Both the position numbers and the translations under genes were made by a program. Below the pieces are notes generated by a model. It saw nothing but the letters and a program-made list of their open reading frames with translations, ran no database searches and was not told the DNA's origin. Shown one piece after another: positions 1 to 64,000 of a stretch of 64,000 nt of DNA. Source of the DNA: Kutzneria viridogrisea (GTDB taxonomy: Bacteria; Actinomycetota; Actinomycetes; Mycobacteriales; Pseudonocardiaceae); NCBI GenBank assembly GCA_014138725.1, contig JACJID010000003.1:186001-250000 (forward strand), read 5' to 3'. The first letter of the stretch is position 1. Each line of letters begins with the position of its first letter.

Positions 1-2
1 AA

Positions 3-170
3 CTCGTCTACGACGAGACCGGCCTGCAACAAGGCGGTATCCGATTCACCGACAAGGACCTGATCAAGCGCTGGTCAACGTTCATCAGCGAGCTTTACTC
101 ATCCAGTGAGGACATACAAACCTTCTTCGACCGGGAGGTAGCCGGCCTGGAGCCTCCACGCGGGGACTAG
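3..170 (+). CDS. C-terminal end of an unknown protein (5' truncated by window)
   Basis: An open frame runs from the window edge to a TAG at 168-170. It encodes about 55 residues ending ...EVAGLEPPRGD. It is hydrophilic, with no motif I recognise. The next gene starts 3 bp downstream, so the two are probably co-transcribed and this protein may be a partner or effector of the STAND protein. Codon third positions are GC-rich, which supports real coding. Function cannot be assigned from this fragment. Confidence 0.55.
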   Translation, partial: LVYDETGLQQGGIRFTDKDLIKRWSTFISELYSSSEDIQTFFDREVAGLEPPRGD

Positions 171-173
171 CCC

Positions 174-2585
174 ATGTCCGCCCCCGACGCCGACGCCGAC
201 GACAGCGACCGGCCGCCAGCACAGCACAGCCACCGTGCCGAGATGTCCGGCTCGGCGGCCGAGGTGGTCCAAGCCAGGGAAGTGCACGGAGGCGTGCACT
301 TCCACGGCGCCCACCACGCCACCGAACCAGTTCCCCGACAACTGCCCGGCGACATCGGGGGCTTCGTCAACCGGCACGGCGAACTCGACCGCCTCAACGA
401 GGTCGTCACCGCAGCTGGGGACAAACCCGCGGTCGTCGGCGTCTTCGTCCTGACTGGCACCGCCGGGGTGGGCAAGACCTCGCTGGCCCTGCACTGGGCC
501 CACAGCGTCCGACACCGCTTCCCCGACGGCCAGCTCTACGTCAACCTCCGCGGCTACGACCCCGGCCCCGCGGTCTCCTCCGAGCAGGCACTGGACCGCT
601 TCCTGCGCGCCCTGGGCACCGCACCGCAGAGCGTGCCCGCCGACGTGGAGGACAAAGCGGCCCTGTACCGGTCGCTGCTGGCCGACCGCCGGGTGCTGGT
701 GGTCCTGGACAACGCCGCCACCGCCAAACAGGTTCGCCCGCTGCTGCCCGGCAACGGCGAATGCCTGGTCCTGGTGACCAGCCGCAGCAGGCTGTCGGGA
801 CTGGTCGCTCGAGACGGCGCCCGCCGCCTGGCCGTGGACGTGCTGTCCGAGAACCAGGCCGTGGACCTGCTGAGCACCGTCATCACCTCCTACCGGCCGC
901 ACGACTCCCCCGACGCCCTGCGCGAACTGGCGGCGCTGTGCGCGCGCCTGCCCCTGGCCCTGCGGATCGCCGCCGAACGAGCCTCCTCCAGGCCCCTGAT
1001 GCACCTGGACGAACTGATCGCCGACCTCCGCGACGAGTCCGCCCTGTGGGACGCGCTGACCGCCGAGGACGACGAGGAAGCCGACGCCGTGCGCACCGTG
1101 TTCGCCTGGTCCTACCGCGCCCTCCCGGCCGACGCCGCACGCCTGTTCCGACTGCTGGGCCTGCACCCAGGACCGGAGTTCGGCCTCGCCGCGGCAGCGG
1201 CACTGGCCGACACCACGCCGACCAAGGTCCGGGGCCTGCTCGACGTCCTGGTCGGCGCCCACGTCCTGGAACACCACGCACCCGGCCGCTACCAGTTCCA
1301 CGACCTGCTGCGCATCTACGCCACCGAACAGGCCACCGATCACGAGACCTTCCAGGACCGTCGCGCGGCACTACGGCGACTGCTGACCTGGTACCTGCAC
1401 GCCGCCCACGCGGCCGCCACCACCCTGGACCCCCACAGCCGACAGATCACCCTCGAACCCCCCGCAACCCCCGGCACGGTCAGCTTCGCCGACACCCCCA
1501 CCGCCCTGGCCTGGTACCTCCAGGAACGCGCCAACCTCACCGCCTCGGTACAGATAGCCTTTACCGCCGGATTCCACGACCTAGCCTGGCAGACCGCCGC
1601 CGCACTGCGCTCCATCTACGCCCACCACAACTTCTTCGACGACTGGATCACCACCACCCAGATCGGTCTGGACTCCGCCCGACAAGCCGGCAACCGCCAC
1701 GGCGAAGTCGAACTCCTCGACAGCCTGGGCAAGGCACACCTGCAAAGCCAGCAACTCGACCGCGCCGAGCACTTCCACAGCCAGGCCCTGCAACTGCGCA
1801 GACAACTACACGACCGCTTCGGCGAAGCCATCTCCATCAACGCGCTCGGGTTACTGGCCTGGCGCCGACGCCGACTCGACCAGGCCCTCACCCACTTCGA
1901 CGCCGGCCTCGCACTGTTCCGCGAACTCGGCGACCGCCGCTGGGAAGCACTGTTGCTGAGCAACCTCGGCATGACCTACTACGACCTGGCGCGACTCGAC
2001 GACGCGGACACCGTGCTGCAGATCGCCGTCGCCCTGTGCCGCGAGATCGGCGACCGACTCTACGAGGGCAACGCGCTGCTGTTCCTGGCCATGACCCAAC
2101 GCGAACACGACGACCTCAGCTCGGCCCGCGATTCCATCGACGCGGCACTCGCCATCGCCCGCGAGGAACACAACCAGGCCTGCGAGGCCTTCTGGCTCCT
2201 CGAACTGGCCAGAATCCAACGTAGGACAGGAAACGCGGACGACGCGCTGACCAGCTACCAGGCCGCCGCGACCCTCCACCGCCAACTCGGCGACCGCAAC
2301 CGCGAAGCGATGGCCATCGACGGCACCGGCGAGACCTACCAAGAACTCGACCGCCCCGACGAAGCCGCCCAGTTCCACCGACTCGCCGTCACCTCGTTCC
2401 GCGACACCGGTGACCGATGGGCCCTGGCAACCGCGCTCACCCACCTCGCCCACGCCCTCGACGAAGCCGGCGACTCCACTCCAGCGCGTCGGTACTGGCA
2501 GGAATCCCTGGCCATACTCAGCGAGTTCGCCGACCCACGAGCTCAACACGCCCGTGACGCCATCACCCGCAGCCTCACTGCGTAG
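174..2585 (+). CDS. NB-ARC/TPR STAND ATPase
   Basis: An 803-residue STAND (signal-transduction ATPase with numerous domains) protein. The N-terminus carries VVQAREVHGGVHFH (about residues 30-43), a short segment I have seen before NB-ARC domains in actinobacterial proteins. A P-loop TGTAGVGKTS lies at about residues 94-103 and a Walker B-like VLVVLDNA near 175. A winged-helix/NB-ARC tail runs to about 400. From about 490 to the end there are repeated TPR units, each with a GDR-type turn (RQLHDRFGEA, RELGDRRWEA, REIGDRLYEG, RQLGDRNREA). There is no SARP DNA-binding domain, so it is not a full AfsR regulator. STAND proteins sense ligands through repeats and oligomerise on ATP; regulation or anti-phage defence are both possible. 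It lies just upstream of a defence island. Confidence 0.88.
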   Translation: MSAPDADADDSDRPPAQHSHRAEMSGSAAEVVQAREVHGGVHFHGAHHATEPVPRQLPGDIGGFVNRHGELDRLNEVVTAAGDKPAVVGVFVLTGTAGVGKTSLALHWAHSVRHRFPDGQLYVNLRGYDPGPAVSSEQALDRFLRALGTAPQSVPADVEDKAALYRSLLADRRVLVVLDNAATAKQVRPLLPGNGECLVLVTSRSRLSGLVARDGARRLAVDVLSENQAVDLLSTVITSYRPHDSPDALRELAALCARLPLALRIAAERASSRPLMHLDELIADLRDESALWDALTAEDDEEADAVRTVFAWSYRALPADAARLFRLLGLHPGPEFGLAAAAALADTTPTKVRGLLDVLVGAHVLEHHAPGRYQFHDLLRIYATEQATDHETFQDRRAALRRLLTWYLHAAHAAATTLDPHSRQITLEPPATPGTVSFADTPTALAWYLQERANLTASVQIAFTAGFHDLAWQTAAALRSIYAHHNFFDDWITTTQIGLDSARQAGNRHGEVELLDSLGKAHLQSQQLDRAEHFHSQALQLRRQLHDRFGEAISINALGLLAWRRRRLDQALTHFDAGLALFRELGDRRWEALLLSNLGMTYYDLARLDDADTVLQIAVALCREIGDRLYEGNALLFLAMTQREHDDLSSARDSIDAALAIAREEHNQACEAFWLLELARIQRRTGNADDALTSYQAAATLHRQLGDRNREAMAIDGTGETYQELDRPDEAAQFHRLAVTSFRDTGDRWALATALTHLAHALDEAGDSTPARRYWQESLAILSEFADPRAQHARDAITRSLTA

Positions 2586-2870
2586 TGGAGCGAGCTTGTA
2601 GGGCTCGGAAATGCGATCTGCGACTCATGTTACGAGCCGATCTGCTATTGCGGACGCCAGCCCGGGGAGAACTTTCTCGACTGGTGCGACACCGGCTGCG
2701 GCGGCGACGACTCCGACTATGACGACCTCTTCAAAGCACAGGACCGCCATGATCTTCAAGAGCTGGTGCGCTACGCCGTCGGCCTGATCATCAAGCTGGA
2801 CGGCGGCACCCGCAGGCAGGTCTTCACGCGGTTGCACCGATCGATGGAAGCGCGACTGGCCGACGCGAGC
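2586..2870 (+). pseudogene. Coding-like relic, cysteine-rich, no start codon
   Basis: In the same frame as the STAND gene and just past its stop, translation continues with coding-like composition: AICDSCYEPICYCG, an acidic stretch, then LQELVRYAVGLIIKLDGGTRR. The CxxC...CxC pattern suggests a metal-binding N-terminus. No ATG, GTG or TTG lies in frame before the Cys segment. After about 2870 the frame becomes low-quality sequence. I read it as a start-less remnant of a small gene, or a segment lost to recombination. No family is recognised. Confidence 0.35.
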
Positions 2871-3088
2871 ACTGCTCAACTCCACATGGGACTGGAGCAG
2901 GCCGCGACTGGGCGCGGCAACTGCGCAACAAGGTCGGCCGGTCCCCGCGATGACCGAGCACCACCGCGGTCAGCATGGCGAGAACAGGTTCTCCACGTCC
3001 TCGACGGTGAGGATCTTGCCGTCGGTCGGGGACAGCACCCTGCCCAGCCAGCATGCACGGCAGCGAGTTTCCGGCCACGGCCACAATG

Positions 3089-3451
3089 GGTGTCGCGGCC
3101 AAGGAACAGCAGTAGAGGGAAGTCGTCGCTGTCGACCAGAAGCGTGGCGCCTTTGGCGGGGTCGCCCGGCTGGTTGTGATTGGCCTGGGCGGCGAAAGCA
3201 TGAGTGGCGCCAGCCGAGATGTCGGCGTGGTCGGGGATCTTGCGCGAGACGTGGAAGCTGCTGGCGTTGAGGAAGTCGGCGCGGAAGAACCCGGGCTCGA
3301 CCAGGCCGGCAGTGATGCCCAGCGGGACCAGTACGGCGCGCAGCGCCCCGGTGAAGCCCTCGACGGCGAACTTCGTCGAGGCCTGCAGCCCGGAGCCGGG
3401 TGAACTCACGAAGCCGCCCGCGGAGGAGATGGTGATGATGGTACCGCAGCG
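3089..3451 (-). pseudogene. Truncated short-chain dehydrogenase relic
   Basis: The minus strand encodes about 120 residues resembling the middle and C-terminal part of a classical SDR: GTIITISSAGGFVSSPGSG, then a helix with TKFAVEG, then VEPGFFRADF and a tail with PGDPAKGA. The N-terminal TGxxxGxG cofactor motif is absent. The catalytic Tyr of YxxxK appears as Gln (QASTK). The frame then runs into non-homologous sequence. Both ends are lost, so this is a decayed gene fragment between the STAND gene and Hachiman. Confidence 0.7.
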
Positions 3452-3573
3452 GTCGACGACGCTACATGACAGTGCTTGAACAGTTGGGTACCCTTTCAAC
3501 GGGGTTACATAGTGGATACCTGAGTTCGTCCGACACCCACCCGACCCGGAGAAGGACGCGTGAGCGGCGGGAC

Positions 3574-4338
3574 ATGGCCAACTTTCGTAGCTGGTGCACC
3601 GTTGGGGAGCCCGTACGCGTTGGCGGTCACCTTGCCAGCGTCCTCGAGTCGTTTGACGAAAACACGGGAGTTGCCACCCTCAGTGCAGATCTGCCGAACA
3701 CGTATGCCAAATCCGGCGCGCTCGCGCGGATCGCGGACCGACTGGGAAAGAATGCCGTTGCGGAGCATCTCCGCAACAAGCTCCCCACCACAGCGAACGC
3801 CCGTTCGGGTGATATGGGTGAAATCCTCGCGACGGCCTATCTTCACGAGGAACGGGAGTGCGTAGTTGGGCCAAGTCGGCTCATTGAGCGCGATCATCAG
3901 GAATGGGCCATGAGGGGCGATGATGCACTCGGGGCCAAGCTCGGATCCGACGGCAAAATACGCATCATCAAGGTGGAATCCAAGAGCCGCGTCAAACTGG
4001 ATAAAGGCACTGTCGCGGAGGCCCGCAAAGGTCTGGCGCGCAACGACGAGTTGCCGTCGCCACAGTCTCTCGCCCAGTTCGCCGAACGGCTCCTGTCCAC
4101 GTCCGACAGCGACGTCGGGGAGGCCGTGCTCACGTTGCAGCTCCAGGAGGGCATCCGATCCGACCACGTTGATCATCTGATGTTCCTCTTCACGAGCAGC
4201 GACCCGAGTAAGTACGTGACGGCTGATCTTGAGGCGTACGGAGGTTCCGTGTCGCAGTTGACGATCACGTTGCGAGTTCAGGGCCACCAGGAGTTCATCA
4301 GGGACGCCTACGAGAAGGTGATCTTCGGTGGCCCGTGA
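3574..4338 (+). CDS. hamA: Hachiman nuclease HamA (DUF1837)
   Basis: About 254 residues, matching the DUF1837 nuclease of the Hachiman anti-phage system. The core reads GDMGEILATAYL (residue ~80, Glu ~84), RGDDALGAKLG (Asp ~116) and IIKVESKSR with E135-S-K137, a PD-(D/E)XK-like E-x-K pair after a beta strand. ATG 3574 (MANFRSW) is preferred; the frame is open further upstream but that stretch looks non-coding. A weak GGAGAAGG lies 18 nt upstream. The stop overlaps the hamB start by 11 bp, so the pair is translationally coupled. Family knowledge: HamA degrades nucleic acid when released or activated by HamB sensing DNA damage or phage DNA intermediates. Confidence 0.9.
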   Translation: MANFRSWCTVGEPVRVGGHLASVLESFDENTGVATLSADLPNTYAKSGALARIADRLGKNAVAEHLRNKLPTTANARSGDMGEILATAYLHEERECVVGPSRLIERDHQEWAMRGDDALGAKLGSDGKIRIIKVESKSRVKLDKGTVAEARKGLARNDELPSPQSLAQFAERLLSTSDSDVGEAVLTLQLQEGIRSDHVDHLMFLFTSSDPSKYVTADLEAYGGSVSQLTITLRVQGHQEFIRDAYEKVIFGGP

Positions 4339-7300
4339 GGCGCAGGAGCTGGCAGAAATTCTGACTGCGGCCACTGACGCCGGTTTCCGCGGGAGGCTAC
4401 TGGCTCGCGGACAGGCACAATCGATGATTCGCCGTGATGGTGTCTTGCCGCTGGACGCTCCCGGTTTTAGTTCCTTCTTGGATGCGGACCTGCTCAACTA
4501 TGCGTACGCGCTGTTGTCTACCAGCCTTGAACTGTTGGAGATCGCGGAGGACGACTCGGCCGGGCAGATCACCCTCGCGCAACAGGGATTTATCCAGAGC
4601 TCCTTCGCTTTGGAAGCTGCCACTCGGAACGCGGCCTCCGGGGCAGATCTGGTCTTTCACGGGCTTGTCGCCGGCGCGGCCAGCCATCTCGGCGGGTATG
4701 CCGCGCGGGCGTTCTCGCTGATCCACGCCAGCCGACAATCGGAGCGCCTGACTCCGATGGAGCAGACGCTGGCAGACCTGCTCGTGCGCGACTTGAGCTC
4801 TATCGAGCGGCGGACCCTGACCCTGCGAGCTTCGGCTCAAGTTTCTGATGAGGCGCTGTTGGCGGCTCTCACCTCGGCGGGTAGCAGTGTGGACGACGGA
4901 TCACCGTCGAACGAGTTCGGCCCCGTCATCCTTCTTCTCAGTGAGAATTACCTTTCGGCGGTCGCGGCGGGGCTTTTCGCGATCGAGATCGGCAGCCGAG
5001 ATCTCCTTGAGAGTGCTTTTGAAGAGCTTCGCGATGGTGAGCAGGCGTCCTCGGATGTGAGCGCCCCCGGCCCGTGGTGGATTTACCGGCTCACCCGACA
5101 TCTGCTGGGCGGTCTGTTTGACACCAGCCTTGAGACCAACATCCCGCACGACCCACCGTCTGGAGTTGCTGACCGCGTCGAGCGGTGGAACTATCTCCGC
5201 CGCAACTTCGTCGCGTCGCTGCTGGTGCGGGAGCGTTCCGAGATAGATCTGTGGCCCTCCCAGCTCCACGTCGTCGACCGAATCTTCCAGGACCTACGCG
5301 ATCTCGTCGTCGCGCTGCCGACCAGTGCCGGCAAGACCCGCATCGCCGAACTGTCGATCTTGGCTTGTCTCGCGCAACAGCGCCGTACGGTCTACGTCAC
5401 CCCGCTGCGAGCGCTGTCCGCGCAGACCGAGCACGTTCTCACCCGGACGTTTTCGCCGCTGGGTATCCGAGTCTCATCTCTCTACGGGAGCATGGGGACG
5501 AGCGACGTTGACGAGGACGCCCTGCGTTCCAGCGAGATCGTCGTAGCGACCCCAGAGAAGCTGGATTTCGCCCTTCGGTCCGACCCGTCTGTGCTCAATG
5601 ACGTCGGCCTGGTTGTCCTGGACGAGGGACACATGATCGGAGCCTCCGAGCGTGAGGTTCGTTACGAAGCCCAGATCCAACGGTTGCTGCGCCGCTCGGA
5701 CGCCTCGGAACGCCGCATCCTATGTCTCTCGGCCGTATTCCCCTCCGGACCGGACCTGGACGACTTCGTCGCGTGGATCACCGACGATGAGCCGGACGGC
5801 CTACACCGCGAGTCCTGGCGTCCGACGCAGCAGCGCTTCGGCCTCGTTGAGTGGCGCAAAGACCATGCCCGACTGTCCATCACTCTTGGAGCGGAACAGC
5901 CGTTCATCCCCCGCTACTTCGAGGAGAAGAAGCCGAGCGGCCGGCGCAGGAAGATGTTCCCGGCGGACCAGCGTGAACACGTCATCGCCACCGGGTGGCG
6001 GCTGGTCGAAGAAGGCCAGACCGTCCTGGTCTTCTGTCCCCAGCGGAACTCCGTCGAGCCCTACGCCCGTGCGATCATCGACCTTCACGCCCGAGGCCTG
6101 GTGACCTCGGTGCTGCCACCAGGCATCGACCTGAGCGACGCGCTGGCTGTGGGCGCCGAGTGGTTCGGTGCCGACCATCCCATCCTGCGGTGCCTTGAGC
6201 TCGGGGTGGCAATCCATCACGGAGCGCTACCTGGTCCCTTCCGGCGCGAGATCGAGCGGCTCCTGCAACGAGGCATCTTGAAGGTCACCATCGCCTCGCC
6301 GACTCTCGCCCAAGGGTTGAATCTGTCCGCTTCAGCGGTGCTCTTCCACGGGGTTCGACGCGGCACGGACCTGCTCAAGGGCTCCGAGTTCGCGAACGTG
6401 ATCGGGCGCGCCGGCCGGGCGTTCGTTGATACTGAAGGGCTTGTCCTTTACCCGATCTTCAATAAAACTCGACAGCGTCGTCGGGACTGGCTCAGCCTGA
6501 CGCAGGAAGACGGCGGCAAGACCCTGCGGTCGGGATTGATCGAGATCGGTCTCGCTCTTCTGCGAAGGATGATCGAGTCACAGGGGCACGCTTCGGTTGA
6601 GCCCTTGCTGAACTACCTCACCGGCGGCCCGGAGTGGTCCCTGCCCATCGTGCCTCACGAGACCGCCGAGGGGCATGCCGCCGCAGCCGCTAGCTGGCAG
6701 TCGAACCTCGCGCTGCTCGATATCGGGATTTTGAGCATCGTCGGGGACGGCGATCAGGACAGTGCCGCTGATGCCGCAACGCAAATCGTCGCTGATGCGC
6801 TACGCGCCTCATTGTGGGAACGTCAACTCAGCCGCTTCGACAACACGGCGGCAACCGCCATACGGGGACTCGTCTACAGCCGGACAAGGCACTTGTGGCG
6901 GACAGGCACGCCCTCCCAGCGCCGCGGCTGGTTCCTGGCCGGACTGGGAGCAAACACCGGATCCGAACTTTCCCGGGTGTCCGGTCGCATCATCGCCCTA
7001 GCAGGCCAGGCTGAGACCGCCATCCTCGAAGAGGATCATGAGACGGCCACCGACCTGCTCGTCGCGATCGCTGACACCGTGTTCGAGATGCAGGCCTTCG
7101 AGCCCGAGACGAAGCTCGACAACTGGGCCTCCGTGTTGCGGCATTGGATACGCGGGTCGGCGCTCAGCGCCGTTTCCGGCGATAGCGTCGAGGTAGCGCA
7201 GTTCATTGAGGGCGACGTCATCTACCGGCTGGTTTGGGGAATGGAAGCTGCCCGAGTCTACGAAGCTGCCCAGAGCAACCCCGACGCCGACACCTTGTCA

Positions 7301-7831
7301 GGCTCAGCGGTGACCACGATCGAGACGGGAACCTTCAACCGGGCAGCCTCCATCCTCATCCGCTCCGGCTTCGATCACCGTCTCGCGGCCATTTCGGCGG
7401 CCACGAGTACCGACGCCAGGTTCGACTCAACGGCTGGCATGCGCCAGTGGATCGACGACCTCGACCCCGCGCTGGCCCTCAGCGAAGACTGGCCCACGCC
7501 CGAGTCACGGTCACGATGGGAGACCTTCGTCAACTCCTCACGGACACGCCGTTCGCGTCGGTGGAGCCGCCAGACCATGGACGTACAGGACGTCACCTGG
7601 TACGGGACGGTACCGGCCCCAGGCGTCTGGCTGCGCGTAACTGACACCACCCCAGGCGAGATCAAAATTTGGTCTACGGGCTTCGATCTGCTCGGGGAGG
7701 CAGCCGTCCTTCTCGATCATGAACGGCAAGGCGTCCTACGCGCTCGACAGCACCGTGCTGATGCCGGCATCCGTCTTCACTATCGCGGCCCCGGCGATCT
7801 GTTGCCGAGCACGCCAAGCGCTGACGTATAG
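4328..7831 (+). CDS. hamB: Hachiman helicase HamB
   Basis: An 1167-residue SF2 DExH helicase starting at GTG 4328 inside the end of hamA. A helical N-terminal region of about 300 residues precedes motif I LPTSAGKTRIAEL (~330-342), motif Ia VTPLRALSAQ, motif II VVLDEGHMIG (~429-438), motif III LSAVF and motif VI NVIGRAGRAF (~685-695). A long helical C-terminal region follows. The Ski2-like core, length and coupling to a DUF1837 gene fit HamB. Family knowledge: HamB is the ATP-dependent DNA sensor that controls HamA. All helicase motifs look intact and the frame is unbroken, so the system is probably functional. Confidence 0.9.
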   Translation: MAREAQELAEILTAATDAGFRGRLLARGQAQSMIRRDGVLPLDAPGFSSFLDADLLNYAYALLSTSLELLEIAEDDSAGQITLAQQGFIQSSFALEAATRNAASGADLVFHGLVAGAASHLGGYAARAFSLIHASRQSERLTPMEQTLADLLVRDLSSIERRTLTLRASAQVSDEALLAALTSAGSSVDDGSPSNEFGPVILLLSENYLSAVAAGLFAIEIGSRDLLESAFEELRDGEQASSDVSAPGPWWIYRLTRHLLGGLFDTSLETNIPHDPPSGVADRVERWNYLRRNFVASLLVRERSEIDLWPSQLHVVDRIFQDLRDLVVALPTSAGKTRIAELSILACLAQQRRTVYVTPLRALSAQTEHVLTRTFSPLGIRVSSLYGSMGTSDVDEDALRSSEIVVATPEKLDFALRSDPSVLNDVGLVVLDEGHMIGASEREVRYEAQIQRLLRRSDASERRILCLSAVFPSGPDLDDFVAWITDDEPDGLHRESWRPTQQRFGLVEWRKDHARLSITLGAEQPFIPRYFEEKKPSGRRRKMFPADQREHVIATGWRLVEEGQTVLVFCPQRNSVEPYARAIIDLHARGLVTSVLPPGIDLSDALAVGAEWFGADHPILRCLELGVAIHHGALPGPFRREIERLLQRGILKVTIASPTLAQGLNLSASAVLFHGVRRGTDLLKGSEFANVIGRAGRAFVDTEGLVLYPIFNKTRQRRRDWLSLTQEDGGKTLRSGLIEIGLALLRRMIESQGHASVEPLLNYLTGGPEWSLPIVPHETAEGHAAAAASWQSNLALLDIGILSIVGDGDQDSAADAATQIVADALRASLWERQLSRFDNTAATAIRGLVYSRTRHLWRTGTPSQRRGWFLAGLGANTGSELSRVSGRIIALAGQAETAILEEDHETATDLLVAIADTVFEMQAFEPETKLDNWASVLRHWIRGSALSAVSGDSVEVAQFIEGDVIYRLVWGMEAARVYEAAQSNPDADTLSGSAVTTIETGTFNRAASILIRSGFDHRLAAISAATSTDARFDSTAGMRQWIDDLDPALALSEDWPTPESRSRWETFVNSSRTRRSRRWSRQTMDVQDVTWYGTVPAPGVWLRVTDTTPGEIKIWSTGFDLLGEAAVLLDHERQGVLRARQHRADAGIRLHYRGPGDLLPSTPSADV

Positions 7832-8046
7832 CTACAGTAATGCGAATGCGGCACGCCCATCGCGTCGGCCAGCGTGTTGGCGTACGCCGTCATGGTGTTG
7901 CTGGCGCCATCGAAACTGCGGGCGGTATAGGCCACAGATCTTGATCAGCCGCTGCTCCGGGGAGTCGGTCGCGTCGGTCTGCGCGGAGCAGCGAAGCAGG
8001 TCGACAACGGAGCATGCCTGTGGGCTCGAAAACTCGTCGCTGCAGC
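7832..8046 (-). pseudogene. Coding-like relic downstream of hamB
   Basis: Short minus-strand stretches with GC-rich third positions look like decayed coding sequence. One frame reads SFDGASNTMTAYANTLADAM followed by GVPHSHYC (about 7845-7925). An adjoining frame reads SPEQRLIKICGLYRP (about 7930-7980). They are joined only by a frameshift and have no start codon. Family not recognised. The stretch separates hamB from the transposase relic and probably reflects repeated insertion at this point. Confidence 0.3.
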
Positions 8047-8579
8047 TCAGGATGCGTAACGGTACTCGTTGATGACTCCCTCAAGGACCCGGGTTCGGAG
8101 GAGCCTTGGGGTCTTCAAACCGGGCCGGCAGGGGTTTGCTCCTGTGCCTCGGGTGGTCGTTGGTTTCGGGGCCGGTACGGTCGATGCCTGTTGTAGTGAT
8201 CTTGGTATGCGGTGAGGACCCGTCGGGCGTGGGCCTCGTTGACGATCAGGACGTGGTCGAGGACCCCGGCGGATGGTGCCGATCACTCGCTCGCAGTGGG
8301 CATTCATGCGCGGCGACTGGGTGCACTGAGCAGCACGTCCATTTCCTCGGCTTCGAAGACAGCGGCGAAGGAGGTGGTGTACTTGCGGTCGCGGTCACGG
8401 AGGCCGAAGCGCGGGGACTCGACGCGGCTGCCCAGTTCGCTGGCGAGGTTGCGGGCCGGCTGGGTCGCCCACTGCGCGGTGGGGTGCGCTGTGACGTCGG
8501 GGATGTGGAGCTTACGGGTGCGGCGCTCGAGGAACGCTAGCATTTTCGGAACCACACGATGCCGGCGTTCATTGAGCAC
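8047..8579 (-). pseudogene. Frameshifted integrase-core (rve) transposase relic
   Basis: Two overlapping minus-strand segments rebuild the C-terminal half of an rve-type DDE transposase. The first (8304-8579) reads AFLERRTRKLHIPDVTAHPT...FGLRDRDRKYTTSF. The second (8047-8307) reads RMNAHCERVIGTIRR, breaks frame, and resumes at TRVLEGVINEYRYAS; the missing middle (HVLIVNEAHARRVLTAYQDHYNRHRP-like) is present in the neighbouring frame. The N-terminal HTH half is absent. This fits an IS481/IS3-like element of actinobacteria reduced to a scar. Its upstream end abuts the stop of the UvrD gene. Confidence 0.8.
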
Positions 8580-10743
8580 GTGCTCGATGAACGAGGAACG
8601 GGCTCGGCCTGCCGTGCCAGGTGATCGCTAGGGCTTCTCGGGCACGGGTGGCAGCGACGAACAGGAGTGAACGTTCGGCGCGCAGGTCCTGGGCGTGCTG
8701 AAGGGGGTCGGCCGCGGCATCTGTCAAGGCTGCCGGCTGCGGCACACATTGGTCGCTGACACCGATGACAGCCACAGCGCGGTATTCAAGCCCCTTGGTG
8801 CGGTGCATGGTCATCACGTGGACGTAGTCCCCGACGCGGGGAGCCTTCCCGGCGTCGACACGGATCGCTCCGGTGCCCGAGGACTGCAGCGCGTCAAGCG
8901 CTGCATCGCATAGGGCTCCGGTGCGGGCTACGACGGCGATGTCCTGCGGCAGTATCCCCGCTTCTTTCCATCCGGCAACGCGATTTACGAGTGCGCTCAT
9001 CTCGGCTCGTACACTCGGATAACCAGTGAGTTCGGCTTCACGGCCACTCAAGACAGAGCGATAGCCGGCCAAGTCGTCCGCGCCGCCGTCAAGATCGTCG
9101 AACTGCTCACGATCTAGAAGGTCTCCCGCAGCGGCAAGGATCTGCCGGGTGGTGCGGTAGTTGAGGCTCAGCTTGTGGGAACGGCCTCGGATGTCGATAC
9201 CGAGGGATCCGAGGGTGACTCGGTTGTCGTAGATTCGCTGATGTGTGTCACCGCATACGAACAGGTCGTTCGGCCCTTCGGGAGCCAGCGCGCGCAGCAG
9301 CCGCCAGTGCGCGGCATGCAGGTCCTGGGCCTCGTCGACGACGATGTGCGCGTATTGCTGGCGTGGTTCGAGCCCTGCCTCAGCGATTCGTGCAGCCGTA
9401 GCGGCGAGTTGCTTGAAGCCGACGGCTTGGTCCTGCTCGAGACGGCGTTCGTACTCTTCGATCAGTGCCCAGATCTCGGCCCGGTCGGCGCGGTTGATCC
9501 GCAGTCCTCGACCTCGGCGACGCGCGGCAAAGTAGTCATCGCGCGTTTGCAGGCCTTGGGCGAGCACTACCTGGGTCCATTCACCAAGCAGGAACCGGCT
9601 GTCGAAGCGTCCAGGTTCGGCCTGCTCAGTAAGCAGATCGCGCCAACGCTTGAGCAGCTCCAGGTCACCAAGCATCGCGGGCACTGTGGCGGACGGATGC
9701 CGCGCGACGGACGTGGCGACCTTGTCGATATTACGTACGGTCACCGCGCTCGCGAGCTCTTGGCCGCCAAGGTCCTTCAGAAGCCGTTCGAGCTGGTCGG
9801 CCAGGGTGGTGGTGAAGGTGGTCAGCAGGATTCTGCCGCGTCCCTCACCGCGCTGGGGATCAGCGAGGGCGGCGACTCGGTGCAGCGCGACGACGGTCTT
9901 GCCTGTACCGGGGCCGCCGGTGACGCGCACCGGTCCGTTGTAGGGCTTGTTCTTGGGCCGGTAGGCGAGTTTGCGCTGTTCGGGATGGAGGAAGATGCGC
10001 CATTCGGAGAACGGGCGCAGCAGGTTGCGCTCGAGCTCTTGGGCGTCGGAGGAAACGACGAAGGTCTCCAGCGTCGCCGGGCGAGTGAGGGCTGCCTCGT
10101 AGTCGCCACGTTCCGCGTCAGTAAGAGGCGTGTCAGGCTGTTCAGGTGCTGTGACCTTCTGCCAGATCTCTTCGGGGCACTTGCCGTCGTACAGGGACAA
10201 CAGGACGTCCCGGGCGAGCTTCGGCAGGAACTCGCACACTCCAAGCAGGGCATCCTCAGTGCGCAGTTCACGCAGCGCCGGAATCAATACCTCGTTAACG
10301 CCGAGGCGCACCAGGTCGGCGTCCGAGACGCCATCGAACAGGCCGGGCATAGCGTCCGGTCCGACCAAGGGTGCACCGGAGGCCGAGTTGCGGGTGCTTT
10401 CCTCGAGACCAGATAGGTCCAGCAGCTCGATGCCGCCGGTGACCTTGTTGATGTCCATGGTCAGTCCCTCGGCCAGCTTGTAGGCCTTGTCGTGCTCGAG
10501 GACTGTGACGAGGTAGAAGGTCTCGCCGTCGCGCAATAGGACGGCGCGGAAGTTGTCGTTCACTCGCGCCGTTCGCACTCGGCGGTCGCGCGCGGCCTGT
10601 GGCTGCTTGAGGTTGAGGCTGTTAGCGTTCGGATTCAGCTGGAGGGTGTGCAGGAACGCGATCACTAGCTTCTGAACGGTACCGTCGAGCTTGTGGTAGG
10701 CCTTGTCGAAGGTGTCCGTGCGGACGAATTTGCGCTCAGACAC
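8569..10743 (-). CDS. UvrD-like SF1 helicase with RelE/ParE-like N-terminal domain
   Basis: 724 residues from GTG 10743, which overlaps the upstream gene's stop by 8 bp. Residues 1 to ~110 resemble a RelE/ParE fold: RTDTFDKAYHKL, ARVNDNFRAVLLRD and a closing VLEHDKAYKLAEG. SF1 motifs follow: GGPGTGKTVVAL (~270-281), VVDEAQDLH (~465), LNYRTTRQIL, MTMHRTKGLEYRAV and SLLFVAATRAREAL. The protein ends with the usual GRPSPFL tail, so it is complete although a transposase relic abuts it. It is the last gene of the five-gene array. Role inferred: DNA translocase or processing factor; whether the RelE-like part is a nuclease or a binding module is unknown. Confidence 0.82.
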   Translation of the reverse strand: MSERKFVRTDTFDKAYHKLDGTVQKLVIAFLHTLQLNPNANSLNLKQPQAARDRRVRTARVNDNFRAVLLRDGETFYLVTVLEHDKAYKLAEGLTMDINKVTGGIELLDLSGLEESTRNSASGAPLVGPDAMPGLFDGVSDADLVRLGVNEVLIPALRELRTEDALLGVCEFLPKLARDVLLSLYDGKCPEEIWQKVTAPEQPDTPLTDAERGDYEAALTRPATLETFVVSSDAQELERNLLRPFSEWRIFLHPEQRKLAYRPKNKPYNGPVRVTGGPGTGKTVVALHRVAALADPQRGEGRGRILLTTFTTTLADQLERLLKDLGGQELASAVTVRNIDKVATSVARHPSATVPAMLGDLELLKRWRDLLTEQAEPGRFDSRFLLGEWTQVVLAQGLQTRDDYFAARRRGRGLRINRADRAEIWALIEEYERRLEQDQAVGFKQLAATAARIAEAGLEPRQQYAHIVVDEAQDLHAAHWRLLRALAPEGPNDLFVCGDTHQRIYDNRVTLGSLGIDIRGRSHKLSLNYRTTRQILAAAGDLLDREQFDDLDGGADDLAGYRSVLSGREAELTGYPSVRAEMSALVNRVAGWKEAGILPQDIAVVARTGALCDAALDALQSSGTGAIRVDAGKAPRVGDYVHVMTMHRTKGLEYRAVAVIGVSDQCVPQPAALTDAAADPLQHAQDLRAERSLLFVAATRAREALAITWHGRPSPFLVHRARAQ

Positions 10744-13700
10744 CGAGAGCCTCCAGTTCGGTCGCCGTGATTGAGCCGGCGCGTTCGATCCGCCAGCCTG
10801 CCGCCTGGTACGCGGCATCTCGGTCGGGGTCCTCGTCCACAACGAGCGCGATCTTCGCATGCGGCCATGCCAGCTCCGCATCCCACGGGTCGGATTGATC
10901 ACCTGGCACGTCGAGTTCGAACCCCACTTCAGGAACGGCGACCTGAGGTCGCGTGGCGAGGACGGCGAGGATGTCCGCCACCAGCGGAGATGCCAGCTCC
11001 GCCGCCCGCGCCCACGAGGCAGGCAGAGCGCGCGGAGTATCTGTCGGCAAGGCGCTCACAAGCAGGGCGAGACGGTGTGGGTCGAAGGCCGCCGCACGGC
11101 TCGCACAGGTTTGTTCGAAGCCTCGTTCGCGACCACCAGAGACGTGACCGCTCAGGAGTTGCAGCAGATTCCCCCAGGCCATCCACGACGCCCAACGGTC
11201 CCGATGGCCAGGTTGCTCCACGGCCGGCACCGTGTCATCAAGCACAGTGATCGCGCTCCACGCGGAGAAGTCCCTGCTCTCCAGGTCCATGAGAGCCAGG
11301 ATCCGGCAGCCGGTCGCAGGGGCGTAGTCCAGCATCATGACCTCTGACCCGCCGCCCTTGAGTTCGAGATCGCCGCCAGTGAGCAGTCCGGGCAGCGCGA
11401 GGGCAAGGTCGGCACGGCTCGCATTGGTCTGCCGCGATGCTCCGCGTAGCCCGGCCGCCAGCGCGGCGGCCCGGCGGCACCAGCGGTCCGGGTCCGGGTC
11501 GGCGAGGTAATTCAGCAGTGCCGAGACCGGGTTGGCCAGCGCTGGATCAAGCGAGTCGGCGGAGTCGTGGGCGCGGATCCGGCGGTGCATCGCGCGCGCC
11601 GCAGTCAATGCTGCCTCGTCGAATAGCGCAAAGCTCGGCGCGGATCTCGCGTTCGGGTCAGCCACCGCCTGTTCGAAGGCCTGCACGTCTTCCCAGGTCA
11701 GCTGCCAGACCAGGATTCCTTGGCTGCGCAGCGCAGTGCGCTTCGCAGTGTCATCCGCGATCCGGTTGAGATGTGGGGAGGCGTGGAACGCGTACCCGTC
11801 GAGGAACACTGCGACGGTTGCGCTCGGCCCGTCGGTACGCGTGATGAGGAAGTCGGGCTCGCTGCTGACGGCCGCGTCAACGCGCCGGTGGTCCTGCAGC
11901 AGCCAGCGGGTTCCGCCGCTCCCGTTGGGGTGGGCGATGCGCAGGTCGAGTTCCACGCCGCGCCCACCGGCCCGTGGGCTAATCGTACTTCGGTGCGGTA
12001 CGCCGCCCCAGTTCTCGCGCCCGCCCCAGGCCTGTAGGGCCTTGATGAAACGCTTCTCCAGTTCGCTGTCGGCGAGTTCGTCGATCCGCACCCCGGTGAG
12101 GGTGTCGAGAGTCTTCACCGCCTCGGGGTCCGAGATGTCCCAGCCGCGCAGGATTTCGTCAAGGAGAAAGAGTGCGCGTTCCCTCGAGGCGAAGGGATGC
12201 TCGCTAGAGCGCACGAACCGCAGCAGGCAGCGGTGACAGGGCTGGCGCTCAGAGTCCTGACAGGGACACGCGGCGATGACGTCGCGGGCGATGGTGAGGA
12301 CTAGGTGCATCACCTTCCGGTCGGCGAGGTGTTCGAGGTAGCCGGTGCCGCCGGGCAGTCGGTCGTAGAGCACGAGGAAACGGCGGCGCAGATCCGTATC
12401 GCCCCCAGGCATCGTGGCCAGGACGGCAGACAGGTGGTTGGGCTCGCCGCCGTAATACTCAGTGATGCCGAGCAGCAGCGCCGCCTTGAACGAGATGAAG
12501 TTCTCCTCGATCTCCAACGTGGAGACGGGCAGGAGCATCCGCAACGCCTGAGTGCGAAGCTCATGCGCAAGCACGACTGTGCGCGTCTGCTCTGCCTCGA
12601 CGCCAGCATGGCGTTGAGGGCACCAGCCGCGGTGCCGGGTGCCGACCCTGCGGGCCTTGGTGTCGTACGCCTGCGGGTGTGTGCCGCGCACCGCACCGCA
12701 CACGGGACACGTTTCGAAACCGGGTGCCTGGACCTCGGCGCCGGCCACGAATAGCGGCCGCCCGGGAGTGCCGTCCGGCCCGAAGTTCAGGGTCCTGATC
12801 TGAGCGACGCGCGCGAATTCGACCCCGAACAGCGCGCCCTGGGTCCGCCAGGCGCGCCTGCCCTGCGGCTGGCCTGGGTCGATGTCGACGAGAGTCGCGG
12901 TGCGGAAGGTGCGTCGGTCGCGTTCTTCACGATCGTCGGTGACCTTCGCGTCGTCGCGCCTCTCCCGCGAGGCCACCCGCTCAGCGCGTAGCACCCTGAC
13001 CTCGGAACCTGCGTCGGCGATGGCCTTATCTCCACAACGGGGACACTCGGCCGGCTTCACGGTCTCGTCGGTGGCGACGTACCCGCACTCGGCGCACAGC
13101 CTCCAGGCCAAGCCGAGCTGCGCGTCGACCCGCCCCCCGCCGGTGCCTGCGAGGTCGAGCTTGTCGATGACGTACTTCGATCCGGCGGTGTAGTACGTGT
13201 TGCCGGGCGCGAGCTCGGTCAGGGCGGAGGCGGCGTCGCGTCGATGCTCTCGATGCGCTTCTTCGAAGGTGCCATCGGGGTTCTTCCACCACAGCTCGGC
13301 GTCAAGGTAGATCGAGTCGTCCACGAGCGTGTAGTTGGGCAACACGCCCAAGCGCACCAAGGCAGACAGCGAGTTCTCCTCAGTCAACGCCTCCAGGCGC
13401 CTGCGCACCTCGGCGCGCTCGGCATACAGCTCCCGCTTGGACTGCGCACGCTCAGTGTCGGTCCCGCCCTCCCCCAGCGCGTCGAACGCCCGGCCGATAC
13501 CTCGCAGCCGTTGTTGTAGAGCCTCGCGCCGCTTGAGGAATTCGCGGGCGGCGTTGCCGATCGCAAGTTCGATCCCGGATGCGGCGAACTCGGCCAGAGA
13601 CGCGCGCGATGCGTCCTGCATCTCTGGAAAGAGCGCGGCGAAGCGTTCCGCGAGCACTTCATGCTGCTGGACGGCGCGGTCCAACAGTCGACGCAGCCAG

Positions 13701-16700
13701 CCGTCCGGTGCGAGACCGGAGGTGAACAGCAGCCCGATCTGCGGGGGCATCTGATGCGGGGGCATCATCGTCCCTTGCCACAGCGACCCGTCAGCGGCGC
13801 GGTCGAGCAGGAACGCGGTGTACTGCCGGCGCAGGATCTCAATGGCGTCGAGATAGCAGTCCGGCGGGACGATCCGCCCCGCGAGCATCGCCTCGGGCTG
13901 GTGCAGGTAGTACTGGTTACGCGCCCCGCGCGGGATGACGGCCGCGACGAAGGCGTTGCCGGTCTTACGTCCAGCGCGTCCGATGCGCTGTGCGTAGTTC
14001 GCCGGGGCGCCCGGGACGGAGGTGAGAAGTACGGCTGACAGGTCGCCGATGTCAATGCCCAGTTCCAGAGTTGGTGTGCACGCGAGCACGTTGGGGTCGA
14101 AGGGATGCCGCGGGTTGCGCTTAAACCGAGTCTCGACGTCTTCCCGTTCGACGCGTGTCAACGCGCCGGTGTGCTCGGTTGCGATGACCTGGCTGGGCCG
14201 GTCGACCGAGTACAGGCGCCGGTAGAAGTCTGCGGAGTAGTCCCGGTCGTCGGGCTTGAACACACCAGAGCAGCGGTGCCGTAAACACGGCGTGTCCAGC
14301 CACGTCTCGCGCGTGCCGGGGGCGACAGTCATCCTCCACGTACAGGACGAGCAGCGCACCCCAAGTTCGTTCACATGCTCTTCGGGCCGGCCGTGAACGA
14401 GGGAGTGCACGAGCACGTGCTTCGGCTTGAGGCTGTAGACCCGCGAGCCATTGGCAGTGGTGTCAGTACGCACGATCCCGTGATGAGCCAACGTGCGCAG
14501 CGCGATGCGGTTCAGCTCGCGGGCTTCGGGCAGCTTGGCCTGGAGCGTGCGATATGCCCAATCCTCCAGGTAGCTGGGCGTGTTGCCCTTCGTGCCCAGC
14601 TGGTCGAACTCTGTCCTGCCTACGTTGCCATCGACAAGGAACCTGGGCGCCGCCAGGCCCCGCGGAAACGCGGGCATGCCCTCAGGCCGTCCGCCCCACA
14701 CCGGCCAGCGCCGCACACCGGCCTGATCCACGAACTTAGCGAGCCAAGGGTGGTAGAGGGCCCCACGTAGCCGCATCCGTTCGAGCACACCGCGCACGTA
14801 GGTGAGGTACTGGGTCTCTGTGGTGGGCAGCGTGTGCCGACCCGCTATCTGCTGGCAGGCGTTGCGTAGGTCATCGATGACCTTGATGGGTTCGGGGATC
14901 GAGATCTCGACGGCGGCTGTGTGTGTCATCTCCAGCGTTCGGCCCAGTCGGGAGCGCAGGCCGAATTCCAGCAGCGTGTTGAACACGAGCCGGTCATTGA
15001 TGCGTTCCATGCCGGCTTCGTCACCGTGTCCGTCGAAGACGGCCATGACGAGCGGGTCGTCGCGCAGATCTGGCGGGATCAGCGCGGCCAGGCGCTCGCG
15101 TAGAGCATCTGGGTTCTCTTGCTCGGTCACAGACTTGGCTGCGCTCAGAGCAAGTTGTGGCAGCGGGATCGGCGTGTCGGCGGCGAGGTGGTCGGTGAGA
15201 AGGCCGCGCAGGGTGAAGGTGAACGCCCGGTGGCCGATGAATCCGGCTCGATGCGTCGCGTCCTGCACGGCGTCGACGAACGCAAGCAGCCGGCGTTCGT
15301 CGCCGATCAGGTGTCGCTCGGAGAACAGCTGTGTCGTGAGGACGGAGGCGAGCGTCGCGGAGCCCGCGCCGAGGAAGCGCATCCCGTCGTCAAGTCCGCA
15401 GGAGGGGCAAGTGTCGGCATAGTCCTCTGGCAACCGGCCCTGGTGGGTGAGCACCGCTACGGTTTGGTCGGGCTGGCCGGTCGGGTTGAACTGCAGGGTA
15501 CGTTCTTCGGCGTCGAGGTGCATGACCTCGTTCTCCCCAGGACGCGCCCGGAGCATCCAGCGGACCTTGCCGGTGCGTCGGGCGGACTCCTTGTAGATGT
15601 GCAGCGGGCGGATGTCGAGGGTCTGCCAGTCGAGTTCGGTAGAGACAGCAGCCCAGCCTGATCGCCCACAGTGCCGGCAGTATCCGGCTGGGAGATGGCA
15701 GCGGTACGCGGGCTCCACAGCGTTAGATGGCCGATCGCGTGCTTGATCGTCCAGAGCGGCTTCCAGCGGCGAGCCGTGCTCGCTGCTGCCCGCCTCGTCG
15801 ACGCGGCGTTGTGGGTAGACGCCCAGATTAAGCTTATTGGCCTTGGTGTCGCCGGTTGGGCCGTCGTCGTCGTACCAGCGGAAGTGCGGGGTGTCGGTCG
15901 CAGCGCGAATGACCCGGCGGACTTCCCGGACCCACAGCTGGGCTTCGATGCGTAGGAACGGCCTTGCCGCCTTACCCGCTACTACATTCTCGTCTTCAGC
16001 ACGGGCGCGACAAACGATCGCGACAAGACGGGATAGGCCCGCGGTGAATACCTCAGGGTTCTGTTCGAACGCCTGCCGCCAGCGTGTACCACCCCCATAG
16101 CGCACGAACCGCTCCATGAACGCCTCGTCGAGCAACACCGGACCATCTCCGGCCGCGTACAACAGAGCGTGAACGAGGCGGTGATGGGCAAGTTTCCGGC
16201 CGAGCGCAACAGGATCCGAGGCGTCGACTCCGGCGACAAGGCGGGCGATCGCGTCCAGATTCGGGCCAGTGGGGCCACGGTCCAGGAGCGGATCACCGGC
16301 CTCGATCAGGTCCTGTGGCGCGGGAACCGGCAGTTCGTAGTCGACCTCCACGACTTCCTGCGGCGCCTTGCGATCCTCTCCGATCAATGCCGCGGACTCG
16401 AATTCGCAACCGAAGACCTTCCCTGCGAACTCCAGCAGCTTCGTGTGGTCGTCACGCACAGAGCCGTCAACGTCGCGCTTGTCGCTACGGCCATTGTCAC
16501 TGCTACCGGCGAGAGTGGCGGAGGTTGCTACCGGCGTGATCGTGCCGAGTGGCCTTCCCGGTTGAGCTTTGCCGGTGGACGCGCCGAGACGCCGCAGCAG
16601 CATCGCGACATCGGTGCCCTGCGCCCCGTCATAGCAGTGGAACTCGTCGAGCACCACGTACTGAAGCGAATCTGACCGCCACAGCGCGACATCGGCGACA

Positions 16701-17422
16701 CGCTGGAGCAGAAGGTCGAGCATCTTGTAGTTCGTCAGCAGGATGTCCGGAGGATTGACGCGGATCTCCTCGCGGCGGGTGAGCACCCGGGTGATGGTGG
16801 TGTCGTCTGCGAGTTTGGTCGATCCGGCGTCGCGGGCAGAGCCGGAGTCGACGCGTTCCTCCGTGCGTTTGCCCGGATCGCCGCCAACGTAGATCCCCGC
16901 AGTGACGTCCGACAGTGTCGGGTCGCTGCTAAGCAGCTGGTCGATGCGGCGTGCCTGGTCGTCGGCGAGAGCATTCATCGGGTACAGCAGGAGAGCCTTG
17001 ACTCCGTTACGCCGAGTCTCGTCAGAGTGCCGTTTGGCGCGGCGGCAGTGGTCGAGGATCGGGACCAGGAACGACTCTGTCTTTCCGGAGCCAGTGCCGG
17101 TGGTCACGATTGTTGGCAGCGGCTGATCGTCGATGTTGACGCCCGGCTTCGTGGACAGGCGACGCCAGGCCCTCGCTTGATGCGTATAGGGGGCGAACCC
17201 GTGCGGATGCCAGTCGAGAGCCTTCTCCCAACCTGCAGCTGCACTGCGGAAGTCCGTACGTACACGGAGATACGGGCCACGGAAGACGCGACTCGCATTC
17301 CCCGGCTCGGCAAAGAAGCGCTCAAGTTCCGCGCGCACATCGTCATCGGCGAGCGCAAACGCGGTGGTGAGGTACTGTGTGACCGCGCGCTGAAGATCCT
17401 CAGCCGCCAGGGACGGAAACAT
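10736..17422 (-). CDS. Giant DEAD/DEAH helicase with DUF1998 and Vsr-like nuclease domain (DrmA/DrmB-like fusion)
   Basis: 2228 residues. Motif I TTGTGSGKTESFLVP is at ~100-115, DExH-type VVLDEFHCYDGAQGTD at ~255 and motif VI QRIGRAGRKTGNAF at ~1150. Between and after are zinc-ribbon-like CxxC pairs (CRHCG, CPSCG, CSSC, CAECG...CPRCG). A DUF1998 region at ~1610-1725 ends in CPCQDSERQPCHRC. The C-terminus (~1780-1900) has PDFLI, FLDGYAFH and TALRSQGILVWQLTWEDV, the pattern of a Vsr/DUF559-type restriction-endonuclease fold. In DISARM the helicase (DrmA) and DUF1998 (DrmB) are separate proteins; here they are one chain with an added nuclease-like tail. It starts 3 bp after the methyltransferase stop and its end overlaps the UvrD gene. 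Confidence 0.85.
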   Translation of the reverse strand: MFPSLAAEDLQRAVTQYLTTAFALADDDVRAELERFFAEPGNASRVFRGPYLRVRTDFRSAAAGWEKALDWHPHGFAPYTHQARAWRRLSTKPGVNIDDQPLPTIVTTGTGSGKTESFLVPILDHCRRAKRHSDETRRNGVKALLLYPMNALADDQARRIDQLLSSDPTLSDVTAGIYVGGDPGKRTEERVDSGSARDAGSTKLADDTTITRVLTRREEIRVNPPDILLTNYKMLDLLLQRVADVALWRSDSLQYVVLDEFHCYDGAQGTDVAMLLRRLGASTGKAQPGRPLGTITPVATSATLAGSSDNGRSDKRDVDGSVRDDHTKLLEFAGKVFGCEFESAALIGEDRKAPQEVVEVDYELPVPAPQDLIEAGDPLLDRGPTGPNLDAIARLVAGVDASDPVALGRKLAHHRLVHALLYAAGDGPVLLDEAFMERFVRYGGGTRWRQAFEQNPEVFTAGLSRLVAIVCRARAEDENVVAGKAARPFLRIEAQLWVREVRRVIRAATDTPHFRWYDDDGPTGDTKANKLNLGVYPQRRVDEAGSSEHGSPLEAALDDQARDRPSNAVEPAYRCHLPAGYCRHCGRSGWAAVSTELDWQTLDIRPLHIYKESARRTGKVRWMLRARPGENEVMHLDAEERTLQFNPTGQPDQTVAVLTHQGRLPEDYADTCPSCGLDDGMRFLGAGSATLASVLTTQLFSERHLIGDERRLLAFVDAVQDATHRAGFIGHRAFTFTLRGLLTDHLAADTPIPLPQLALSAAKSVTEQENPDALRERLAALIPPDLRDDPLVMAVFDGHGDEAGMERINDRLVFNTLLEFGLRSRLGRTLEMTHTAAVEISIPEPIKVIDDLRNACQQIAGRHTLPTTETQYLTYVRGVLERMRLRGALYHPWLAKFVDQAGVRRWPVWGGRPEGMPAFPRGLAAPRFLVDGNVGRTEFDQLGTKGNTPSYLEDWAYRTLQAKLPEARELNRIALRTLAHHGIVRTDTTANGSRVYSLKPKHVLVHSLVHGRPEEHVNELGVRCSSCTWRMTVAPGTRETWLDTPCLRHRCSGVFKPDDRDYSADFYRRLYSVDRPSQVIATEHTGALTRVEREDVETRFKRNPRHPFDPNVLACTPTLELGIDIGDLSAVLLTSVPGAPANYAQRIGRAGRKTGNAFVAAVIPRGARNQYYLHQPEAMLAGRIVPPDCYLDAIEILRRQYTAFLLDRAADGSLWQGTMMPPHQMPPQIGLLFTSGLAPDGWLRRLLDRAVQQHEVLAERFAALFPEMQDASRASLAEFAASGIELAIGNAAREFLKRREALQQRLRGIGRAFDALGEGGTDTERAQSKRELYAERAEVRRRLEALTEENSLSALVRLGVLPNYTLVDDSIYLDAELWWKNPDGTFEEAHREHRRDAASALTELAPGNTYYTAGSKYVIDKLDLAGTGGGRVDAQLGLAWRLCAECGYVATDETVKPAECPRCGDKAIADAGSEVRVLRAERVASRERRDDAKVTDDREERDRRTFRTATLVDIDPGQPQGRRAWRTQGALFGVEFARVAQIRTLNFGPDGTPGRPLFVAGAEVQAPGFETCPVCGAVRGTHPQAYDTKARRVGTRHRGWCPQRHAGVEAEQTRTVVLAHELRTQALRMLLPVSTLEIEENFISFKAALLLGITEYYGGEPNHLSAVLATMPGGDTDLRRRFLVLYDRLPGGTGYLEHLADRKVMHLVLTIARDVIAACPCQDSERQPCHRCLLRFVRSSEHPFASRERALFLLDEILRGWDISDPEAVKTLDTLTGVRIDELADSELEKRFIKALQAWGGRENWGGVPHRSTISPRAGGRGVELDLRIAHPNGSGGTRWLLQDHRRVDAAVSSEPDFLITRTDGPSATVAVFLDGYAFHASPHLNRIADDTAKRTALRSQGILVWQLTWEDVQAFEQAVADPNARSAPSFALFDEAALTAARAMHRRIRAHDSADSLDPALANPVSALLNYLADPDPDRWCRRAAALAAGLRGASRQTNASRADLALALPGLLTGGDLELKGGGSEVMMLDYAPATGCRILALMDLESRDFSAWSAITVLDDTVPAVEQPGHRDRWASWMAWGNLLQLLSGHVSGGRERGFEQTCASRAAAFDPHRLALLVSALPTDTPRALPASWARAAELASPLVADILAVLATRPQVAVPEVGFELDVPGDQSDPWDAELAWPHAKIALVVDEDPDRDAAYQAAGWRIERAGSITATELEALGV

Positions 17423-17425
17423 GGA

Positions 17426-20400
17426 CTAAGCGACCTCCGAGTCCTGGACCGGCGGGTACTCGCCAGCGGCGAGGCGTCGCTCGAACTCCTCGTAGGCGCG
17501 AGTCATCTCCGCCTCACGATCCGGCTTGACCCAGTCGGACGGTGGGACGACGTCCTCGGCGTCCGGGTTGAGCTTCGCCTTCTTCCAAGCCTTTATAATC
17601 TCCGTCTCCGCGTCAGTCTGCCGGACACCCACATTGTGGGTGGACGCGCCAATCTTGTGACCGTCCGAATGGAAGAACATCTCCCACTCGTACTTGCGCA
17701 GCACGGCGAACTGAGACCGGTACATTGCGCAAAGCTGTTCGGCGCTCAAACCGAGCATCAACGCGACAAGGGCGTCGATCTCGACCAAGGCCATGCGCCG
17801 GTCATAGTCCGTGCGCAGCGGAGTCGACATACCCCAGTCCGGGTTGACGGTCTGCAGCGCGACAGTGGCGTTCGACTCTTTGGCCGTCCAGCGGTCCATG
17901 AGCCAGGCTTCGTCGAACAGCTCGTTCCAGATCGGCGCATAGTCGCGGGTCAGGCAGTTGAGTCGGAGTGTACGTAGGAGCAACGGTGTCGTCAGCGGAT
18001 GCGAAAGTGGTGCAGGGAACTGGCGCGCCAGCTCAATGTTGACCTTGGAGGTGCCAGATGCCTTGACAAGATAATCAAGCGGCAGCGATGACCAAAGGCC
18101 TGCTACGGCAGCTGTCTTCCGCCGATCCTCAAGCGCCATCGAAAACACGGTATGCACGTGCGTAGGGCCGGGCAGAAGCAACGCCACATGAAGGGCCCGC
18201 TCCATATTTGCCACGGTCATATTACGCCAGGTTACTCGCCAGAAATTCGGCAGATAGACACCAGAATCATGTTTGATTTGAGCTCGTTCAAATTCATCTC
18301 GACCGGAAGCACGTTGATAATTCGTCCGCGGGAGCGCGTTTTCACCAATGACGGTTAGATCCCACGGACTGTAATCCTTGTTCGACCTACAACCCGGATT
18401 TGGCTGCTTCGCAAAAGGCGTAGCTACCGTAAAAAGTGGCCCCTGGAGTACCACCTCCTCCCACACCTCCGGGATCTCAGTTCGCCATACCGTGTAACCA
18501 TTTTTCTTAGCCTGATCTTCAAGGAAGCCAAGCGACCATTCGTACCTATAATTCGACGTTCGTTCATCAAAGTTGGCAAGAATACGCAACGCCTCATTGT
18601 CCGCCACTGTAACCGGCCGCATCATTCGGGCATATCTAGCCGGCGTTCCCGGTGCATCAACGAGCCGCGCCCAGGCCTCCAACACTTCATCAGTAACAGT
18701 GATCACACGGTCTCGGTGAGGTCTAAAATCCCAGCCGCCACTCGGAAGTTGAATGCCCGGCACCTCGCCATCACCATTATGCCCAAAGGATCCGTCAGCA
18801 GTCCCCGGATGAGCAAGCCGACTTACCTGCATGTAGCACACTTGCTGCGACCCGCCGTACACCGCACATACAAATGTATTATTGTTGTCTATTTCCTCAA
18901 AGAGGAGGATGTGATTGCCGAACTGAATGAGGCGTCGCAGCCGTTCATAAGCGGCTGCGCGAAGCTCGCCGCCAACTGGATCGACGAGAAAAGATGCCGG
19001 ATGAATCAAGCCAACGGTCCCACCTGTCGCCAGGTTTCGCCAAGCGCGTTCCATAAAGTTCATATACAAGTTTGTCTTGAGTCCTGCGAGAACTTTATGC
19101 TCAACCTGTTCACCTAGATGCTCATTTAGGCCGGCCCACGAGGTTAGCTCTTTAAGATATGAGCCTCTCGCGGCACTTTCGGTAACGATCTCTTTCCGTC
19201 GCGACTCGAATACTTGTTGCGGAATCTGGTCCACCAGAGCAAGGTACGGGTCGAACTCGGCTAGGATCAGTTCGTCATCCCAGACAGGTCGAACCCACGG
19301 CGGGTTTCCGACCTGAAGGTCAAAGCCGCCTCGCGCAAATACCTGAGCAAAGCGCAGTTCCCAGTGGAAGAAGCCTTCACGCTCCGCGATCTCTCCCACG
19401 GTTCCGAGCCATGGGAACCTAAACGTGAGATCGAGCATGTCCACCATACCCTTGTTCTCCGGGCCGCGAGCGAACCGCCTATCATTCTCGTCCTCCTCGG
19501 CCAACGCCTCGAAGTCGTTGCTCGGCGCGAACAATCCGAGCGTATCTCCGGTCGCACTGTTGGCGTTGCCGTACCTTCCGCCGCCCGACTTCTTGCCCTT
19601 CGGTAGGGGGATGCCGAGCGCACCTTCGAGGAAGTCGAGCCACTGATCCAACGTCGGCGGACTTGGCGTGTGCGGCTGACCGACCGGCCAGAACCACAGC
19701 GCACACCAGGCGTTCATCACCAACTCCAAGCGTTGCAACGGTGACTCGGGATCGTTGAGCGCCCGCTCGACCTGCTCCCTTGTCACCGCACCGCTCGACG
19801 CCTGCAGCGGCTCAGCCTTCGGATCTAGGCCCCAGACCTCGATGCTACGCCGCACCTCGTTCTCTGAGACCGTTAGTCGCTTCTTCGCGAGCGTCCACAA
19901 TTGCTCAACCCTCGTGCTAAGCGCGAGCAGTCGCTTGGTGTCTGTCGCATTCGGGGACCTGCGAATATCTGTGCGCCACTTGGCAAGCGCGTTACGCTCC
20001 TCGGCCGCCAGTTCCTTGGCCTGCTTGGCATCGGCGACCGCACCCCAGCCGTGCGCGGGCAGCAGGAAGTGGTGGATCTCGTCCGCGCCTACTGTGTGGT
20101 CTTCAGCATCTTTACGCAGCGGACGTTCGGTCGGCGGTGTGGACAGCCAGGCCTTTCCTTTGAGCTGTGGCTTGGCGTACACAGCCCGCCTCGCGCCGAT
20201 CAGCGAGTTACCCCGCCGCAGGTGCAGACCGAACCAGGGCGCCTGCAATCCCTCGTGCATCGCGTTGAGCCACAACGAGACCTCGGCCAGTTCGACAGCG
20301 GTCTCATTCAGGTCCACCCCATAGCTATTGTGCAGCGCGATGTACGCCTTAACCTTCTGAAGCTCAGTCTCGTACTGGACACCAACCGGGAACTCCTGGG

Positions 20401-22357
20401 AGTCCTCCCGCTCGGCCATCTCGTGCCGGGTCCGGTTTAGATACGCCACTGCGAGCTGCCGGATCGCCTCATTGAGAAACGCGCCGGACCCCAGAGCCGG
20501 CTCGCAGATCGTCAGGTCCAGGATCTCGCGGGCCGTCATCTTCGGCGGGTTCGACTCACTACCGTCTTCGCCGATCAGCTCCGCGAGAGCGTGGCGGACC
20601 GTGAACTCGGTCAGGATCTCCGGCGTGTAGTACGACGCGGATCGCTGCCGCTCCCGGCCCGACAGTCGGTAGACGAAGGAGCCCCTCCGGTGCACCTTCC
20701 TGCGACGCTCGCCGGTAACCAGATCCTCCTCGGTGACGAACACGTCGTCCGCGTACTCACCGGCACGGTCGGCCGGTAGTACCCACGTGCCCTGCGCAGG
20801 GTCGCCGTCCTTCGCGACCTCATACAGGTCCTCGGCAGCGAAGAAGCCCGTGTACGACATCAGGCCCTCGTACACTGCGCCGAGCTGGTTGATGCCCAGC
20901 TGTGCGTACGAGACGTAGCCGCGGCCGCCCCTGGCGGCCTTGCCACGGGCGTCCGACGACGTGAGCATCAGTTTCTCGAGGACCAGATGCAGCACGCGGT
21001 TACGCAGCCGCGTGTCCACAACCATCGTGCCGACCGTCAGCGTCTTGCTGATCAGCGGGATCGCATTGTTCTTGAACAAGTCGCTGCGCAGCGGCTCGAA
21101 CCTGATCCCGGCGTCCGCATCCGCGCCGCCGAGTTCCTTATCCTTAATCGCGGCGCGTTCGGCCGGGGTCAGCGGGTTGTGGCCTTGCTCAACCAGCCTG
21201 AACAGCAATGCCAGCGACTCGTAGTAATGCAACCCCGCGGCGGATTCCTCTGGCAGGTCATACGAGACGAGTTCGCCTAGCCGGGCCAGGCCGTAGCCGT
21301 TCTGGTACGAGTCGTCGTTGCTCGGCAGAATTCCAAGCTCGGGACGGGACTCGGCATAGAGCAGAAAGAGGACCCGATATAGGTACCGTAGCGCCTGCTG
21401 GGTAAGCCGCCGTGGTAGGTCCGCGCCGAGTTCGCTGGGATCGGCGCCCGCGTCGTTGATGCGGTCCACGATCTCCTGTGCGATCAGCTCGACCGAGATT
21501 CGCAGGCCCTCGCGTAGCTCTTTCGAGACGCCGACCGCGTGCTTACGCCCCTTATCGACCAGGTCACCCAGCGCCGTGCGACCGTCGTGCGTAAGCAGCG
21601 ATTCCGCGCCGAAGAGTGCTGCCGCAGTCTCCAGTTCGCCACCGGAGGTCGTGTCGTTTTGGCCGAGCGCGGTGCCGATGTCCAAGCCGAGGAAGCGGCC
21701 CTCGAACCAGGAGCTGCTGTCGGCGAGTACGAGCGCGCCGCCGGCGAGCAGCAGCACGTAGCGCGGCGCGTCGTCAACGCCAAGTAGGAAGTTTATCGCG
21801 TCCAGTGCTAGATCAATACTCTGCGAGCCGTCTAGCCTGATAGGTTCCAGCAGCAATGAGCCGCTGTCCGCGTCGATTGCCTTATCGACGTCGCCCGCCC
21901 AGGTCGCGTCCAAGGCAATCAGCTCTAGCCCGCCCGGACCGGTGACGGTAAGCGCGGTCTGGAGCGTGCGCTCGGAGCCCAGGTGTTGCACCGTCAGCTG
22001 CCCGCGCCGCTGCACCTGGTGCGTCTCCGTGCTCTCCTTTGGATAAGCTAGGGCGCTTAGCAGTATGTCGCTGAAGTCGCGCTGCCGGTCCCGACGGCGT
22101 GGGTTCGTGGCCAAGACCGTGCGTGGATCGTCGTCGTCCTGCGCTCCGTCACCCGTCAATCCTTCGGTGATTTCGCTCGCGGCCTTGTTGAACGCGCGGC
22201 CGAGCGTACGGAGGCCTTGGGCAGAGTTGGGCAACTGCGCGAGCTGGGCGGCCTTCCAACGAGCGCGTACCCCGCCGAGATCCTTGGCTAGTAGCTCTGC
22301 CAGGTAGTGATCTGAGAGGTACTCGCCCTGGTTCTTGATCGCCTTGAACTCAGCCAT
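17426..22357 (-). CDS. Large N6-adenine DNA methyltransferase (DrmMI/PglX-like)
   Basis: 1643 residues. Starts MAEFKAIKNQGEYLSDHYLA. SAM motif I is EPALGSGAFLNEAI (~residue 618) and catalytic motif IV GNPPW (~1018). A long C-terminal target-recognition/helical region ends near PSDWVKPDREAEMTRAYEEF. Length and layout match large gamma-class methylases of DISARM/BREX-type systems rather than compact R-M methylases. Role inferred: self-DNA marking. The start overlaps the SNF2 stop by one base (TAATG). Composition is uneven: about 18.13-19.3 kb, just after motif IV and where target recognition is expected, is clearly AT-richer than the flanks, suggesting recombination of the specificity region. 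Confidence 0.87.
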   Translation of the reverse strand: MAEFKAIKNQGEYLSDHYLAELLAKDLGGVRARWKAAQLAQLPNSAQGLRTLGRAFNKAASEITEGLTGDGAQDDDDPRTVLATNPRRRDRQRDFSDILLSALAYPKESTETHQVQRRGQLTVQHLGSERTLQTALTVTGPGGLELIALDATWAGDVDKAIDADSGSLLLEPIRLDGSQSIDLALDAINFLLGVDDAPRYVLLLAGGALVLADSSSWFEGRFLGLDIGTALGQNDTTSGGELETAAALFGAESLLTHDGRTALGDLVDKGRKHAVGVSKELREGLRISVELIAQEIVDRINDAGADPSELGADLPRRLTQQALRYLYRVLFLLYAESRPELGILPSNDDSYQNGYGLARLGELVSYDLPEESAAGLHYYESLALLFRLVEQGHNPLTPAERAAIKDKELGGADADAGIRFEPLRSDLFKNNAIPLISKTLTVGTMVVDTRLRNRVLHLVLEKLMLTSSDARGKAARGGRGYVSYAQLGINQLGAVYEGLMSYTGFFAAEDLYEVAKDGDPAQGTWVLPADRAGEYADDVFVTEEDLVTGERRRKVHRRGSFVYRLSGRERQRSASYYTPEILTEFTVRHALAELIGEDGSESNPPKMTAREILDLTICEPALGSGAFLNEAIRQLAVAYLNRTRHEMAEREDSQEFPVGVQYETELQKVKAYIALHNSYGVDLNETAVELAEVSLWLNAMHEGLQAPWFGLHLRRGNSLIGARRAVYAKPQLKGKAWLSTPPTERPLRKDAEDHTVGADEIHHFLLPAHGWGAVADAKQAKELAAEERNALAKWRTDIRRSPNATDTKRLLALSTRVEQLWTLAKKRLTVSENEVRRSIEVWGLDPKAEPLQASSGAVTREQVERALNDPESPLQRLELVMNAWCALWFWPVGQPHTPSPPTLDQWLDFLEGALGIPLPKGKKSGGGRYGNANSATGDTLGLFAPSNDFEALAEEDENDRRFARGPENKGMVDMLDLTFRFPWLGTVGEIAEREGFFHWELRFAQVFARGGFDLQVGNPPWVRPVWDDELILAEFDPYLALVDQIPQQVFESRRKEIVTESAARGSYLKELTSWAGLNEHLGEQVEHKVLAGLKTNLYMNFMERAWRNLATGGTVGLIHPASFLVDPVGGELRAAAYERLRRLIQFGNHILLFEEIDNNNTFVCAVYGGSQQVCYMQVSRLAHPGTADGSFGHNGDGEVPGIQLPSGGWDFRPHRDRVITVTDEVLEAWARLVDAPGTPARYARMMRPVTVADNEALRILANFDERTSNYRYEWSLGFLEDQAKKNGYTVWRTEIPEVWEEVVLQGPLFTVATPFAKQPNPGCRSNKDYSPWDLTVIGENALPRTNYQRASGRDEFERAQIKHDSGVYLPNFWRVTWRNMTVANMERALHVALLLPGPTHVHTVFSMALEDRRKTAAVAGLWSSLPLDYLVKASGTSKVNIELARQFPAPLSHPLTTPLLLRTLRLNCLTRDYAPIWNELFDEAWLMDRWTAKESNATVALQTVNPDWGMSTPLRTDYDRRMALVEIDALVALMLGLSAEQLCAMYRSQFAVLRKYEWEMFFHSDGHKIGASTHNVGVRQTDAETEIIKAWKKAKLNPDAEDVVPPSDWVKPDREAEMTRAYEEFERRLAAGEYPPVQDSEVA

Positions 22358-25300
22358 TACGCACGCTCCCCGTTCCGCTGGGGCACCAGGACACCCAGCA
22401 CGCGGACCATCGGCTCACCCACGGTCACAAGTGACCGCATAACCTCGTTCAAGTCGGTGGCGATCTTCTCCACCTTCCGCTTCTCCCGCGTCGCCATGCC
22501 CGGCAACACCAGCTGCTCGGCCTTCGACTCTCGGGTCTTTCGCCACGCGTTGAGCCGCTGCTCGTAAGCGTGCAGCGGAGCCATCAACTCATCTTCTTGC
22601 CTGTCCTTCAGCCGGCGCATTTCAGCGCGCGCGGCGGTGACCGCAGGCTCGATCAGATGCTGGAACGCCGCCGGGTCGACGTCGCTGTTCGTGTTGTACA
22701 ACGTCTTCGTCTCCAGCACCCCGACGCGCCCAAGCACCGGCAGCAGGTCCTCAAACCGAGGCCTGCTCGCCCCGCCGTCCAGGCCGCTCATCGCGAGATA
22801 CGCAAGAACCGTAGGTCGGCCCTGCGCGTTCGAATACATCCCCTGGATCAGCACCGTCGGCTCCGCCACTGCGCAAGCGATCACTGGCGCGCTGTTGCGG
22901 GCAAGGCGCGCCAAAGCCTTGTCCACCAGCCACTCGATGACCGGATGACGGTCCGCAAGGAACGTCACATCGGGCCAACCGGAGGAATCAGCTCGCTGCT
23001 GCTTCGTCGCATGCCGACCTCGGCTACGCCCGTTCCCGCCGTCCTGCGCCACCTCATCTAGCTTCTTGCTCGCTGCGCGCTGCCGGGCATAGTCGAGGCG
23101 TCGTTGGGCCAGTTCCGATGAGAACGTGCCACGCAGCGTCGTGAGCACCTCGTGGTCTCTCAGGTACTCCTCCGGCAGCACCCTGAGCCGCCGCTGCAAG
23201 TCCGGCGCGGGTTGGAAGGTGAGCAGCTCCGGTTCGTGCTCCTCGTCGTAGTGGAAGCCGACCGACTGACGTGGGTCGCCGTACACTTCCTCGAATGCCG
23301 CCTCGGTGAACGCCTTCGTGCTTGGGAACAGGCGGAGCTCCCTGTAACGCTCCTGCTTGCCACCCACCGGTTCCGTCGCGCCCACGCCATCACCATCTGG
23401 CTCGGCGATCCACGCCTCGAAGTCGTCGATCGGTGCGGCGGGCAGTTCCTCTTCGACGTCGCGGCCCTCCAGGAACGCCTCACCGATCTGCCGTTCCTCG
23501 GCGAATTCGTCGTGCAGGCCCATCACCGCCGCCGCGTCGCCGAAGGTGCGATGTACCTCGTCCTCTCGCTCCACCAGCCTGCGCGAGACCTTGAAGTCAG
23601 CATCCTGGCGCTTGTCGTCGCCCGGTCGCACATGCAGCAGGACACGCATCTGCGGGTTCTTGAGCTGGCCGTACCGGTCGATCCGGCCGTTGCGCTGCTC
23701 CAGGGTGATCAACGACCAGGGCACGTCGTAGTGCACGAGGTGGTGACACTCGCGATGCAGGTTCACACCCTCAGCCGCGATATCGCCGGTCAGCAGGACC
23801 CGCAACTCGCTGCTCGCAAGGCCGAAATCCTTCACATTTTGCTGCTGCTCGACGTCCGACAGCCCACCGTGCAGCATCCGCACCGGTCCCTGCGTCGACT
23901 TCGCCCCCGCAGGCATCGTGAACCCCAGCGCTTCTGGCAGTTGCGCCCGCAGGAAGTCGAGCGTCGCCCTGCGCTCAGAGAAGATCACCACACGGTTCTG
24001 GGACTTTGACCCAATCCCAATCTCCTTGAGCTCGCCAACAAGGGCCTCGAGCTTCGCGCTGTGCTGCATGCCGACCTCGGCGACCAGATCACGCAGCGTC
24101 CCCAGAGCCAACTTCTCCGCACGGCGGTCTGTGTGGTGTTTCTTCTCATCCTCCGCGATCGTCTCGAAGCGGTTGGCAATCGTCTCAGCCAGCGCCGCGT
24201 GAGACGACAAGAAAGCCTTGAGGAGCGTGAACGGGAACAGCTTCGCACCCTTGCCTGTCACCGGGGCCGACTCGCCGTCCGGAGGCGAGATCCAAGTCTG
24301 ATATAGCTCTTGGAACACGGCCTCCTCCGGGCCGGTCGCCGCCGCGTACACGAATCGCGGCTTCTCCCGAGCCTTCCAGTGGTCGCCGATCTCGCTGTCC
24401 ACGTCCGGGCTTGTCTTGTGCCGACGCACGTACAGTCCAGCCATCTGCTCCGCGTCATAGTCGGCGGTATCTGGAATGGCTGTCGGATCGAGCAGGCTGA
24501 TCAGCTCGCCGAACGACTCCTTTTTGCCGTTGTGCGGGGTCGCGCTCGCCAGGATCAACGCGTGCGTACGCGGCGCGAGGATGCGGGCGAGTTCGTTGTT
24601 CTTCGCGCCGACGTTCACCAGCTTATGCGACTCGTCGATCACGACCGCGTCCCACTCGATGTTCCCGAGGGCATAGCGGTACTGGCTCGACTTGAGCGTG
24701 TCGATCGAGATGATCGCCCGCTTGTAGTACGTGAACGGGTTGCGCCCCGCCGGGATCTTCTGGCGCACCCGCTGGATGCCGAGCGAGTCCAACCGTACGA
24801 GCGGGATCGCGAAGCGGCACCACAACTCGTGCTGGAACTGCTCCAGGATGTGCCGCGGCGTCACCACCAGGATTCGCTCGCCCCGCCCGCGCCGGATCAG
24901 TTCAGCCAGGATCAGCCCGATCTCCAACGTCTTACCGAGCCCCACCGCGTCGGCGACGAGCAGCCTCGGACGCAGCCCGGCCAACGCGAGCCGCGCGGGC
25001 TCACGCTGGTACACAAGGTCGTCGAGCAGGTGCGTGCCGACTGTCGCCAGACGCCGCTCGCTCTCTGGGAGCGGCGTCGCACGCAGCACCGCCTCCCAGT
25101 AAAGCCGTGAGCGGCGGAACTGCGGCGAATCGTCCGTGACCAGCGTGGTGTCCTCGGGGCGCAGCGGCACGACGTCGTCAAGCTTCGTGAAGAACACGGC
25201 GCGCTGCTCGCGTACCAGCGGCGAGATCCCCGTGACCGTCAGCCGCTTGCCGTCCCTCTCGGTAACCTCGACCTCCGAGACGACCCACTCCTCGTCCCGG

Positions 25301-25371
25301 GCCTGCACACGCATGCCGACAGACCAGCTATCGATCGCCCCGGCCGCCACAGCCACCAACTCGCCTCTCAT
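22357..25371 (-). CDS. SNF2-family helicase (DrmD-like)
   Basis: 1004 residues. The N-terminal ~90 residues include GMRVQARDEEWVVSEVE, typical of DISARM-type SNF2 proteins. Walker A is DAVGLGKTLEIGLILAELI (~137-155), motif II VVIDESHKLVN (~245) and motif VI EQRNGRIDRYGQ (~556-567) preceded by TGDIAAEGVNLH. A ~350-residue helical C-terminus follows. No nuclease motif is seen. The family translocates on duplex DNA; in DISARM DrmD is required for part of the protection. It lies 37 bp downstream of the kinase gene and its stop overlaps the methyltransferase start, so it is in the same operon. Confidence 0.87.
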   Translation of the reverse strand: MRGELVAVAAGAIDSWSVGMRVQARDEEWVVSEVEVTERDGKRLTVTGISPLVREQRAVFFTKLDDVVPLRPEDTTLVTDDSPQFRRSRLYWEAVLRATPLPESERRLATVGTHLLDDLVYQREPARLALAGLRPRLLVADAVGLGKTLEIGLILAELIRRGRGERILVVTPRHILEQFQHELWCRFAIPLVRLDSLGIQRVRQKIPAGRNPFTYYKRAIISIDTLKSSQYRYALGNIEWDAVVIDESHKLVNVGAKNNELARILAPRTHALILASATPHNGKKESFGELISLLDPTAIPDTADYDAEQMAGLYVRRHKTSPDVDSEIGDHWKAREKPRFVYAAATGPEEAVFQELYQTWISPPDGESAPVTGKGAKLFPFTLLKAFLSSHAALAETIANRFETIAEDEKKHHTDRRAEKLALGTLRDLVAEVGMQHSAKLEALVGELKEIGIGSKSQNRVVIFSERRATLDFLRAQLPEALGFTMPAGAKSTQGPVRMLHGGLSDVEQQQNVKDFGLASSELRVLLTGDIAAEGVNLHRECHHLVHYDVPWSLITLEQRNGRIDRYGQLKNPQMRVLLHVRPGDDKRQDADFKVSRRLVEREDEVHRTFGDAAAVMGLHDEFAEERQIGEAFLEGRDVEEELPAAPIDDFEAWIAEPDGDGVGATEPVGGKQERYRELRLFPSTKAFTEAAFEEVYGDPRQSVGFHYDEEHEPELLTFQPAPDLQRRLRVLPEEYLRDHEVLTTLRGTFSSELAQRRLDYARQRAASKKLDEVAQDGGNGRSRGRHATKQQRADSSGWPDVTFLADRHPVIEWLVDKALARLARNSAPVIACAVAEPTVLIQGMYSNAQGRPTVLAYLAMSGLDGGASRPRFEDLLPVLGRVGVLETKTLYNTNSDVDPAAFQHLIEPAVTAARAEMRRLKDRQEDELMAPLHAYEQRLNAWRKTRESKAEQLVLPGMATREKRKVEKIATDLNEVMRSLVTVGEPMVRVLGVLVPQRNGERA

Positions 25372-25408
25372 CGCCGTACAGGATCTTTCAAATCAGCGTA
25401 ACTGCAGG

Positions 25409-26563
25409 TCAGCCGTCGTAACGGTCCTGCCGCTTGTAGATGGCGCTGTTCCATTGCTCGGCCCAGTGTCCCCCGAGCGGCTTCCCCTGACTGGCTGCAC
25501 CGCCTGGGCCTTGCGGCGCGCCACCGGACCGGCTTGAGGTGGCCACCAGGTCACCCAGCGCTGCGTCCGCGCCCTCGTAGCCGTCCCCTGCCTCCGCCTT
25601 GCCATCCGGCGGCCCACCGGCTACCGGCGGTGGGCCAGCCGAGACGGCTTCCGCCTCCTCGTGCCGCATGATCGCGGCTAGGAAGGGAGGGCTGAGGGGC
25701 GGCGCGGTGTCGGTGAACATTGCGACGCCCTGGTCCAACAGCCGCGGCAGCGCGACCTCAAGAATCTCCGACACTGTTGGGCGGGCGGTCGGGTTCCCGA
25801 CGAGGCAGCTCTCCAGGAGCTCGTACATGCCATCGGGTACGCCATCCAGATCAGGCATGCTGCCGTGCAGCCAGTACTGATAGGTAGCCGGGGTATACGG
25901 AGCGTGACCCGCCACGGCGTAGACCGTAGTCGCGGCCAAGCCGTACACATCGCTTTGCTGCGTGGCGGAACGGATGTCCATCATCTGTTCGGGGGCCGCG
26001 AAGAACTTCGTCCCTGCCCAGGTGGCCTGATTGGTGATGGTCGGCCCGTCTATCGACTTCGACAAGCCGAAGTCGATCACCTTGACGCCATCGCGGGCCA
26101 TCAGCACATTCCCGGGCTTGAGGTCCCGGTGCAACAAGCCCTCGGTGTGAATATGCAGCAGGGCCTCAGCGACCGAAGACAGCAGCCACCAGCCCCCGCG
26201 CTCGCTCAGCGGCCCCTGATCCTGCACCAACTTGTCCAAGGCTGGCGCTGACACATAACGAGTGGCCAGCCAGGGTGGATCGGCGTCAGTGTCTGCGGCC
26301 ACGAACCCGGCCGTGAACTCGCCACCCACTCGGCGGATCGCCTCCACTTCGTGTGCGAGGCGCCGGTACCAGGTCGAGTCGGCGTTCTCCGGCACCACGA
26401 TTAGCTTCACTGCCACGGGTCGTGCCGAGGTCTGCTGATGACCCACGTAGACCCTGCCGTAGCCTCCCTTGCCCACATACCCCGACAGCCGGAACGGGCC
26501 GATCCGCCGTGGATCTTCCGGCCGCAGCGGCTCCACGCTCACCAGACAACCCCATTCCGACAC
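25409..26563 (-). CDS. Eukaryotic-type Ser/Thr protein kinase, first gene of the helicase/methylase array
   Basis: 384 residues. An intact Hanks-type kinase: glycine loop GKGGYGRVYVG, VAVKLIV lysine, catalytic HRDLKPGNVL, DFGLSKS, GTKFFAAPEQ activation-loop end, and the conserved Arg region NPTARPTVSEIL. No transmembrane helix or PASTA repeats are visible, so it is cytosolic, unlike PknB. The ~100-residue tail is Gly/Pro/Ala-rich and probably disordered. ATG 26563 or GTG 26542 could be the start. It heads the array 37 bp before the SNF2 gene. Kinases also occur in Pgl/BREX-type (PglW) and other defence systems, which supports a sensing or regulatory role here; substrate unknown. Confidence 0.85.
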   Translation of the reverse strand: MSEWGCLVSVEPLRPEDPRRIGPFRLSGYVGKGGYGRVYVGHQQTSARPVAVKLIVVPENADSTWYRRLAHEVEAIRRVGGEFTAGFVAADTDADPPWLATRYVSAPALDKLVQDQGPLSERGGWWLLSSVAEALLHIHTEGLLHRDLKPGNVLMARDGVKVIDFGLSKSIDGPTITNQATWAGTKFFAAPEQMMDIRSATQQSDVYGLAATTVYAVAGHAPYTPATYQYWLHGSMPDLDGVPDGMYELLESCLVGNPTARPTVSEILEVALPRLLDQGVAMFTDTAPPLSPPFLAAIMRHEEAEAVSAGPPPVAGGPPDGKAEAGDGYEGADAALGDLVATSSRSGGAPQGPGGAASQGKPLGGHWAEQWNSAIYKRQDRYDG

Positions 26564-26606
26564 CCTCGTCAGCCCACGTGCATGCCGCCGGCAATCCTAA
26601 TGAAAC

Positions 26607-26850
26607 TCACAAGCCTTCTGTGCGGCTTCTCCCAGAGGCGAGGAGGCTCAACCCGGGCAAAACGGTCAGCCGGCGTGATCCCGACCTGTCATCGGACAAG
26701 CACTGCTGCAAGTACGTCTGGGTGCCCGCCCCGTGAACGGGCTCGATCTCCCAGCGACGGTCTCGTAGACGTACCCGCATCCCGCGCTCGACCACTCGCG
26801 CCCCCTTGGTCGACTCTTCGGTGGAACCCCGCAAGGCTCGTGACAGGCTA
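26607..26850 (-). pseudogene. Possible relic of a second SNF2 N-terminus
   Basis: A minus-strand open stretch encodes VVERGMRVRLRDRRWEIEPV, similar in spacing to GMRVQARDEEWVVSEVE at the N-terminus of the SNF2 helicase of the array (G-M-R-V-x-x-R-D-x-x-W shared). No helicase motif follows and the frame ends within about 60 residues, 44 bp before the kinase start. It may be the stub of a duplicated or displaced DrmD-like gene. The similarity is short, so this is tentative. Confidence 0.3.
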
Positions 26851-26966
26851 TCGAGGCACCCGGCTGCGCCTCGCCACGGCGCCTGACCACCAGCCATGTA
26901 GCGTGCAGCCATCTTTAGGTGAGATGCAGTCATGCCAGCGTGACGCAGGCGCTCCTGACGCGCGAG

Positions 26967-27225
26967 CTACGCCCTGGCGGCGTCGGTTGCCCGTTCGGGA
27001 AGGACACCACGCAACGTCCCGTCGAGGATCACGAAGCCTTCCGAACCGCCGCGCGCGGTGGCAGCAAGGGCCGGGACACTGGCGGCGAGGTGTTCGACGG
27101 CCTCGGCCACATTCCGGTAGACCATGGTGGTGCCGTTGCCGCAGCCGGTCGGGAGTTAGAGACGTGTCTGCACCGCGGATGGGCCAGCACGAGCCAGGCT
27201 TGGCGGCCTACCGGAAGCCAACGCT
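26967..27225 (-). pseudogene. IS5-type (DDE_Tnp_4) transposase relic
   Basis: Minus-strand fragments match the middle of IS5-family transposases of actinobacteria: GRQAWLVLAHPRC in one frame, then after a shift GNGTTMVYRNVAEAVEHLAA...EGFVILDGTL, which corresponds to the GTTTVYR...VILDGTL segment containing the first catalytic Asp. Both ends and the rest of the DDE domain are gone. It marks the border between the kinase-led array and the DUF4365 pair. No terminal inverted repeats were found. Confidence 0.7.
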
Positions 27226-27598
27226 CCGGGTGCCGAACTCGCGGCGGCGAGCGGTCAGCTCACCTCAGTCCGCCAGCTCTCCCTGTCATCAGCCAGGTTG
27301 AAAAGGGAGCACTGTTACAGGCGATGCTGCTGAAGGCGAACGGCACGACGCGCCTGCCGTGTTGACAAGCAACAACAGGCTTGCGGGCTAGGTGACTGGC
27401 AAGGCGCGCCTACAGCTAACAGGCCCGGCTCTCGCCCCTGCCGTTCGAGCGGTGCACCCCGCCCAGTATCTTGCGTAGCTCAGCGTGACCCATGTGGGTG
27501 ACTTGATGATGCGATCAGGTGATCCACAGCGGACCCGAGGGTAGATCCACTTCCGGTCAGTAACGTCTCTGCCTGAGAGAGGTATCTGAGGAGTGACT
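27226..27598. other. Intergenic region before the DUF4365 pair
   Basis: No convincing gene on either strand. It holds a TTGACA at 27362-27367 without a good -10 at the right distance. It ends in a clear ribosome binding site, GAGGAG at 27588-27593, 5 nt before ATG 27599. A promoter for the next operon is expected here but I cannot place it. Confidence 0.4.
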
Positions 27599-28165
27599 AT
27601 GGCGAGCCCAGCAGCCGAGGACGGCACCGCGGCGGGCCAGGCCGAACCACCCGATGGACAACTCCCAGGCAACGCGCGCCGGGAGCAGTTCAGCTTGGCG
27701 TTCGTCCGTTTGGTCGCCGCGGCGGCGGGCTGCTCGATCAAGTCGCACGAGACTGACTACGACGGGGTTGACATCACGATCACCTCGTCGGCTGACTACA
27801 GCAAGTTCTACTGCCCTGAGTTGGAGCTGCAGGTCAAGTGCACCACCCAGCACCGCCTCCTGACCTCGACACACATGTCCTGGCCGATGGAGGCCAAGCC
27901 GTTTCGGAAGTTGACCAACCCGAAGCGCTACAACGAAGCGTTCCTGGGGGTACTGCTCGTCCCTGCTGACCCTGCCTCGTGGCTGGAGCAGGACGAAGAC
28001 ACACTCCTGACCAGGAGCAGGATGTACTGGCATCGTGCCGCTGAGCTGGGTGAAATCCCCGAGGACCAAGGCACTAGAACAGTGCACCTACCGAGAAGTA
28101 ACCTGTTCACTGTACCTCAGTTGCTGACCATCATGCAGACGATCGGTGAGGGAGGGGACTGGTGA
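27599..28165 (+). CDS. DUF4365 domain protein (PD-(D/E)XK nuclease-like)
   Basis: 188 residues. The body fits DUF4365: RREQFSLAFVRLVAAAAGCS, then DYDGVDITITSS (D58) and LELQVKCTTQ (E76-L-Q78-V-K80), then an LVPAD...W...YW tail. The D...(E/Q)xK arrangement suggests a PD-(D/E)XK fold, as in restriction and Abi-type nucleases. ATG 27599 is chosen because GAGGAG lies 5 nt upstream. The stop overlaps the next start (GTGA), so the two genes form a coupled pair in a defence island. Nuclease activity is inferred. Confidence 0.78.
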   Translation: MASPAAEDGTAAGQAEPPDGQLPGNARREQFSLAFVRLVAAAAGCSIKSHETDYDGVDITITSSADYSKFYCPELELQVKCTTQHRLLTSTHMSWPMEAKPFRKLTNPKRYNEAFLGVLLVPADPASWLEQDEDTLLTRSRMYWHRAAELGEIPEDQGTRTVHLPRSNLFTVPQLLTIMQTIGEGGDW

Positions 28166-29328
28166 GCGCGCCCCCGCTCGAGAGCTACCGCGCTGCTGCG
28201 GCCGCACTGACCCCGCCGGCCGTGTCGCAGTACCTTGCTACCCACGGTTGGGTTCTGGAGTCTCGTCGAGACGACATCAAAGAGATCTGGCGCTTGCCCG
28301 AGGAAGACCACGAGCGACCGCGGGGTCGCATCATGCTGCCCCTGGCAACTGACTATGCCGACTTCCCGCAGCGGTTCAACGATGTCCTCTACTCTCTCGG
28401 GTGCATATATGGCTGGGACGCCGCTGAGCTAAGCGGGAACATCCTCGCTGCACGCGCCGACCGGTTCTTTGTCCGCCTGAATCAGACAATGGCGGACGAA
28501 ACGATTCCTTTCCGGCAAGCGGAACAGACAATCGAAGCGCTCTATAAGCTACTTAAGGCAGCTGCCACCACTGCTGCCGACCCGCATCACTCTCACCGCG
28601 GTAAGCGACCAGCAGGAGTGACAGCCTTCCTGGAGGATGACGTCCGACTCGGGCACACCAGGCGTGGCAGTTTCGTGTTCACCGTCGTAGCACGTCTCGG
28701 TGATCCCAATGCCACAGCACAGGCTCCTGGTGGTGAGCTGACAGTGTTCCCAAGAAGAGTGATGGAGACGCTTGCCCGGGGCCTCGAGTCGACTGAAGAG
28801 CTCTCTCGACGATGGGATCCCCGCGCGCTGGAATCGGCAGCAGAGCACGGCCTGAGCGCAAGTCTGGTCGAGTCAATTGAGGATATGACTCAACTTGATC
28901 AGCTACGGTCTGTTGATCTTTCCTTTGAATGGGCTGCAGCGGGGCCGCATCCCACCGTTGGCTTGTCGCCCATTGTGTTTGATCGCGAGGCGATTGCCGG
29001 ACTTCCGCGCGTGCGCGAAAGGCTTGTACGCAAAGAGGAGCCGCCACGCCGCGGGACTTTAGTAGGAACCGTACGTTCACTTACTCGCGAGAGCACCGAT
29101 TCCGATAGCGAGGAAGTGGCGTCGATTGTACTGTCCGCCGACGTTGGCGGGAAAGTGAGAAGTGTGCATGTCTCATTGAGTGGAGACGACCACAATTGGG
29201 CCATTGTCGCCTATCAGCGAAAGTTACCGTTCACGGTAACTGGCGACTTAGTCTATGAGCGTCGGGCATGGCGACTTACTGGCGACATTGAGGTCGACGC
29301 AAGTTTCCTGAGGCACTACACAAGTTAG
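28162..29328 (+). CDS. Unknown protein coupled to the DUF4365 gene
   Basis: 388 residues, GTG start overlapping the DUF4365 stop by 4 bp. No family is recognised. The N-terminal ~130 residues are mixed alpha/beta with WRLPEEDHERPRGRIMLPLATDY and a helical stretch. The middle is helical and acidic. The C-terminal ~100 residues (GTLVGTVRSLTRESTD...VSLSGDDHNWAIVAYQRKLPFTVTGDL) look like a beta-rich, possibly OB-like domain. Third positions are less GC-biased than in housekeeping genes, consistent with transfer. Context suggests the regulatory or sensing partner of a two-gene defence module. Confidence 0.6.
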   Translation: MSAPPLESYRAAAAALTPPAVSQYLATHGWVLESRRDDIKEIWRLPEEDHERPRGRIMLPLATDYADFPQRFNDVLYSLGCIYGWDAAELSGNILAARADRFFVRLNQTMADETIPFRQAEQTIEALYKLLKAAATTAADPHHSHRGKRPAGVTAFLEDDVRLGHTRRGSFVFTVVARLGDPNATAQAPGGELTVFPRRVMETLARGLESTEELSRRWDPRALESAAEHGLSASLVESIEDMTQLDQLRSVDLSFEWAAAGPHPTVGLSPIVFDREAIAGLPRVRERLVRKEEPPRRGTLVGTVRSLTRESTDSDSEEVASIVLSADVGGKVRSVHVSLSGDDHNWAIVAYQRKLPFTVTGDLVYERRAWRLTGDIEVDASFLRHYTS

Positions 29329-29338
29329 CGACAGAGTC

Positions 29339-29359
29339 TTGACAATGGTTGACTATAAT
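29339..29359 (+). promoter_or_regulatory. TTGACA / TATAAT promoter-like pair with short spacing
   Basis: A perfect TTGACA (29339-29344) and a perfect TATAAT (29354-29359) lie just after the 388-residue gene, but only 9 bp apart instead of about 17. The TATAAT alone may be a -10 element for the gene at 29700, about 340 bp downstream. Tentative. Confidence 0.25.
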
Positions 29360-29699
29360 GCACTGCTGCACCTGGAGAGAGTGCAGCGCTAAATTGATGC
29401 GACACGTGTGAGCCAGAGAGCTCTTCCTGGCTGCAGAGTGCCGCGCCATTCACCCTGATGCGGCCTGGTCTGGTTCTTGACGTCGCTGCCTCGGTATGCC
29501 GCAGTGATGCGTTTCGGCGGCACCTGCGTGACTACTTCAGGTCGTGGCAGCTCGGCGTCGTGCGGCTCGTGCGGTTGCTGCTGCGCGGAGGTTGGGCGGC
29601 CCCTTGTAGTTGTCGTGGAAGGCGGGCGAGCGCAGCTAGACCGGGCCTGAGCAGCGATGTTGGCGTGGTTGTCGGTGGTGGGGTCTACCGTGCCACTTC
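29360..29699. other. Intergenic region, nothing recognisable
   Basis: No gene supported by codon pattern on either strand, and no repeat or transposase remnant recognised. It may form the long leader of the McrB-N/nuclease gene. Confidence 0.4.
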
Positions 29700-30839
29700 A
29701 TGGATCTTCGGAGGATGCTGGCGGGAGTCGCTGAGCATGGTTATCTGCACACGGCTGGTAGGGAGCAGGCTGCGCAGCAGCACCTGCAGGCCGTACGTCG
29801 AGAACTTCCTGCATTCGTTCCTGTCGGCATGCGGGTCCTTGCCAGTGGGGCGGGTCAGAGCTTGCCGGTGGTTCCGTGGGTCGCGGTTCTGAACCCCGAA
29901 GTGACGAAGACCGCTCAGGAAGGGCTCTATGTGGTCTACCTGTATCGACGTGATCTGGCGCGACTGTATCTGAGTATGAATCAGGGTGCCACGCAGCATC
30001 TCAAGAACGCAACAGCTGAGGGCCTACACCCTCGCAAGGCGGAAACTGCCGCGATACAAGAACTTCTGCATGAGAGCGAGTTGCTTCGTGCGCGGCTCAG
30101 CGATGACGCCCTTGCTGATCTCACTCCGTCGTTGTCGCTCGGAGCTGAGCGTTATTTCCTACCGTGCGCGTACGAGGCTGGCAATATTGGCGCTGTCGAC
30201 TATGATCTATCAGCACTGCCGGACGAGCAGACGCTACAGGCGGACTTGACGCGCATGCTGGCACTTTACGCCAGCTGCGTCGATGCAAAAAATGAGATCC
30301 TTGCCGACGATCCAGGATTGCTGAAGACGACTGCTTCCGCGTCCAAGATTAAGCGACCGTTTGTGCCAAAAAAGCCAGTGTTTCGCCCCAAGAGCTCCGC
30401 AACCTATCGAGCGAAGGTGAAAGCGCAGATCCAGGATCGAAGGCCCCTCCACGAAGCACTGGTGGATACGTTTGGCAGGTGGGTGCGGCACTGCGGTTTT
30501 GTTGCCGCCACCAATGTACATCCGTGCGACATGACTGTTGATGCATTGAATAAGCATTGGCTCGTTGAGGCCAAGACAGTGGGCCCCAATGCTGAACATG
30601 CGGTTCGTGACGCGATTGGCCAGCTGTTTGCCTATCGGCACTTCTGCTACCGCGAGGTGGGGCGCCCTGATCCTCGCCTGGTGGCGTTGTTTTCAGAGCC
30701 GGTGGGCGATGCGTTTGTGGAGTTGTTGACATCGTTGGGTATTGAAAGTATCTGGCAGGCTGGGGGTATTTGGACTGGGGGTGGCCCAGATCCAGCAGGA
30801 AGCTTGTTGGCCGCTACCCGGGCCACTGCGGCCACCTGA
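29700..30839 (+). CDS. McrB N-terminal-like domain fused to PD-(D/E)XK nuclease
   Basis: 379 residues. The N-terminal ~150 residues resemble the MrcB/DUF3578 module (WVAVLNPEVTKTAQEGLYVV, then YLYRRDLARLYLSMNQGAT), seen at the N-terminus of type IV McrB proteins where it can bind modified DNA. A lysine-rich linker (KIKRPFVPKKPVFRPKS) follows. The C-terminus has D277 in HPCDMTVDAL, E290-A-K292 in HWLVEAKTVG, and RDAIGQLFAYRHF, a PD-(D/E)XK core. There is no AAA+ GTPase domain. It is probably a single-chain modification-dependent restriction enzyme. No strong RBS precedes ATG 29700; ATG 29715 is an alternative start. Confidence 0.75.
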   Translation: MDLRRMLAGVAEHGYLHTAGREQAAQQHLQAVRRELPAFVPVGMRVLASGAGQSLPVVPWVAVLNPEVTKTAQEGLYVVYLYRRDLARLYLSMNQGATQHLKNATAEGLHPRKAETAAIQELLHESELLRARLSDDALADLTPSLSLGAERYFLPCAYEAGNIGAVDYDLSALPDEQTLQADLTRMLALYASCVDAKNEILADDPGLLKTTASASKIKRPFVPKKPVFRPKSSATYRAKVKAQIQDRRPLHEALVDTFGRWVRHCGFVAATNVHPCDMTVDALNKHWLVEAKTVGPNAEHAVRDAIGQLFAYRHFCYREVGRPDPRLVALFSEPVGDAFVELLTSLGIESIWQAGGIWTGGGPDPAGSLLAATRATAAT

Positions 30840-31082
30840 CGGCAGTCACTGGACGGTTGACTAACGACCTCGTGCATGGTGCGGCGGCGCTTCAGGTGAT
30901 CTTGCTGCGGGCGGTGCCGTGGTGTAGTCGGGACGTCGGGTGACGGGCTTGTCCGCGGGGTAATCGCAGGCCTAGTGGCCGAGGGCGGCCCGGTGTGGCA
31001 GGCCCGTCAGGACGCCTGATTCACCGACCATCCTTGACGGCGGGCGCCCGGGGTGCCCGGAGCCGGCATCTGATACAAGCTA
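30840..31082. other. Intergenic region before transposase relic
   Basis: About 240 bp without a supported gene or recognised motif. It lies between the stop of the McrB-N/nuclease gene and the IS5-type fragment. Confidence 0.4.
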
Positions 31083-31349
31083 ATGTTCGTCGACCGGCTG
31101 TTGGACACAGTGGTGCAGTTACGCCATGGGGTCACGCACGCCGCGCTGGCCACCTGGATTCGGGCCAACCGCTCCACGATCGCGCGCGTTGTCAACGAGA
31201 TCCGGGCGCTGCAGGCCGAACGCGGCTGCCGGATCGACCCCCGAGTTTGGTTACGCACCTTCGCGAACGTGGTGGCTTACACGCACGTGCTCCCCCAGAC
31301 CGTGTTGATGGACACGACCGAGGTCCGTGTCCGTCACGTTCTGGCGTGA
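31083..31349 (+). pseudogene. N-terminal fragment of IS5-type transposase
   Basis: 88 residues resembling the HTH and start of the DDE_Tnp_4 domain of IS5-family transposases: VDRLLDTVVQLRHGVTHAAL, WIRANRSTIARVVNEIR, AERGCRIDPRVWLRT and VLMDTTEVRVR (first catalytic Asp region). The frame stops at 31349 and the remaining catalytic core is missing. With the relic at 27 kb it brackets the DUF4365 pair and the McrB-N/nuclease gene, on opposite strands. Confidence 0.7.
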
Positions 31350-31536
31350 CTGCCGGAGATGGACTGGCGGTGCCCGGCCCGGGCAATGGTGGGCGGGGCC
31401 CCCCAGCTTCCTGATGCGCCACGCGAGCCATCACCCAGTCCCTTGTTGTGGAGCAAAACAGATTTGTCGTCGCAGTACGAGATCAGGAAAACTGTCGGCC
31501 ACCGATACTGACATTAGCCCAGGAAGGTTCTCAGTC

Positions 31537-32976
31537 ATGCCACGGTCGATGAACCAACTCGAGCTGCTCCGGCACCGCAGTGCGGCAGCCATCGTCGCGG
31601 ACCGGCGGGCTCGGAACGCGACGCAGATCGCTCAGGCGGGTCTGGTCGACAAGCTCCGTGACCGATGCGCATGGAAAGGCTTGCGGGTCACCTCTGCCGG
31701 GAGCCTCCCCCACTACTGCATCCACCTGCATGATGGACGCGAGTTGGTTGAGGTTCCTGTGTCGTGGGATGACACGCGCCAGTTGCGTCGCCTGGTCCAC
31801 GCGGTGTCGTCGGAATTGTCATGGCTTGGCCAGTACGCAGCGTTCGTGGAACTCACGCCGGGGCGGATCGAGGCAGGAATCAAAGCGGTGTGCCCGCAGG
31901 ACAGTTTCTTGCCAAGGTGGGTCGCGGACTACAGCTATCGGGTGAACACGAAGATCTTCCCTGACCGGCGTGCGGCTCACACGGAAGACGGCTCGCCTGA
32001 CGATTACCCGAGATGCGTTGAGGGGGTTATCAATGCGTGTAGCGATGACCGGGGAATCGTGGTGGAGATCTCGCGGCCGAGCACCCTGGCCTCGGTGATG
32101 GCGGCCCGCCTGCTGCCACCGTCACTGCGCATGTCCTCTTGGGACGACCCCGAACGCCAGTGCACGATCAAGATCGAGAAGGTGGGCGGTTTCCAGGACA
32201 CAGACGAGGCACTCGACCTCCTTGAGCGAGTGGCGCGATCGCTGTCCTACGAGCTCGACAGGCTTACCCCTGACTCCTCCCAGGGGTTCGAGTTGTGTGC
32301 CCGCGCGCCGTGGCCACCTGACCGTCACTGGCACCCGGATAGGCCGCGCGTCCGCCTTCAGCACGTCGCGACGCCACTGTTGGTGACCTTGAACACCTAC
32401 TGCGAGGACAGTCTCGGATTTTACTGGCGCGGTCGGCGCAGCCGGTCCGACGCGGTGAACGAATATAAGGAGTACTACCTGGTACTCGAACGCAACTTCG
32501 CGCGATACATGGATACCGAAACCATCGAGTTCGCGCGCCAACAAATCCTTGACGCGCATCTCAACAGCAACGATGCGATCGCCGTGCTGCTGGCGACCTT
32601 GAGTGATCGATGGAGGAGTGGAAAGTCACAGTTGGCACGGCTGCGCGCGACACTTGAGCACTGTCTATCGCCACAGGCGCTCATCGCCTTCATCGAGGGC
32701 GATGAGGAGTTGAAGCGGCACGTGTCACGGGTGAAGACAATCCCTGGCATCCAGCGTCTTGCGGTGAGACGGCATGATCTTGTCGAGCAACTCGCAAACA
32801 GGATCCACCAGATCCGGAACCAGACCCTGCACGCTGACGAGAGTAACAAGGCTGGCGGCCGAGTGTTGCGGCCGAACGCCAAGGAACTGGTGTACCTACC
32901 ACTGGAAGTGAAACTCATTCGCTTTGCAGCGCAGGCCGTGCTGACAGCCAGCGCCACACCGACATCTACCCGCTGA
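31537..32976 (+). CDS. Unknown protein with C-terminal HEPN-like RNase motif
   Basis: 479 residues from ATG 31537, chosen for AGGAAGG (31521-31527) 9 nt upstream; the frame is open further upstream but that part overlaps a transposase relic. The first ~330 residues match no family I know. The C-terminal ~140 residues are helical and contain RLAVRRHDLVEQLANRIHQI followed by RNQTLH (R427-x4-H432), the RN-x-x-x-H signature of HEPN ribonucleases, as in Abi and RloC/ApeA-type proteins. A single-gene abortive-infection effector is a reasonable inference. It lies at the right edge of the defence island and overlaps a small convergent gene by 11 bp. Confidence 0.65.
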   Translation: MPRSMNQLELLRHRSAAAIVADRRARNATQIAQAGLVDKLRDRCAWKGLRVTSAGSLPHYCIHLHDGRELVEVPVSWDDTRQLRRLVHAVSSELSWLGQYAAFVELTPGRIEAGIKAVCPQDSFLPRWVADYSYRVNTKIFPDRRAAHTEDGSPDDYPRCVEGVINACSDDRGIVVEISRPSTLASVMAARLLPPSLRMSSWDDPERQCTIKIEKVGGFQDTDEALDLLERVARSLSYELDRLTPDSSQGFELCARAPWPPDRHWHPDRPRVRLQHVATPLLVTLNTYCEDSLGFYWRGRRSRSDAVNEYKEYYLVLERNFARYMDTETIEFARQQILDAHLNSNDAIAVLLATLSDRWRSGKSQLARLRATLEHCLSPQALIAFIEGDEELKRHVSRVKTIPGIQRLAVRRHDLVEQLANRIHQIRNQTLHADESNKAGGRVLRPNAKELVYLPLEVKLIRFAAQAVLTASATPTSTR

Positions 32977-33262
32977 GGCATCCTGTGGGGCTCGGTAAGT
33001 CATCGCTGTTGTGGCACCACTGCCAGGCCCGCTCCCCGGGGTCGTCGCTGGGTAGTCGCGCATTGGCGGTCAAGGAGAGCCTGGGCCAGCGTCTGCGGGC
33101 CTGCCGTGACTGCTCGGAGTGGTAGGCGTGCGCCTGGGTAACCACCCGGACTCGCTCGAGCTCGGGGCGGCTTGCTAGGGAGGCCAGGGGGTGTTCGAGC
33201 TGGCCGGTCGTGCAGGTGCCAAGGTATGGGGCCGACTGGTCGGGGCCGGTGTCGTCGCTCAA
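32966..33262 (-). CDS. Small hypothetical protein
   Basis: 98 residues from a TTG start with GAGGA a few bases upstream. Third positions are strongly GC-rich, which supports coding on this strand. It contains GTCTTGQLEHPLASLASRPE, RVRVVTQAHAYHSEQSRQAR and ends ...SGW-less, polar. No motif recognised. It converges on the HEPN-like gene and overlaps its end by 11 bp. Confidence 0.45.
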   Translation of the reverse strand: MSDDTGPDQSAPYLGTCTTGQLEHPLASLASRPELERVRVVTQAHAYHSEQSRQARRRWPRLSLTANARLPSDDPGERAWQWCHNSDDLPSPTGCLSG

Positions 33263-33420
33263 CGTTCCTCATCGTCCGATAGCACTCAGGCCGGGTTCGA
33301 CAGCAGTGCTGTGACTGACAGGAGTGCACCTGCGGCCCGACCGGCACGGGCTCCCCCGATCGTGTAGAGAGAAATCTGCGCCGCGACCGGGTTCGGCGCT
33401 ATCGCTGGCGTCCTCGTGCT
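33263..33420. other. Intergenic region
   Basis: Short gap between the minus-strand 98-residue gene and the following small ORF. Nothing recognisable. Confidence 0.4.
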
Positions 33421-33633
33421 GTGGAAGGCACTCTCACTCGTGATTGCCGTACTGCACTGCACGAGGCGACCGCCACCGGCACCGACACGGTGCCGCGCCC
33501 CGTGCTGGGCGCGCTCACCGCACGGGTGCAACCAGTCCACTGCGGACAGACCCGCTGGCAACACGGGCCTACTCGCCCGCTCCCGGCGCTGGCGCCACCC
33601 GGGTCATGGCGGCCACCCATGTGGGTGTCCTGA
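33421..33633 (+). CDS. Possible small ORF
   Basis: 70 residues (GTG start) with moderately GC-rich third positions: TRDCRTALHEATATGTDTVP, then RPVLGALTARVQPVHCGQ, ending in a proline/tryptophan-rich tail. No family recognised. It is followed 22 bp later by a more convincing coding region. It could be a real small protein or the remnant of a larger gene. Confidence 0.3.
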   Translation: MEGTLTRDCRTALHEATATGTDTVPRPVLGALTARVQPVHCGQTRWQHGPTRPLPALAPPGSWRPPMWVS

Positions 33634-33655
33634 TCTGCGCCGATCGCGGTCCACG

Positions 33656-34000
33656 GTGAGGATCGCGGACGTGGGCGGGGTGTGGGAGAACCTGACGGTC
33701 GCGGTCGACCGCGTGCTGCTGCTCGATGCCGACGGTGCGGTGGCCCGCGCCTGGCACCGGGAGCAGGGTGAGGTGAACCTGTACGAGGAACTGATTCTCG
33801 CGGGCCTGCCCGTCACCTACGACTCGAGCACGGAGACCGTCTGGGTGACCGGGCACGCCGACACGCTGCGTCTGGCCCTGAATGCCGCCGCCGGGAAGGT
33901 CTTGGTCCTGACCGACCGCGGAGAGGAGGTGCTTCTGACCGCCTACCTGGCCGGGCAGGTCCTGGACTGGTACCAGAACCATGCCGATGACTGCGAGTAG
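33656..34000 (+). CDS. Small hypothetical protein
   Basis: 114 residues from GTG 33656. Strong GC third-position bias supports real coding. Sequence is alternating strand/helix: RIADVGGVWENLTVAVDRVL, LLDADGAVARAWHREQGEVN, VTGHADTLRLALNAAAGKVL and TAYLAGQVLDWYQNHADDCE. No signal peptide or recognised motif. It stands alone on the plus strand between the defence island and the T7SS locus; function unknown. Confidence 0.5.
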   Translation: MRIADVGGVWENLTVAVDRVLLLDADGAVARAWHREQGEVNLYEELILAGLPVTYDSSTETVWVTGHADTLRLALNAAAGKVLVLTDRGEEVLLTAYLAGQVLDWYQNHADDCE

Positions 34001-34135
34001 GGCCCGATGCCCACGCACCCGCCGGACAGTGCCTGCGCGATGCGCTGCGGGCCCAGGCCCAGGCCCGTGTCGCCGGGGAGATCGGCCGGGACACCCGGGT
34101 GCTGGTTGGTGGAGAGGTACTGCGACTTCCAGTTC

Positions 34136-34224
34136 GGCTTCCCCGCGCGTGCGGGGGTGGTCCCCGGGCGGAGTGCGCTTCGCCAGCTACTTGCGGTCGT
34201 CCCCGTGCGAGCGAGGGCTGACAA
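34136..34224. repeat. Two-unit type I-E-like CRISPR relic
   Basis: 34136-34164 looks like an actinobacterial type I-E CRISPR repeat, with hairpin core CCCCGCGCGTGCGGGG and following GTGGTCCC. Its CCCC block (34141) recurs exactly 60 nt later (34201) in a decayed copy (34196-34224, about 19 of 29 positions matching), close to the 61-nt period of I-E arrays. No third copy and no cas genes are seen. It could be coincidence of two GC hairpins. Confidence 0.35.
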
Positions 34225-34270
34225 CACCGTGTTGACAGTCCACGGCGACTCACTCGCGCACGAAGAATTC

Positions 34271-34615
34271 TCAACCTTCGTAGGGCGGGAGTGCGTCGAC
34301 GATGGCGAGGTCGGCGTCGCTGAGTGCGACGCACTCGGCGATGAGTTCCTGGAGTTCGAAGGTGGCTTGGGTGATCTGGGTGGACACCGGTTCCGGGTAG
34401 CTGTGGACCATGCCTTCGGTGATGGGCACGATGTCGACCAGGACGTTGACGGCGAGCCGCGGCAGGTCCTCTAGTCCCTCCCACGCGGTGGCCAGGTTCC
34501 GCAGGGCGTCCTTGAGCGCGGTGTAGGCGTCCTGGTCGAAGCCGTCGTTCATGCGCAGGGTCAACATGAACTTGTCCCATGTGACAAGTAGGCGTTGGAC
34601 CTCGTTGGAGGGCAA
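34271..34615 (-). CDS. Presumed immunity protein for the Rhs toxin
   Basis: 114 residues, acidic, all-helical looking: VQRLLVTWDKFMLTLRMND, AYTALKDALRNLATAWEGL, VDIVPITEGMVHSYPEP and FELQELIAECVALSDADLAI. No known Imm family recognised. It starts 17 bp after the stop of the Rhs toxin gene on the same strand, the usual place for a cognate immunity gene in polymorphic toxin loci, and is small and acidic as expected for a neutraliser of a basic toxin tip. Confidence 0.55.
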   Translation of the reverse strand: MPSNEVQRLLVTWDKFMLTLRMNDGFDQDAYTALKDALRNLATAWEGLEDLPRLAVNVLVDIVPITEGMVHSYPEPVSTQITQATFELQELIAECVALSDADLAIVDALPPYEG

Positions 34616-34632
34616 GGGGTTCTCGCTTTCTG

Positions 34633-37600
34633 TTATCGGCGTCGTTTGACCCAGGTTATCGCCTCAGGTGGGACGCGTCCGACTAGGAGGACCTCCTTGG
34701 AGTTGCTGGCGACCCGGCGGGGAGAGGAACCTCGAACGTCGGCCGCCGCCTGGGCTTCGGGTGTGGACACGTCGATGACCTTGCCGTGGAACTTGTTCAG
34801 GTCGATGGCGACCATGCGGCCGGTGTACCACTTCTCGGCAACGTCGCGGTCCTTGGTGGTGGAGATGTACTGCGAGGCCCAGCCTGGCCTGCTGCCGCTG
34901 GAGAGGTGGCCTGCGGGGTGGTAAGTGGCGTTGGGGTTCTTGGCGACCAGTCCCTTGGTGGGGTCCTCTCCGGGGTGCAGGTTGCGGTAGACAATGTTGC
35001 CGTGCGGGACGGGGAATTCCTCGTCCTGGCATGACATCAGGCCCAGTGGGTCGATCCACCCTGTTGGGTTGGCAACGTAGGCGTGCGGATTTGGGCCGCC
35101 GTCCAGGCCGAGGGGGTCGGGGCTGGTGTAGGTGGCGTCCTCGGGGTTGTAGTACCGGTGGTAGTTGTAGTTCTGCCCGCTCTCCAGGTCGTGGTACTGG
35201 CCGGGGAACCGCAGTGGGCACCAGGCTTGCTGACCGCCTGGCGCCAACTGCGCGCCCCACAGGGTGGTCGACGGGCGCCAGGCGATCTCACCGGTGGGAT
35301 CGACCAGCTCGCAGGGTGTGCCTACGAGGTCGCTGACGATGGCGAAGAAGCGTCGGTCCACCCACTGCTGGGACGATTCGTGCGAAGCGCGCTCGATTTG
35401 GGTGAGCGGGGTGAAGGTGCCGGGCTGGTAGTCCCAGGCCAGGGTGTGTCCGGTGGTGCTGGTCTGCTCGGCGAGGTTGGCGGCATCCCAGGTGAACACC
35501 ACCTCCTCGGTGATCTCGCCAGCCGCTCCCAAACGCTGTTTGCTGACACGACGGCCCAGCGCGTCGTAGGTGTAGCGCCAGACGATCCCGTCCGGAGTGG
35601 TCAGCCCGACAAGTCGGTCCTGGCTGTTCCACTGGTAGCGCCAGACGCGCTGTTGCCCGGACAGGGTGCGGACCTGGCGGGTAACCAGCCGCCCCTGCGG
35701 GTCGTGCTCGAAGCGGACGCGGCCGGCGCCGTGGATCAGCGTACCGGTGACCGTGCGCGGTCCGGTGGCGCCGTGCTCGTCGGGGTCGGGCCAGGTTCCC
35801 GCGGTGAGGGTGCCACTGGGGTCGTAGGTGTAGTCCTCGCGGTGGCCAGGTGCCTGGGCGCTGGTGGCGCGGCCGAGCGCGTCGAGGTCGTAGTGGCGTA
35901 TCCCGGCGAGTTGGTCGATCACGTTGGTGACGCCGCCGTCCGCGCGGTAGGTCCACGCGCGGCGCTGCCGCAACTGGGCTTGCCCAGCTGGACCAGGGGC
36001 GGTGAGGGCTTGGGTGTGCAGGCGGTGGTTGGTGTCCCAGGTCTGGGTCAGCGTGACCTGGCCGAGTTGGCGGGTGACCTCGCGGCCGACCGGGTCGTAG
36101 CCGAAGGCGAGCGTGTGCCCACCGGTATGCAGCGCCACCGCGCGTCCGGCGATGTCGTAGTCCCACTGGGAGACCACGCCAGTCGGGGTGACGCGCCGAG
36201 TGCGGCGCCCGGCGGCGTCATAGCCGGTGGCCAGTGTTCTGCCGTTGCAGGTCTCTGCGGTCACCCGGCCCAGCGCGTCGCGGGTGAACACCAGGTCGGT
36301 GTCGGCGGTGGTGGCGCGGGCGAGTCGCCCGGCCGGGTCGTAGGTGAAGCGGGCGTGGTGGTCCTCGGCGCGGTGCTCGGTGACCTGCCCGAGCAGGTCA
36401 TAGCTATAGGTGGTGGTCTGGCCGAGGCTGTTGGTGCGTGCGGCGAGGCGTCCGGCGGCGTCGCGGCGCAACTGGTGGTGGGCGCCGTTGAAGTCGGTCT
36501 CGGCGATGAGGTTGCCGGCGGGATCGTAGTCATAGCGCCAGATCAGGCCGGCGGGGTTGGTGACGCTGGTCAGGCGCAGTTCGGTGTCGTAGGCGAACGC
36601 GGTGCGCGCGCCGGTCGGGTCGATGTGGGCGAGGGGCTGGTCGAAGGGGCCGTACTCGGTGCGGGTGATGCCGCCGAGCGGGTCGGTGTAGTCGACCTGG
36701 TTACCCTCGCCGTCATAACTCCAGCGTTCGGTGGCCCCGTCGGGGAACCGGCGCCAGGCCAGTTGGCTCTGGGTGGTCCAGCCCAGGGTCGCCACGCCGC
36801 CGGCGGGGTCGGTGATCGCGGTGATGCGTCCGAGGTGGTCGCGCTGGTAGCGGGTTGTTGCCCCCGTCGGGTCGGTGACTTCGATGGGCAGCCCGGCCGC
36901 GTCGCAGACGTAGTGAGTCGTGGCGCCCAGCGGTTCGACGATCGCGGCGAGCCGGTGCCGCTGGTCGTAGTGGTAGCGGGTGACCGCCCCGTCCGGGTCG
37001 ACCGAGGCGGCGAGCAGGCCCGCCTCGGTGAACTCCTGCCGCAACACCGCGCCGTCGGGGTCGACGATGAGGACCGGCAGGTGCAGGTCGTTGTACTCGG
37101 CGAGGACCTGGGTCCCGTCCGGGCGGGTGATCCGGGCGAGGTCGCCAGCCTCGGTGTACTCGTACCGGGTGGTCTGCCCGAGTTGGTCGGTCTGGCTCAG
37201 GGGCCGGTCGTAGGGGTCGAACTCGGAGCGGGTTTGCCCGCCCAGTGGGTCGGTGATCGCCGTGATCTGTAGTGCGTCGTTGAGGTGGTAGCGGGTGGCA
37301 TGACCGAGGGAGTCGGTCGCGGTGGTGACCAGGTTCTCCCGGTCGTAGTCGAAGGTGTAGCTCAGGAACCCGTCCGGGCTCTCGCCCCGCACGCAGCGCC
37401 CGGCGGCGTCGTAGGCATACCGGTAGGACCGGTCGTTGCGGTCGGTCCACCTGGTCAGCCGGCCCTCAGTGTCGTAGTCCAACTGCAGGGGCAGGCCGGA
37501 GCCGTTGACGATCTCGACCAGTCGCCGCTGCTCGTCGTAGCCGAACCGGCGCACCACTGTGTCGGTCTCGCCAGGCAGAACCAGTTCGGTGATCAGCCCA

Positions 37601-38541
37601 TCGTGGGACCGGATGTCGAGGTGGTAGCCGCCGGAGTGCCGCACCCGCACGGGGATGCCGGCGGAGTCGTGGTCGATGTCGATGCGGTTGGCAGCGCGAT
37701 CGGTGAGCGCGGTCAACACCGGCACGGCGGTGTCGCCGTCGAAGTGCAGGGTGCGACCGGTCTCCGGGTCGTGGACCTCGTAGCCGTGCTCGCTACGCAG
37801 CAGGGGCCAGCGCGGGCCTTCCACTGGCAGCACCGCGCCCTCCCCCACCGGGGTCGGGTAGGACAGCAGCATGCCGTCCTCGGCCACGAACACCACGCCG
37901 TGCTCGTCGATCTCCAGCCGCTGATCCAGGGTGGATGCCCAGGAGGCCCCGAACAGGCGCCCCACCCGGTAGGAGGACAGGTGAGTTCTGCTCAACACCA
38001 GCGGCAGGGCGGCGGGCAGGTCCAGGTCGGTTTCGGTGAGCAGGACATCGCCGGTGGCCATGTCCACCGGGTCTCCGCCGGTGCACCTCTTGCCGTTGGG
38101 GATGGCGTGCTGGCGTGGGTTGTTCCCCAAGTGCCCGCGTGCCGAAGCGGTACGGGTACCGGTGCCGCCCCGACCGCTCCGCGGACTGCTGCCGCCACCG
38201 TGGTGGCCGCTGGTCTTGGCGTCAGGGTGCAGGCCTTTGAGCAGTCCGGCGCCGTGGTGGTCGGCGTCCTCGTGGAGGTTGGCGGTGGTGTGCAGGTGTT
38301 TACCCGCGGTCTCCACGACGCGTCCGCCTTGGCCGAAGACCTTGCCGGTGATCTGTAGGCCGCGGCCGAAGGCCTTGCTGATCACGCTGCCGAACCCGGA
38401 GCTGTCCCCAGAGGCATGGGAGAGCAGGTTCTGCCCTGCCGACTCCAGCTTCTGCCCACCGGAAGTGAGCTTGCCGCCGAAGTCGGCCAACTTGCTACCG
38501 GAGCGCCGCATGTGTTCCGGATGGACGTTGATCTTGCTCAC
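34633..38541 (-). CDS. Rhs/YD-repeat polymorphic toxin with ADP-ribosyltransferase-like C-terminus
   Basis: 1302 residues, GTG start. The N-terminal ~120 residues (INVHPEHMRRSGSKLADFGG...) look like a type VII-exported helical/WXG-type region. GDPVDMATGDVLLTETDLDLP (DUF6531-like) follows at ~155, then more than 30 YD/RHS repeats (YDxxGR-like, GxxTRYxYD) and the core terminator DPLGLDGGPNPHAYVANPTG with WIDPLGL. The variable tip (~130 residues) has VYRNLHPGE (Arg ~1185), QYISTTKDRD (STT ~1226) and SKEVLLVGRVP (Glu ~1282), the R-S-E order of ADP-ribosyltransferase toxins. A target-modifying antibacterial toxin is inferred, exported with the ESX-like genes upstream. Confidence 0.85.
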   Translation of the reverse strand: MSKINVHPEHMRRSGSKLADFGGKLTSGGQKLESAGQNLLSHASGDSSGFGSVISKAFGRGLQITGKVFGQGGRVVETAGKHLHTTANLHEDADHHGAGLLKGLHPDAKTSGHHGGGSSPRSGRGGTGTRTASARGHLGNNPRQHAIPNGKRCTGGDPVDMATGDVLLTETDLDLPAALPLVLSRTHLSSYRVGRLFGASWASTLDQRLEIDEHGVVFVAEDGMLLSYPTPVGEGAVLPVEGPRWPLLRSEHGYEVHDPETGRTLHFDGDTAVPVLTALTDRAANRIDIDHDSAGIPVRVRHSGGYHLDIRSHDGLITELVLPGETDTVVRRFGYDEQRRLVEIVNGSGLPLQLDYDTEGRLTRWTDRNDRSYRYAYDAAGRCVRGESPDGFLSYTFDYDRENLVTTATDSLGHATRYHLNDALQITAITDPLGGQTRSEFDPYDRPLSQTDQLGQTTRYEYTEAGDLARITRPDGTQVLAEYNDLHLPVLIVDPDGAVLRQEFTEAGLLAASVDPDGAVTRYHYDQRHRLAAIVEPLGATTHYVCDAAGLPIEVTDPTGATTRYQRDHLGRITAITDPAGGVATLGWTTQSQLAWRRFPDGATERWSYDGEGNQVDYTDPLGGITRTEYGPFDQPLAHIDPTGARTAFAYDTELRLTSVTNPAGLIWRYDYDPAGNLIAETDFNGAHHQLRRDAAGRLAARTNSLGQTTTYSYDLLGQVTEHRAEDHHARFTYDPAGRLARATTADTDLVFTRDALGRVTAETCNGRTLATGYDAAGRRTRRVTPTGVVSQWDYDIAGRAVALHTGGHTLAFGYDPVGREVTRQLGQVTLTQTWDTNHRLHTQALTAPGPAGQAQLRQRRAWTYRADGGVTNVIDQLAGIRHYDLDALGRATSAQAPGHREDYTYDPSGTLTAGTWPDPDEHGATGPRTVTGTLIHGAGRVRFEHDPQGRLVTRQVRTLSGQQRVWRYQWNSQDRLVGLTTPDGIVWRYTYDALGRRVSKQRLGAAGEITEEVVFTWDAANLAEQTSTTGHTLAWDYQPGTFTPLTQIERASHESSQQWVDRRFFAIVSDLVGTPCELVDPTGEIAWRPSTTLWGAQLAPGGQQAWCPLRFPGQYHDLESGQNYNYHRYYNPEDATYTSPDPLGLDGGPNPHAYVANPTGWIDPLGLMSCQDEEFPVPHGNIVYRNLHPGEDPTKGLVAKNPNATYHPAGHLSSGSRPGWASQYISTTKDRDVAEKWYTGRMVAIDLNKFHGKVIDVSTPEAQAAADVRGSSPRRVASNSKEVLLVGRVPPEAITWVKRRR

Positions 38542-38573
38542 TAGCAGGGCTCCGATGTGCCGGGGTCAGCGCA

Positions 38574-38616
38574 CTCGCCAGCCAGCCGCAATACTTGACT
38601 GCGGCTGGCTGGCGAG
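38574..38616 (-). terminator. Perfect 17-bp hairpin between T7SS genes and the Rhs toxin gene
   Basis: CTCGCCAGCCAGCCGCA (38574-38590) and its exact reverse complement (38600-38616) flank a 9-nt loop. It lies 11 bp after the stop of the proline-rich gene and 32 bp before the toxin start. No T-run follows, as is common in actinobacteria. It may terminate or attenuate the upstream operon, limiting toxin expression. Confidence 0.6.
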
Positions 38617-38627
38617 GTGCGTCGGGG

Positions 38628-39869
38628 TCAGGGCTGGTAGCCGGGGTCACCGATGACCGGTGGCACGGTCTTCACCCCGGTGCCCCAGTGCTCGTCGGTG
38701 GGCTCGAGGAACTTGTTGGTGTGCTCCAGGTCTTCCTCGCCCTTACCACCTTTGCCGCGCCCCGCCGAGCCACCCACACCAGGGCCACCAGCCGCGCCCG
38801 CACGGCCCGGCGCCCCTGCCGCTCCACGGCCTGCCAGGCCGCGTTCCCCCAACTCCCCAAGACCGGTCCCACTACCGGGACCGCCACCACGCGGGCCACC
38901 GCCCGAGCCGCTACGACCACCAGTACCCGAGCTACCCGCACCGCCACCCGGTCCGGTCGGTCCGCGACCTGATCCGCCCGGGCCGCGCCCGGACCCTGGA
39001 GGCTCGCCCGGGCCACCGATCGGTACCCCTGGGGGCGGCACGATCACCGGCGGCGGCCCCGGGGTCGAAATCGGCGGGGGCGGCGGCTGGATGGGGAACC
39101 GATCCCAGCTCGGCGGCCGGACGGGGCCCGGCGTGGGCGTCGGGTAGTCCTGCAGCTTGGTCTCATCGGGCGGCAGCTGCGCCGGGGGCCGGTTCGCCGG
39201 GCCACGCTGATCAGTACTACGGGGTGTCCGCGGCCCGCCACCGGGCCCCAGGGGCCCGGGGTCACCGGGGTTGTAGGGCAACGGGCCACCGGGCTGCTGG
39301 GGTGGGATGGCGTCGATACCGTTGCTCTGCGGCACCATCGGGTAGGACGCCACCGCCGTGGTGGTGGAGGTGGAGCTGTTGCGGTAGTCGGCGTAGATGC
39401 CCGCGGCCTTGTCCGAGGCCTCCATCGCGGCTTGCTCCTGCTGCTCGGCGTCGGTCTTGCCGCCGCCCAGGTGGGTCCAGCTGCGGGAGAGCCAAGTGTC
39501 AGTGGCCTCGACCTTCACCGGCGGCGGCATCTTGTGCCGGACGTCGGCGAAGTGATTGGCCTGGTCTTGCGTGGACTGCCCGACCGAGTGCGAAACCTGT
39601 TTGGCGTCCAGCACGAACTGCGCCATCGGCGTGACGTCACCGTGGAAGGAGTCTGCCGCGGAGCCCTCCCAGATCGCGCTCGCCTTGCGCAACCCAGCGG
39701 TGATCAGCCCGTGGATGTGGTCGAATCGTTCGCCGACGTCGGTCTGCCAGTTACCCACCGCCGTGGACAGCTCGCCAGGGCCACGGCCGCCCTGCAACTG
39801 GTCGTAGATCGTCTTGTGGTCGAACGCGGCGTGCGCCTCGCCCGCGATCTGCCTGTCAAACGGCCACAT
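38628..39869 (-). CDS. WXG100-like protein with long Pro/Gly-rich tail (T7SS-associated)
   Basis: 413 residues from ATG 39869 (ATG 39872 just before it is also possible); GGGGAGGG lies immediately upstream. Residues 1 to ~170 are helical and WXG100/PPE-like, with ASAIWEGSAADSFHGDV as the WxG turn. The next ~230 residues are extreme Pro/Gly low complexity (PQQPGG, PPPPPIS, many GG/GR), ending with an acidic EEDLEHTNKFLEP segment. This layout is common in actinobacterial ESX effectors and scaffold-like proteins. It probably passes through the type VII secretion system or assists the Rhs toxin. Confidence 0.7.
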   Translation of the reverse strand: MWPFDRQIAGEAHAAFDHKTIYDQLQGGRGPGELSTAVGNWQTDVGERFDHIHGLITAGLRKASAIWEGSAADSFHGDVTPMAQFVLDAKQVSHSVGQSTQDQANHFADVRHKMPPPVKVEATDTWLSRSWTHLGGGKTDAEQQEQAAMEASDKAAGIYADYRNSSTSTTTAVASYPMVPQSNGIDAIPPQQPGGPLPYNPGDPGPLGPGGGPRTPRSTDQRGPANRPPAQLPPDETKLQDYPTPTPGPVRPPSWDRFPIQPPPPPISTPGPPPVIVPPPGVPIGGPGEPPGSGRGPGGSGRGPTGPGGGAGSSGTGGRSGSGGGPRGGGPGSGTGLGELGERGLAGRGAAGAPGRAGAAGGPGVGGSAGRGKGGKGEEDLEHTNKFLEPTDEHWGTGVKTVPPVIGDPGYQP

Positions 39870-39894
39870 CATGCCCTCCCCGAGCCGTGTGTCG

Positions 39895-40497
39895 TCATTT
39901 CCCCGCGGGCAGGTTGGCCAGCACGGCCCCAGCCACCGTCTGGGCAAACCCGCACGGATCCTGGTAGTCCGCCCGCTGGCCACCCAGCCGCGTGAAGTCG
40001 ACGAGGAAGGTCTGGGTATCGGAACTGCCCACGTACACGCTGCACGACCGGCTCTGCTTGTTGACGCTCACTGCGGGGTACCCGGCGACCTGGACTGGTA
40101 TGAAGCCGCTGAAGGTGTTGCTGTTGCCGTAGACGGTGGCCAAGCCCTTGCCCTGGGTGGTGTCCGGGGCGACGTAGACGCTGATGTCGGAGTTCACCCA
40201 CTGGCACTCGGTCTCGCCCCACGGCGTCTTCTTCGTCTTCGGCGCCGCCGTCGCGCCCAGCGTCTGCAACTGCGGCGGGGTGAGCAGCTGACAGGAATCG
40301 ATCCCGGTCAGGCTCTTCGGGCTCGACACCTTCGGCGCCGTCACAGCGGTGCTGGTGGCCGAGCCTGAGGCGAAAGTGGGCGCCGAGGTCGGTGACGGGG
40401 TTCCTCCCGTCTGCGGTGAGCAGGCGGCGAGCAGCGTTGCCGTGGCGCAGCAGAGCGTGGCGGGCAGAAGCGGGCGAAGATCACGGGTCACGGTCAC
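39895..40497 (-). CDS. DUF3558 lipoprotein
   Basis: 200 residues. Signal peptide with lipobox LLAAC (Cys ~26), a Ser/Thr/Pro-rich linker, then the DUF3558 domain: LTGIDSCQLLTPPQL, GETECQW and CSVYVG...DPCGFAQTVAGAVLANLP, with the paired cysteines typical of the family. DUF3558 lipoproteins sit beside ESX/WXG100 genes in Pseudonocardiales. Located on the outer face of the membrane. Exact role unknown. The small gap to both neighbours indicates one operon. Confidence 0.82.
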   Translation of the reverse strand: MTVTRDLRPLLPATLCCATATLLAACSPQTGGTPSPTSAPTFASGSATSTAVTAPKVSSPKSLTGIDSCQLLTPPQLQTLGATAAPKTKKTPWGETECQWVNSDISVYVAPDTTQGKGLATVYGNSNTFSGFIPVQVAGYPAVSVNKQSRSCSVYVGSSDTQTFLVDFTRLGGQRADYQDPCGFAQTVAGAVLANLPAGK

Positions 40498-40512
40498 GTC
40501 CGGGGTCGCGGG

Positions 40513-40896
40513 TCAGAGGGAGAACTTGATCGCGGCGCTGGTGTCGGCCACGTGGTAAAGCTTCATGGTCTTGTCGACCTGGTCGATCATGTCCTGGCAG
40601 CGGGTGATGCAGTCGTCAACGGTCTTGCCCAAGCCGCCTGCCTCACCGCCTGCGGCCTTGCGCAGGCTGTTCACCGCCTGCTTGCTGACCTCGTCCTCAG
40701 CGGGGTAGGCCACGTTCCCCAGCAGGAGCGCGGTGTTGCGCATGTCCAGGAATTCCTGCTGGGCCTGCACCCACACGGCCTTCACGGTCGGCAGTTGATC
40801 GGGTTGTACCTTGAGCGTGCCCTGGACCAGACCGCCCTGGCCGTCGCTGGCCCAAGTAGCGAGCGCGGCCATCGGGGTGTGGGCGTTGTCGGTCAT
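40513..40896 (-). CDS. Small helical WXG100-like/ESX protein
   Basis: 127 residues, nearly all helical: VQAQQEFLDMRNTALLLGN, DEVSKQAVNSLRKAAGGEA and CITRCQDMIDQVDKTMKLYH. It resembles the small PE/WXG100-type partners encoded next to DUF3558 lipoproteins and EspG genes. No signal peptide, as expected for a type VII substrate. It probably dimerises with the larger neighbour at 38628-39869. Family-level assignment is from context as much as sequence. Confidence 0.6.
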   Translation of the reverse strand: MTDNAHTPMAALATWASDGQGGLVQGTLKVQPDQLPTVKAVWVQAQQEFLDMRNTALLLGNVAYPAEDEVSKQAVNSLRKAAGGEAGGLGKTVDDCITRCQDMIDQVDKTMKLYHVADTSAAIKFSL

Positions 40897-40957
40897 CGGC
40901 CGGTGCCTTCCTGGACGCGGTGATCAGAGCGGATGGTCGTTGCCTGTGGTGGGACGG

Positions 40958-41734
40958 TCACAGCCGTTGCCGGGTTCCGGCCAGCAGGTCGTCGGTGACC
41001 CGTGTCAGCAGTCCGAGGTCGGCGGGCGCGGCCACGGTGTACCCGGCGCGTTCATACACCGCGGCACGGCCCCGGGCGGTGTCGATGACCTGCAGCACGG
41101 TCGGCGACCGGTGCCGCCTGCCAGCGTCGTCACGGACGGCGACGCCGATCTTGCCGAACCCGACCCGCTCTCCACCCAGCAACGCCACCAGGTTGCGGGC
41201 GTCATCGGAGCGGACACCCCGGGCCCGCAGTGCGGCGGTGAACCCGGCGTCGGAGTCCTCACCGAACTCCGCCAGGCGCGCGAGCGCGGCCTCCAGTTCC
41301 GCGGTCGGCAGGCTCACTGCGTGCCCCGGCCCGGACGCGACCGCGGGGAGCAGGCTGAGCAGGGCGGTGGTGGCGGCGTGATCGGGAATCGTGTCGATCC
41401 GCACCTGGTCACCGTCGACCAGGAACCGGGCGGCGTGGCCGGCACGCGCGGTAACGCAGGCGCGCAGTTCCCGGCCCGGCGCCGCCGCGAAGCGCAGGTC
41501 GAGCTCGAACGGGGCGTGCGCGAGCAGCGCGAGGGCGCCGTAGAGGTCGTCGTCCAGGTGCCGGTCGAGCAGGCCGCGTGCGCGCAGCCGGGCCTCAGCC
41601 TGATCCAGGGCGTGCTGCGGGTCGGCGGGCGGCACAAAGTTGTTGCGCCAGGTCACAACCGTGGGCAGCGCGGGGAGCTGTGATCGCTGCCATGCCACCC
41701 CGAGCTCGGCATAGTCCAGCTCGATGACCACCAC
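40958..41734 (-). CDS. EspG-family ESX secretion chaperone
   Basis: 258 residues. The pattern fits the EspG family: start VVIELDYAELGVAWQ, a central beta-rich part (RACVTARAGHAARFLVDGDQ), LLPAVASGPG, and the ending SPTVLQVIDTARGRAAVYER...DLGLLTRVTDDLLA. EspG proteins are cytosolic and bind PE/PPE-type heterodimers to keep them soluble and guide them to the ESX channel. Its position upstream of the WXG100-like gene supports this. No ESX core (EccA-E) genes are in the window, so the apparatus must lie elsewhere. Confidence 0.78.
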   Translation of the reverse strand: MVVIELDYAELGVAWQRSQLPALPTVVTWRNNFVPPADPQHALDQAEARLRARGLLDRHLDDDLYGALALLAHAPFELDLRFAAAPGRELRACVTARAGHAARFLVDGDQVRIDTIPDHAATTALLSLLPAVASGPGHAVSLPTAELEAALARLAEFGEDSDAGFTAALRARGVRSDDARNLVALLGGERVGFGKIGVAVRDDAGRRHRSPTVLQVIDTARGRAAVYERAGYTVAAPADLGLLTRVTDDLLAGTRQRL

Positions 41735-41782
41735 GAGACCCCCGTCTCCGCACGTGTGCCCAACCCACCCGAGGGTAGCCGA

Positions 41783-42235
41783 TCAGTCACCCAGCGGAGG
41801 CAAAACGCGGAAATGGCGGCAAGCGGGCCCGTACCCCACGGCGTCGATCAGGCGCCACACCTCGTCCAGGTACCGCACGAACCAGGTCGCGGCCAGCGGG
41901 TCGAGCACCACCTCGTGGACCTGGCCTCCGGGCAGTTCCAGGTACAGCTGCCGGGGACCGCAGTCCGCGTCCTGCGGCACCGCGCACTCTGGGGTGTGTG
42001 CGTGCACGCCGAGCAGGCGGTCGCCGTGGACCGCGTGCCGCACCGGGACGTAGGTGATGTGGCCGCTGAGGATCGCGGTGACCAGTTCGGCGATCCCGGA
42101 GACGTCCACGCTGACCGTGACCGTCTCGGCGGCGGGCAGGGTGAGGATCGCTCGGTGCTGGTCGTCGGCGAGCCCGAGGAGGACCGTGCACGGTGTTCCG
42201 TCGGTGTGGTGGGCGGCTACCTCGTGGCCGGACAT
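41783..42235 (-). CDS. Hypothetical protein in T7SS operon
   Basis: 150 residues from ATG 42235 with GAAGGGA 5 nt upstream. Contains LPAAETVTVSVDVSGIAELV, HITYVPVRHAVHGDRLLGVH, and DPLAATWFVRYLDEVWRLID. No family recognised. Soluble, no signal sequence. It lies between the Nudix-like and EspG-like genes with gaps of 22 and 48 bp, so it probably belongs to the same transcript. Confidence 0.6.
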   Translation of the reverse strand: MSGHEVAAHHTDGTPCTVLLGLADDQHRAILTLPAAETVTVSVDVSGIAELVTAILSGHITYVPVRHAVHGDRLLGVHAHTPECAVPQDADCGPRQLYLELPGGQVHEVVLDPLAATWFVRYLDEVWRLIDAVGYGPACRHFRVLPPLGD

Positions 42236-42257
42236 CGCGTCCCTTCGTGTCGAGTGA

Positions 42258-42677
42258 TCACTGTGGTGGCGCGGGGACCCAGGTGCGGTCGGCGAAGGTG
42301 CCCTCGGCAATGGCCTCGCGCAGGCAGAACGGGTGCACCTCGACCCGGTGCACCGAGTAGCCGTCGACCCACCGCGCGACCCGGGCGACATGGGCGGGGA
42401 GGGCGTCGATGTCGGTCAGCGTGACGTCGAAGACGAACACCACCCCGACACCCCCGTCCACCCTGTGTTCGAGGACCGCGCAGAAGTCCGCCTGCTGCAC
42501 GCCCAGGCCAAGCTGGTCGTGCAGCAGGCGCCGCAGCGCGTCCTCAACCGGCTCCCCGGATCCGACGGGGCCGCCGGGGAAGGTGTAGCCATGCGGGGCG
42601 GGCAGGGTGAGGTAGTACTCGTCGTCGCGGCCGGTCAGCGCGTACACCGCTACCCGTGGCCCCGATGCCGAGGTCAC
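42258..42677 (-). CDS. Nudix-like protein with degenerate Nudix box
   Basis: 139 residues from GTG 42677, overlapping the upstream stop (GTGA). The fold signature is Nudix: RVAVYALTGRDDEYYLTLP, HGYTFPGGPVGSGE and VEDALRRLLHDQLGLGV. The Nudix box Gx5Ex7REUxEExGU is recognisable, but the metal-binding REUxEE reads RLLHDQ, so the catalytic glutamates are missing. It is probably a non-hydrolytic ligand-binding Nudix protein. It sits in the operon between two unknown genes of the T7SS locus. Confidence 0.65.
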   Translation of the reverse strand: MTSASGPRVAVYALTGRDDEYYLTLPAPHGYTFPGGPVGSGEPVEDALRRLLHDQLGLGVQQADFCAVLEHRVDGGVGVVFVFDVTLTDIDALPAHVARVARWVDGYSVHRVEVHPFCLREAIAEGTFADRTWVPAPPQ

Positions 42678-43777
42678 GAGGCCGCTCCCATCCGCGCCAA
42701 CCGGAGCGCGGCCGGTGCGGCGGTGGCCGGTGTGCTGCCGGACTGCAACGTCGCCTCCCACACCGCCCACGCGGCCACCAGGTCCCGCCCGGCGGGCTCG
42801 CGCCCGGTCTCCCCCGGTGTCCCGGCTCGACTGAGTTCCAGCGTGAGGCCCGTGCCGCCGCCGAGACGGACGTGCACCAGGCCGTCCTCCACGCGCCAGA
42901 CGTCGAAGTCGTCACCGGGCAAGCCCATCAGTGGGTGCACCAGCCCGACCGCGACCAACTCCGCCGACAGGCCACCGCTCCACTGCACGCACAGCATCTG
43001 GCCCCCAGCCCGCATCGCGCTGACCTCGGCGCGCTCGCCGAGGAGCATCAGGCGGCGCAGCACGCTGCTGGCCAGGGCCGCCAACCCCGGTGGCAGCGCG
43101 GCGCTATCGGCGGCCAGAGCGGCGGTCTCGTGCGCGGTGAGCGGGACCGGGTCCGCGTCCTCGACGTGCAGTGGCGTGGGCGCCTGTCCAGTGGCCGCGC
43201 GGAGGTAGGCGGTGGCGGCGAGCCACTGACGGTGGGAGATGTCGGCCACCAGGATCCGGTTCTCCGGCGCGGTCACCCTGAACAGTTGCACGTGCCTGCG
43301 GTGTACGCGCACCCGCAACCCCGGCACCCCCACGAGTGCTCCGTCCACGACGCGGGGGCACAGTTCGGCCAGCAGCGCGGGCAGCGTGGCTGGTTCCAGG
43401 TGCAGCACCAACTCGGCCGGCCGGGAACGGATCATGCGGAACATCCCGGCCTGCCGCGGCGCGGTCCGGTGCCGCAGGTGTATGCGGGCGCGGCGCAGGG
43501 CCAGCAGCACCGCCGCCTCCAGGTGCTGTTGCCCAGGGCTCGTGGCGTCGGGGAACAAGGCGTGGCGGATCCGCGCGGGCAGCGGAGCGGTGGTGTTCGC
43601 GCCGAGCAGTCGGGGTGCGTAGTTGTGGGTGAGGATCCGTAGCACGCTGGCCCGGTCCTCGGGGTCCAGCGTGGCGCCGCCCGCGGAGATCGCGGGGAGC
43701 ACGCTGGAGTCGGTCTCGCCGGTGTAGCTGCTGCGCAGTTCGGCCAGGCGCCGGATCAGTGAGGTGCGGTTGGGCAT
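42674..43777 (-). CDS. Hypothetical protein
   Basis: 367 residues from ATG 43777 with GGAGA just upstream. Contains RRLAELRSSYTGETDSS, RILTHNYAPRLLGANTTA, LRRARIHLRHRTAPRQAG and LRVRVHRRHVQLFRVTAPEN. It resembles proteins annotated only as hypothetical in actinobacterial loci with DUF574 methyltransferases. No transmembrane segment or catalytic motif recognised. It starts 22 bp after the methyltransferase gene and its stop overlaps the Nudix-like start. Confidence 0.6.
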   Translation of the reverse strand: MPNRTSLIRRLAELRSSYTGETDSSVLPAISAGGATLDPEDRASVLRILTHNYAPRLLGANTTAPLPARIRHALFPDATSPGQQHLEAAVLLALRRARIHLRHRTAPRQAGMFRMIRSRPAELVLHLEPATLPALLAELCPRVVDGALVGVPGLRVRVHRRHVQLFRVTAPENRILVADISHRQWLAATAYLRAATGQAPTPLHVEDADPVPLTAHETAALAADSAALPPGLAALASSVLRRLMLLGERAEVSAMRAGGQMLCVQWSGGLSAELVAVGLVHPLMGLPGDDFDVWRVEDGLVHVRLGGGTGLTLELSRAGTPGETGREPAGRDLVAAWAVWEATLQSGSTPATAAPAALRLARMGAAS

Positions 43778-43799
43778 GGTTGTCTCCGGATAGCCAGAT

Positions 43800-44648
43800 T
43801 CAGGGGCAGGTGGCGACGACGGCGTAGGCGAGGGACTCGGTCGGGTCACCGATGTCGGCGACGTGCTCGGGGCGCCATTCGGGCGTGTAGACCACCCCGG
43901 GCCACACCAGGTGCTCGAAACTGGCCACGAGCCCGGTAACTTCCGCGCGCGTGCGCAGGTAGGCCTGGTTCTGGGTGGCGCGGTAGGTGTTGACGACCTC
44001 GGCGAGTTGATCGGGGTAGTCGGTGGCGGTCGCATGTGACAGCGCCAGCATGCTGCCCGGCGCGAGGACCTCCCGGTAGGCCCGCACCACCCCGGCCGGG
44101 TCCCGCTCGTCGGGCACGAAGTGCAGCACCGCGCACAGCAGCACCCCCAGCGGCTGGTCGAAGTCCAGCAGCCGTCGCGTCTCCAGGTGCTTGAGAACCT
44201 GTTCGGGTTGGGTGATGTCGGCCTGCACGCACGCCGCGAGCGGGTTGCCTGCCAGCAACAGTTGGCCGTGTGCCACTGCGGTGGGCTCGTTGTCCACATA
44301 GACGACCCGGCACTCCGGGGCGATGGCCTGCGCGATCTGGTGCACGGTGCCCGCGGACGGCAGCCCAGCCCCGAGGTCGAGGAACTGCCGGATCCCCTGG
44401 GCGACGAAGTACCGCACGGCGCGGCGGAGGAACGCTCGGTTCTGCCGGGCGAACACCCTCGCCTGCGGCAGCACTGCGAGGACCTCGGCGGCGCGTTGCC
44501 GGTCCACGGCGAAGTTGTGCGCGCCCCCGAGGTAGTAGTCATACATCCGCGCGGCACTCGCCCGCGTGATATCCACCTCCGCCGGACGCCAATGCGGGTC
44601 GAGCGCCCAACTGTCCGCGCTGCCCGACTCTTCCGGGGTGCCGTTCAT
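43800..44648 (-). CDS. DUF574 SAM-dependent methyltransferase
   Basis: 282 residues. A clear member of the actinobacterial DUF574 (Methyltransf_19) family: VDITRASAARMYDYYLGGAH, NFAVDRQRAAEVL, RQNRAFLRRAVRYF, SAM-binding FLDLGAGLPSAGTVHQIA, VVYVDNEPTAVAH and LLCAVLHFVPD. Substrate unknown for the family. These genes are numerous in streptomycetes and relatives and often lie beside XRE regulators. Its start overlaps the upstream gene's stop (ATGA). Confidence 0.88.
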   Translation of the reverse strand: MNGTPEESGSADSWALDPHWRPAEVDITRASAARMYDYYLGGAHNFAVDRQRAAEVLAVLPQARVFARQNRAFLRRAVRYFVAQGIRQFLDLGAGLPSAGTVHQIAQAIAPECRVVYVDNEPTAVAHGQLLLAGNPLAACVQADITQPEQVLKHLETRRLLDFDQPLGVLLCAVLHFVPDERDPAGVVRAYREVLAPGSMLALSHATATDYPDQLAEVVNTYRATQNQAYLRTRAEVTGLVASFEHLVWPGVVYTPEWRPEHVADIGDPTESLAYAVVATCP

Positions 44649-45184
44649 GACATGCCGTCCAGGCCACTCGTGGCGAGATCGCCCATTGGTGCGGGGCAGC
44701 TATTCATGGCGTGTCGGCCATGGGCGGGTTCACCGACGCGCTGTGCCGGCAGTTGAGGTTCGGCGCCGGTACGCGGTTCCGGCACGGAATAGCCCCCGGT
44801 GGTGGCGAGCCAGTGGCGGATCTCGGTGGGATTGCGGTGGTCGCCGAGTTGGGCGAGGGTCTGCCACCACGCCAGGTCGATGGTAGTGGTACAGAAGTAG
44901 ACCGCCAGGCTATGCACGAGACACACGGAGACCGGCCGGGGCAGGATCCAGCGGCGCCAGCCGCGCTGCCGAGAGCGGCACGTCCGGCATCGGCCGCCCT
45001 GGTCGATGTCATGCCGTAGCAAGAGCGCGATCAGCAGCCCACTCAGGCGCAGGAGCCAGTCGCCCGCGTCTGCACTGTTCAGCGACACCTGCTCGGTGCT
45101 GGTGCCGTGTTCGAGCTGGCGGATGAGGGAATGTAGCTCGTCGAGCAGGTGCTGGCGGCGGACGGTGTGGGAATGGCGCACCAT
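44645..45184 (-). CDS. Hypothetical CxxC protein
   Basis: 179 residues from ATG 45184 (ATG 45232 is an alternative; the frame is open still further but that part overlaps the divergent gene's promoter). Helical N-terminus (RRQHLLDELHSLIRQLEHG), then a leucine-rich stretch LLRLSGLLIALLL, a basic CRTCRSRQRGWRRW motif, and SLAVYFCTTTIDLAWW. It may bind metal. Function unknown. It is the first gene of the minus-strand operon and overlaps the DUF574 gene. Confidence 0.6.
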   Translation of the reverse strand: MVRHSHTVRRQHLLDELHSLIRQLEHGTSTEQVSLNSADAGDWLLRLSGLLIALLLRHDIDQGGRCRTCRSRQRGWRRWILPRPVSVCLVHSLAVYFCTTTIDLAWWQTLAQLGDHRNPTEIRHWLATTGGYSVPEPRTGAEPQLPAQRVGEPAHGRHAMNSCPAPMGDLATSGLDGMS

Positions 45185-45449
45185 GCTGTCAGCCCCCTGC
45201 CCGAACACACCGCTCAGTGACTTCCTGGCCATAGTCCTGATGCCCGCTTCCTCGTCCGGCTGCTGGGGCGACATCCGGGCCAGGCCGGGGATAACAACGA
45301 AACCAACCGGGGGTGGATGCCTCGCCGTCTGCCCGGCACCGGATGCCTGGAATGAGCTTGGCCGGGAGAATCGACAAAACGAAGCAAGCTCGTGTTGTCT
45401 TGCTGTTGTCTCCTGTCGCCACAGACACGACACACTTCGGATTCAGCCG

Positions 45450-45477
45450 TTCACAGGGCCATTCCGACCGCTATAGT
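45450..45477 (+). promoter_or_regulatory. Candidate promoter for the HTH/TPR regulator
   Basis: TTCACA (45450-45455) and TATAGT (45472-45477) are separated by 16 bp and followed by AGGGAGG (45488-45494), 5 nt before GTG 45500. The spacing fits a vegetative promoter with a very short leader. Confidence 0.45.
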
Positions 45478-45499
45478 CAACGTGAACAGGGAGGACAAG

Positions 45500-46852
45500 G
45501 TGGCCAGGTCGCTAAAACACAATCAACAGGCTTTTTTCACGCACCCGCTCAGCTACGTACGCGCGGAGCGCGGTTGGACTTACCAGGACCTGGTCGATGT
45601 GTTGGCCCGTCGCGTCGGCAACATGGCCGCCCGGCGCGAAAAGGCATGGAAGTGGGAGAACTGGGGCGTCGTTCCAGACATCGAGACTCAGCGAGCACTT
45701 GCGGACGAGCTTGGCGTGCCCCATGCCGTGATCAACGCACTCGGGTGGCCCGCCTGGTTGCCCACTGGCAACCAACTCGTGGTTGACCTACCGTGGAACG
45801 TTGACACGTGCCTAGCCGCTCTCGATCAGACAGCAGGTGCAGCAGTGCTTGACCGCCGCGGCTTCCTCACCCTCTCAACTGGCGCCCTCGTCACGGTTGC
45901 GGACCGATGGACGGAACACGAAACGCCCCGACTCACCGCTGCACTCCGCGGTGGCCGGATCGACCCCACTCTCGTGGAGTGCTTCGAGCAGCGGATGCCG
46001 ACGATTCGGAGGATGCAGAACGCACTCGGCGGCGGGAGCGTCCGCGCCATGGCCGACGCCGAGCTACGTTTGGTGACGGACATCCTGTTGCAAAGCTCGT
46101 ACACCCAGGCCCTCGGCGAACGGCTGTACAACGTTGCCGCCGAGTTGGGGTTGACCGCGGGGTGGTCAAGCTTCGACGCGGGATATCACTCAGCAGCTGA
46201 GCGGTACTTCATGGCAGCGCTGCGATCATCGCACGCCGCTGGTAACCGGACTATCGGTGCGAACATCTTGAAGTGCATGAGTTTGCAGCTCGTCGATGCG
46301 GATCGTCCCGAGGAGGCACTTGCGCTTGCCCGAGCAGCACGTCAAGGTGCTGCTGATGCCCCGCCGCGAGTGGTTGCCATGCTGACAGCCCGTCAAGCTC
46401 GTGCGCACGCCGTGCTGGGACAGGCGACTGAATGCGAGCAACTCCTCATCGCAGCCGATGCCGCCATGAGTCGAGCAGACGATCATCTCGCGCCGTCGTG
46501 GGCACAGTATTTCAACCAGGCCGAGTACTGCGCGCAAGTGGCAGCGTGCTACCTACTGCTCAGGCGGCACCAGGCGACCGACGACTGGCTTCGGCAATCA
46601 CTGGAGCTGCAACCAGCGGAACGGCGAGTAGACCGTGCCACCTACCTGATGTGGCGGGCGGAAACCGTGCTCAGCCTGGGCGACGTCGACCACGCCTGCA
46701 GTCTTGTCGGCGAAGCGGTTCCGTCAATAGCCACAGCACGATCAGCACGCAACCGCCGCCGCCTGATCGACCTGCACGGCCGGTTGCGGCGGCATCACCA
46801 GGCGCCTGCGTTCGCGGCACTGGACGAACAAGTCCGTACCCTGATCGCATAG
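45500..46852 (+). CDS. HTH regulator with TPR-like domain
   Basis: 450 residues from GTG 45500, set by AGGGAGG 5 nt upstream. The N-terminus is an HTH-like module (FFTHPLSYVRAERGWTYQDL, then WKWENWGVVPDIETQRALAD), followed by LDRRGFLTLSTGAL and a helical TPR-like region of about 300 residues (SFDAGYHSAAERYFMAALRS, ADRPEEALALARAARQ, YLLLRRHQATDDWLRQSL). This two-part type is common in streptomycetes, often next to small metabolic genes. It is followed 5 bp later by an SDR gene, so it is probably co-transcribed with and may control it. Confidence 0.8.
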   Translation: MARSLKHNQQAFFTHPLSYVRAERGWTYQDLVDVLARRVGNMAARREKAWKWENWGVVPDIETQRALADELGVPHAVINALGWPAWLPTGNQLVVDLPWNVDTCLAALDQTAGAAVLDRRGFLTLSTGALVTVADRWTEHETPRLTAALRGGRIDPTLVECFEQRMPTIRRMQNALGGGSVRAMADAELRLVTDILLQSSYTQALGERLYNVAAELGLTAGWSSFDAGYHSAAERYFMAALRSSHAAGNRTIGANILKCMSLQLVDADRPEEALALARAARQGAADAPPRVVAMLTARQARAHAVLGQATECEQLLIAADAAMSRADDHLAPSWAQYFNQAEYCAQVAACYLLLRRHQATDDWLRQSLELQPAERRVDRATYLMWRAETVLSLGDVDHACSLVGEAVPSIATARSARNRRRLIDLHGRLRRHHQAPAFAALDEQVRTLIA

Positions 46853-46857
46853 CGGAC

Positions 46858-47568
46858 ATGACGACCATGGATACGCGTGTTGCCGTAGTGACCGGCTCGA
46901 ACCGCGGCCTGGGGCTGGCCATCGTACGTGGGCTTGCTGAACAGGGCGTCAACACGGTTCTCACTGCGCGGAGCCAACAGGCCGCCGTAGCCGCCGCCAA
47001 GCCCTTGCTTGACGAGGGCCTGCCAGTGACGCCTCACCAATTGGACGTCACTGACATCGCCAGCGTCAGCCGTCTGGTTGCCGACGTCATGTACGCCTTC
47101 GGGCAACTCGATGTCCTGGTGAACAACGCGGCCGTGGCGATCGATCCGGGCATGTCCGCGGCGGCCTTGGACATGGAGCGGCTGAAGGCGACCTTCGAGA
47201 CCAACACCTTCGGCGCGTGGCGCTGCTGCGTCGAGGTTGTTCCGCACATGCGCGCCCGCGGATACGGCCGGATCGTTAACATCACGACACACATGGCTTC
47301 CCTCAGCACAATGCGGCGCAGCAGCCCGGCGTACAGGACATCCAAGACCGCGCTGAACGCTATGACGCGAGTCCTTGCTGATGAACTACATGCGGACAAC
47401 ATCCTGGTCAACGCGGCCTCGCCCGGTATGGCAGCTACCCGGATGGCGTACGGCAAGGCCGAGCAGACACCCGAAGAAGCGGCGCGCGCGCTGCTGTGGC
47501 TGACCAGCCTGCCAGACGACGGACCAAGCGGCGGGTTGTTCCACGGCAGTGAGCTTATGGAGTGGTGA
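46858..47568 (+). CDS. Short-chain dehydrogenase/reductase
   Basis: 236 residues from ATG 46858. Classical SDR: cofactor motif VVTGSNRGLGLAIV, LDVTDIAS, NNAAVAI (NNAG-type), GRIVNITTHMASLS, catalytic YRTSK, and NAASPGMAATRM. Probably NADP-dependent, as Arg follows in the ARS segment after beta-2. Substrate unknown. It is complete, unlike the SDR relic at 3.1-3.45 kb. It lies 5 bp downstream of the regulator. Confidence 0.88.
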   Translation: MTTMDTRVAVVTGSNRGLGLAIVRGLAEQGVNTVLTARSQQAAVAAAKPLLDEGLPVTPHQLDVTDIASVSRLVADVMYAFGQLDVLVNNAAVAIDPGMSAAALDMERLKATFETNTFGAWRCCVEVVPHMRARGYGRIVNITTHMASLSTMRRSSPAYRTSKTALNAMTRVLADELHADNILVNAASPGMAATRMAYGKAEQTPEEAARALLWLTSLPDDGPSGGLFHGSELMEW

Positions 47569-47632
47569 ACCGGGAGCTGCCGACGCTGGCGGTGGTTACG
47601 GTTCGCACGACCGGAAGGACCCACTCTGGTGT

Positions 47633-49000
47633 TCACCCGAAGGCTTGGCGTTCCTGTGATGTGAGGGGCGGCTCGGCTAGCAGAGCTTGCTGTCCTCCGC
47701 GAAGGGCATCGAGCAGGACGCGTGGTGCCGCAAGTCGTGAGACCGGTTCGGACAGGGTATAGACGGCGAGACTAGCGGCTGCGATCGCTTCGGTGCCGGC
47801 GCGGGCAAGCCGTTGCTGGAAGCGGTGTTGCACCCGAGCAGCGAGAGGTCGACTTGTAGAGCCGGTGGTGCTGGTGTAGAGGAGGTCCTGACTGGTCGCC
47901 ATTCGCCACGCGGTGTCACCAACGGCACTGATCTTTCGTTGGATCTTCCAGGTGTGCTGCAGGTTGGGGCCGTAGCGGATCAGTTCGTCGCGCAGTGCGA
48001 CCGCGCCCAGTGCTGCGACCGCCATCCCGTGTCCGTACACCGGGTTGAACACCGTGGCGGCATCACCAATGACCAGCAACCCCGGCGGAGTCGTGCCGCC
48101 TGTGAGGAGCTTCTTCCTGTTTGCATCCGGCCTGAAGCCCGCTGCCGGGCCCACGGGTTCCGCGGCATCGAGCAGGTCCGCGATCGCGGGGTGCGGGAGT
48201 CGCCGGGCCGCTGCGGTGAACTCGTCAGCGGATATTCCGGGCTCGTTCCCGCGTGAGCCGGTCACGGTGACGCTCCAGAGCCCGTCCTCGATGGGCATCA
48301 GCAGCCCGGAGCGACGACCCTGCGCTGCGTCCGGGTCGGCTTGAATGTTGATGGCGGGGAAGCTGGTGCTCACCGCAGTCGGCGCGCGGTAAATCCTGGT
48401 GGCGTAGAAGAGACGTGGATCGACCGCTACTTCAGGGATTGGGGCCATTCCGAGTTCGGTGAGCCACTGACCGAGGTGTGACGTCCGGCCGGTCGCGTCG
48501 ACGACTAGGGCAGCGTGGAGCAGTTCGGCCTTCCCGCTGGCGCGATCCCGGATCCGCGCGCCAACGACGCGACCATGTTCGGCGGCCAGTCCAACAGCGT
48601 CGGTGTCTTCGCGGATGACGACGGCGGTGTTGCGGCGTAACCTGTCGCGGATTGCCCATTCGAGTAGAGGCCTGCTGCAGCCGAGGATGTACTGCATCTC
48701 GGGCAGGCGCCGGAGCCAGCCACCTGCCGAGTGCTGGAGGTAGTCGGTGGGCAGGGGGATGTGTCGTGCACCGCGGTCCGTGACTTCCGCCGTGAGACTG
48801 GGCATGAGGCTGTCTAGTGCTCTGGCGCCGCCGGACACGAGAACGTGGGTGTGGCGATCTTGCGGCGTTCCGCGACGTCCGTGAGGGATCGCGGGCAGCG
48901 TGTCGCGCTCGATCACGATGACGTCAGCATGTTCGCTCAGCACGTGTGCTGCAAGCATTCCCGCGATACCGCAGCCCAAGACCAGAACGCGTGGCCTCAA
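47633..49000 (-). CDS. FAD-dependent oxidoreductase (monooxygenase-like)
   Basis: 455 residues from a TTG start. Rossmann motif VLVLGCGIAGMLAAHVL, VIVIERDTLP, then LVVDATGRTSHLG (DG-like) and LLVIGDAATVFNPVYGHGMA, the GD motif that contacts FAD ribityl. It matches the p-hydroxybenzoate/geranylgeranyl-reductase-like group seen next to XRE/ImmA clusters in actinobacteria. Substrate unknown. The C-terminal ~80 residues are helical. It starts 14 bp after the membrane-protein gene ends, same strand. Confidence 0.82.
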   Translation of the reverse strand: MRPRVLVLGCGIAGMLAAHVLSEHADVIVIERDTLPAIPHGRRGTPQDRHTHVLVSGGARALDSLMPSLTAEVTDRGARHIPLPTDYLQHSAGGWLRRLPEMQYILGCSRPLLEWAIRDRLRRNTAVVIREDTDAVGLAAEHGRVVGARIRDRASGKAELLHAALVVDATGRTSHLGQWLTELGMAPIPEVAVDPRLFYATRIYRAPTAVSTSFPAINIQADPDAAQGRRSGLLMPIEDGLWSVTVTGSRGNEPGISADEFTAAARRLPHPAIADLLDAAEPVGPAAGFRPDANRKKLLTGGTTPPGLLVIGDAATVFNPVYGHGMAVAALGAVALRDELIRYGPNLQHTWKIQRKISAVGDTAWRMATSQDLLYTSTTGSTSRPLAARVQHRFQQRLARAGTEAIAAASLAVYTLSEPVSRLAAPRVLLDALRGGQQALLAEPPLTSQERQAFG

Positions 49001-49014
49001 GGTTCCCCCAACGG

Positions 49015-50223
49015 TTAGTGTGGTGTCCCCGCCCAGTTGGCGAGCGAGCCCCGCAGGGCATTCGAGATCAGGAGGAGACGCGCGCGCTCGGTGGCGAACG
49101 CGTACTGCGTCTCGGTGGGCTCAACCTCCGGGTTCGGCCTGTCCGACGCGGAATCTCCTCGCTGACCGCCTCCTCGGGCGAGGATGGCGGCACGGATCGC
49201 ATTGGCCTCGGCAGCTGCGTGTCGCCGGTCCGAGCGCAAGCTCGGTGCGTGTCTTTCTTGCGGCTGCGGGGAGGCGACGCTGGGACCGAGGCGCTGCAGC
49301 CAGTCATTGATCTCGATGATGCGCCAGAACAACCGGGCTTTGACGTCGAAGTAGTCGAGGATCGTGTGGCGGTGCACCATCGCCGGGTCCACTGGTCGCA
49401 GCAGTCTCCACAGCCTGCGCAAACGAAGGAGGTCGCGGAGGTCACGGCCGGTGCTGCTCAGCCAGGCGGGCAGCTGCGCCAACCGAGGTCCCCAGGTGGA
49501 GATGGACATGCCCACGAGAACGAAGGGGACGCCGGAGGCCGAGAACAGGGGCGCGATCGTGATCGTCCAGACCGTGGTGTCCTGGCCTGTCCAGCCGATG
49601 ATCACCGCGATGAGAGTGATCAGGCTGTAGATGACGGAGCCGGCCAGACCGATTGAGGTGATCTTGAGGCCTCGCCGCAGCCACGGGCGCTGGGCGACGC
49701 TGACCCCGGTGGACCAGCGCCAGCAGATGACGAGCACCGTGCTTATGCCCACGAGGTAAGCCGCGTAGTGGATCGCCACGAACGCCGCCAGCGTGCCGCT
49801 GCTCGCGTACACCGCGAGGAAGTCCAGGTGGTGGGCTCCGCTGCGCGGTCCGAGGAGGAACAGCCCGATCATCGCCGCGATGACAGCTCCGTAGCCTGCC
49901 AGGAGCCACCGGGAGATCCTGGATGCGGTAGCAGCTGGCCGAAGCCAGTACCAGAGCATGATCTGTGCGGTGCAGATGTAGCCGGTGGCAGCCACGCTGA
50001 CAACCAGGATCGACAGGCTCGGCACGCTGGTCACCCGGTTGAATGTCTCGCCGACCACGGGAGCCGAGACGAGAAAGGAGAGCGCGACGCAGATGCCGGA
50101 GACCCATACTGGCAGGATCGCCGGGCGCCCAGCCGGCGACGCGGCCCGCCAGGCACGGAACTTGTAGATCACCAGGACGCTGGTGCCCAGGGCACACAGG
50201 ATGTAGGGGACGTCGGCGGTCAC
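49015..50223 (-). CDS. MAB_1171c-type multi-pass membrane protein
   Basis: 402 residues. The first ~250 hold about seven hydrophobic segments (YILCALGTSVLVIYKF, WVSGICVALSFLVSAP, AVIAAMIGLFLLG, IGLAGSVIYSLITLIAVIIG, FSASGVPFVLVGMSI). The C-terminal ~150 are cytosolic with DLRDLLRLRRLWRLLRPVD, HTILDYFDVKARLFWRIIEI and ATERARLLLIS, as in the MAB_1171c/DUF6545 family. Function unknown, sometimes called putative transporter. GTG start overlaps the ImmA/IrrE stop by 3 bp (GTGA), the usual pairing. Confidence 0.78.
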   Translation of the reverse strand: MTADVPYILCALGTSVLVIYKFRAWRAASPAGRPAILPVWVSGICVALSFLVSAPVVGETFNRVTSVPSLSILVVSVAATGYICTAQIMLWYWLRPAATASRISRWLLAGYGAVIAAMIGLFLLGPRSGAHHLDFLAVYASSGTLAAFVAIHYAAYLVGISTVLVICWRWSTGVSVAQRPWLRRGLKITSIGLAGSVIYSLITLIAVIIGWTGQDTTVWTITIAPLFSASGVPFVLVGMSISTWGPRLAQLPAWLSSTGRDLRDLLRLRRLWRLLRPVDPAMVHRHTILDYFDVKARLFWRIIEINDWLQRLGPSVASPQPQERHAPSLRSDRRHAAAEANAIRAAILARGGGQRGDSASDRPNPEVEPTETQYAFATERARLLLISNALRGSLANWAGTPH

Positions 50224-50777
50224 CGCGGGCTCCGCTGGGGTGAGTAGCCGAACTGAAGGGACAGGCGCCCCACCGCATCATCAGCGGACGGCTCGAAAGG
50301 ATCGTTGCCCTGCTGGCGCTGTCGCGCCCAGTCGAGGAGTCCTCGCGTCAGAAAACCTGCTACTCGGTCTGCCTCTCGCTCCTCGCGAGGGCTCAAGGAG
50401 GTACGTCCTGCGAGGATGCGCAGCATCTCAGGGGAGACATCGGGGAACAGGATCTTGTTGCTCTCGTCGGCCTGCATCTGCATCGGGGTGTGCCCGCACA
50501 GCATGTGCGCGATCTCGTGGAGCAGGATCAGCAGTCGGTGCAGCCAGCTGCGGGTGGTGGTGACGATGATGACGTGTACGCCGTCGTTGGTCTGGGCCCA
50601 CAGTCCGCTCATCCCGGTGTGGCCAAGGTCGTCGAACCGTAGCCGGATGTCCAGCTGTAGGCGTTGAGCCATAACCTCGCAAATTCGCACGCAGACCAAC
50701 TCGGTGGTCGCGGAGGTGGGCAGGTCGAGGTCGCTGATCAACTCGTTGCGCAGGGCTCGGAGCTGTTTGCCTTTCAC
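50220..50777 (-). CDS. ImmA/IrrE-type metalloprotease
   Basis: 185 residues from GTG 50777, set by AAGGAGGTG about 7 nt upstream. Zinc motif HEIAHMLCGH (HExxH, ~residue 88-97) and a downstream acidic REEREADRVAGF helix that supplies the third ligand. Family knowledge: ImmA/IrrE proteases cleave or release XRE-type repressors, as in ICEBs1 ImmR and deinococcal DdrO. The XRE gene sits directly upstream on the same strand, supporting a protease-repressor pair that controls the membrane protein and oxidoreductase. Confidence 0.85.
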   Translation of the reverse strand: MKGKQLRALRNELISDLDLPTSATTELVCVRICEVMAQRLQLDIRLRFDDLGHTGMSGLWAQTNDGVHVIIVTTTRSWLHRLLILLHEIAHMLCGHTPMQMQADESNKILFPDVSPEMLRILAGRTSLSPREEREADRVAGFLTRGLLDWARQRQQGNDPFEPSADDAVGRLSLQFGYSPQRSPR

Positions 50778-50839
50778 ACCGCCACCTCCTTCCGAATCTC
50801 CTGTGCCGCGCCAGATGGCGATCGACGGGTACATCGCCG

Positions 50840-51520
50840 TCAACTGACCGTATCGGTTGTACCCTTGCCGGGCTTGTCGACCTTGAGGGCCTTCGCCAGG
50901 GCGTCCACGATTTTCCTGCCGATCGCTGGCTCCAGCGACTCCTCGTGGGCTCGCAGGATCAGGGCGTTAACCCCCAGCCTCTCCATGACGTGGCGGGTCT
51001 GCAGCTGTTCGTTGACACGCCCGGCGAGCTGGTCGTCGAAGAAGTAGCTCGGCTCCGCGCCGAAGTGGTGCGCCAGACCGAGGATGTGCTTGAGTCGAGG
51101 GTTGTCGCTCGTACCTGAGATAAGCTCGCGAATGTAGGTAGGCGAGATCTTCCCGTACGCGCTGACAGCGCCCACCGAGCTCGCGACCTCTTCCGGGGAG
51201 TAGGGACCTCGCCCAGGCGGGTGAACCAACTCGAACAGGTCGCGCAGCCGCTGGGGACTCCATCGTGGGTGCTCGCCAGCCGCTAGCTCGTGACGGCCTC
51301 CGACGAAGTACGCCGGGTGAACGCCCAGGGCGTGGGCGAGGTCTTCGACGGTGCGACTCGTCGGGTTGTCGCGGTCACCCTTGCGGAGCTGGGAGATGTA
51401 GGTGTGGGTGATCTCGCCGCCGAGCGAGCGGACCGCGCCGGCAAGCTCGACGTTGGTGAACCGGCGTGGGCCACGCGCGCATGCCTCGTTCAGCAGGTCG
51501 GCAAACGGCCGCACTTCCAC
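50840..51520 (-). CDS. XRE regulator with two HTH-like repeats
   Basis: 226 residues from GTG 51520 (AAGGAGG 4 nt upstream; GTG 51514 also fits). Two similar segments: VRSLGGEITHTYISQLRKGD then NPTSRTVEDLAHALGVHPAYF, and VSAYGKISPTYIRELISGT then NPRLKHILGLAHHFGAEPSYF. This points to internal duplication of a Cro/CI-type HTH. It probably represses its own operon; two near-identical 12-bp repeats lie just upstream. The duplicated form would let one chain contact two half-sites. Confidence 0.82.
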   Translation of the reverse strand: MEVRPFADLLNEACARGPRRFTNVELAGAVRSLGGEITHTYISQLRKGDRDNPTSRTVEDLAHALGVHPAYFVGGRHELAAGEHPRWSPQRLRDLFELVHPPGRGPYSPEEVASSVGAVSAYGKISPTYIRELISGTSDNPRLKHILGLAHHFGAEPSYFFDDQLAGRVNEQLQTRHVMERLGVNALILRAHEESLEPAIGRKIVDALAKALKVDKPGKGTTDTVS

Positions 51521-51561
51521 GACGCCTCCTTCGGGCGGCATCTGCTAGCCACTGACAGTGT

Positions 51562-51602
51562 TCCACTGGTGTGACGTAGGGTCAGGTTACTCCACAGGTG
51601 TG
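51562..51602. promoter_or_regulatory. Candidate XRE operator: two direct repeats
   Basis: TCCACTGGTGTG (51562-51573) and TCCACAGGTGTG (51591-51602) match at 11 of 12 positions and are 29 nt apart, close to three helical turns. They lie between the divergent XRE gene and the diguanylate cyclase gene, so a bound double-HTH repressor could affect both. Confidence 0.45.
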
Positions 51603-51741
51603 GTTGATTCCAAGGGGTTGGCGACCTATCCTGACCTGGATGTTCCGCTATGGTGGCGAACTTGGAGCGATTGCGCTACAACAGCGGAATTGATTGAACG
51701 CCACGCCGTTGAGCCCTGGTGCTGGACGGCAGGGAGGACCG

Positions 51742-52440
51742 GTGGCCGCCGTGGCTCAGCCCCAGACCCAGACGTTGCGCGGCGATGGACGGCTGCGTGA
51801 ACTCGGTGATCCTGCGGGCGGAGAGGTGCGCTGCACATCATGTGGCCAGCCGCTGGGACGCCAGTGGACCGATCGGGTGACCGGGTTGCTTGACCGCTGG
51901 GGTTGGGACGACCAAGCGCCTGCGATCTTCACAGCTGCGTGTCGACGTGGATTGGCGATATCGGTGCTGATGGTCGACCTGGACCGGTTCAAGGACTTGA
52001 ACGACACCGTTGGCCACCTCGCTGGAGACCGCGCACTGCGAGCGGCGGCGCTTGCGCTCCGGCTAGCAACCAGCGCCATCGCCCCGGCGCCGGTCTGTTG
52101 CAGGTTCGGCGGCGACGAGTTCGTCGTTCTGCTGCCGAACACGGAGGCAATCTCCGCTGTCGAGATGGCGAATCGAATCCGTGCCGCCGTCCAGCACAAC
52201 ACGCGGGCCCTCGACGGAGATCCGTCGATGAGGTTGACCGCTTCAATCGGGGTGGCGACGTGCCCGCCGGGGCGGACGGTGGTGCTCGACGAGCTGATTG
52301 GCGCGGCCGACGACGCACTACGTGCGGCCAAGTCCCATGGGCGTGATCGTGTCGAGCTCAGCTCAGCTGATCCAGCGCGCCGAGCTCAGAGCAATCTGGG
52401 ATTGCCGCAGCAACTCGGTCCTCAACGGGAGGCACAATGA
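51742..52440 (+). CDS. GGDEF diguanylate cyclase
   Basis: 232 residues from GTG 51742, set by AGGGAGG 4 nt upstream (a TTG at 51694 is open too). A lone CxxC (VRCTSCGQPLGRQ) is followed by a GGDEF domain: DRVTGLLDRWGW, VLMVDLDRFKDLNDTVGHLA and CCRFGGDEFVVLLP, then MRLTASIGVA. The GGDEF active site is intact; the RxxD product-inhibition site normally 5 residues before it is absent. It makes cyclic di-GMP from GTP in the cytosol. No sensory domain besides the short N-terminus. It overlaps the next gene (ATGA). Confidence 0.85.
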   Translation: MAAVAQPQTQTLRGDGRLRELGDPAGGEVRCTSCGQPLGRQWTDRVTGLLDRWGWDDQAPAIFTAACRRGLAISVLMVDLDRFKDLNDTVGHLAGDRALRAAALALRLATSAIAPAPVCCRFGGDEFVVLLPNTEAISAVEMANRIRAAVQHNTRALDGDPSMRLTASIGVATCPPGRTVVLDELIGAADDALRAAKSHGRDRVELSSADPARRAQSNLGLPQQLGPQREAQ

Positions 52441-52835
52441 CCGACGAGACCTACTGGACCGGGCTTGGGCACCTGCTCCGTCTCCTCAGTGGGAAATGGG
52501 ATGGCGCTGTGTTGTCCGCGTTGGCAACGGGACCGCGGCATTGGAGTGAGGTCTTGACTGCCGCTCGTTCCCATCCGCCGCCAAGTGCGCGGCCGGACGA
52601 TGATCCTCTCCACCTTCATGAATCCGTACTCAGTCGCACCCTGTCGCGCCTGGAACGCGAAGGACTGGTGTCCCGGGTCGAGGAGCCAGGGATTTTTCCG
52701 AAATCGGTGACGTATCGACTGACCGCGAAGGCAGCGTCTTTGCTCACACTATTGACGCCTGCTGCGGAATGGGCATTTGATCTTTCGGAACCGGCACGGT
52801 CGCCAATAGACTCTGTCGGAGTTGCCGCTCACTAG
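52437..52835 (+). CDS. HxlR-like winged-helix regulator
   Basis: 132 residues. HxlR-type pattern: HLLRLLSGKWDGAVLSALATG, RHWSEVLTAA, ESVLSRTLSRLEREGLVSRV and PKSVTYRLTAKAASLL. The start overlaps the diguanylate cyclase stop, so the two are co-translated. Probably a DNA-binding regulator. The gene converges on the prepilin peptidase gene. The pairing with a c-di-GMP enzyme next to a pilus locus hints at pilus control (inference). Confidence 0.75.
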   Translation: MTDETYWTGLGHLLRLLSGKWDGAVLSALATGPRHWSEVLTAARSHPPPSARPDDDPLHLHESVLSRTLSRLEREGLVSRVEEPGIFPKSVTYRLTAKAASLLTLLTPAAEWAFDLSEPARSPIDSVGVAAH

Positions 52836-52837
52836 AA

Positions 52838-53476
52838 TCACAAGGTGACGATGGCAACGATCTGGCCGAGGATGAAGAATGGCGCCATGGGAATCGCCGT
52901 GCTCCTGAGACTGTCGTGGCAGCTGGCTTTCAGTAGCACCTGCACGAGCGCCGCCGCAGTCCAGGCCATCAGGGTGCCAGCGAGCAGGTGCGACCAGCCG
53001 TACCAGCCGGCCGCGACTCCGACAGCGATTCCAAGCCGCACATCGCCTGCTCCGAGCCCGCCTCGCGACGCGAGGGCCAGGAGCAGGTAGGCGCCTCCGA
53101 GGCCAACTCCTGCGGCTAGAGCTCGGAGTGCGAGCGGCCATTCGCCGGTTGCCGCAGCAAGCGCGACGCATACACCGACGAGCGTCGCCGAGCACTGCGA
53201 TACGAGCCGCTTAGGAATCCGCTGCTCGGCGACATCGATTACGCTCAGCGCAGAGCCGAACAATGCGAGCACAGTCGCAGGAATCGCATCCAACGTCAAG
53301 CCATAGCGACCTGCCAATACGCCAAACAGCGCGGCCGCCGCCATCGCGCAGAGAAATACCGTCCGTGGTGCCGCAAGGACTGTAGTACGCAGGTGTCGTT
53401 GTGCTACCAGACCAAGCATGGCACCCAACGCTGCCCCGACGCACGACCAACCAAGAACAAAATCGGGCACGTGCAC
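52838..53476 (-). CDS. Type IV prepilin peptidase (A24 family, TadV-like)
   Basis: 212 residues from GTG 53476 (GGAGG about 9 nt upstream; the frame is open further). About six hydrophobic segments. Two catalytic aspartates expected for the family are seen: IDVAEQRIPKRL and GLGAGDVRLG (GxGD). It lacks the N-methylase domain, like the short TadV/CpaA type. Cleaves Flp and TadE-type leader peptides at the inner membrane face. Divergent from the Tad genes, which supply its substrates. Confidence 0.82.
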   Translation of the reverse strand: MHVPDFVLGWSCVGAALGAMLGLVAQRHLRTTVLAAPRTVFLCAMAAAALFGVLAGRYGLTLDAIPATVLALFGSALSVIDVAEQRIPKRLVSQCSATLVGVCVALAAATGEWPLALRALAAGVGLGGAYLLLALASRGGLGAGDVRLGIAVGVAAGWYGWSHLLAGTLMAWTAAALVQVLLKASCHDSLRSTAIPMAPFFILGQIVAIVTL

Positions 53477-53722
53477 GCAACGACACCTCCAATCGGGGAT
53501 TGACGCTTCCGACAGATTACAACTCAACCCGGCCATGTCCAGCACCTTGGCGAAAACCGACAGATACACCTCAGTCGAAAGTTCAGCCAATCGAGTGAAC
53601 CTCTTGGCGAGATCTCATACTCACTTCAATGCGAGTGCTTGGTTACCTTGAAGTCAGCAAGGGGGCAGGGTGTAGACCTGAGAAAGTACAGACAAGTGCA
53701 CTACCTGGGGGTCCTCGTGGTC

Positions 53723-54286
53723 ATGAAGAAATTGAGCACCAGCAGTACGCGGGCTACCGCTGCGGCCATCCTTGCCGTAAGTCTCGCCTCATGCGATCAG
53801 AACTCAGCTCCAAGTACACCCGGTGCAGGGTTGGGGGCGCCTCCGATGTCTTCGTCTACATCGACCTCTGCCATCGGCAAGTCCGAACAGGAGGCCCTCG
53901 ACACCTACCGCCAGATGTGGGCGGCCTTCGTTGCGGCTAGCAAGACCTCGAACTGGCAAGATCCTCAACTGAGCCACTTCGCGACCGGCGTCGCGCTGAC
54001 GACGCTGGCTCGGAGCCTGTTCGCTGATCACGACGCCGGGATGGTGACCATTGGAGAACCAGTCCTGAACCCCCATGTCGCCTCTGTGGATCCGCCCAGC
54101 GCACCAAGGAAGGTCGTCATCACCGACTGTGGGGACTCCTCGCACTGGCTGAGGCACCGTGCTGACAACGGAGAACTCTCCGACGCACCGGGCGGTCGTC
54201 GTTTGATCAACGCCATCGTCGAGAAGCAGCCAGACGGTTCCTGGCGGGTCTCCGACTTCGGTGTTCACGACGTGGGGACGTGCTGA
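53723..54286 (+). CDS. Secreted lipoprotein of the Tad locus
   Basis: 187 residues from ATG 53723: signal peptide MKKLSTSSTRATAAAILAV with lipobox LASC. After a Ser/Thr/Pro-rich linker comes a domain with KSEQEALDTYRQMWAAFVAAS, LARSLFADHDAGMVTIGEPV and VITDCGDSSHWLRHRADNG, resembling NTF2-like-fold lipoproteins of actinobacteria. It probably sits on the outer membrane face. First gene of the plus-strand Tad operon. Exact role unknown. Confidence 0.7.
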   Translation: MKKLSTSSTRATAAAILAVSLASCDQNSAPSTPGAGLGAPPMSSSTSTSAIGKSEQEALDTYRQMWAAFVAASKTSNWQDPQLSHFATGVALTTLARSLFADHDAGMVTIGEPVLNPHVASVDPPSAPRKVVITDCGDSSHWLRHRADNGELSDAPGGRRLINAIVEKQPDGSWRVSDFGVHDVGTC

Positions 54287-54288
54287 TC

Positions 54289-55158
54289 ATGCGTCGTTAC
54301 GCCCCCTTGTTGATGGTGCTCGGCATGATCTGCTTCAGTGTTCCCGCGCTTGCCGATGGCTGGGGAAACACCAGCTGCCATCAGGCTCCGTCTGCGGCGT
54401 GTGACATCGGGGTCGGTACCGGTGGGAAGCCAAGTGGTTCCGGCTCAGGTGGTGATCCCGGGCATGGCTCAGGTTCCGGGGCGCCAGTGGGAACCTCGTG
54501 CCAGTGGATGTCGGTCGGCGGTTCTGGTGACGGTCAGCAAGGCAGGCCAGGTCCTCCCGGGCAGCAAGGTACTTGGTACGTACGCTCGTGCTTGGCAGAC
54601 GGCACTTGGCAGACTGATCTCTCCAGCCTGACCTGGGTGCCCTTCGGCGCCCAGCCGCCTGCGAACACAGGAGCCGCTCCGCCCTCGCCCGCCGAGCTGG
54701 CAGAGTTCGCGCGTAAGCAACTGCGGCTGCCCGCTGTATCGATCGCGGCTAACCCGACGGGCGACCAGTTGGTGAACCTTCCGACCTGGTTGTGGCTGCC
54801 CAGCGGCTGGGGGCCGGTCTCCGCGACCGCCACCGTCCCCGGCGTGTCGGTGACGGCGACCGCGACGCCGACCTCGGTGGTGTGGTCGATGGGTGACGGC
54901 AGCACGGTCACTTGCGCCGGCGCGGGCACTCCGTTCCGGCCCGGAACAGATCCGAAGGCGTCCTCGCCGGACTGTGGTCACACCTACCGGACTTCCTCGG
55001 CAAGCCAAGCGGGACAAGCGTTCCCGGTGTCGGCGACCGTGCACTGGACCGTCACGTGGGCGGGCGCGGGCCAGGGCGGGGTGTTTCCGGACCTGACCAC
55101 GACCGGTAACGCGGCTTTCCGGGTCGCCGAATCCCAGGCCCTGAACAACGGCGGCTGA
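54289..55158 (+). CDS. Secreted protein with PKD-like region
   Basis: 289 residues from ATG 54289; GTG 54280, overlapping the previous stop, is also possible. Signal peptide MRRYAPLLMVLGMICFSVP then ALA cleavage. A Gly/Ser-rich stretch follows. The C-terminal half (SVTATATPTSVVWSMGDGST, CGHTYRTSS, FPVSATVHWTVTWAG) looks like a PKD/Ig-type beta domain with the DG-loop. Such proteins occur in actinobacterial Tad-like loci as cell-surface factors. Function unknown. Confidence 0.65.
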   Translation: MRRYAPLLMVLGMICFSVPALADGWGNTSCHQAPSAACDIGVGTGGKPSGSGSGGDPGHGSGSGAPVGTSCQWMSVGGSGDGQQGRPGPPGQQGTWYVRSCLADGTWQTDLSSLTWVPFGAQPPANTGAAPPSPAELAEFARKQLRLPAVSIAANPTGDQLVNLPTWLWLPSGWGPVSATATVPGVSVTATATPTSVVWSMGDGSTVTCAGAGTPFRPGTDPKASSPDCGHTYRTSSASQAGQAFPVSATVHWTVTWAGAGQGGVFPDLTTTGNAAFRVAESQALNNGG

Positions 55159-55272
55159 CCCTCTCTGGGCAGTCCGACCTCGGCACAACAACAAACACCA
55201 GTACCACATCCTCCGCTCGCTGATCACCACTTGGCGACGCGGCGTACTAGACCCATGCCTGGAGGTACCGGC

Positions 55273-55989
55273 GTGAGTACGAACATCACGACCCAGCCGA
55301 ACACGAACCGGCCACTCGGATCGACTAGCAACCCGTGGGTCTCCGACGGCAAGAAGCCGCCCGCCTCCCGGCTGCGGGGCGGCGGTCGACGGCGCAGCGT
55401 CCCGCACCTGCTGCTGGGCGCGCTGCTCGTGCTGGTATGCGCGGGAGTGTTCCTGGTGGTGTCGCTGAACTCCGGCAACCGGGAGCCGGTGCTGGCGTTG
55501 GCCCAGTCGGTGTCGGTCGGGCAGGTGCTGACCCCGCAGGACCTCAAGCAGGTCAACGTCGCCGTCGATCCCGGCGTGTCCGTTGTGGATGCCAGCCAGG
55601 CGGCCAGCGTGGTCGGCAAGACGATGTCCGCGCGCCTGTCCTCCGGTGCGTTGCTCACCCCGGACGCGGTGGGCATTGGCGGTTTCCCTGCGGCGGGGCA
55701 GGCGTTGGCGGCGTTGTCGCTGAAGTCCGGGCAGTTCCCGCCCGAGGTCGCGCCGGGCTCGCACGTGTCGGTTGTGTTCGTGCCCGGCCAGGCGGGCGCT
55801 GCGGTGGCGAGCCCACCGACCCCGGATCAGTCGACGGTGTGGCCGGCGGTGGTCACCAGCGTGACCTCGCCGCCCAACCAACAGATCACGGTGATCTCGG
55901 TGCAACTGGGCGAGGCCGCCGCCAGGCAGATCGCGGCCGTGCCGGCGGGGCAGTTGTCCGTGGTGATGGTCTCGGGGGGTGGTCGCTGA
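55273..55989 (+). CDS. CpaB/RcpC-like SAF-domain pilus protein
   Basis: 238 residues from GTG 55273 (GGAGGT at 55261-55266, 6 nt upstream). A membrane anchor LLLGALLVLVCAGVFLVVS follows a basic N-terminus. The SAF domain: VLALAQSVSVGQVLTPQDL, VVGKTMSARLSSGALLTPDA. CpaB/RcpC proteins are periplasmic/cell-wall components of the Tad assembly system. The stop overlaps the next start by 1 base. Confidence 0.75.
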   Translation: MSTNITTQPNTNRPLGSTSNPWVSDGKKPPASRLRGGGRRRSVPHLLLGALLVLVCAGVFLVVSLNSGNREPVLALAQSVSVGQVLTPQDLKQVNVAVDPGVSVVDASQAASVVGKTMSARLSSGALLTPDAVGIGGFPAAGQALAALSLKSGQFPPEVAPGSHVSVVFVPGQAGAAVASPPTPDQSTVWPAVVTSVTSPPNQQITVISVQLGEAAARQIAAVPAGQLSVVMVSGGGR

Positions 55990-56900
55990 TGTTGGTCGCA
56001 GTGTTGTCGGTGAAGGGCTCGCCAGGAGTGACCACGTTCTCCCTCGCGTTGGCGGCGCGGTGGCCGGCGCCGTATCGCCCTGTGCTGGTCGAGGCCGACC
56101 CCTCCGGCGGTGACCTGGCCACGCGGTTCTCGCTGGACTCCACGCCGGGTCTGCTGAGCTTGGCCGCGGCAGCTCGCCGCAGCGCCGACCCGGCGCTGGT
56201 GTGGCAGCACGCCCAGGCCCTGCCCGGCGGGCTCCCGGTCGTCACGGCACCCCCGGATGCCGACCGTGCCCGAAACGCGTTGACCGCACTGACCCCCGAC
56301 CCCGCTGCCGGGGCAGGCATCCTACGTGCGGCGGCGAACGTGCCGGACACGGTCGTGATCGTGGACTGCGGGCGGATGGACACGGGGTCCCCGGCGCTGC
56401 CGATCGTGCGCGCGGCGGACGCGATGGTCTTGCTCACGGGCGCGCACGCGGACGACCTCGCGCACCTGCCGCGCCGGCTTCCGGCGATCGGCCGATGGAG
56501 CCCACATCCGGTGATGCTGCTGGTCGGCGAGGGCTACTCGCCGGCTGAGGTCGCCCGCGAGCTGGGCGTGCCCCCGCTGGGCCGGGTGCCGGACGACCCG
56601 CGGGGCGCGGCCGTGCTGTGCGGGCGACCGCACTCGCTTCGGTGGGGCCGCGGCGGACCCGCGCATTCGCCGCTGGGAAAGCTCGCGCACAAGGTCGCGA
56701 AGGTCCTGGTGGCCCAGCAGGCACCGCCACGTGAACTACCGCACCAGGCGCCGGTCCCCCACCGGCCGGTGCCGGTCCTGCACGCGGTGCCCGGTGTGCC
56801 GGGCAGCCCGGTATCGGTCAACGGCGTCCGGTCCGCTCCGCTTCCGCCCGGCCACCCGACCTTCCCCGATCCCAGCCCTCGGCCAGGAGCGGCGTCATGA
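55989..56900 (+). CDS. CpaE/MinD-like ATPase with altered P-loop
   Basis: 303 residues, start overlapping the previous stop. ParA/MinD fold: VAVLSVKGSPGVTTFSLALA, VLVEADPSGGDLA, TVVIVDCGRMDTG and MVLLTGAHADDLAHL. The deviant Walker A normally reads KGGxGKT; here GSPGVTT lacks the second-position lysine, so nucleotide use may differ. The C-terminal ~80 residues are Pro-rich. CpaE localises the Tad machinery at the cell pole. The altered loop is common in this actinobacterial subtype (family impression), so it may be adapted rather than dead. Confidence 0.72.
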   Translation: MLVAVLSVKGSPGVTTFSLALAARWPAPYRPVLVEADPSGGDLATRFSLDSTPGLLSLAAAARRSADPALVWQHAQALPGGLPVVTAPPDADRARNALTALTPDPAAGAGILRAAANVPDTVVIVDCGRMDTGSPALPIVRAADAMVLLTGAHADDLAHLPRRLPAIGRWSPHPVMLLVGEGYSPAEVARELGVPPLGRVPDDPRGAAVLCGRPHSLRWGRGGPAHSPLGKLAHKVAKVLVAQQAPPRELPHQAPVPHRPVPVLHAVPGVPGSPVSVNGVRSAPLPPGHPTFPDPSPRPGAAS

Positions 56901-58396
56901 CCTACCCACCCAACGGCAACGGATATCCGCCCCCGGTCCCGCTGCGCCCCCACCAGCAGCAGGATCACCCGCACGGTGGCTGGCCCCAGAACCCGCCAGC
57001 GGCGGCTCCAAGCTACTTCGGCTCGCCCCCGCCGGAGGTGTTCGGGGCGCCGGAGCCGGTCGACATGGCGGCGGCCGTCGGGCGGCTACGCCAGCACCTG
57101 CGCGACACCCTGAGCACCCAGCTCCCGGCTTGGGCCGACGCCCAGCAGCGGCGCACCGGCTCGACCCTGACCCGCGAGGCCCGCCGTAAGCTGGCGCAGG
57201 CGATCCTGGACGAGGCGATCGCCGTGCACACCGAACGCGAGCTGGACGCCGACCGCTCCCTGGTCGGACGAGCGGTCGAGCAGCGGGTGATCGGCGAGGT
57301 CATCAATGAGCTGTTCGGCATGGCCGGGCTGCAGCCGCTGCTGGACGACCCAACCGTCGAGACCATCAACGCCAACCGGTTCGACCGGGTCTTCGTCCAG
57401 TACAACGACGGCCGCCGCGCCCAGGTCGCCCCGATCGCGTCGTCGAATGAGGAGCTGACCGACCTGGTGCGGCTGCTCGCCGCCCGCGCGTCCAGTCAGG
57501 AGCGCCGGTTCGACCAGGGCTCGCCCGCGGTCAACCTCCAGCTTCCCGGCGGGGAGCGGTTGTTCGCGGTGATGGGGCTGACCGCGGGCGGGGTGACCTC
57601 GCTGTCGATCCGCCGGCACGGCTACCTCACCGTCACCCTCCCCGAGCTGCGGGCGCGGGGCACGATCGACGCCGGCCTGCAGGAGTTCCTGCGCGCGCTG
57701 GTGCGGGCCAAGAAGAACGTGCTGATCACTGGCGGCACCGGCGCGGGCAAGACCACGCTGTTGCGGGCGTTGGCCGCGGAGATGGACCCGATGGAGCGCA
57801 TCGTGACCATCGAGGACGCCTTCGAACTCGGCCTGGAACTCGACCCGGACATCCACGCCGACGTGACCGCCTTCCAGGCCCGTGAGGCCAACATCGAGGG
57901 TGAGGGCGCGATCTCCCAGTCCGAATTGGTCCGCTGGGGTCTGCGGATGAGCCCGGATCGGGTGATCGTCGGGGAGATCCGGGGTCCCGAGGTGATCCCG
58001 ATGTGCAACGCGATGTCGCAGGGCAACGACGGCTCGATGGCCACCCTGCACGCCTCGTCCTCCCGGATCGCGTTCACCCGCCTGGCGTCCTACGCCGCCC
58101 AGGGCGTCGAGCGGCTTCCTCTGGAGGCCACCAACTTGCTGGTCGCGAGCGCGGTGCATTTCGTCGTGCATCTGGCCCGCGGCACTGACCGAACCACCAG
58201 GGTTGTGTCCTCGATCCGCGAGGTCGTCGGCACCGATGGCCCGCAGGTCATCTCCAACGAGATCTACCGCCCCGGCCCGGACCGGCGCGCGCGGCCGGTG
58301 GCCGGGTCGATGCGCACCGACACCCTCGACGACCTCGTCAACGCCGGCTTCGACCCCGCCGTGCTGGAACAGCCCGAAGGCTGGTGGGCGTCGTGA
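56897..58396 (+). CDS. tadA: CpaF/TadA secretion ATPase
   Basis: 499 residues. Walker A NVLITGGTGAGKTTLLRALA (~275-294), Asp box and Walker B VIVGEIRGPEVIPM, and His box GSMATLHASSS. The N-terminal ~70 residues are Pro-rich. Belongs to the type II/IV secretion ATPase family; powers Flp pilus assembly at the inner membrane. The start overlaps the previous stop, and its own stop overlaps the next start. Confidence 0.9.
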   Translation: MTYPPNGNGYPPPVPLRPHQQQDHPHGGWPQNPPAAAPSYFGSPPPEVFGAPEPVDMAAAVGRLRQHLRDTLSTQLPAWADAQQRRTGSTLTREARRKLAQAILDEAIAVHTERELDADRSLVGRAVEQRVIGEVINELFGMAGLQPLLDDPTVETINANRFDRVFVQYNDGRRAQVAPIASSNEELTDLVRLLAARASSQERRFDQGSPAVNLQLPGGERLFAVMGLTAGGVTSLSIRRHGYLTVTLPELRARGTIDAGLQEFLRALVRAKKNVLITGGTGAGKTTLLRALAAEMDPMERIVTIEDAFELGLELDPDIHADVTAFQAREANIEGEGAISQSELVRWGLRMSPDRVIVGEIRGPEVIPMCNAMSQGNDGSMATLHASSSRIAFTRLASYAAQGVERLPLEATNLLVASAVHFVVHLARGTDRTTRVVSSIREVVGTDGPQVISNEIYRPGPDRRARPVAGSMRTDTLDDLVNAGFDPAVLEQPEGWWAS

Positions 58397-59307
58397 CCGT
58401 CACGTTCACCACCGCCGTGGCCGCGCTGCTCGGCGTGGGTGTCGGTGTGGGGCTGCTTTTGCTGATCGTCGGCTGGCGTGGTGTCGATCCCGCCCGGCCC
58501 CGCCGCCTCCAGCTTCGCCGCCGACCAGACGCGCCGGGTGATCAGCGCCAGGTCGTGCGGATCGGCTTGGCGGTCGCGGTCGGGCTGCTGGTCGGGCTGG
58601 CGACCGGCTGGGTGGTCGGCGCGGTGTTGGCGGGCCTGGCCTGTTGGGCGCTGCCGCGCGTGCTGGGCCGTGATCCCGAGCACGCCCGCCGGGTCGCGCG
58701 GATCGAGGCGGTGGCGACGTGGACGGAGATGCTGCGCGACACGCTGTCGGCTGCCGCCGGTCTGGAGCAGGCGATCCTGGCGACCGCGCCGTTGGCGCCG
58801 CCGGCCATCCGCGCCGAGATCATCGATCTCGCGAGCCGTATCGAGAACGGTGACCGCCTCGCGCCGTCCCTGCGTGTCCTGGCCGACCGGCTCGCCGACC
58901 CCACCGGGGACCTGGTGATCGCCGCGCTCGTGCTCGCCGCCGAGCAGCAGGCCCGTCAACTCGGTGACCTGCTCGGGTCGCTGGCCCACGCCGCTCGTGA
59001 GCAAGCCTCAATGCGAATGCGCGTGGAAGCTGGCCGTGCCCGAACGCGAACGTCGGTGCGGGTGATCGTGGGCACCACGCTCGGCTTCGCCGCCGCCGTG
59101 GTGCTGCTCAACCGCCCGTACCTGGCCGCCTATGACTGGGTGGGTGGGCAGGTCGTGCTGCTGATCATCGGCGTGCTCTTCTCGCTCGGGTTCGCCTGGC
59201 TGGTGCGGATCGCGCGCGTCACCGAGCCGTCCAGGTTCCTCGCGATCAACGATGTCGCCGCGAGAGATCTCTTGCAGGGCAGCGAAAGGCAGGTGGAACT
59301 TCGGTGA
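58393..59307 (+). CDS. tadB: TadB-like membrane protein
   Basis: 304 residues from GTG 58393. Hydrophobic segments near both ends and a central T2SSF domain: ARIEAVATWTEMLRDTLSAA, GLEQAILATAP, LADRLADPTGDLVIAALVLA. TadB with TadC forms the inner-membrane platform on which the ATPase acts. The start overlaps the ATPase stop (GTGA). Confidence 0.85.
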   Translation: MTVTFTTAVAALLGVGVGVGLLLLIVGWRGVDPARPRRLQLRRRPDAPGDQRQVVRIGLAVAVGLLVGLATGWVVGAVLAGLACWALPRVLGRDPEHARRVARIEAVATWTEMLRDTLSAAAGLEQAILATAPLAPPAIRAEIIDLASRIENGDRLAPSLRVLADRLADPTGDLVIAALVLAAEQQARQLGDLLGSLAHAAREQASMRMRVEAGRARTRTSVRVIVGTTLGFAAAVVLLNRPYLAAYDWVGGQVVLLIIGVLFSLGFAWLVRIARVTEPSRFLAINDVAARDLLQGSERQVELR

Positions 59308-60197
59308 TCACCGCACTGGTGCTGGGCGCCGGGCTCGGGGTCGGGTTGTGGGCGTTGGCGGTGTGGTTGTTCCCGCCCCGGCCCGCCCTCGGCGTTGTCT
59401 TGGCGCGCGTGAGCGCACCGCCGGCCCCAGCGCCGATCCTGGCTACCGAGGACGCCGGGTGGGCCGCGAGGATCGGCCGCCCGTTCATCGCGCCGCTGCG
59501 TGCCTTGGGGCTTCCCGGTGAGCGGCTGTCCCGAGACCTTGCGGTCATCGGGCGCCCGGTCTCGACGCATCTGGCGGAGAAGGCAACCTTGGCCGTCGCC
59601 GGGCTGCTCGCACCGGTGCTGCTGCAACTGCTGCTCACCGTGGCCGACCTGTCGCTGGGCGTCGAGTTTCCCATCGTCGCCGGGCTCGTGCTGGCCGTGA
59701 CCGGGTTCGTCTTGCCTGATCTGCAGGCCCGGGCGGACGCGGCGAAGCTGCGCGCCGGGTTCCGCCATGCCCTATCGGCCTACCTCGACCTGGTGTGGAT
59801 CACCCTGGCCGGGGGCGCCGGGGTGGACAGCGCGCTGAACGACTCGGTGGCCATCGGCCACGGGTGGGCGTTCACCCAGATCCGCCGCGCGCTGGACACC
59901 GCGCGCCTGACCCGCAGCACGCCGTGGGCGACGCTGCGGCAACTCGGTGAGGAACTCGACGTCACCGAACTCGCCGAGCTGGCCGCCTCGGTCAGCCTGG
60001 CCGGCACCGAGGGCGCCAAGGTCCGTACCTCCCTGGCCGCCAAGGCCGGGGCATTGCGCACACACCAGATCACCGACGCCGAAGGCGACGCCACCGCCGC
60101 CACCGAACGTATGTCGCTGCCGGTGATGTTGCTGTTCCTCGGCTTCTTGGCGTTCATCGCCTACCCGGCGCTCACACAAGTCTTGGCCGGACTCTGA
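59304..60197 (+). CDS. tadC: TadC-like membrane protein
   Basis: 297 residues, GTG start overlapping tadB. Segments include LAVAGLLAPVLLQLLLTVAD-like hydrophobics and a T2SSF-type domain (AYLDLVWITLAGGAGVDSAL, LRQLGEELDVTELAELAASV), ending MLLFLGFLAFIAYPALTQVL. Second platform protein of the Tad system. Confidence 0.85.
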   Translation: MITALVLGAGLGVGLWALAVWLFPPRPALGVVLARVSAPPAPAPILATEDAGWAARIGRPFIAPLRALGLPGERLSRDLAVIGRPVSTHLAEKATLAVAGLLAPVLLQLLLTVADLSLGVEFPIVAGLVLAVTGFVLPDLQARADAAKLRAGFRHALSAYLDLVWITLAGGAGVDSALNDSVAIGHGWAFTQIRRALDTARLTRSTPWATLRQLGEELDVTELAELAASVSLAGTEGAKVRTSLAAKAGALRTHQITDAEGDATAATERMSLPVMLLFLGFLAFIAYPALTQVLAGL

Positions 60198-60248
60198 CGG
60201 ATCGGTGAGTTCGGGGCACGGAGGGAAACACCACAGGAGGAGAACAGG

Positions 60249-60434
60249 ATGCACTACTTGGTGGCTTTGTGGACGGTGTTGAAGGCGCGGTGGGAGCTGG
60301 TGCGCCGTGAGCCCGAGGCCGGGTACTCGACGGAGACGGTGCTGGTGACCGCATTGCTGGTCGTGGCCGCGTTGGCGATCATCGCGATCATCGTTGCGAA
60401 GGTGACCGCCAAGGCCAACGGCATCAACTTGTAA
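60249..60434 (+). CDS. flp: Flp-like small pilin
   Basis: 61 residues with AGGAGGAG 4-5 nt before ATG. Layout: short basic N-terminus, RREPEAGYSTETVLVTALLV (a Glu in the region where prepilin peptidase cleaves, followed by a hydrophobic helix), and VTAKANGINL at the end. Small size and position between TadC and TadE support the major pilin subunit, though it lacks a textbook GxxxxEY cleavage motif. Confidence 0.65.
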   Translation: MHYLVALWTVLKARWELVRREPEAGYSTETVLVTALLVVAALAIIAIIVAKVTAKANGINL

Positions 60435-60438
60435 CGCC

Positions 60439-60921
60439 ATGACTGGCACCACGGTATCCCCACATCCGCGACGACGACGCCCTCGGCAGCAGGGAGACGG
60501 CCGCGCTGGTGTGGTGAGACGAGTTCAGCGTGTCTTGCGGGGTGATCATGGCTCGGTCAGCGTGGAGTTGGTGATCGCGACGCCGCTGTTGTTGTTCATG
60601 CTGCTGGCGATCATCCAGTTCGCGCTGTGGTCCCACGCCGAGCACATCGCACAAGCCGCCGCCTCCCAAGGGCTTGCCGCCGCGCGAGCCCAGGACGGAA
60701 CCGCGGCCGCGGGCAGCGCCAGCGCGCAGCAGATGCTCGATCAACTGGATTCTGGGCCGCTGACCGGCGCCAGCGTGAACACCGACCGGAGTGCGACGGC
60801 GGCGTCGGTGCGGATCTCGGGCACCGCGACCTCGGTCGTGCCGTTCCTACACCTGCCGGTCCACGCCGAGGCCGTCGGCCCAGTCGAGAGGTTCGTCCCA
60901 GACCTAGCCGGCGGCAGGTGA
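60439..60921 (+). CDS. tadE: TadE-like minor pilin
   Basis: 160 residues. Basic N-terminus, then [20 protein letters not shown], the TadE pattern of a GS-x-S-x-E start of the transmembrane helix (Glu at +5-like). After the helix a soluble Ala-rich domain with [10 protein letters not shown] and [11 protein letters not shown]. Processed by the prepilin peptidase. The stop overlaps the next start. Confidence 0.8.
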
Positions 60922-61469
60922 TTCCCTTGGTAGCAAGGAAAATATCAGCAACCCCGGTGCCTGCCACATGTCCGCGGCACGGCCTGACACGGCCACCGGG
61001 GCATCGGCGCCGTGGCGGGCGATGGTGGGCGGCCTGGTGGCGTGCGGACCGGGGCTCCGTGGCGGCGGAAGTCACGCTGGTCACCCCGTTCCTGATCATG
61101 CTTCTGGTGTTCATCGCCGTCGTGATCCACCGAGGAGTCGACGCCCGGCTGCGCCTCGACGACGCCGCGCACGAGGCCGCCCGCGCGGCCAGCATCCAAC
61201 GCACCTCGCCGACCGCGGTCGCGGCGGCGCGGTCCACCGCGGCCAGCGCCCTGTCCTCAGCCGGGGTGAGCTGCCAGTCGCTGGCCGTGGACACCACCAC
61301 CGGCTGGATGCGGCCGGGCGGCACGGTGTCGGTCACCGTGTCATGCACCGTGAACTTCAGCGACGCCCTGATCCTCGGCGTCCCCGGCCAGAAACAGCTC
61401 TCCGCCACCGCCGTCGAGCCAATCGACACCTGGCGCTCGGTCGCGGTCAACGCCGGGGGCGGATCGTGA
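60918..61469 (+). CDS. Second TadE-like pseudopilin
   Basis: 183 residues from GTG 60918 (GTGA overlap). After a long basic leader comes [20 protein letters not shown] (TadE-type Glu helix) and a soluble domain with [20 protein letters not shown]. Same family as the previous gene, with distinct body. Confidence 0.75.
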
Positions 61470-61954
61470 CCCGCCAGGGTCGCCACGCCCGCACAACCTG
61501 GTGGACACGCCACGAGCAGTGGCGGGCACGGCGACGGTCGTGGTGGCGGGCGGACGAGGGCCGGGTGACCGCGTTCGTCGTGGTGCTCGCCACCGGCATC
61601 CTCGCCCTGGCCGGGCTCACCCTCGACGGCGGCCTCGCGCTGGCCGCGAAGGTCCAGGCCGATGGGCAGGCCCAGGCCGCCGCCCGCGCGGGCGCCCAGG
61701 CCATCGACCTGACCGCCTACCGCGCCACCGGCACTCTCCACCTGGTGCCCGCCCAAGCCGTCGCCGATGCCCAGAGCTACCTGACCGGTGTCGGCGCGTC
61801 GGGCACGGTGACGGTCTCCGGGGACACCGTCGCCGTCACGATCACCGCCACCGAGCACACCCAACTTCTGGGCATGGTCGGCATTTCCAGCCTGACCGTG
61901 CACGGACAGGGAAGCGCCCATCCGCAGCGCGGTGTGGTGAACATCGAGCCATGA
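61466..61954 (+). CDS. TadG-like pilus protein (Tad N-terminal domain)
   Basis: 162 residues from GTG 61466. Basic N-terminus, then [20 protein letters not shown] hydrophobic helix, [27 protein letters not shown] (Tad-G like), and a soluble tail with [20 protein letters not shown]. TadG-like proteins anchor the pilus in the wall. Overlaps the previous stop. Confidence 0.75.
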
Positions 61955-62008
61955 CAACCGCACCCGTCGCCCGCGCCCAGTGCAGCACATCACAGGAAGG
62001 ACCGCCCG

Positions 62009-62431
62009 ATGGCTACCGCTGAAGAGATCGAGCGTCGTGTCGAGCAGGCCGACACCGCGCGCAGCGCGAAGCGCTCCGCTGCGGCACAGCAGGTCGGCGC
62101 GCTCGCGCAGCGCCGGGCCGCGATCGCCGAGCAACTGGCCGACATCGAGGACCAACTCGGTGACGTGCTCGCTGCCGCCCAAGAGGTCATGGACATGGAC
62201 GAGCTGGCGCGGTTCACCGACGTGCCGGCCGCCGATCTCACCCGATGGCTCGCGGCCCGCAAACCCGCCCGCGGTAAGCGCAAGCGGCCCGCCGCAGGTG
62301 TGGCCAACGACACGAGCCGAGGACCGTCCACTGCGAAGACAGCGACGGCCCGCCCGACATCCACACCGCCCGCCCCCGCTGGCACCGACGACGCGGACGT
62401 GCCCGTGCGCGTCCCCGCCGAGGTGGCGTGA
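62009..62431 (+). CDS. Small coiled-coil hypothetical protein
   Basis: 140 residues, ATG with AGGAAGGA upstream. The first ~75 residues are a continuous helix (EEIERRVEQADTARSAK, RRAAIAEQLADIEDQLGDVL). The tail is Lys/Arg/Thr/Pro-rich and probably disordered. It resembles unnamed proteins found in actinobacterial Tad/conjugation loci. Function unknown. Confidence 0.6.
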   Translation: MATAEEIERRVEQADTARSAKRSAAAQQVGALAQRRAAIAEQLADIEDQLGDVLAAAQEVMDMDELARFTDVPAADLTRWLAARKPARGKRKRPAAGVANDTSRGPSTAKTATARPTSTPPAPAGTDDADVPVRVPAEVA

Positions 62432-62545
62432 CAACGCCCGACCGCATTGGCCTGGCTGCGTTACTCCAGTCCACGCCGCCACCTGACGCCCTTCGGGTGG
62501 TGGGCATCGGGCATAGACCCTGTACTGCCAAGGAATCGAGCCAGC

Positions 62546-64000
62546 CGTGACCGCAACCTCCCATCGATCCCGCCAGCAACCCGCAAGGCAACCGCGCCCA
62601 GGTCGTCGCGCCTGGCGGGTGGTGGCCGGCGCCGTCGGGTTGGTCGGCAGACTCCTGCGTGGCCTGATCGCCGCCGTCGTGCTGGCCGCGCTCGTCGTCG
62701 GGTTGCCCTGGGTTCTGGTGCACTACGTCGGATGGCCGCTGCCGCACCACGTTCCGACCTGGCCGGAGTTGCAGGTCTTCTTGCTCGCACCGATGAGCGT
62801 CACGTTCCTGCTGGACTTCCTCGCGTGCGCCTGCTGGATCGTGTGGTTCGCCTTCACCCTCGACGTGCTGCGCTGCACCATCGACATCGCGCGCAGCGCC
62901 CGGTGGCCAGACCTGTCCGGCGCCGGTCCGATGCACACGCTCGCGGGCGTGCTGGTCGGCGCGGTCCTGCTGTCCGTGCTGGGCAACCGTCCCGCACCGG
63001 CCCCGAGCGGCCCGCTCTCTGGCGCATTGGGCACCGGCTCGCCGGTCGTCGCGACCGCCCCGGCCCGGCAGAACCCCGCGACGCCAAGCACTGTCACCCT
63101 GCGGCAGGCGGTGCTCACGACCCCGGCCGCCGACAGCACCATCACCGAGGCGAGCACGCCCGCGGTAGAGCATCCGGTATCGGTGATCGTGCGCGCCCCG
63201 GAAAACGGCGTGCACGACTCGTTGTGGCGAATCGCGCAACGCACCCTCGGCGACGGAGACCGCTGGCCAGAAATCTGGCACCTCAACGAGGGCAAGCCGC
63301 AGCCTGGCGGCCGGACGTTCACCCAGCCCAGCCTGATCTACCCCGGACAAGAACTCGACCTCCCCGCCAACGCAGCCCCACCACCCGTAGCGCCGCCGGT
63401 GACCACGCCACCACCAACCGCTCCCACGACCACATCCCCTCCTGCGACCACTGCATCGCCGACCACGACCCCGCCGCCCGCCAGCTCGCCACCGGCAACT
63501 CCGGCGCCGACGGCCCACCACGCGCCGGCCACAGGCACCGGATCGCGACCGTCGACTCGGGAACCAGGCTTCCGCTGGGAGCCGGACCTGTTCGTCGGCC
63601 TCGGACTGGCCGCCGCGATCAGCGCGGCCTTGCTGATCGCGCGGCGCCGCTACCGCGCCCGCTACCAACCCGGCAGCGGCGATCGGGACGACTTCCCGGT
63701 CACGCCGGTGGTCTACCAACTGCGGCTGGCGCACCTGCGCGCCGAGCAGGACGACGAGTTCGACCTCGACGATGACCTCGACGGCGTGCCGTCCCCGCGC
63801 GGGGTCGTTCCTCTGGCGCGAGTGATCGGCGCGACCGAGACCGACTCCGATCACGACCCCGCGCTGACACCTCGGCTGGGGGTCCGCGATGGCCGGGAGA
63901 TCGCGCTGAACCTCGCGGTCGCCCACGGTCTCGGGCTCGTCGGCGCCGGCGCTCCAGCTGCGGCCCGCGCGCTGCTGGTCACCGCGCTGAGCACCACCAA
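62546..64000 (+). CDS. LysM-domain membrane protein, 5' part (3' end outside window)
   Basis: Open from GTG 62546 to the window edge (at least 485 codons) without a stop. N-terminal basic stretch, two hydrophobic segments (LIAAVVLAALVVGLPWVLV, APMSVTFLLDFLACACWIVW), a third near 130, then a LysM-like motif DSLWRIAQRTLGDGDRWPEI with LIYPGQELDLP, a Thr/Pro-rich linker, another membrane segment (VGLGLAAAISAALLIA) and the start of a cytosolic domain. This matches the large LysM/BTAD-type proteins that close many actinobacterial Tad loci. The C-terminal domain cannot be seen here. Confidence 0.72.

Follow-up and report, generated by a model that had tools for sequence, protein, structure and literature searches.

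ARMADA Type II has been described as a set of genes in the strict order ArmA-ArmB-ArmC-ArmD (Bell et al. 2025 preprint, PMC12458937). The E. coli ARMADA, tested as four genes and working without a kinase, is anti-phage, needs all four Arm genes and has a non-abortive outcome (PMC12458937). The residues mutated there were ArmA K136/D236, ArmB G605/N971, ArmC K110/D234 and ArmD K266/D454, and for G605A (ArmB) and D454N (ArmD) the loss of defence was only partial in E. coli; the ArmC nuclease was assigned to the Vsr type by the same authors (PMC12458937).

In the window, i.e., the whole stretch of 64,000 nucleotides of Kutzneria viridogrisea DNA that was analysed, five genes form an array on the minus strand (Table 1). 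All five reading frames are open, and the distances from the kinase gene to ArmD are 37 bp, a 1-nt overlap, 3 bp and an overlap, so the packed array of the preliminary description is real. The array goes beyond chance, because the gene order also recurs in other actinomycetes.

Table 1. Features of the kinase-ARMADA array in the window.
Feature	Position	Strand	Details
Ser/Thr protein kinase, proposed 'ArmK'	25409..26563	-	384 aa; Pkinase PF00069, E 9.6e-37
Kinase catalytic residues K53, D147 (HRD), D164 (DFG)	within 25409..26563	-	
Kinase C-terminal tail motif WAEQWNSAIYKRQDRYDG, possible docking peptide	25412..25465	-	
ArmA, BrxHII/RapA-like SNF2 helicase	22357..25371	-	1004 aa; SNF2-rel_dom + Helicase_C
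ArmB, PglX/YeeA-like N6-adenine methyltransferase	17426..22357	-	1643 aa; Pfam Eco57I, PADLOC REase_MTase_IIG 972 bits
ArmB variable region, aa 1021-1450, proposed swapped target-recognition region	18008..19297	-	low GC3
ArmC, YprA/DruE-like helicase + MZB (MrfA Zn-binding) + C-terminal nuclease (predicted)	10736..17422	-	2228 aa
Predicted Vsr-type PD-(D/E)xK nuclease domain of ArmC	11687..12067	-	invariant E1789, D1857, D1875, H1880
ArmD, RelE-like domain + UvrD/GajB-like helicase	8569..10743	-	724 aa; UvrD domain; ORF open to 10902
RelE/YoeB-fold domain of ArmD	10450..10731	-	AlphaFold2 model + Foldseek

ARMADA core genes and related systems

Judged by sequence, four of the five genes are ARMADA Type II, ArmA-ArmB-ArmC-ArmD, based on the full set of Arm proteins, their strict order, the RelE-UvrD (RelE-GajB) fusion, the fused Zn-binding (DUF1998-type) domain and the eight tested residues. 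ArmA is followed by the PglX-like ArmB; third comes ArmC, with DEAD, Helicase_C and MZB on a single chain (Pfam) and with DruE as its best PADLOC models; and fourth stands ArmD, a UvrD/GajB-like helicase with an N-terminal RelE-like domain. The MZB (MrfA Zn-binding domain) of ArmC is presumably the DUF1998 region. Each of the eight residues that Bell et al. mutated is kept in the window proteins: ArmA K147 and D246 (E. coli K136 and D236), ArmB G623 and N1018, the latter within NPPW (G605 and N971), ArmC K114 and D259 (K110 and D234), and ArmD K335 and D523 in the 777-aa numbering (K266 and D454). The E. coli plasmid homologue (L004) agrees with the published residues in both identity and numbering at all eight positions, and ArmC shows 28% identity to the homologue of this record over 89% of its length.

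A nuclease tail is predicted for ArmC from conserved residues, the four invariant positions being unchanged in 35/35 aligned sequences; Foldseek gave no significant match for this domain, the best one listed having an E value of 0.13, with weak TnsA and PvuRts1I matches among unrelated ones. The RelE part of the RelE-UvrD protein, named in the preliminary description, is supported by an AlphaFold2 model (mean pLDDT 86.8), for which the best Foldseek matches were the YoeB, RelE and YafQ toxins. ArmD probably starts at GTG 10743 rather than at 10902; GGAGG lies directly before this codon, and the gene would then overlap the end of ArmC by 8 nt. In ArmB, GC3 is 0.50-0.55 across aa 1001-1400 vs 0.75-0.88 before, and the stretch of aa 1021-1450, which is less than 70% identical in 39 of 47 close ArmB pairs, is proposed to be a swapped target-recognition region. 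In the pair L014 and L074, for example, identity is 94% ahead of this stretch, 55% inside it and 98% behind it.

DISARM class 1 has a related SNF2 helicase, a related methylase and a YprA-family helicase, whereas in the array the helicase and DUF1998-type parts are fused, a predicted nuclease is fused as well, and RelE-UvrD and kinase genes are present. Instead of separate drmA, drmB and a drmC PLD nuclease, the array encodes a fused protein. As had been claimed, it is without DrmC: a PLD-type domain was found in none of the five proteins (Pfam), and no DrmC was among the PADLOC matches listed. The helicase-DUF1998-nuclease fusion, RelE-UvrD and the lack of DrmC are canonical for ARMADA II; therefore, the preliminary label of a non-canonical DISARM system falls for the four Arm genes, while the accompanying hunch that the array might match or extend ARMADA was right. 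Thus, four of the five genes are already described under a name, and the kinase extends the set.

MADS operons likewise pair methylation with a kinase (MAD6) for defence, but the kinase of the array scores 106 for the MAD6 equivalog against a cut-off of 460, and other MADS proteins are absent among the matches listed. With Druantia the array shares ArmC, which is closest to DruE among the PADLOC models listed (284.5 bits), but the array has a methylase, a SNF2 helicase and ArmD. This system was rejected: the partners of the DruE-like protein here are ArmA, ArmB and ArmD, and neither DruH nor another Druantia model was among the PADLOC matches listed. A PglX-like methylase and a Ser/Thr kinase are shared with BREX type 2 (Pgl), an actinomycete defence system, but PglZ, PglY/BrxC and BrxL were not seen in the array. 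BREX type 2 was rejected as well, with no PglZ or BrxC/PglY among the matches listed for the five proteins and a PglW model score of 29 bits (cut-off 990). The kinase also differs from PglW in being small (384 aa) and in having neither NERD nor the further domains that PglW has according to the available part of PMC12839542.

Occurrence of the kinase gene beside ArmA

The window operon differs from the described ARMADA Type II by an extra first gene, encoding the Ser/Thr kinase, which is present in 64/64 sampled loci of the lineage. The set of relatives comprised the best 80 of at least 550 and leans to window-like loci. Removal of 5 duplicates from 150 ArmA+ArmB loci left 145, and four loci with less than 1.2 kb of upstream DNA (L005, L037, L147 and L187) were left out. 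A same-strand kinase adjoins ArmA in 64 of the resulting 141 loci, so the combination, which might have been suspected to be rare elsewhere, is not. In the ArmA tree, built with FastTree with long-branch warnings, one branch (SH 99) separates precisely these 64 from the rest, where the count in this place is 0/77. A plasmid locus of Streptomyces cellulosae (L002) exemplifies the kinase-type operons. Kinase presence requires one change of state on this tree vs a shuffled mean of 46.6. Measured from the stop codon of the kinase gene, a possible start of ArmA follows after a median of 65 nt (range -46 to 258). Kinase and ArmA distances are correlated (Spearman 0.83, with at most 0.17 in 200 permutations), as expected for co-inherited linked genes.

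A second set comprised 62 loci (60 of 79 listed places and 2 from a draw over the phylum), 14 of them seen before. Among the 48 new loci, in which several ArmA are 96-100% identical to earlier ones, the kinase was found in 44/44 of the kinase type and was absent in 2/2 others, with two unassessable; L256 and L282 were without ArmB in the short DNA available. The draw over the phylum (396 genomes) contributed no more than two ArmA loci to the new ones, and neither has the kinase.

In the DNA examined, an opposite-strand kinase lies near ArmA in 11 of the 77 loci on the kinase-less side. Six of these lie at most about 0.7 kb from the ArmA ORF or overlap it (L038, L047, L070, L119, L121 and L175), and the other five are 3-6 kb away; in the kinase tree, ten group with non-ARMADA kinases and one stands apart. 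When ORFs up to 3 kb upstream of ArmA were clustered (14 largest clusters), those recurring in most kinase-type loci were opposite-strand frames only. These frames appear to overlap the kinase itself.

The main text of Bell et al. contains no mention of a kinase (PMC12458937; main text only), and no ARMADA kinase is described in the titles and abstracts listed for the literature around ARMADA, DISARM and kinases. Because it adjoins ArmA in 64 of 141 loci, all from the same side of that ArmA branch, the kinase is an extension of ARMADA that this main text does not mention. Its membership of the operon is well supported, and the kinase-bearing form of ARMADA Type II characterizes a single actinomycete lineage of it.

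Kinase tail and ancestry

The catalytic Lys, the HRD Asp and the DFG Asp are kept in 64/64 ARMADA kinases. The C-terminus consists of a Pro/Ala-rich linker and a conserved short motif, which is of the W...W...R...[YF] type in all 12 kinases of the window's group and of the [LIVM]RxxY type in the remaining 52. A tail motif occurs in 64/64 ARMADA kinases, the same sequences from which the pattern was derived, vs 2/31 other kinases, one of which duplicates an ARMADA kinase. In the new loci, 42 of 44 kinases fit the exact pattern and two are near variants. Beyond residue 290 of the kinase ORFs, no strongly hydrophobic stretch was found (highest 19-residue mean 1.59).

The kinase tree splits the ARMADA kinases into two or three groups, and the starred branches of its 120 rows force two changes; a single origin is borderline (p-AU 0.057 for a smaller tree that included 31 of the 64 kinases). 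When the window kinase was compared with 394 genomes, the matches listed as best were AfsK-like kinases located elsewhere in those genomes (37-48%), and with four candidates scored per genome, no ARMADA kinase of this draw was among them; therefore, kinases may have entered this slot on two occasions. The NCBIfam AfsK match of the kinase (224.6 bits) is far under the cut-off of 1300. Ser/Thr residues specific to kinase-type loci were found at ArmA T983, ArmB S831 and ArmD S231 (724-aa numbering); they may reflect ancestry only and, as phosphosite candidates, are a lead only.

Proposed role of the kinase

Based on the above results, we consider it likely that the locus is a kinase-bearing variant of the ARMADA Type II anti-phage operon, with a kinase docked by its tail and acting by phosphorylation. 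ArmB would methylate host sites via its swappable recognition region and so provide a self mark. Unmodified invading DNA would be processed by ArmA, a SNF2/RapA-like motor, and by ArmC with its YprA-like helicase and predicted C-terminal PD-(D/E)xK nuclease, and ArmD (RelE-UvrD) would also be required. The soluble kinase would sit on the complex, joined by the flexible linker to its C-terminal docking peptide, and phosphorylate at least one Arm protein, so that attack is licensed or restrained upon infection. We infer the self mark, the docking, the substrate, the direction of the switch and protection in this host. The phospho-switch is suggested by analogy with PglW, on whose proposed role in Streptomyces Pgl (BREX type 2) that of the kinase is modelled; the kinase Lys of PglW is needed for Pgl defence, according to the available part of PMC4365076. 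A kinase is no general requirement of ARMADA, given that the system tested in E. coli functions in its absence. The chances seem about even that ArmK is an obligate fifth subunit, docked on ARMADA by an R-x-x-Y or W-W-YGG tail and switching the DNA-attacking helicase-nuclease machine on, or keeping it off, by phosphorylation, as an independent parallel to PglW; the slot may even have been refilled once, by another AfsK-like kinase that gained a docking tail of its own.

The kinase might instead be a separate effector, which phosphorylates host or phage proteins on infection and halts growth while ArmABCD acts on DNA alone, but this seems unlikely. Stk2-type defence kinases are thought to act by halting growth. 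Kinases alone can be defence genes, the PADLOC models PD-T4-6, mad6 and Stk2 match the kinase domain, and its catalytic residues are intact; however, these matches are generic to the domain, the conserved tail behind a linker and the strict co-inheritance with ArmA fit a complex partner better, and the E. coli ARMADA, though without a kinase, is reported to be non-abortive (PMC12458937).

It is quite improbable that the kinase is a linked regulator, tuning expression or tying ARMADA to host signalling outside the defence reaction. In streptomycetes and their relatives, AfsK-like kinases are used in regulation, and such kinases are the nearest non-ARMADA relatives among the matches listed. Nevertheless, among the 14 largest clusters of ORFs upstream of ArmA, only frames that appear to overlap the kinase recur in most kinase-type loci, and the tail is kept across divergent kinase groups.

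Two further readings were rejected as next to impossible. A DISARM class 1 locus with parts lost or fused would agree with the PADLOC matches of the SNF2 protein to DrmD (273.9 bits) and of the methylase to DrmMI (184.5 bits), but the methylase scores 972 bits to REase_MTase_IIG, ArmC scores DruE (284.5) far above DrmA (52.4), no separate DrmB is among the matches listed, a RelE-UvrD gene is present, and the ArmC-D architecture and order are as in ARMADA II. A chance neighbour could be imagined, since kinases are common (24 matches in the own genome, including the array kinase) and 11 kinase-less loci have one on the opposite strand, but 64/64 vs 0/77 on the same strand and adjacent, repeated in new loci, speaks against it.

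The presence of the kinase gene thus suggests phosphorylation control of a DNA-attacking defence machine. The ARMADA kinase adds to the kinases joined to DNA-modification defences, such as PglW and MAD6. Kinase-bearing DndF proteins are another example. Control of this kind would bear on how large restriction-like systems (DISARM, Druantia, ARMADA) spare the host and sense infection. Operons with a dead kinase or without the tail are the exact constructs, testable in workable hosts. Since all sampled loci of one branch have the kinase and those of the other lack it, with the four core proteins alike, the two branches represent a natural experiment, in which one machine can be compared with putative phospho-control and without it.

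Organization of the array and its ARMADA Type II core

Five open genes form one tight run on the minus strand of the window, with successive junctions of 37 bp, a 1-nt overlap, 3 bp and a further overlap. Within the last ORF, the most likely start of ArmD is GTG 10743, preceded by GGAGG, which would give an 8-nt overlap with the ArmC stop. The domain assignments of the five proteins were backed by Pfam, NCBIfam and PADLOC. An AlphaFold2 model (mean pLDDT 86.8) supports the RelE part of ArmD; the top Foldseek matches of this model were the toxins YoeB, RelE and YafQ (lowest E-value 9.4e-4).

Features of the ARMADA locus and its surroundings (window coordinates)
Feature	Position	Strand	Remark
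NB-ARC/TPR protein	174-2585	+	left edge of window
HamA	3466-4338	+	268.9 bits; adjoins ARMADA
HamB	4328-7831	+	1457 bits; adjoins ARMADA
RelE-UvrD protein (ArmD)	ORF 10902-8569	-	fifth gene
Helicase/DUF1998/nuclease protein (ArmC)	17422-10736	-	fourth gene
ArmB variable region, aa 1021-1450	18008-19297	-	pair comparison, GC3
Methylase (ArmB)	22357-17426	-	third gene
SNF2 helicase (ArmA)	25371-22357	-	second gene
Kinase	26563-25409	-	first gene
DUF4365 gene	27593-28165	+	other flank of ARMADA
PDC-M02B candidate defence gene	28162-29328	+	564 bits; other flank
MrcB_N protein	29700-30839	+	other flank
RHS-repeat/DUF6531 large protein	34633-38541	-
PPE-family match (borderline)	38628-39983	-	beside RHS protein

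The anti-phage system ARMADA Type II is defined by the strict order of a BrxHII-like helicase (ArmA), a PglX-like methylase (ArmB) and a YprA-like helicase (ArmC); in nearly all cases ArmD, a RelE-fused GajB-like helicase, comes next (PMC12458937). In E. coli, protection against phage was reported to require all four Arm genes and to be non-abortive (PMC12458937). The window agrees with this type in all features tested, the ArmC nuclease fold excepted. The eight residues mutated in PMC12458937 are the same, with the same numbers, in the E. coli plasmid homologue L004, and all are kept in the window: ArmA K147/D246, ArmB G623/N1018, ArmC K114/D259 and ArmD K335/D523 (777-aa numbering). A fold search with the ArmC tail, to which a Vsr-type nuclease was assigned (PMC12458937), gave no significant match; E1789, D1857, D1875 and H1880 are invariant in 35/35 aligned sequences, which would suit the predicted nuclease.

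ARMADA Type II is already known, and the kinase appears to be the new part. The word "kinase" does not occur in the main text of PMC12458937, and no ARMADA kinase was found described among the papers listed on ARMADA, DISARM and kinases (mostly titles and abstracts), nor in passages of PMC12904381, PMC13192584 and PMC12839542.

Distribution and origin of the kinase gene

Loci were collected from plasmid records, the best 80 of 550 genome contigs, 297 genomes of the family (ArmB in 27, own genome counted) and 394 genomes drawn evenly from the class (ArmA in 42, own genome counted). Removing five duplicates from 150 ArmA+ArmB loci left 145, of which 141 have at least 1.2 kb upstream. Among the plasmid records, a kinase gene precedes ArmA in two Streptomyces plasmids but not in the records from Tsukamurella, E. 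coli and Nostoc, although in the Nostoc record a kinase gene of larger size lies some 7 kb upstream.

In 64/141 loci a kinase gene lies on the same strand directly next to ArmA; none of the other 77 has one in that place. In the ArmA tree (FastTree; long-branch warnings apply to other parts of it), these 64 loci form one side of a single branch (SH 99) without exception on either side; kinase presence requires a single change, whereas shuffled states needed 46.6 on average. Of the 43 loci fetched from the even class draw, 24 had the kinase, 16 lacked it and three were unassessable (L147 and L187, at most 38 bp upstream each; L173, no ArmB found). A second set, from searches of two more families plus two loci of a phylum draw, comprised 62 loci, 48 of them new. 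The nearest ArmA predicted a kinase in 46 of the new loci, and it was present in 44 (the other two have just 501 and 441 bp upstream); it was absent from both loci predicted to be kinase-free. L004 and L006, the two loci of the tree from outside the actinobacteria, both lack the gene, so gain appears likelier than loss.

An opposite-strand kinase was found in 11 of the 77 kinase-less loci (L032, L036, L038, L041, L043, L047, L052, L070, L119, L121 and L175; eight are Nocardia), six near the ArmA ORF or overlapping with it and the remaining five at a distance of 3-6 kb. In the kinase tree, ten of them fall with kinases from outside ARMADA and the eleventh is on its own. Directly upstream of ArmA on the same strand, 14 kinase-less loci carry an ORF of about 590 residues and 13 carry one of about 720; these ORFs cluster with the DUF1998 gene and helicase of L001. 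Such ORFs occur in L001, L013, L016, L027, L127, L128, L130, L131, L135, L165, L172 and others. In L001, the sole locus checked, they are clear DrmB (222 bits) and DrmA (810 bits), a DISARM-ARMADA hybrid.

All 64 kinases retain the catalytic Lys and the Asp residues of the HRD and DFG motifs. By eye, the C-terminal part consists largely of a linker rich in Pro and Ala, with a short conserved motif at its end; no strongly hydrophobic stretch occurs in this part. The motif, derived from these same 64 kinases, reads [LIVM]RxxY in 52 and W...W...R...[YF] in the window's group of 12 kinases. It was matched by 2/31 other kinases with the stop in view (one a duplicate of an ARMADA kinase, the other in a different context and apparently by chance) and by 42/44 new kinases, plus two near variants.

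Distances between kinases correlate with those between the ArmA proteins (Spearman 0.83, against at most 0.17 in the permutations), the pattern expected of linked genes with a shared inheritance. Within the kinase tree are the window's group of 12, a group of 50 and a Glycomyces pair apart, which joins the 50 in a reduced tree; the ArmA tree divides the same loci into 12 and 52. The ARMADA groups fall among AfsK-like kinases, and against the 394 genomes the best matches listed for the window kinase were AfsK-like kinases elsewhere (37-48%), with no ARMADA kinase of that draw among them. Starred branches of the full tree force two changes, and in the reduced tree, which includes 31 of the 64 kinases, the test of one common origin gives a borderline result (p-AU 0.057), so the kinase slot may have been filled twice.

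Variable regions and genomic neighbourhood

Of 47 ArmB pairs with identities of 85% or more over aa 1-950 (overlapping pairs, hence not independent), 39 have less than 70% identity in aa 1021-1450 (median identity 0.55 vs 0.91), and 16 are also below this level in aa 1500-1643. In the window, GC3 falls from 0.75-0.88 to 0.50-0.55 in this region. Near-identical relatives differ by its replacement in many loci; L002 and L003 share 98% identity, then 43% in the replaced region. We read this variation as probable swapping of specificity.

The ArmB-ArmC gap exceeds 1.5 kb in 25/145 loci (e.g., L022, L032, L044, L118 and L124), and in 19 more no ArmC was seen in at least 6 kb beyond ArmB; L048 also has an ORF downstream of ArmB. 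Of ten gap ORFs compared with Pfam, five passed the cut-off (AAA_21, HTH/DUF5753, GmrSD, SMC_N and an AAA/UvrD_C_2 helicase), one was below it and four had no match. This ArmB-ArmC junction resembles a cargo slot.

The Hachiman pair HamA-HamB is convergent with the ARMADA operon, and the region resembles a defence island. The host is an actinomycete with a 10.25 Mb genome. Eight of its 27 integrase-family matches, one of them below the threshold, map to the 200 kb surrounding the window (contig C3, 105-303 kb; window C3:186001-250000), none inside it.

Proposed mechanism

The recognition-like region suggests that ArmB may be a self-marking methylase, with ArmA, ArmC and ArmD presumably processing unmarked DNA. 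Candidate phosphosites, as leads only, are Ser/Thr residues that mark the kinase-type loci (ArmA T983, ArmB S831 and ArmD S231). The nearest precedent is PglW of Streptomyces coelicolor Pgl: defence there depends on its catalytic Lys, and phosphorylation was proposed to activate the methylase (PMC4365076). The ARMADA kinase, presumably tethered by its tail, would control the complex through phosphorylation.
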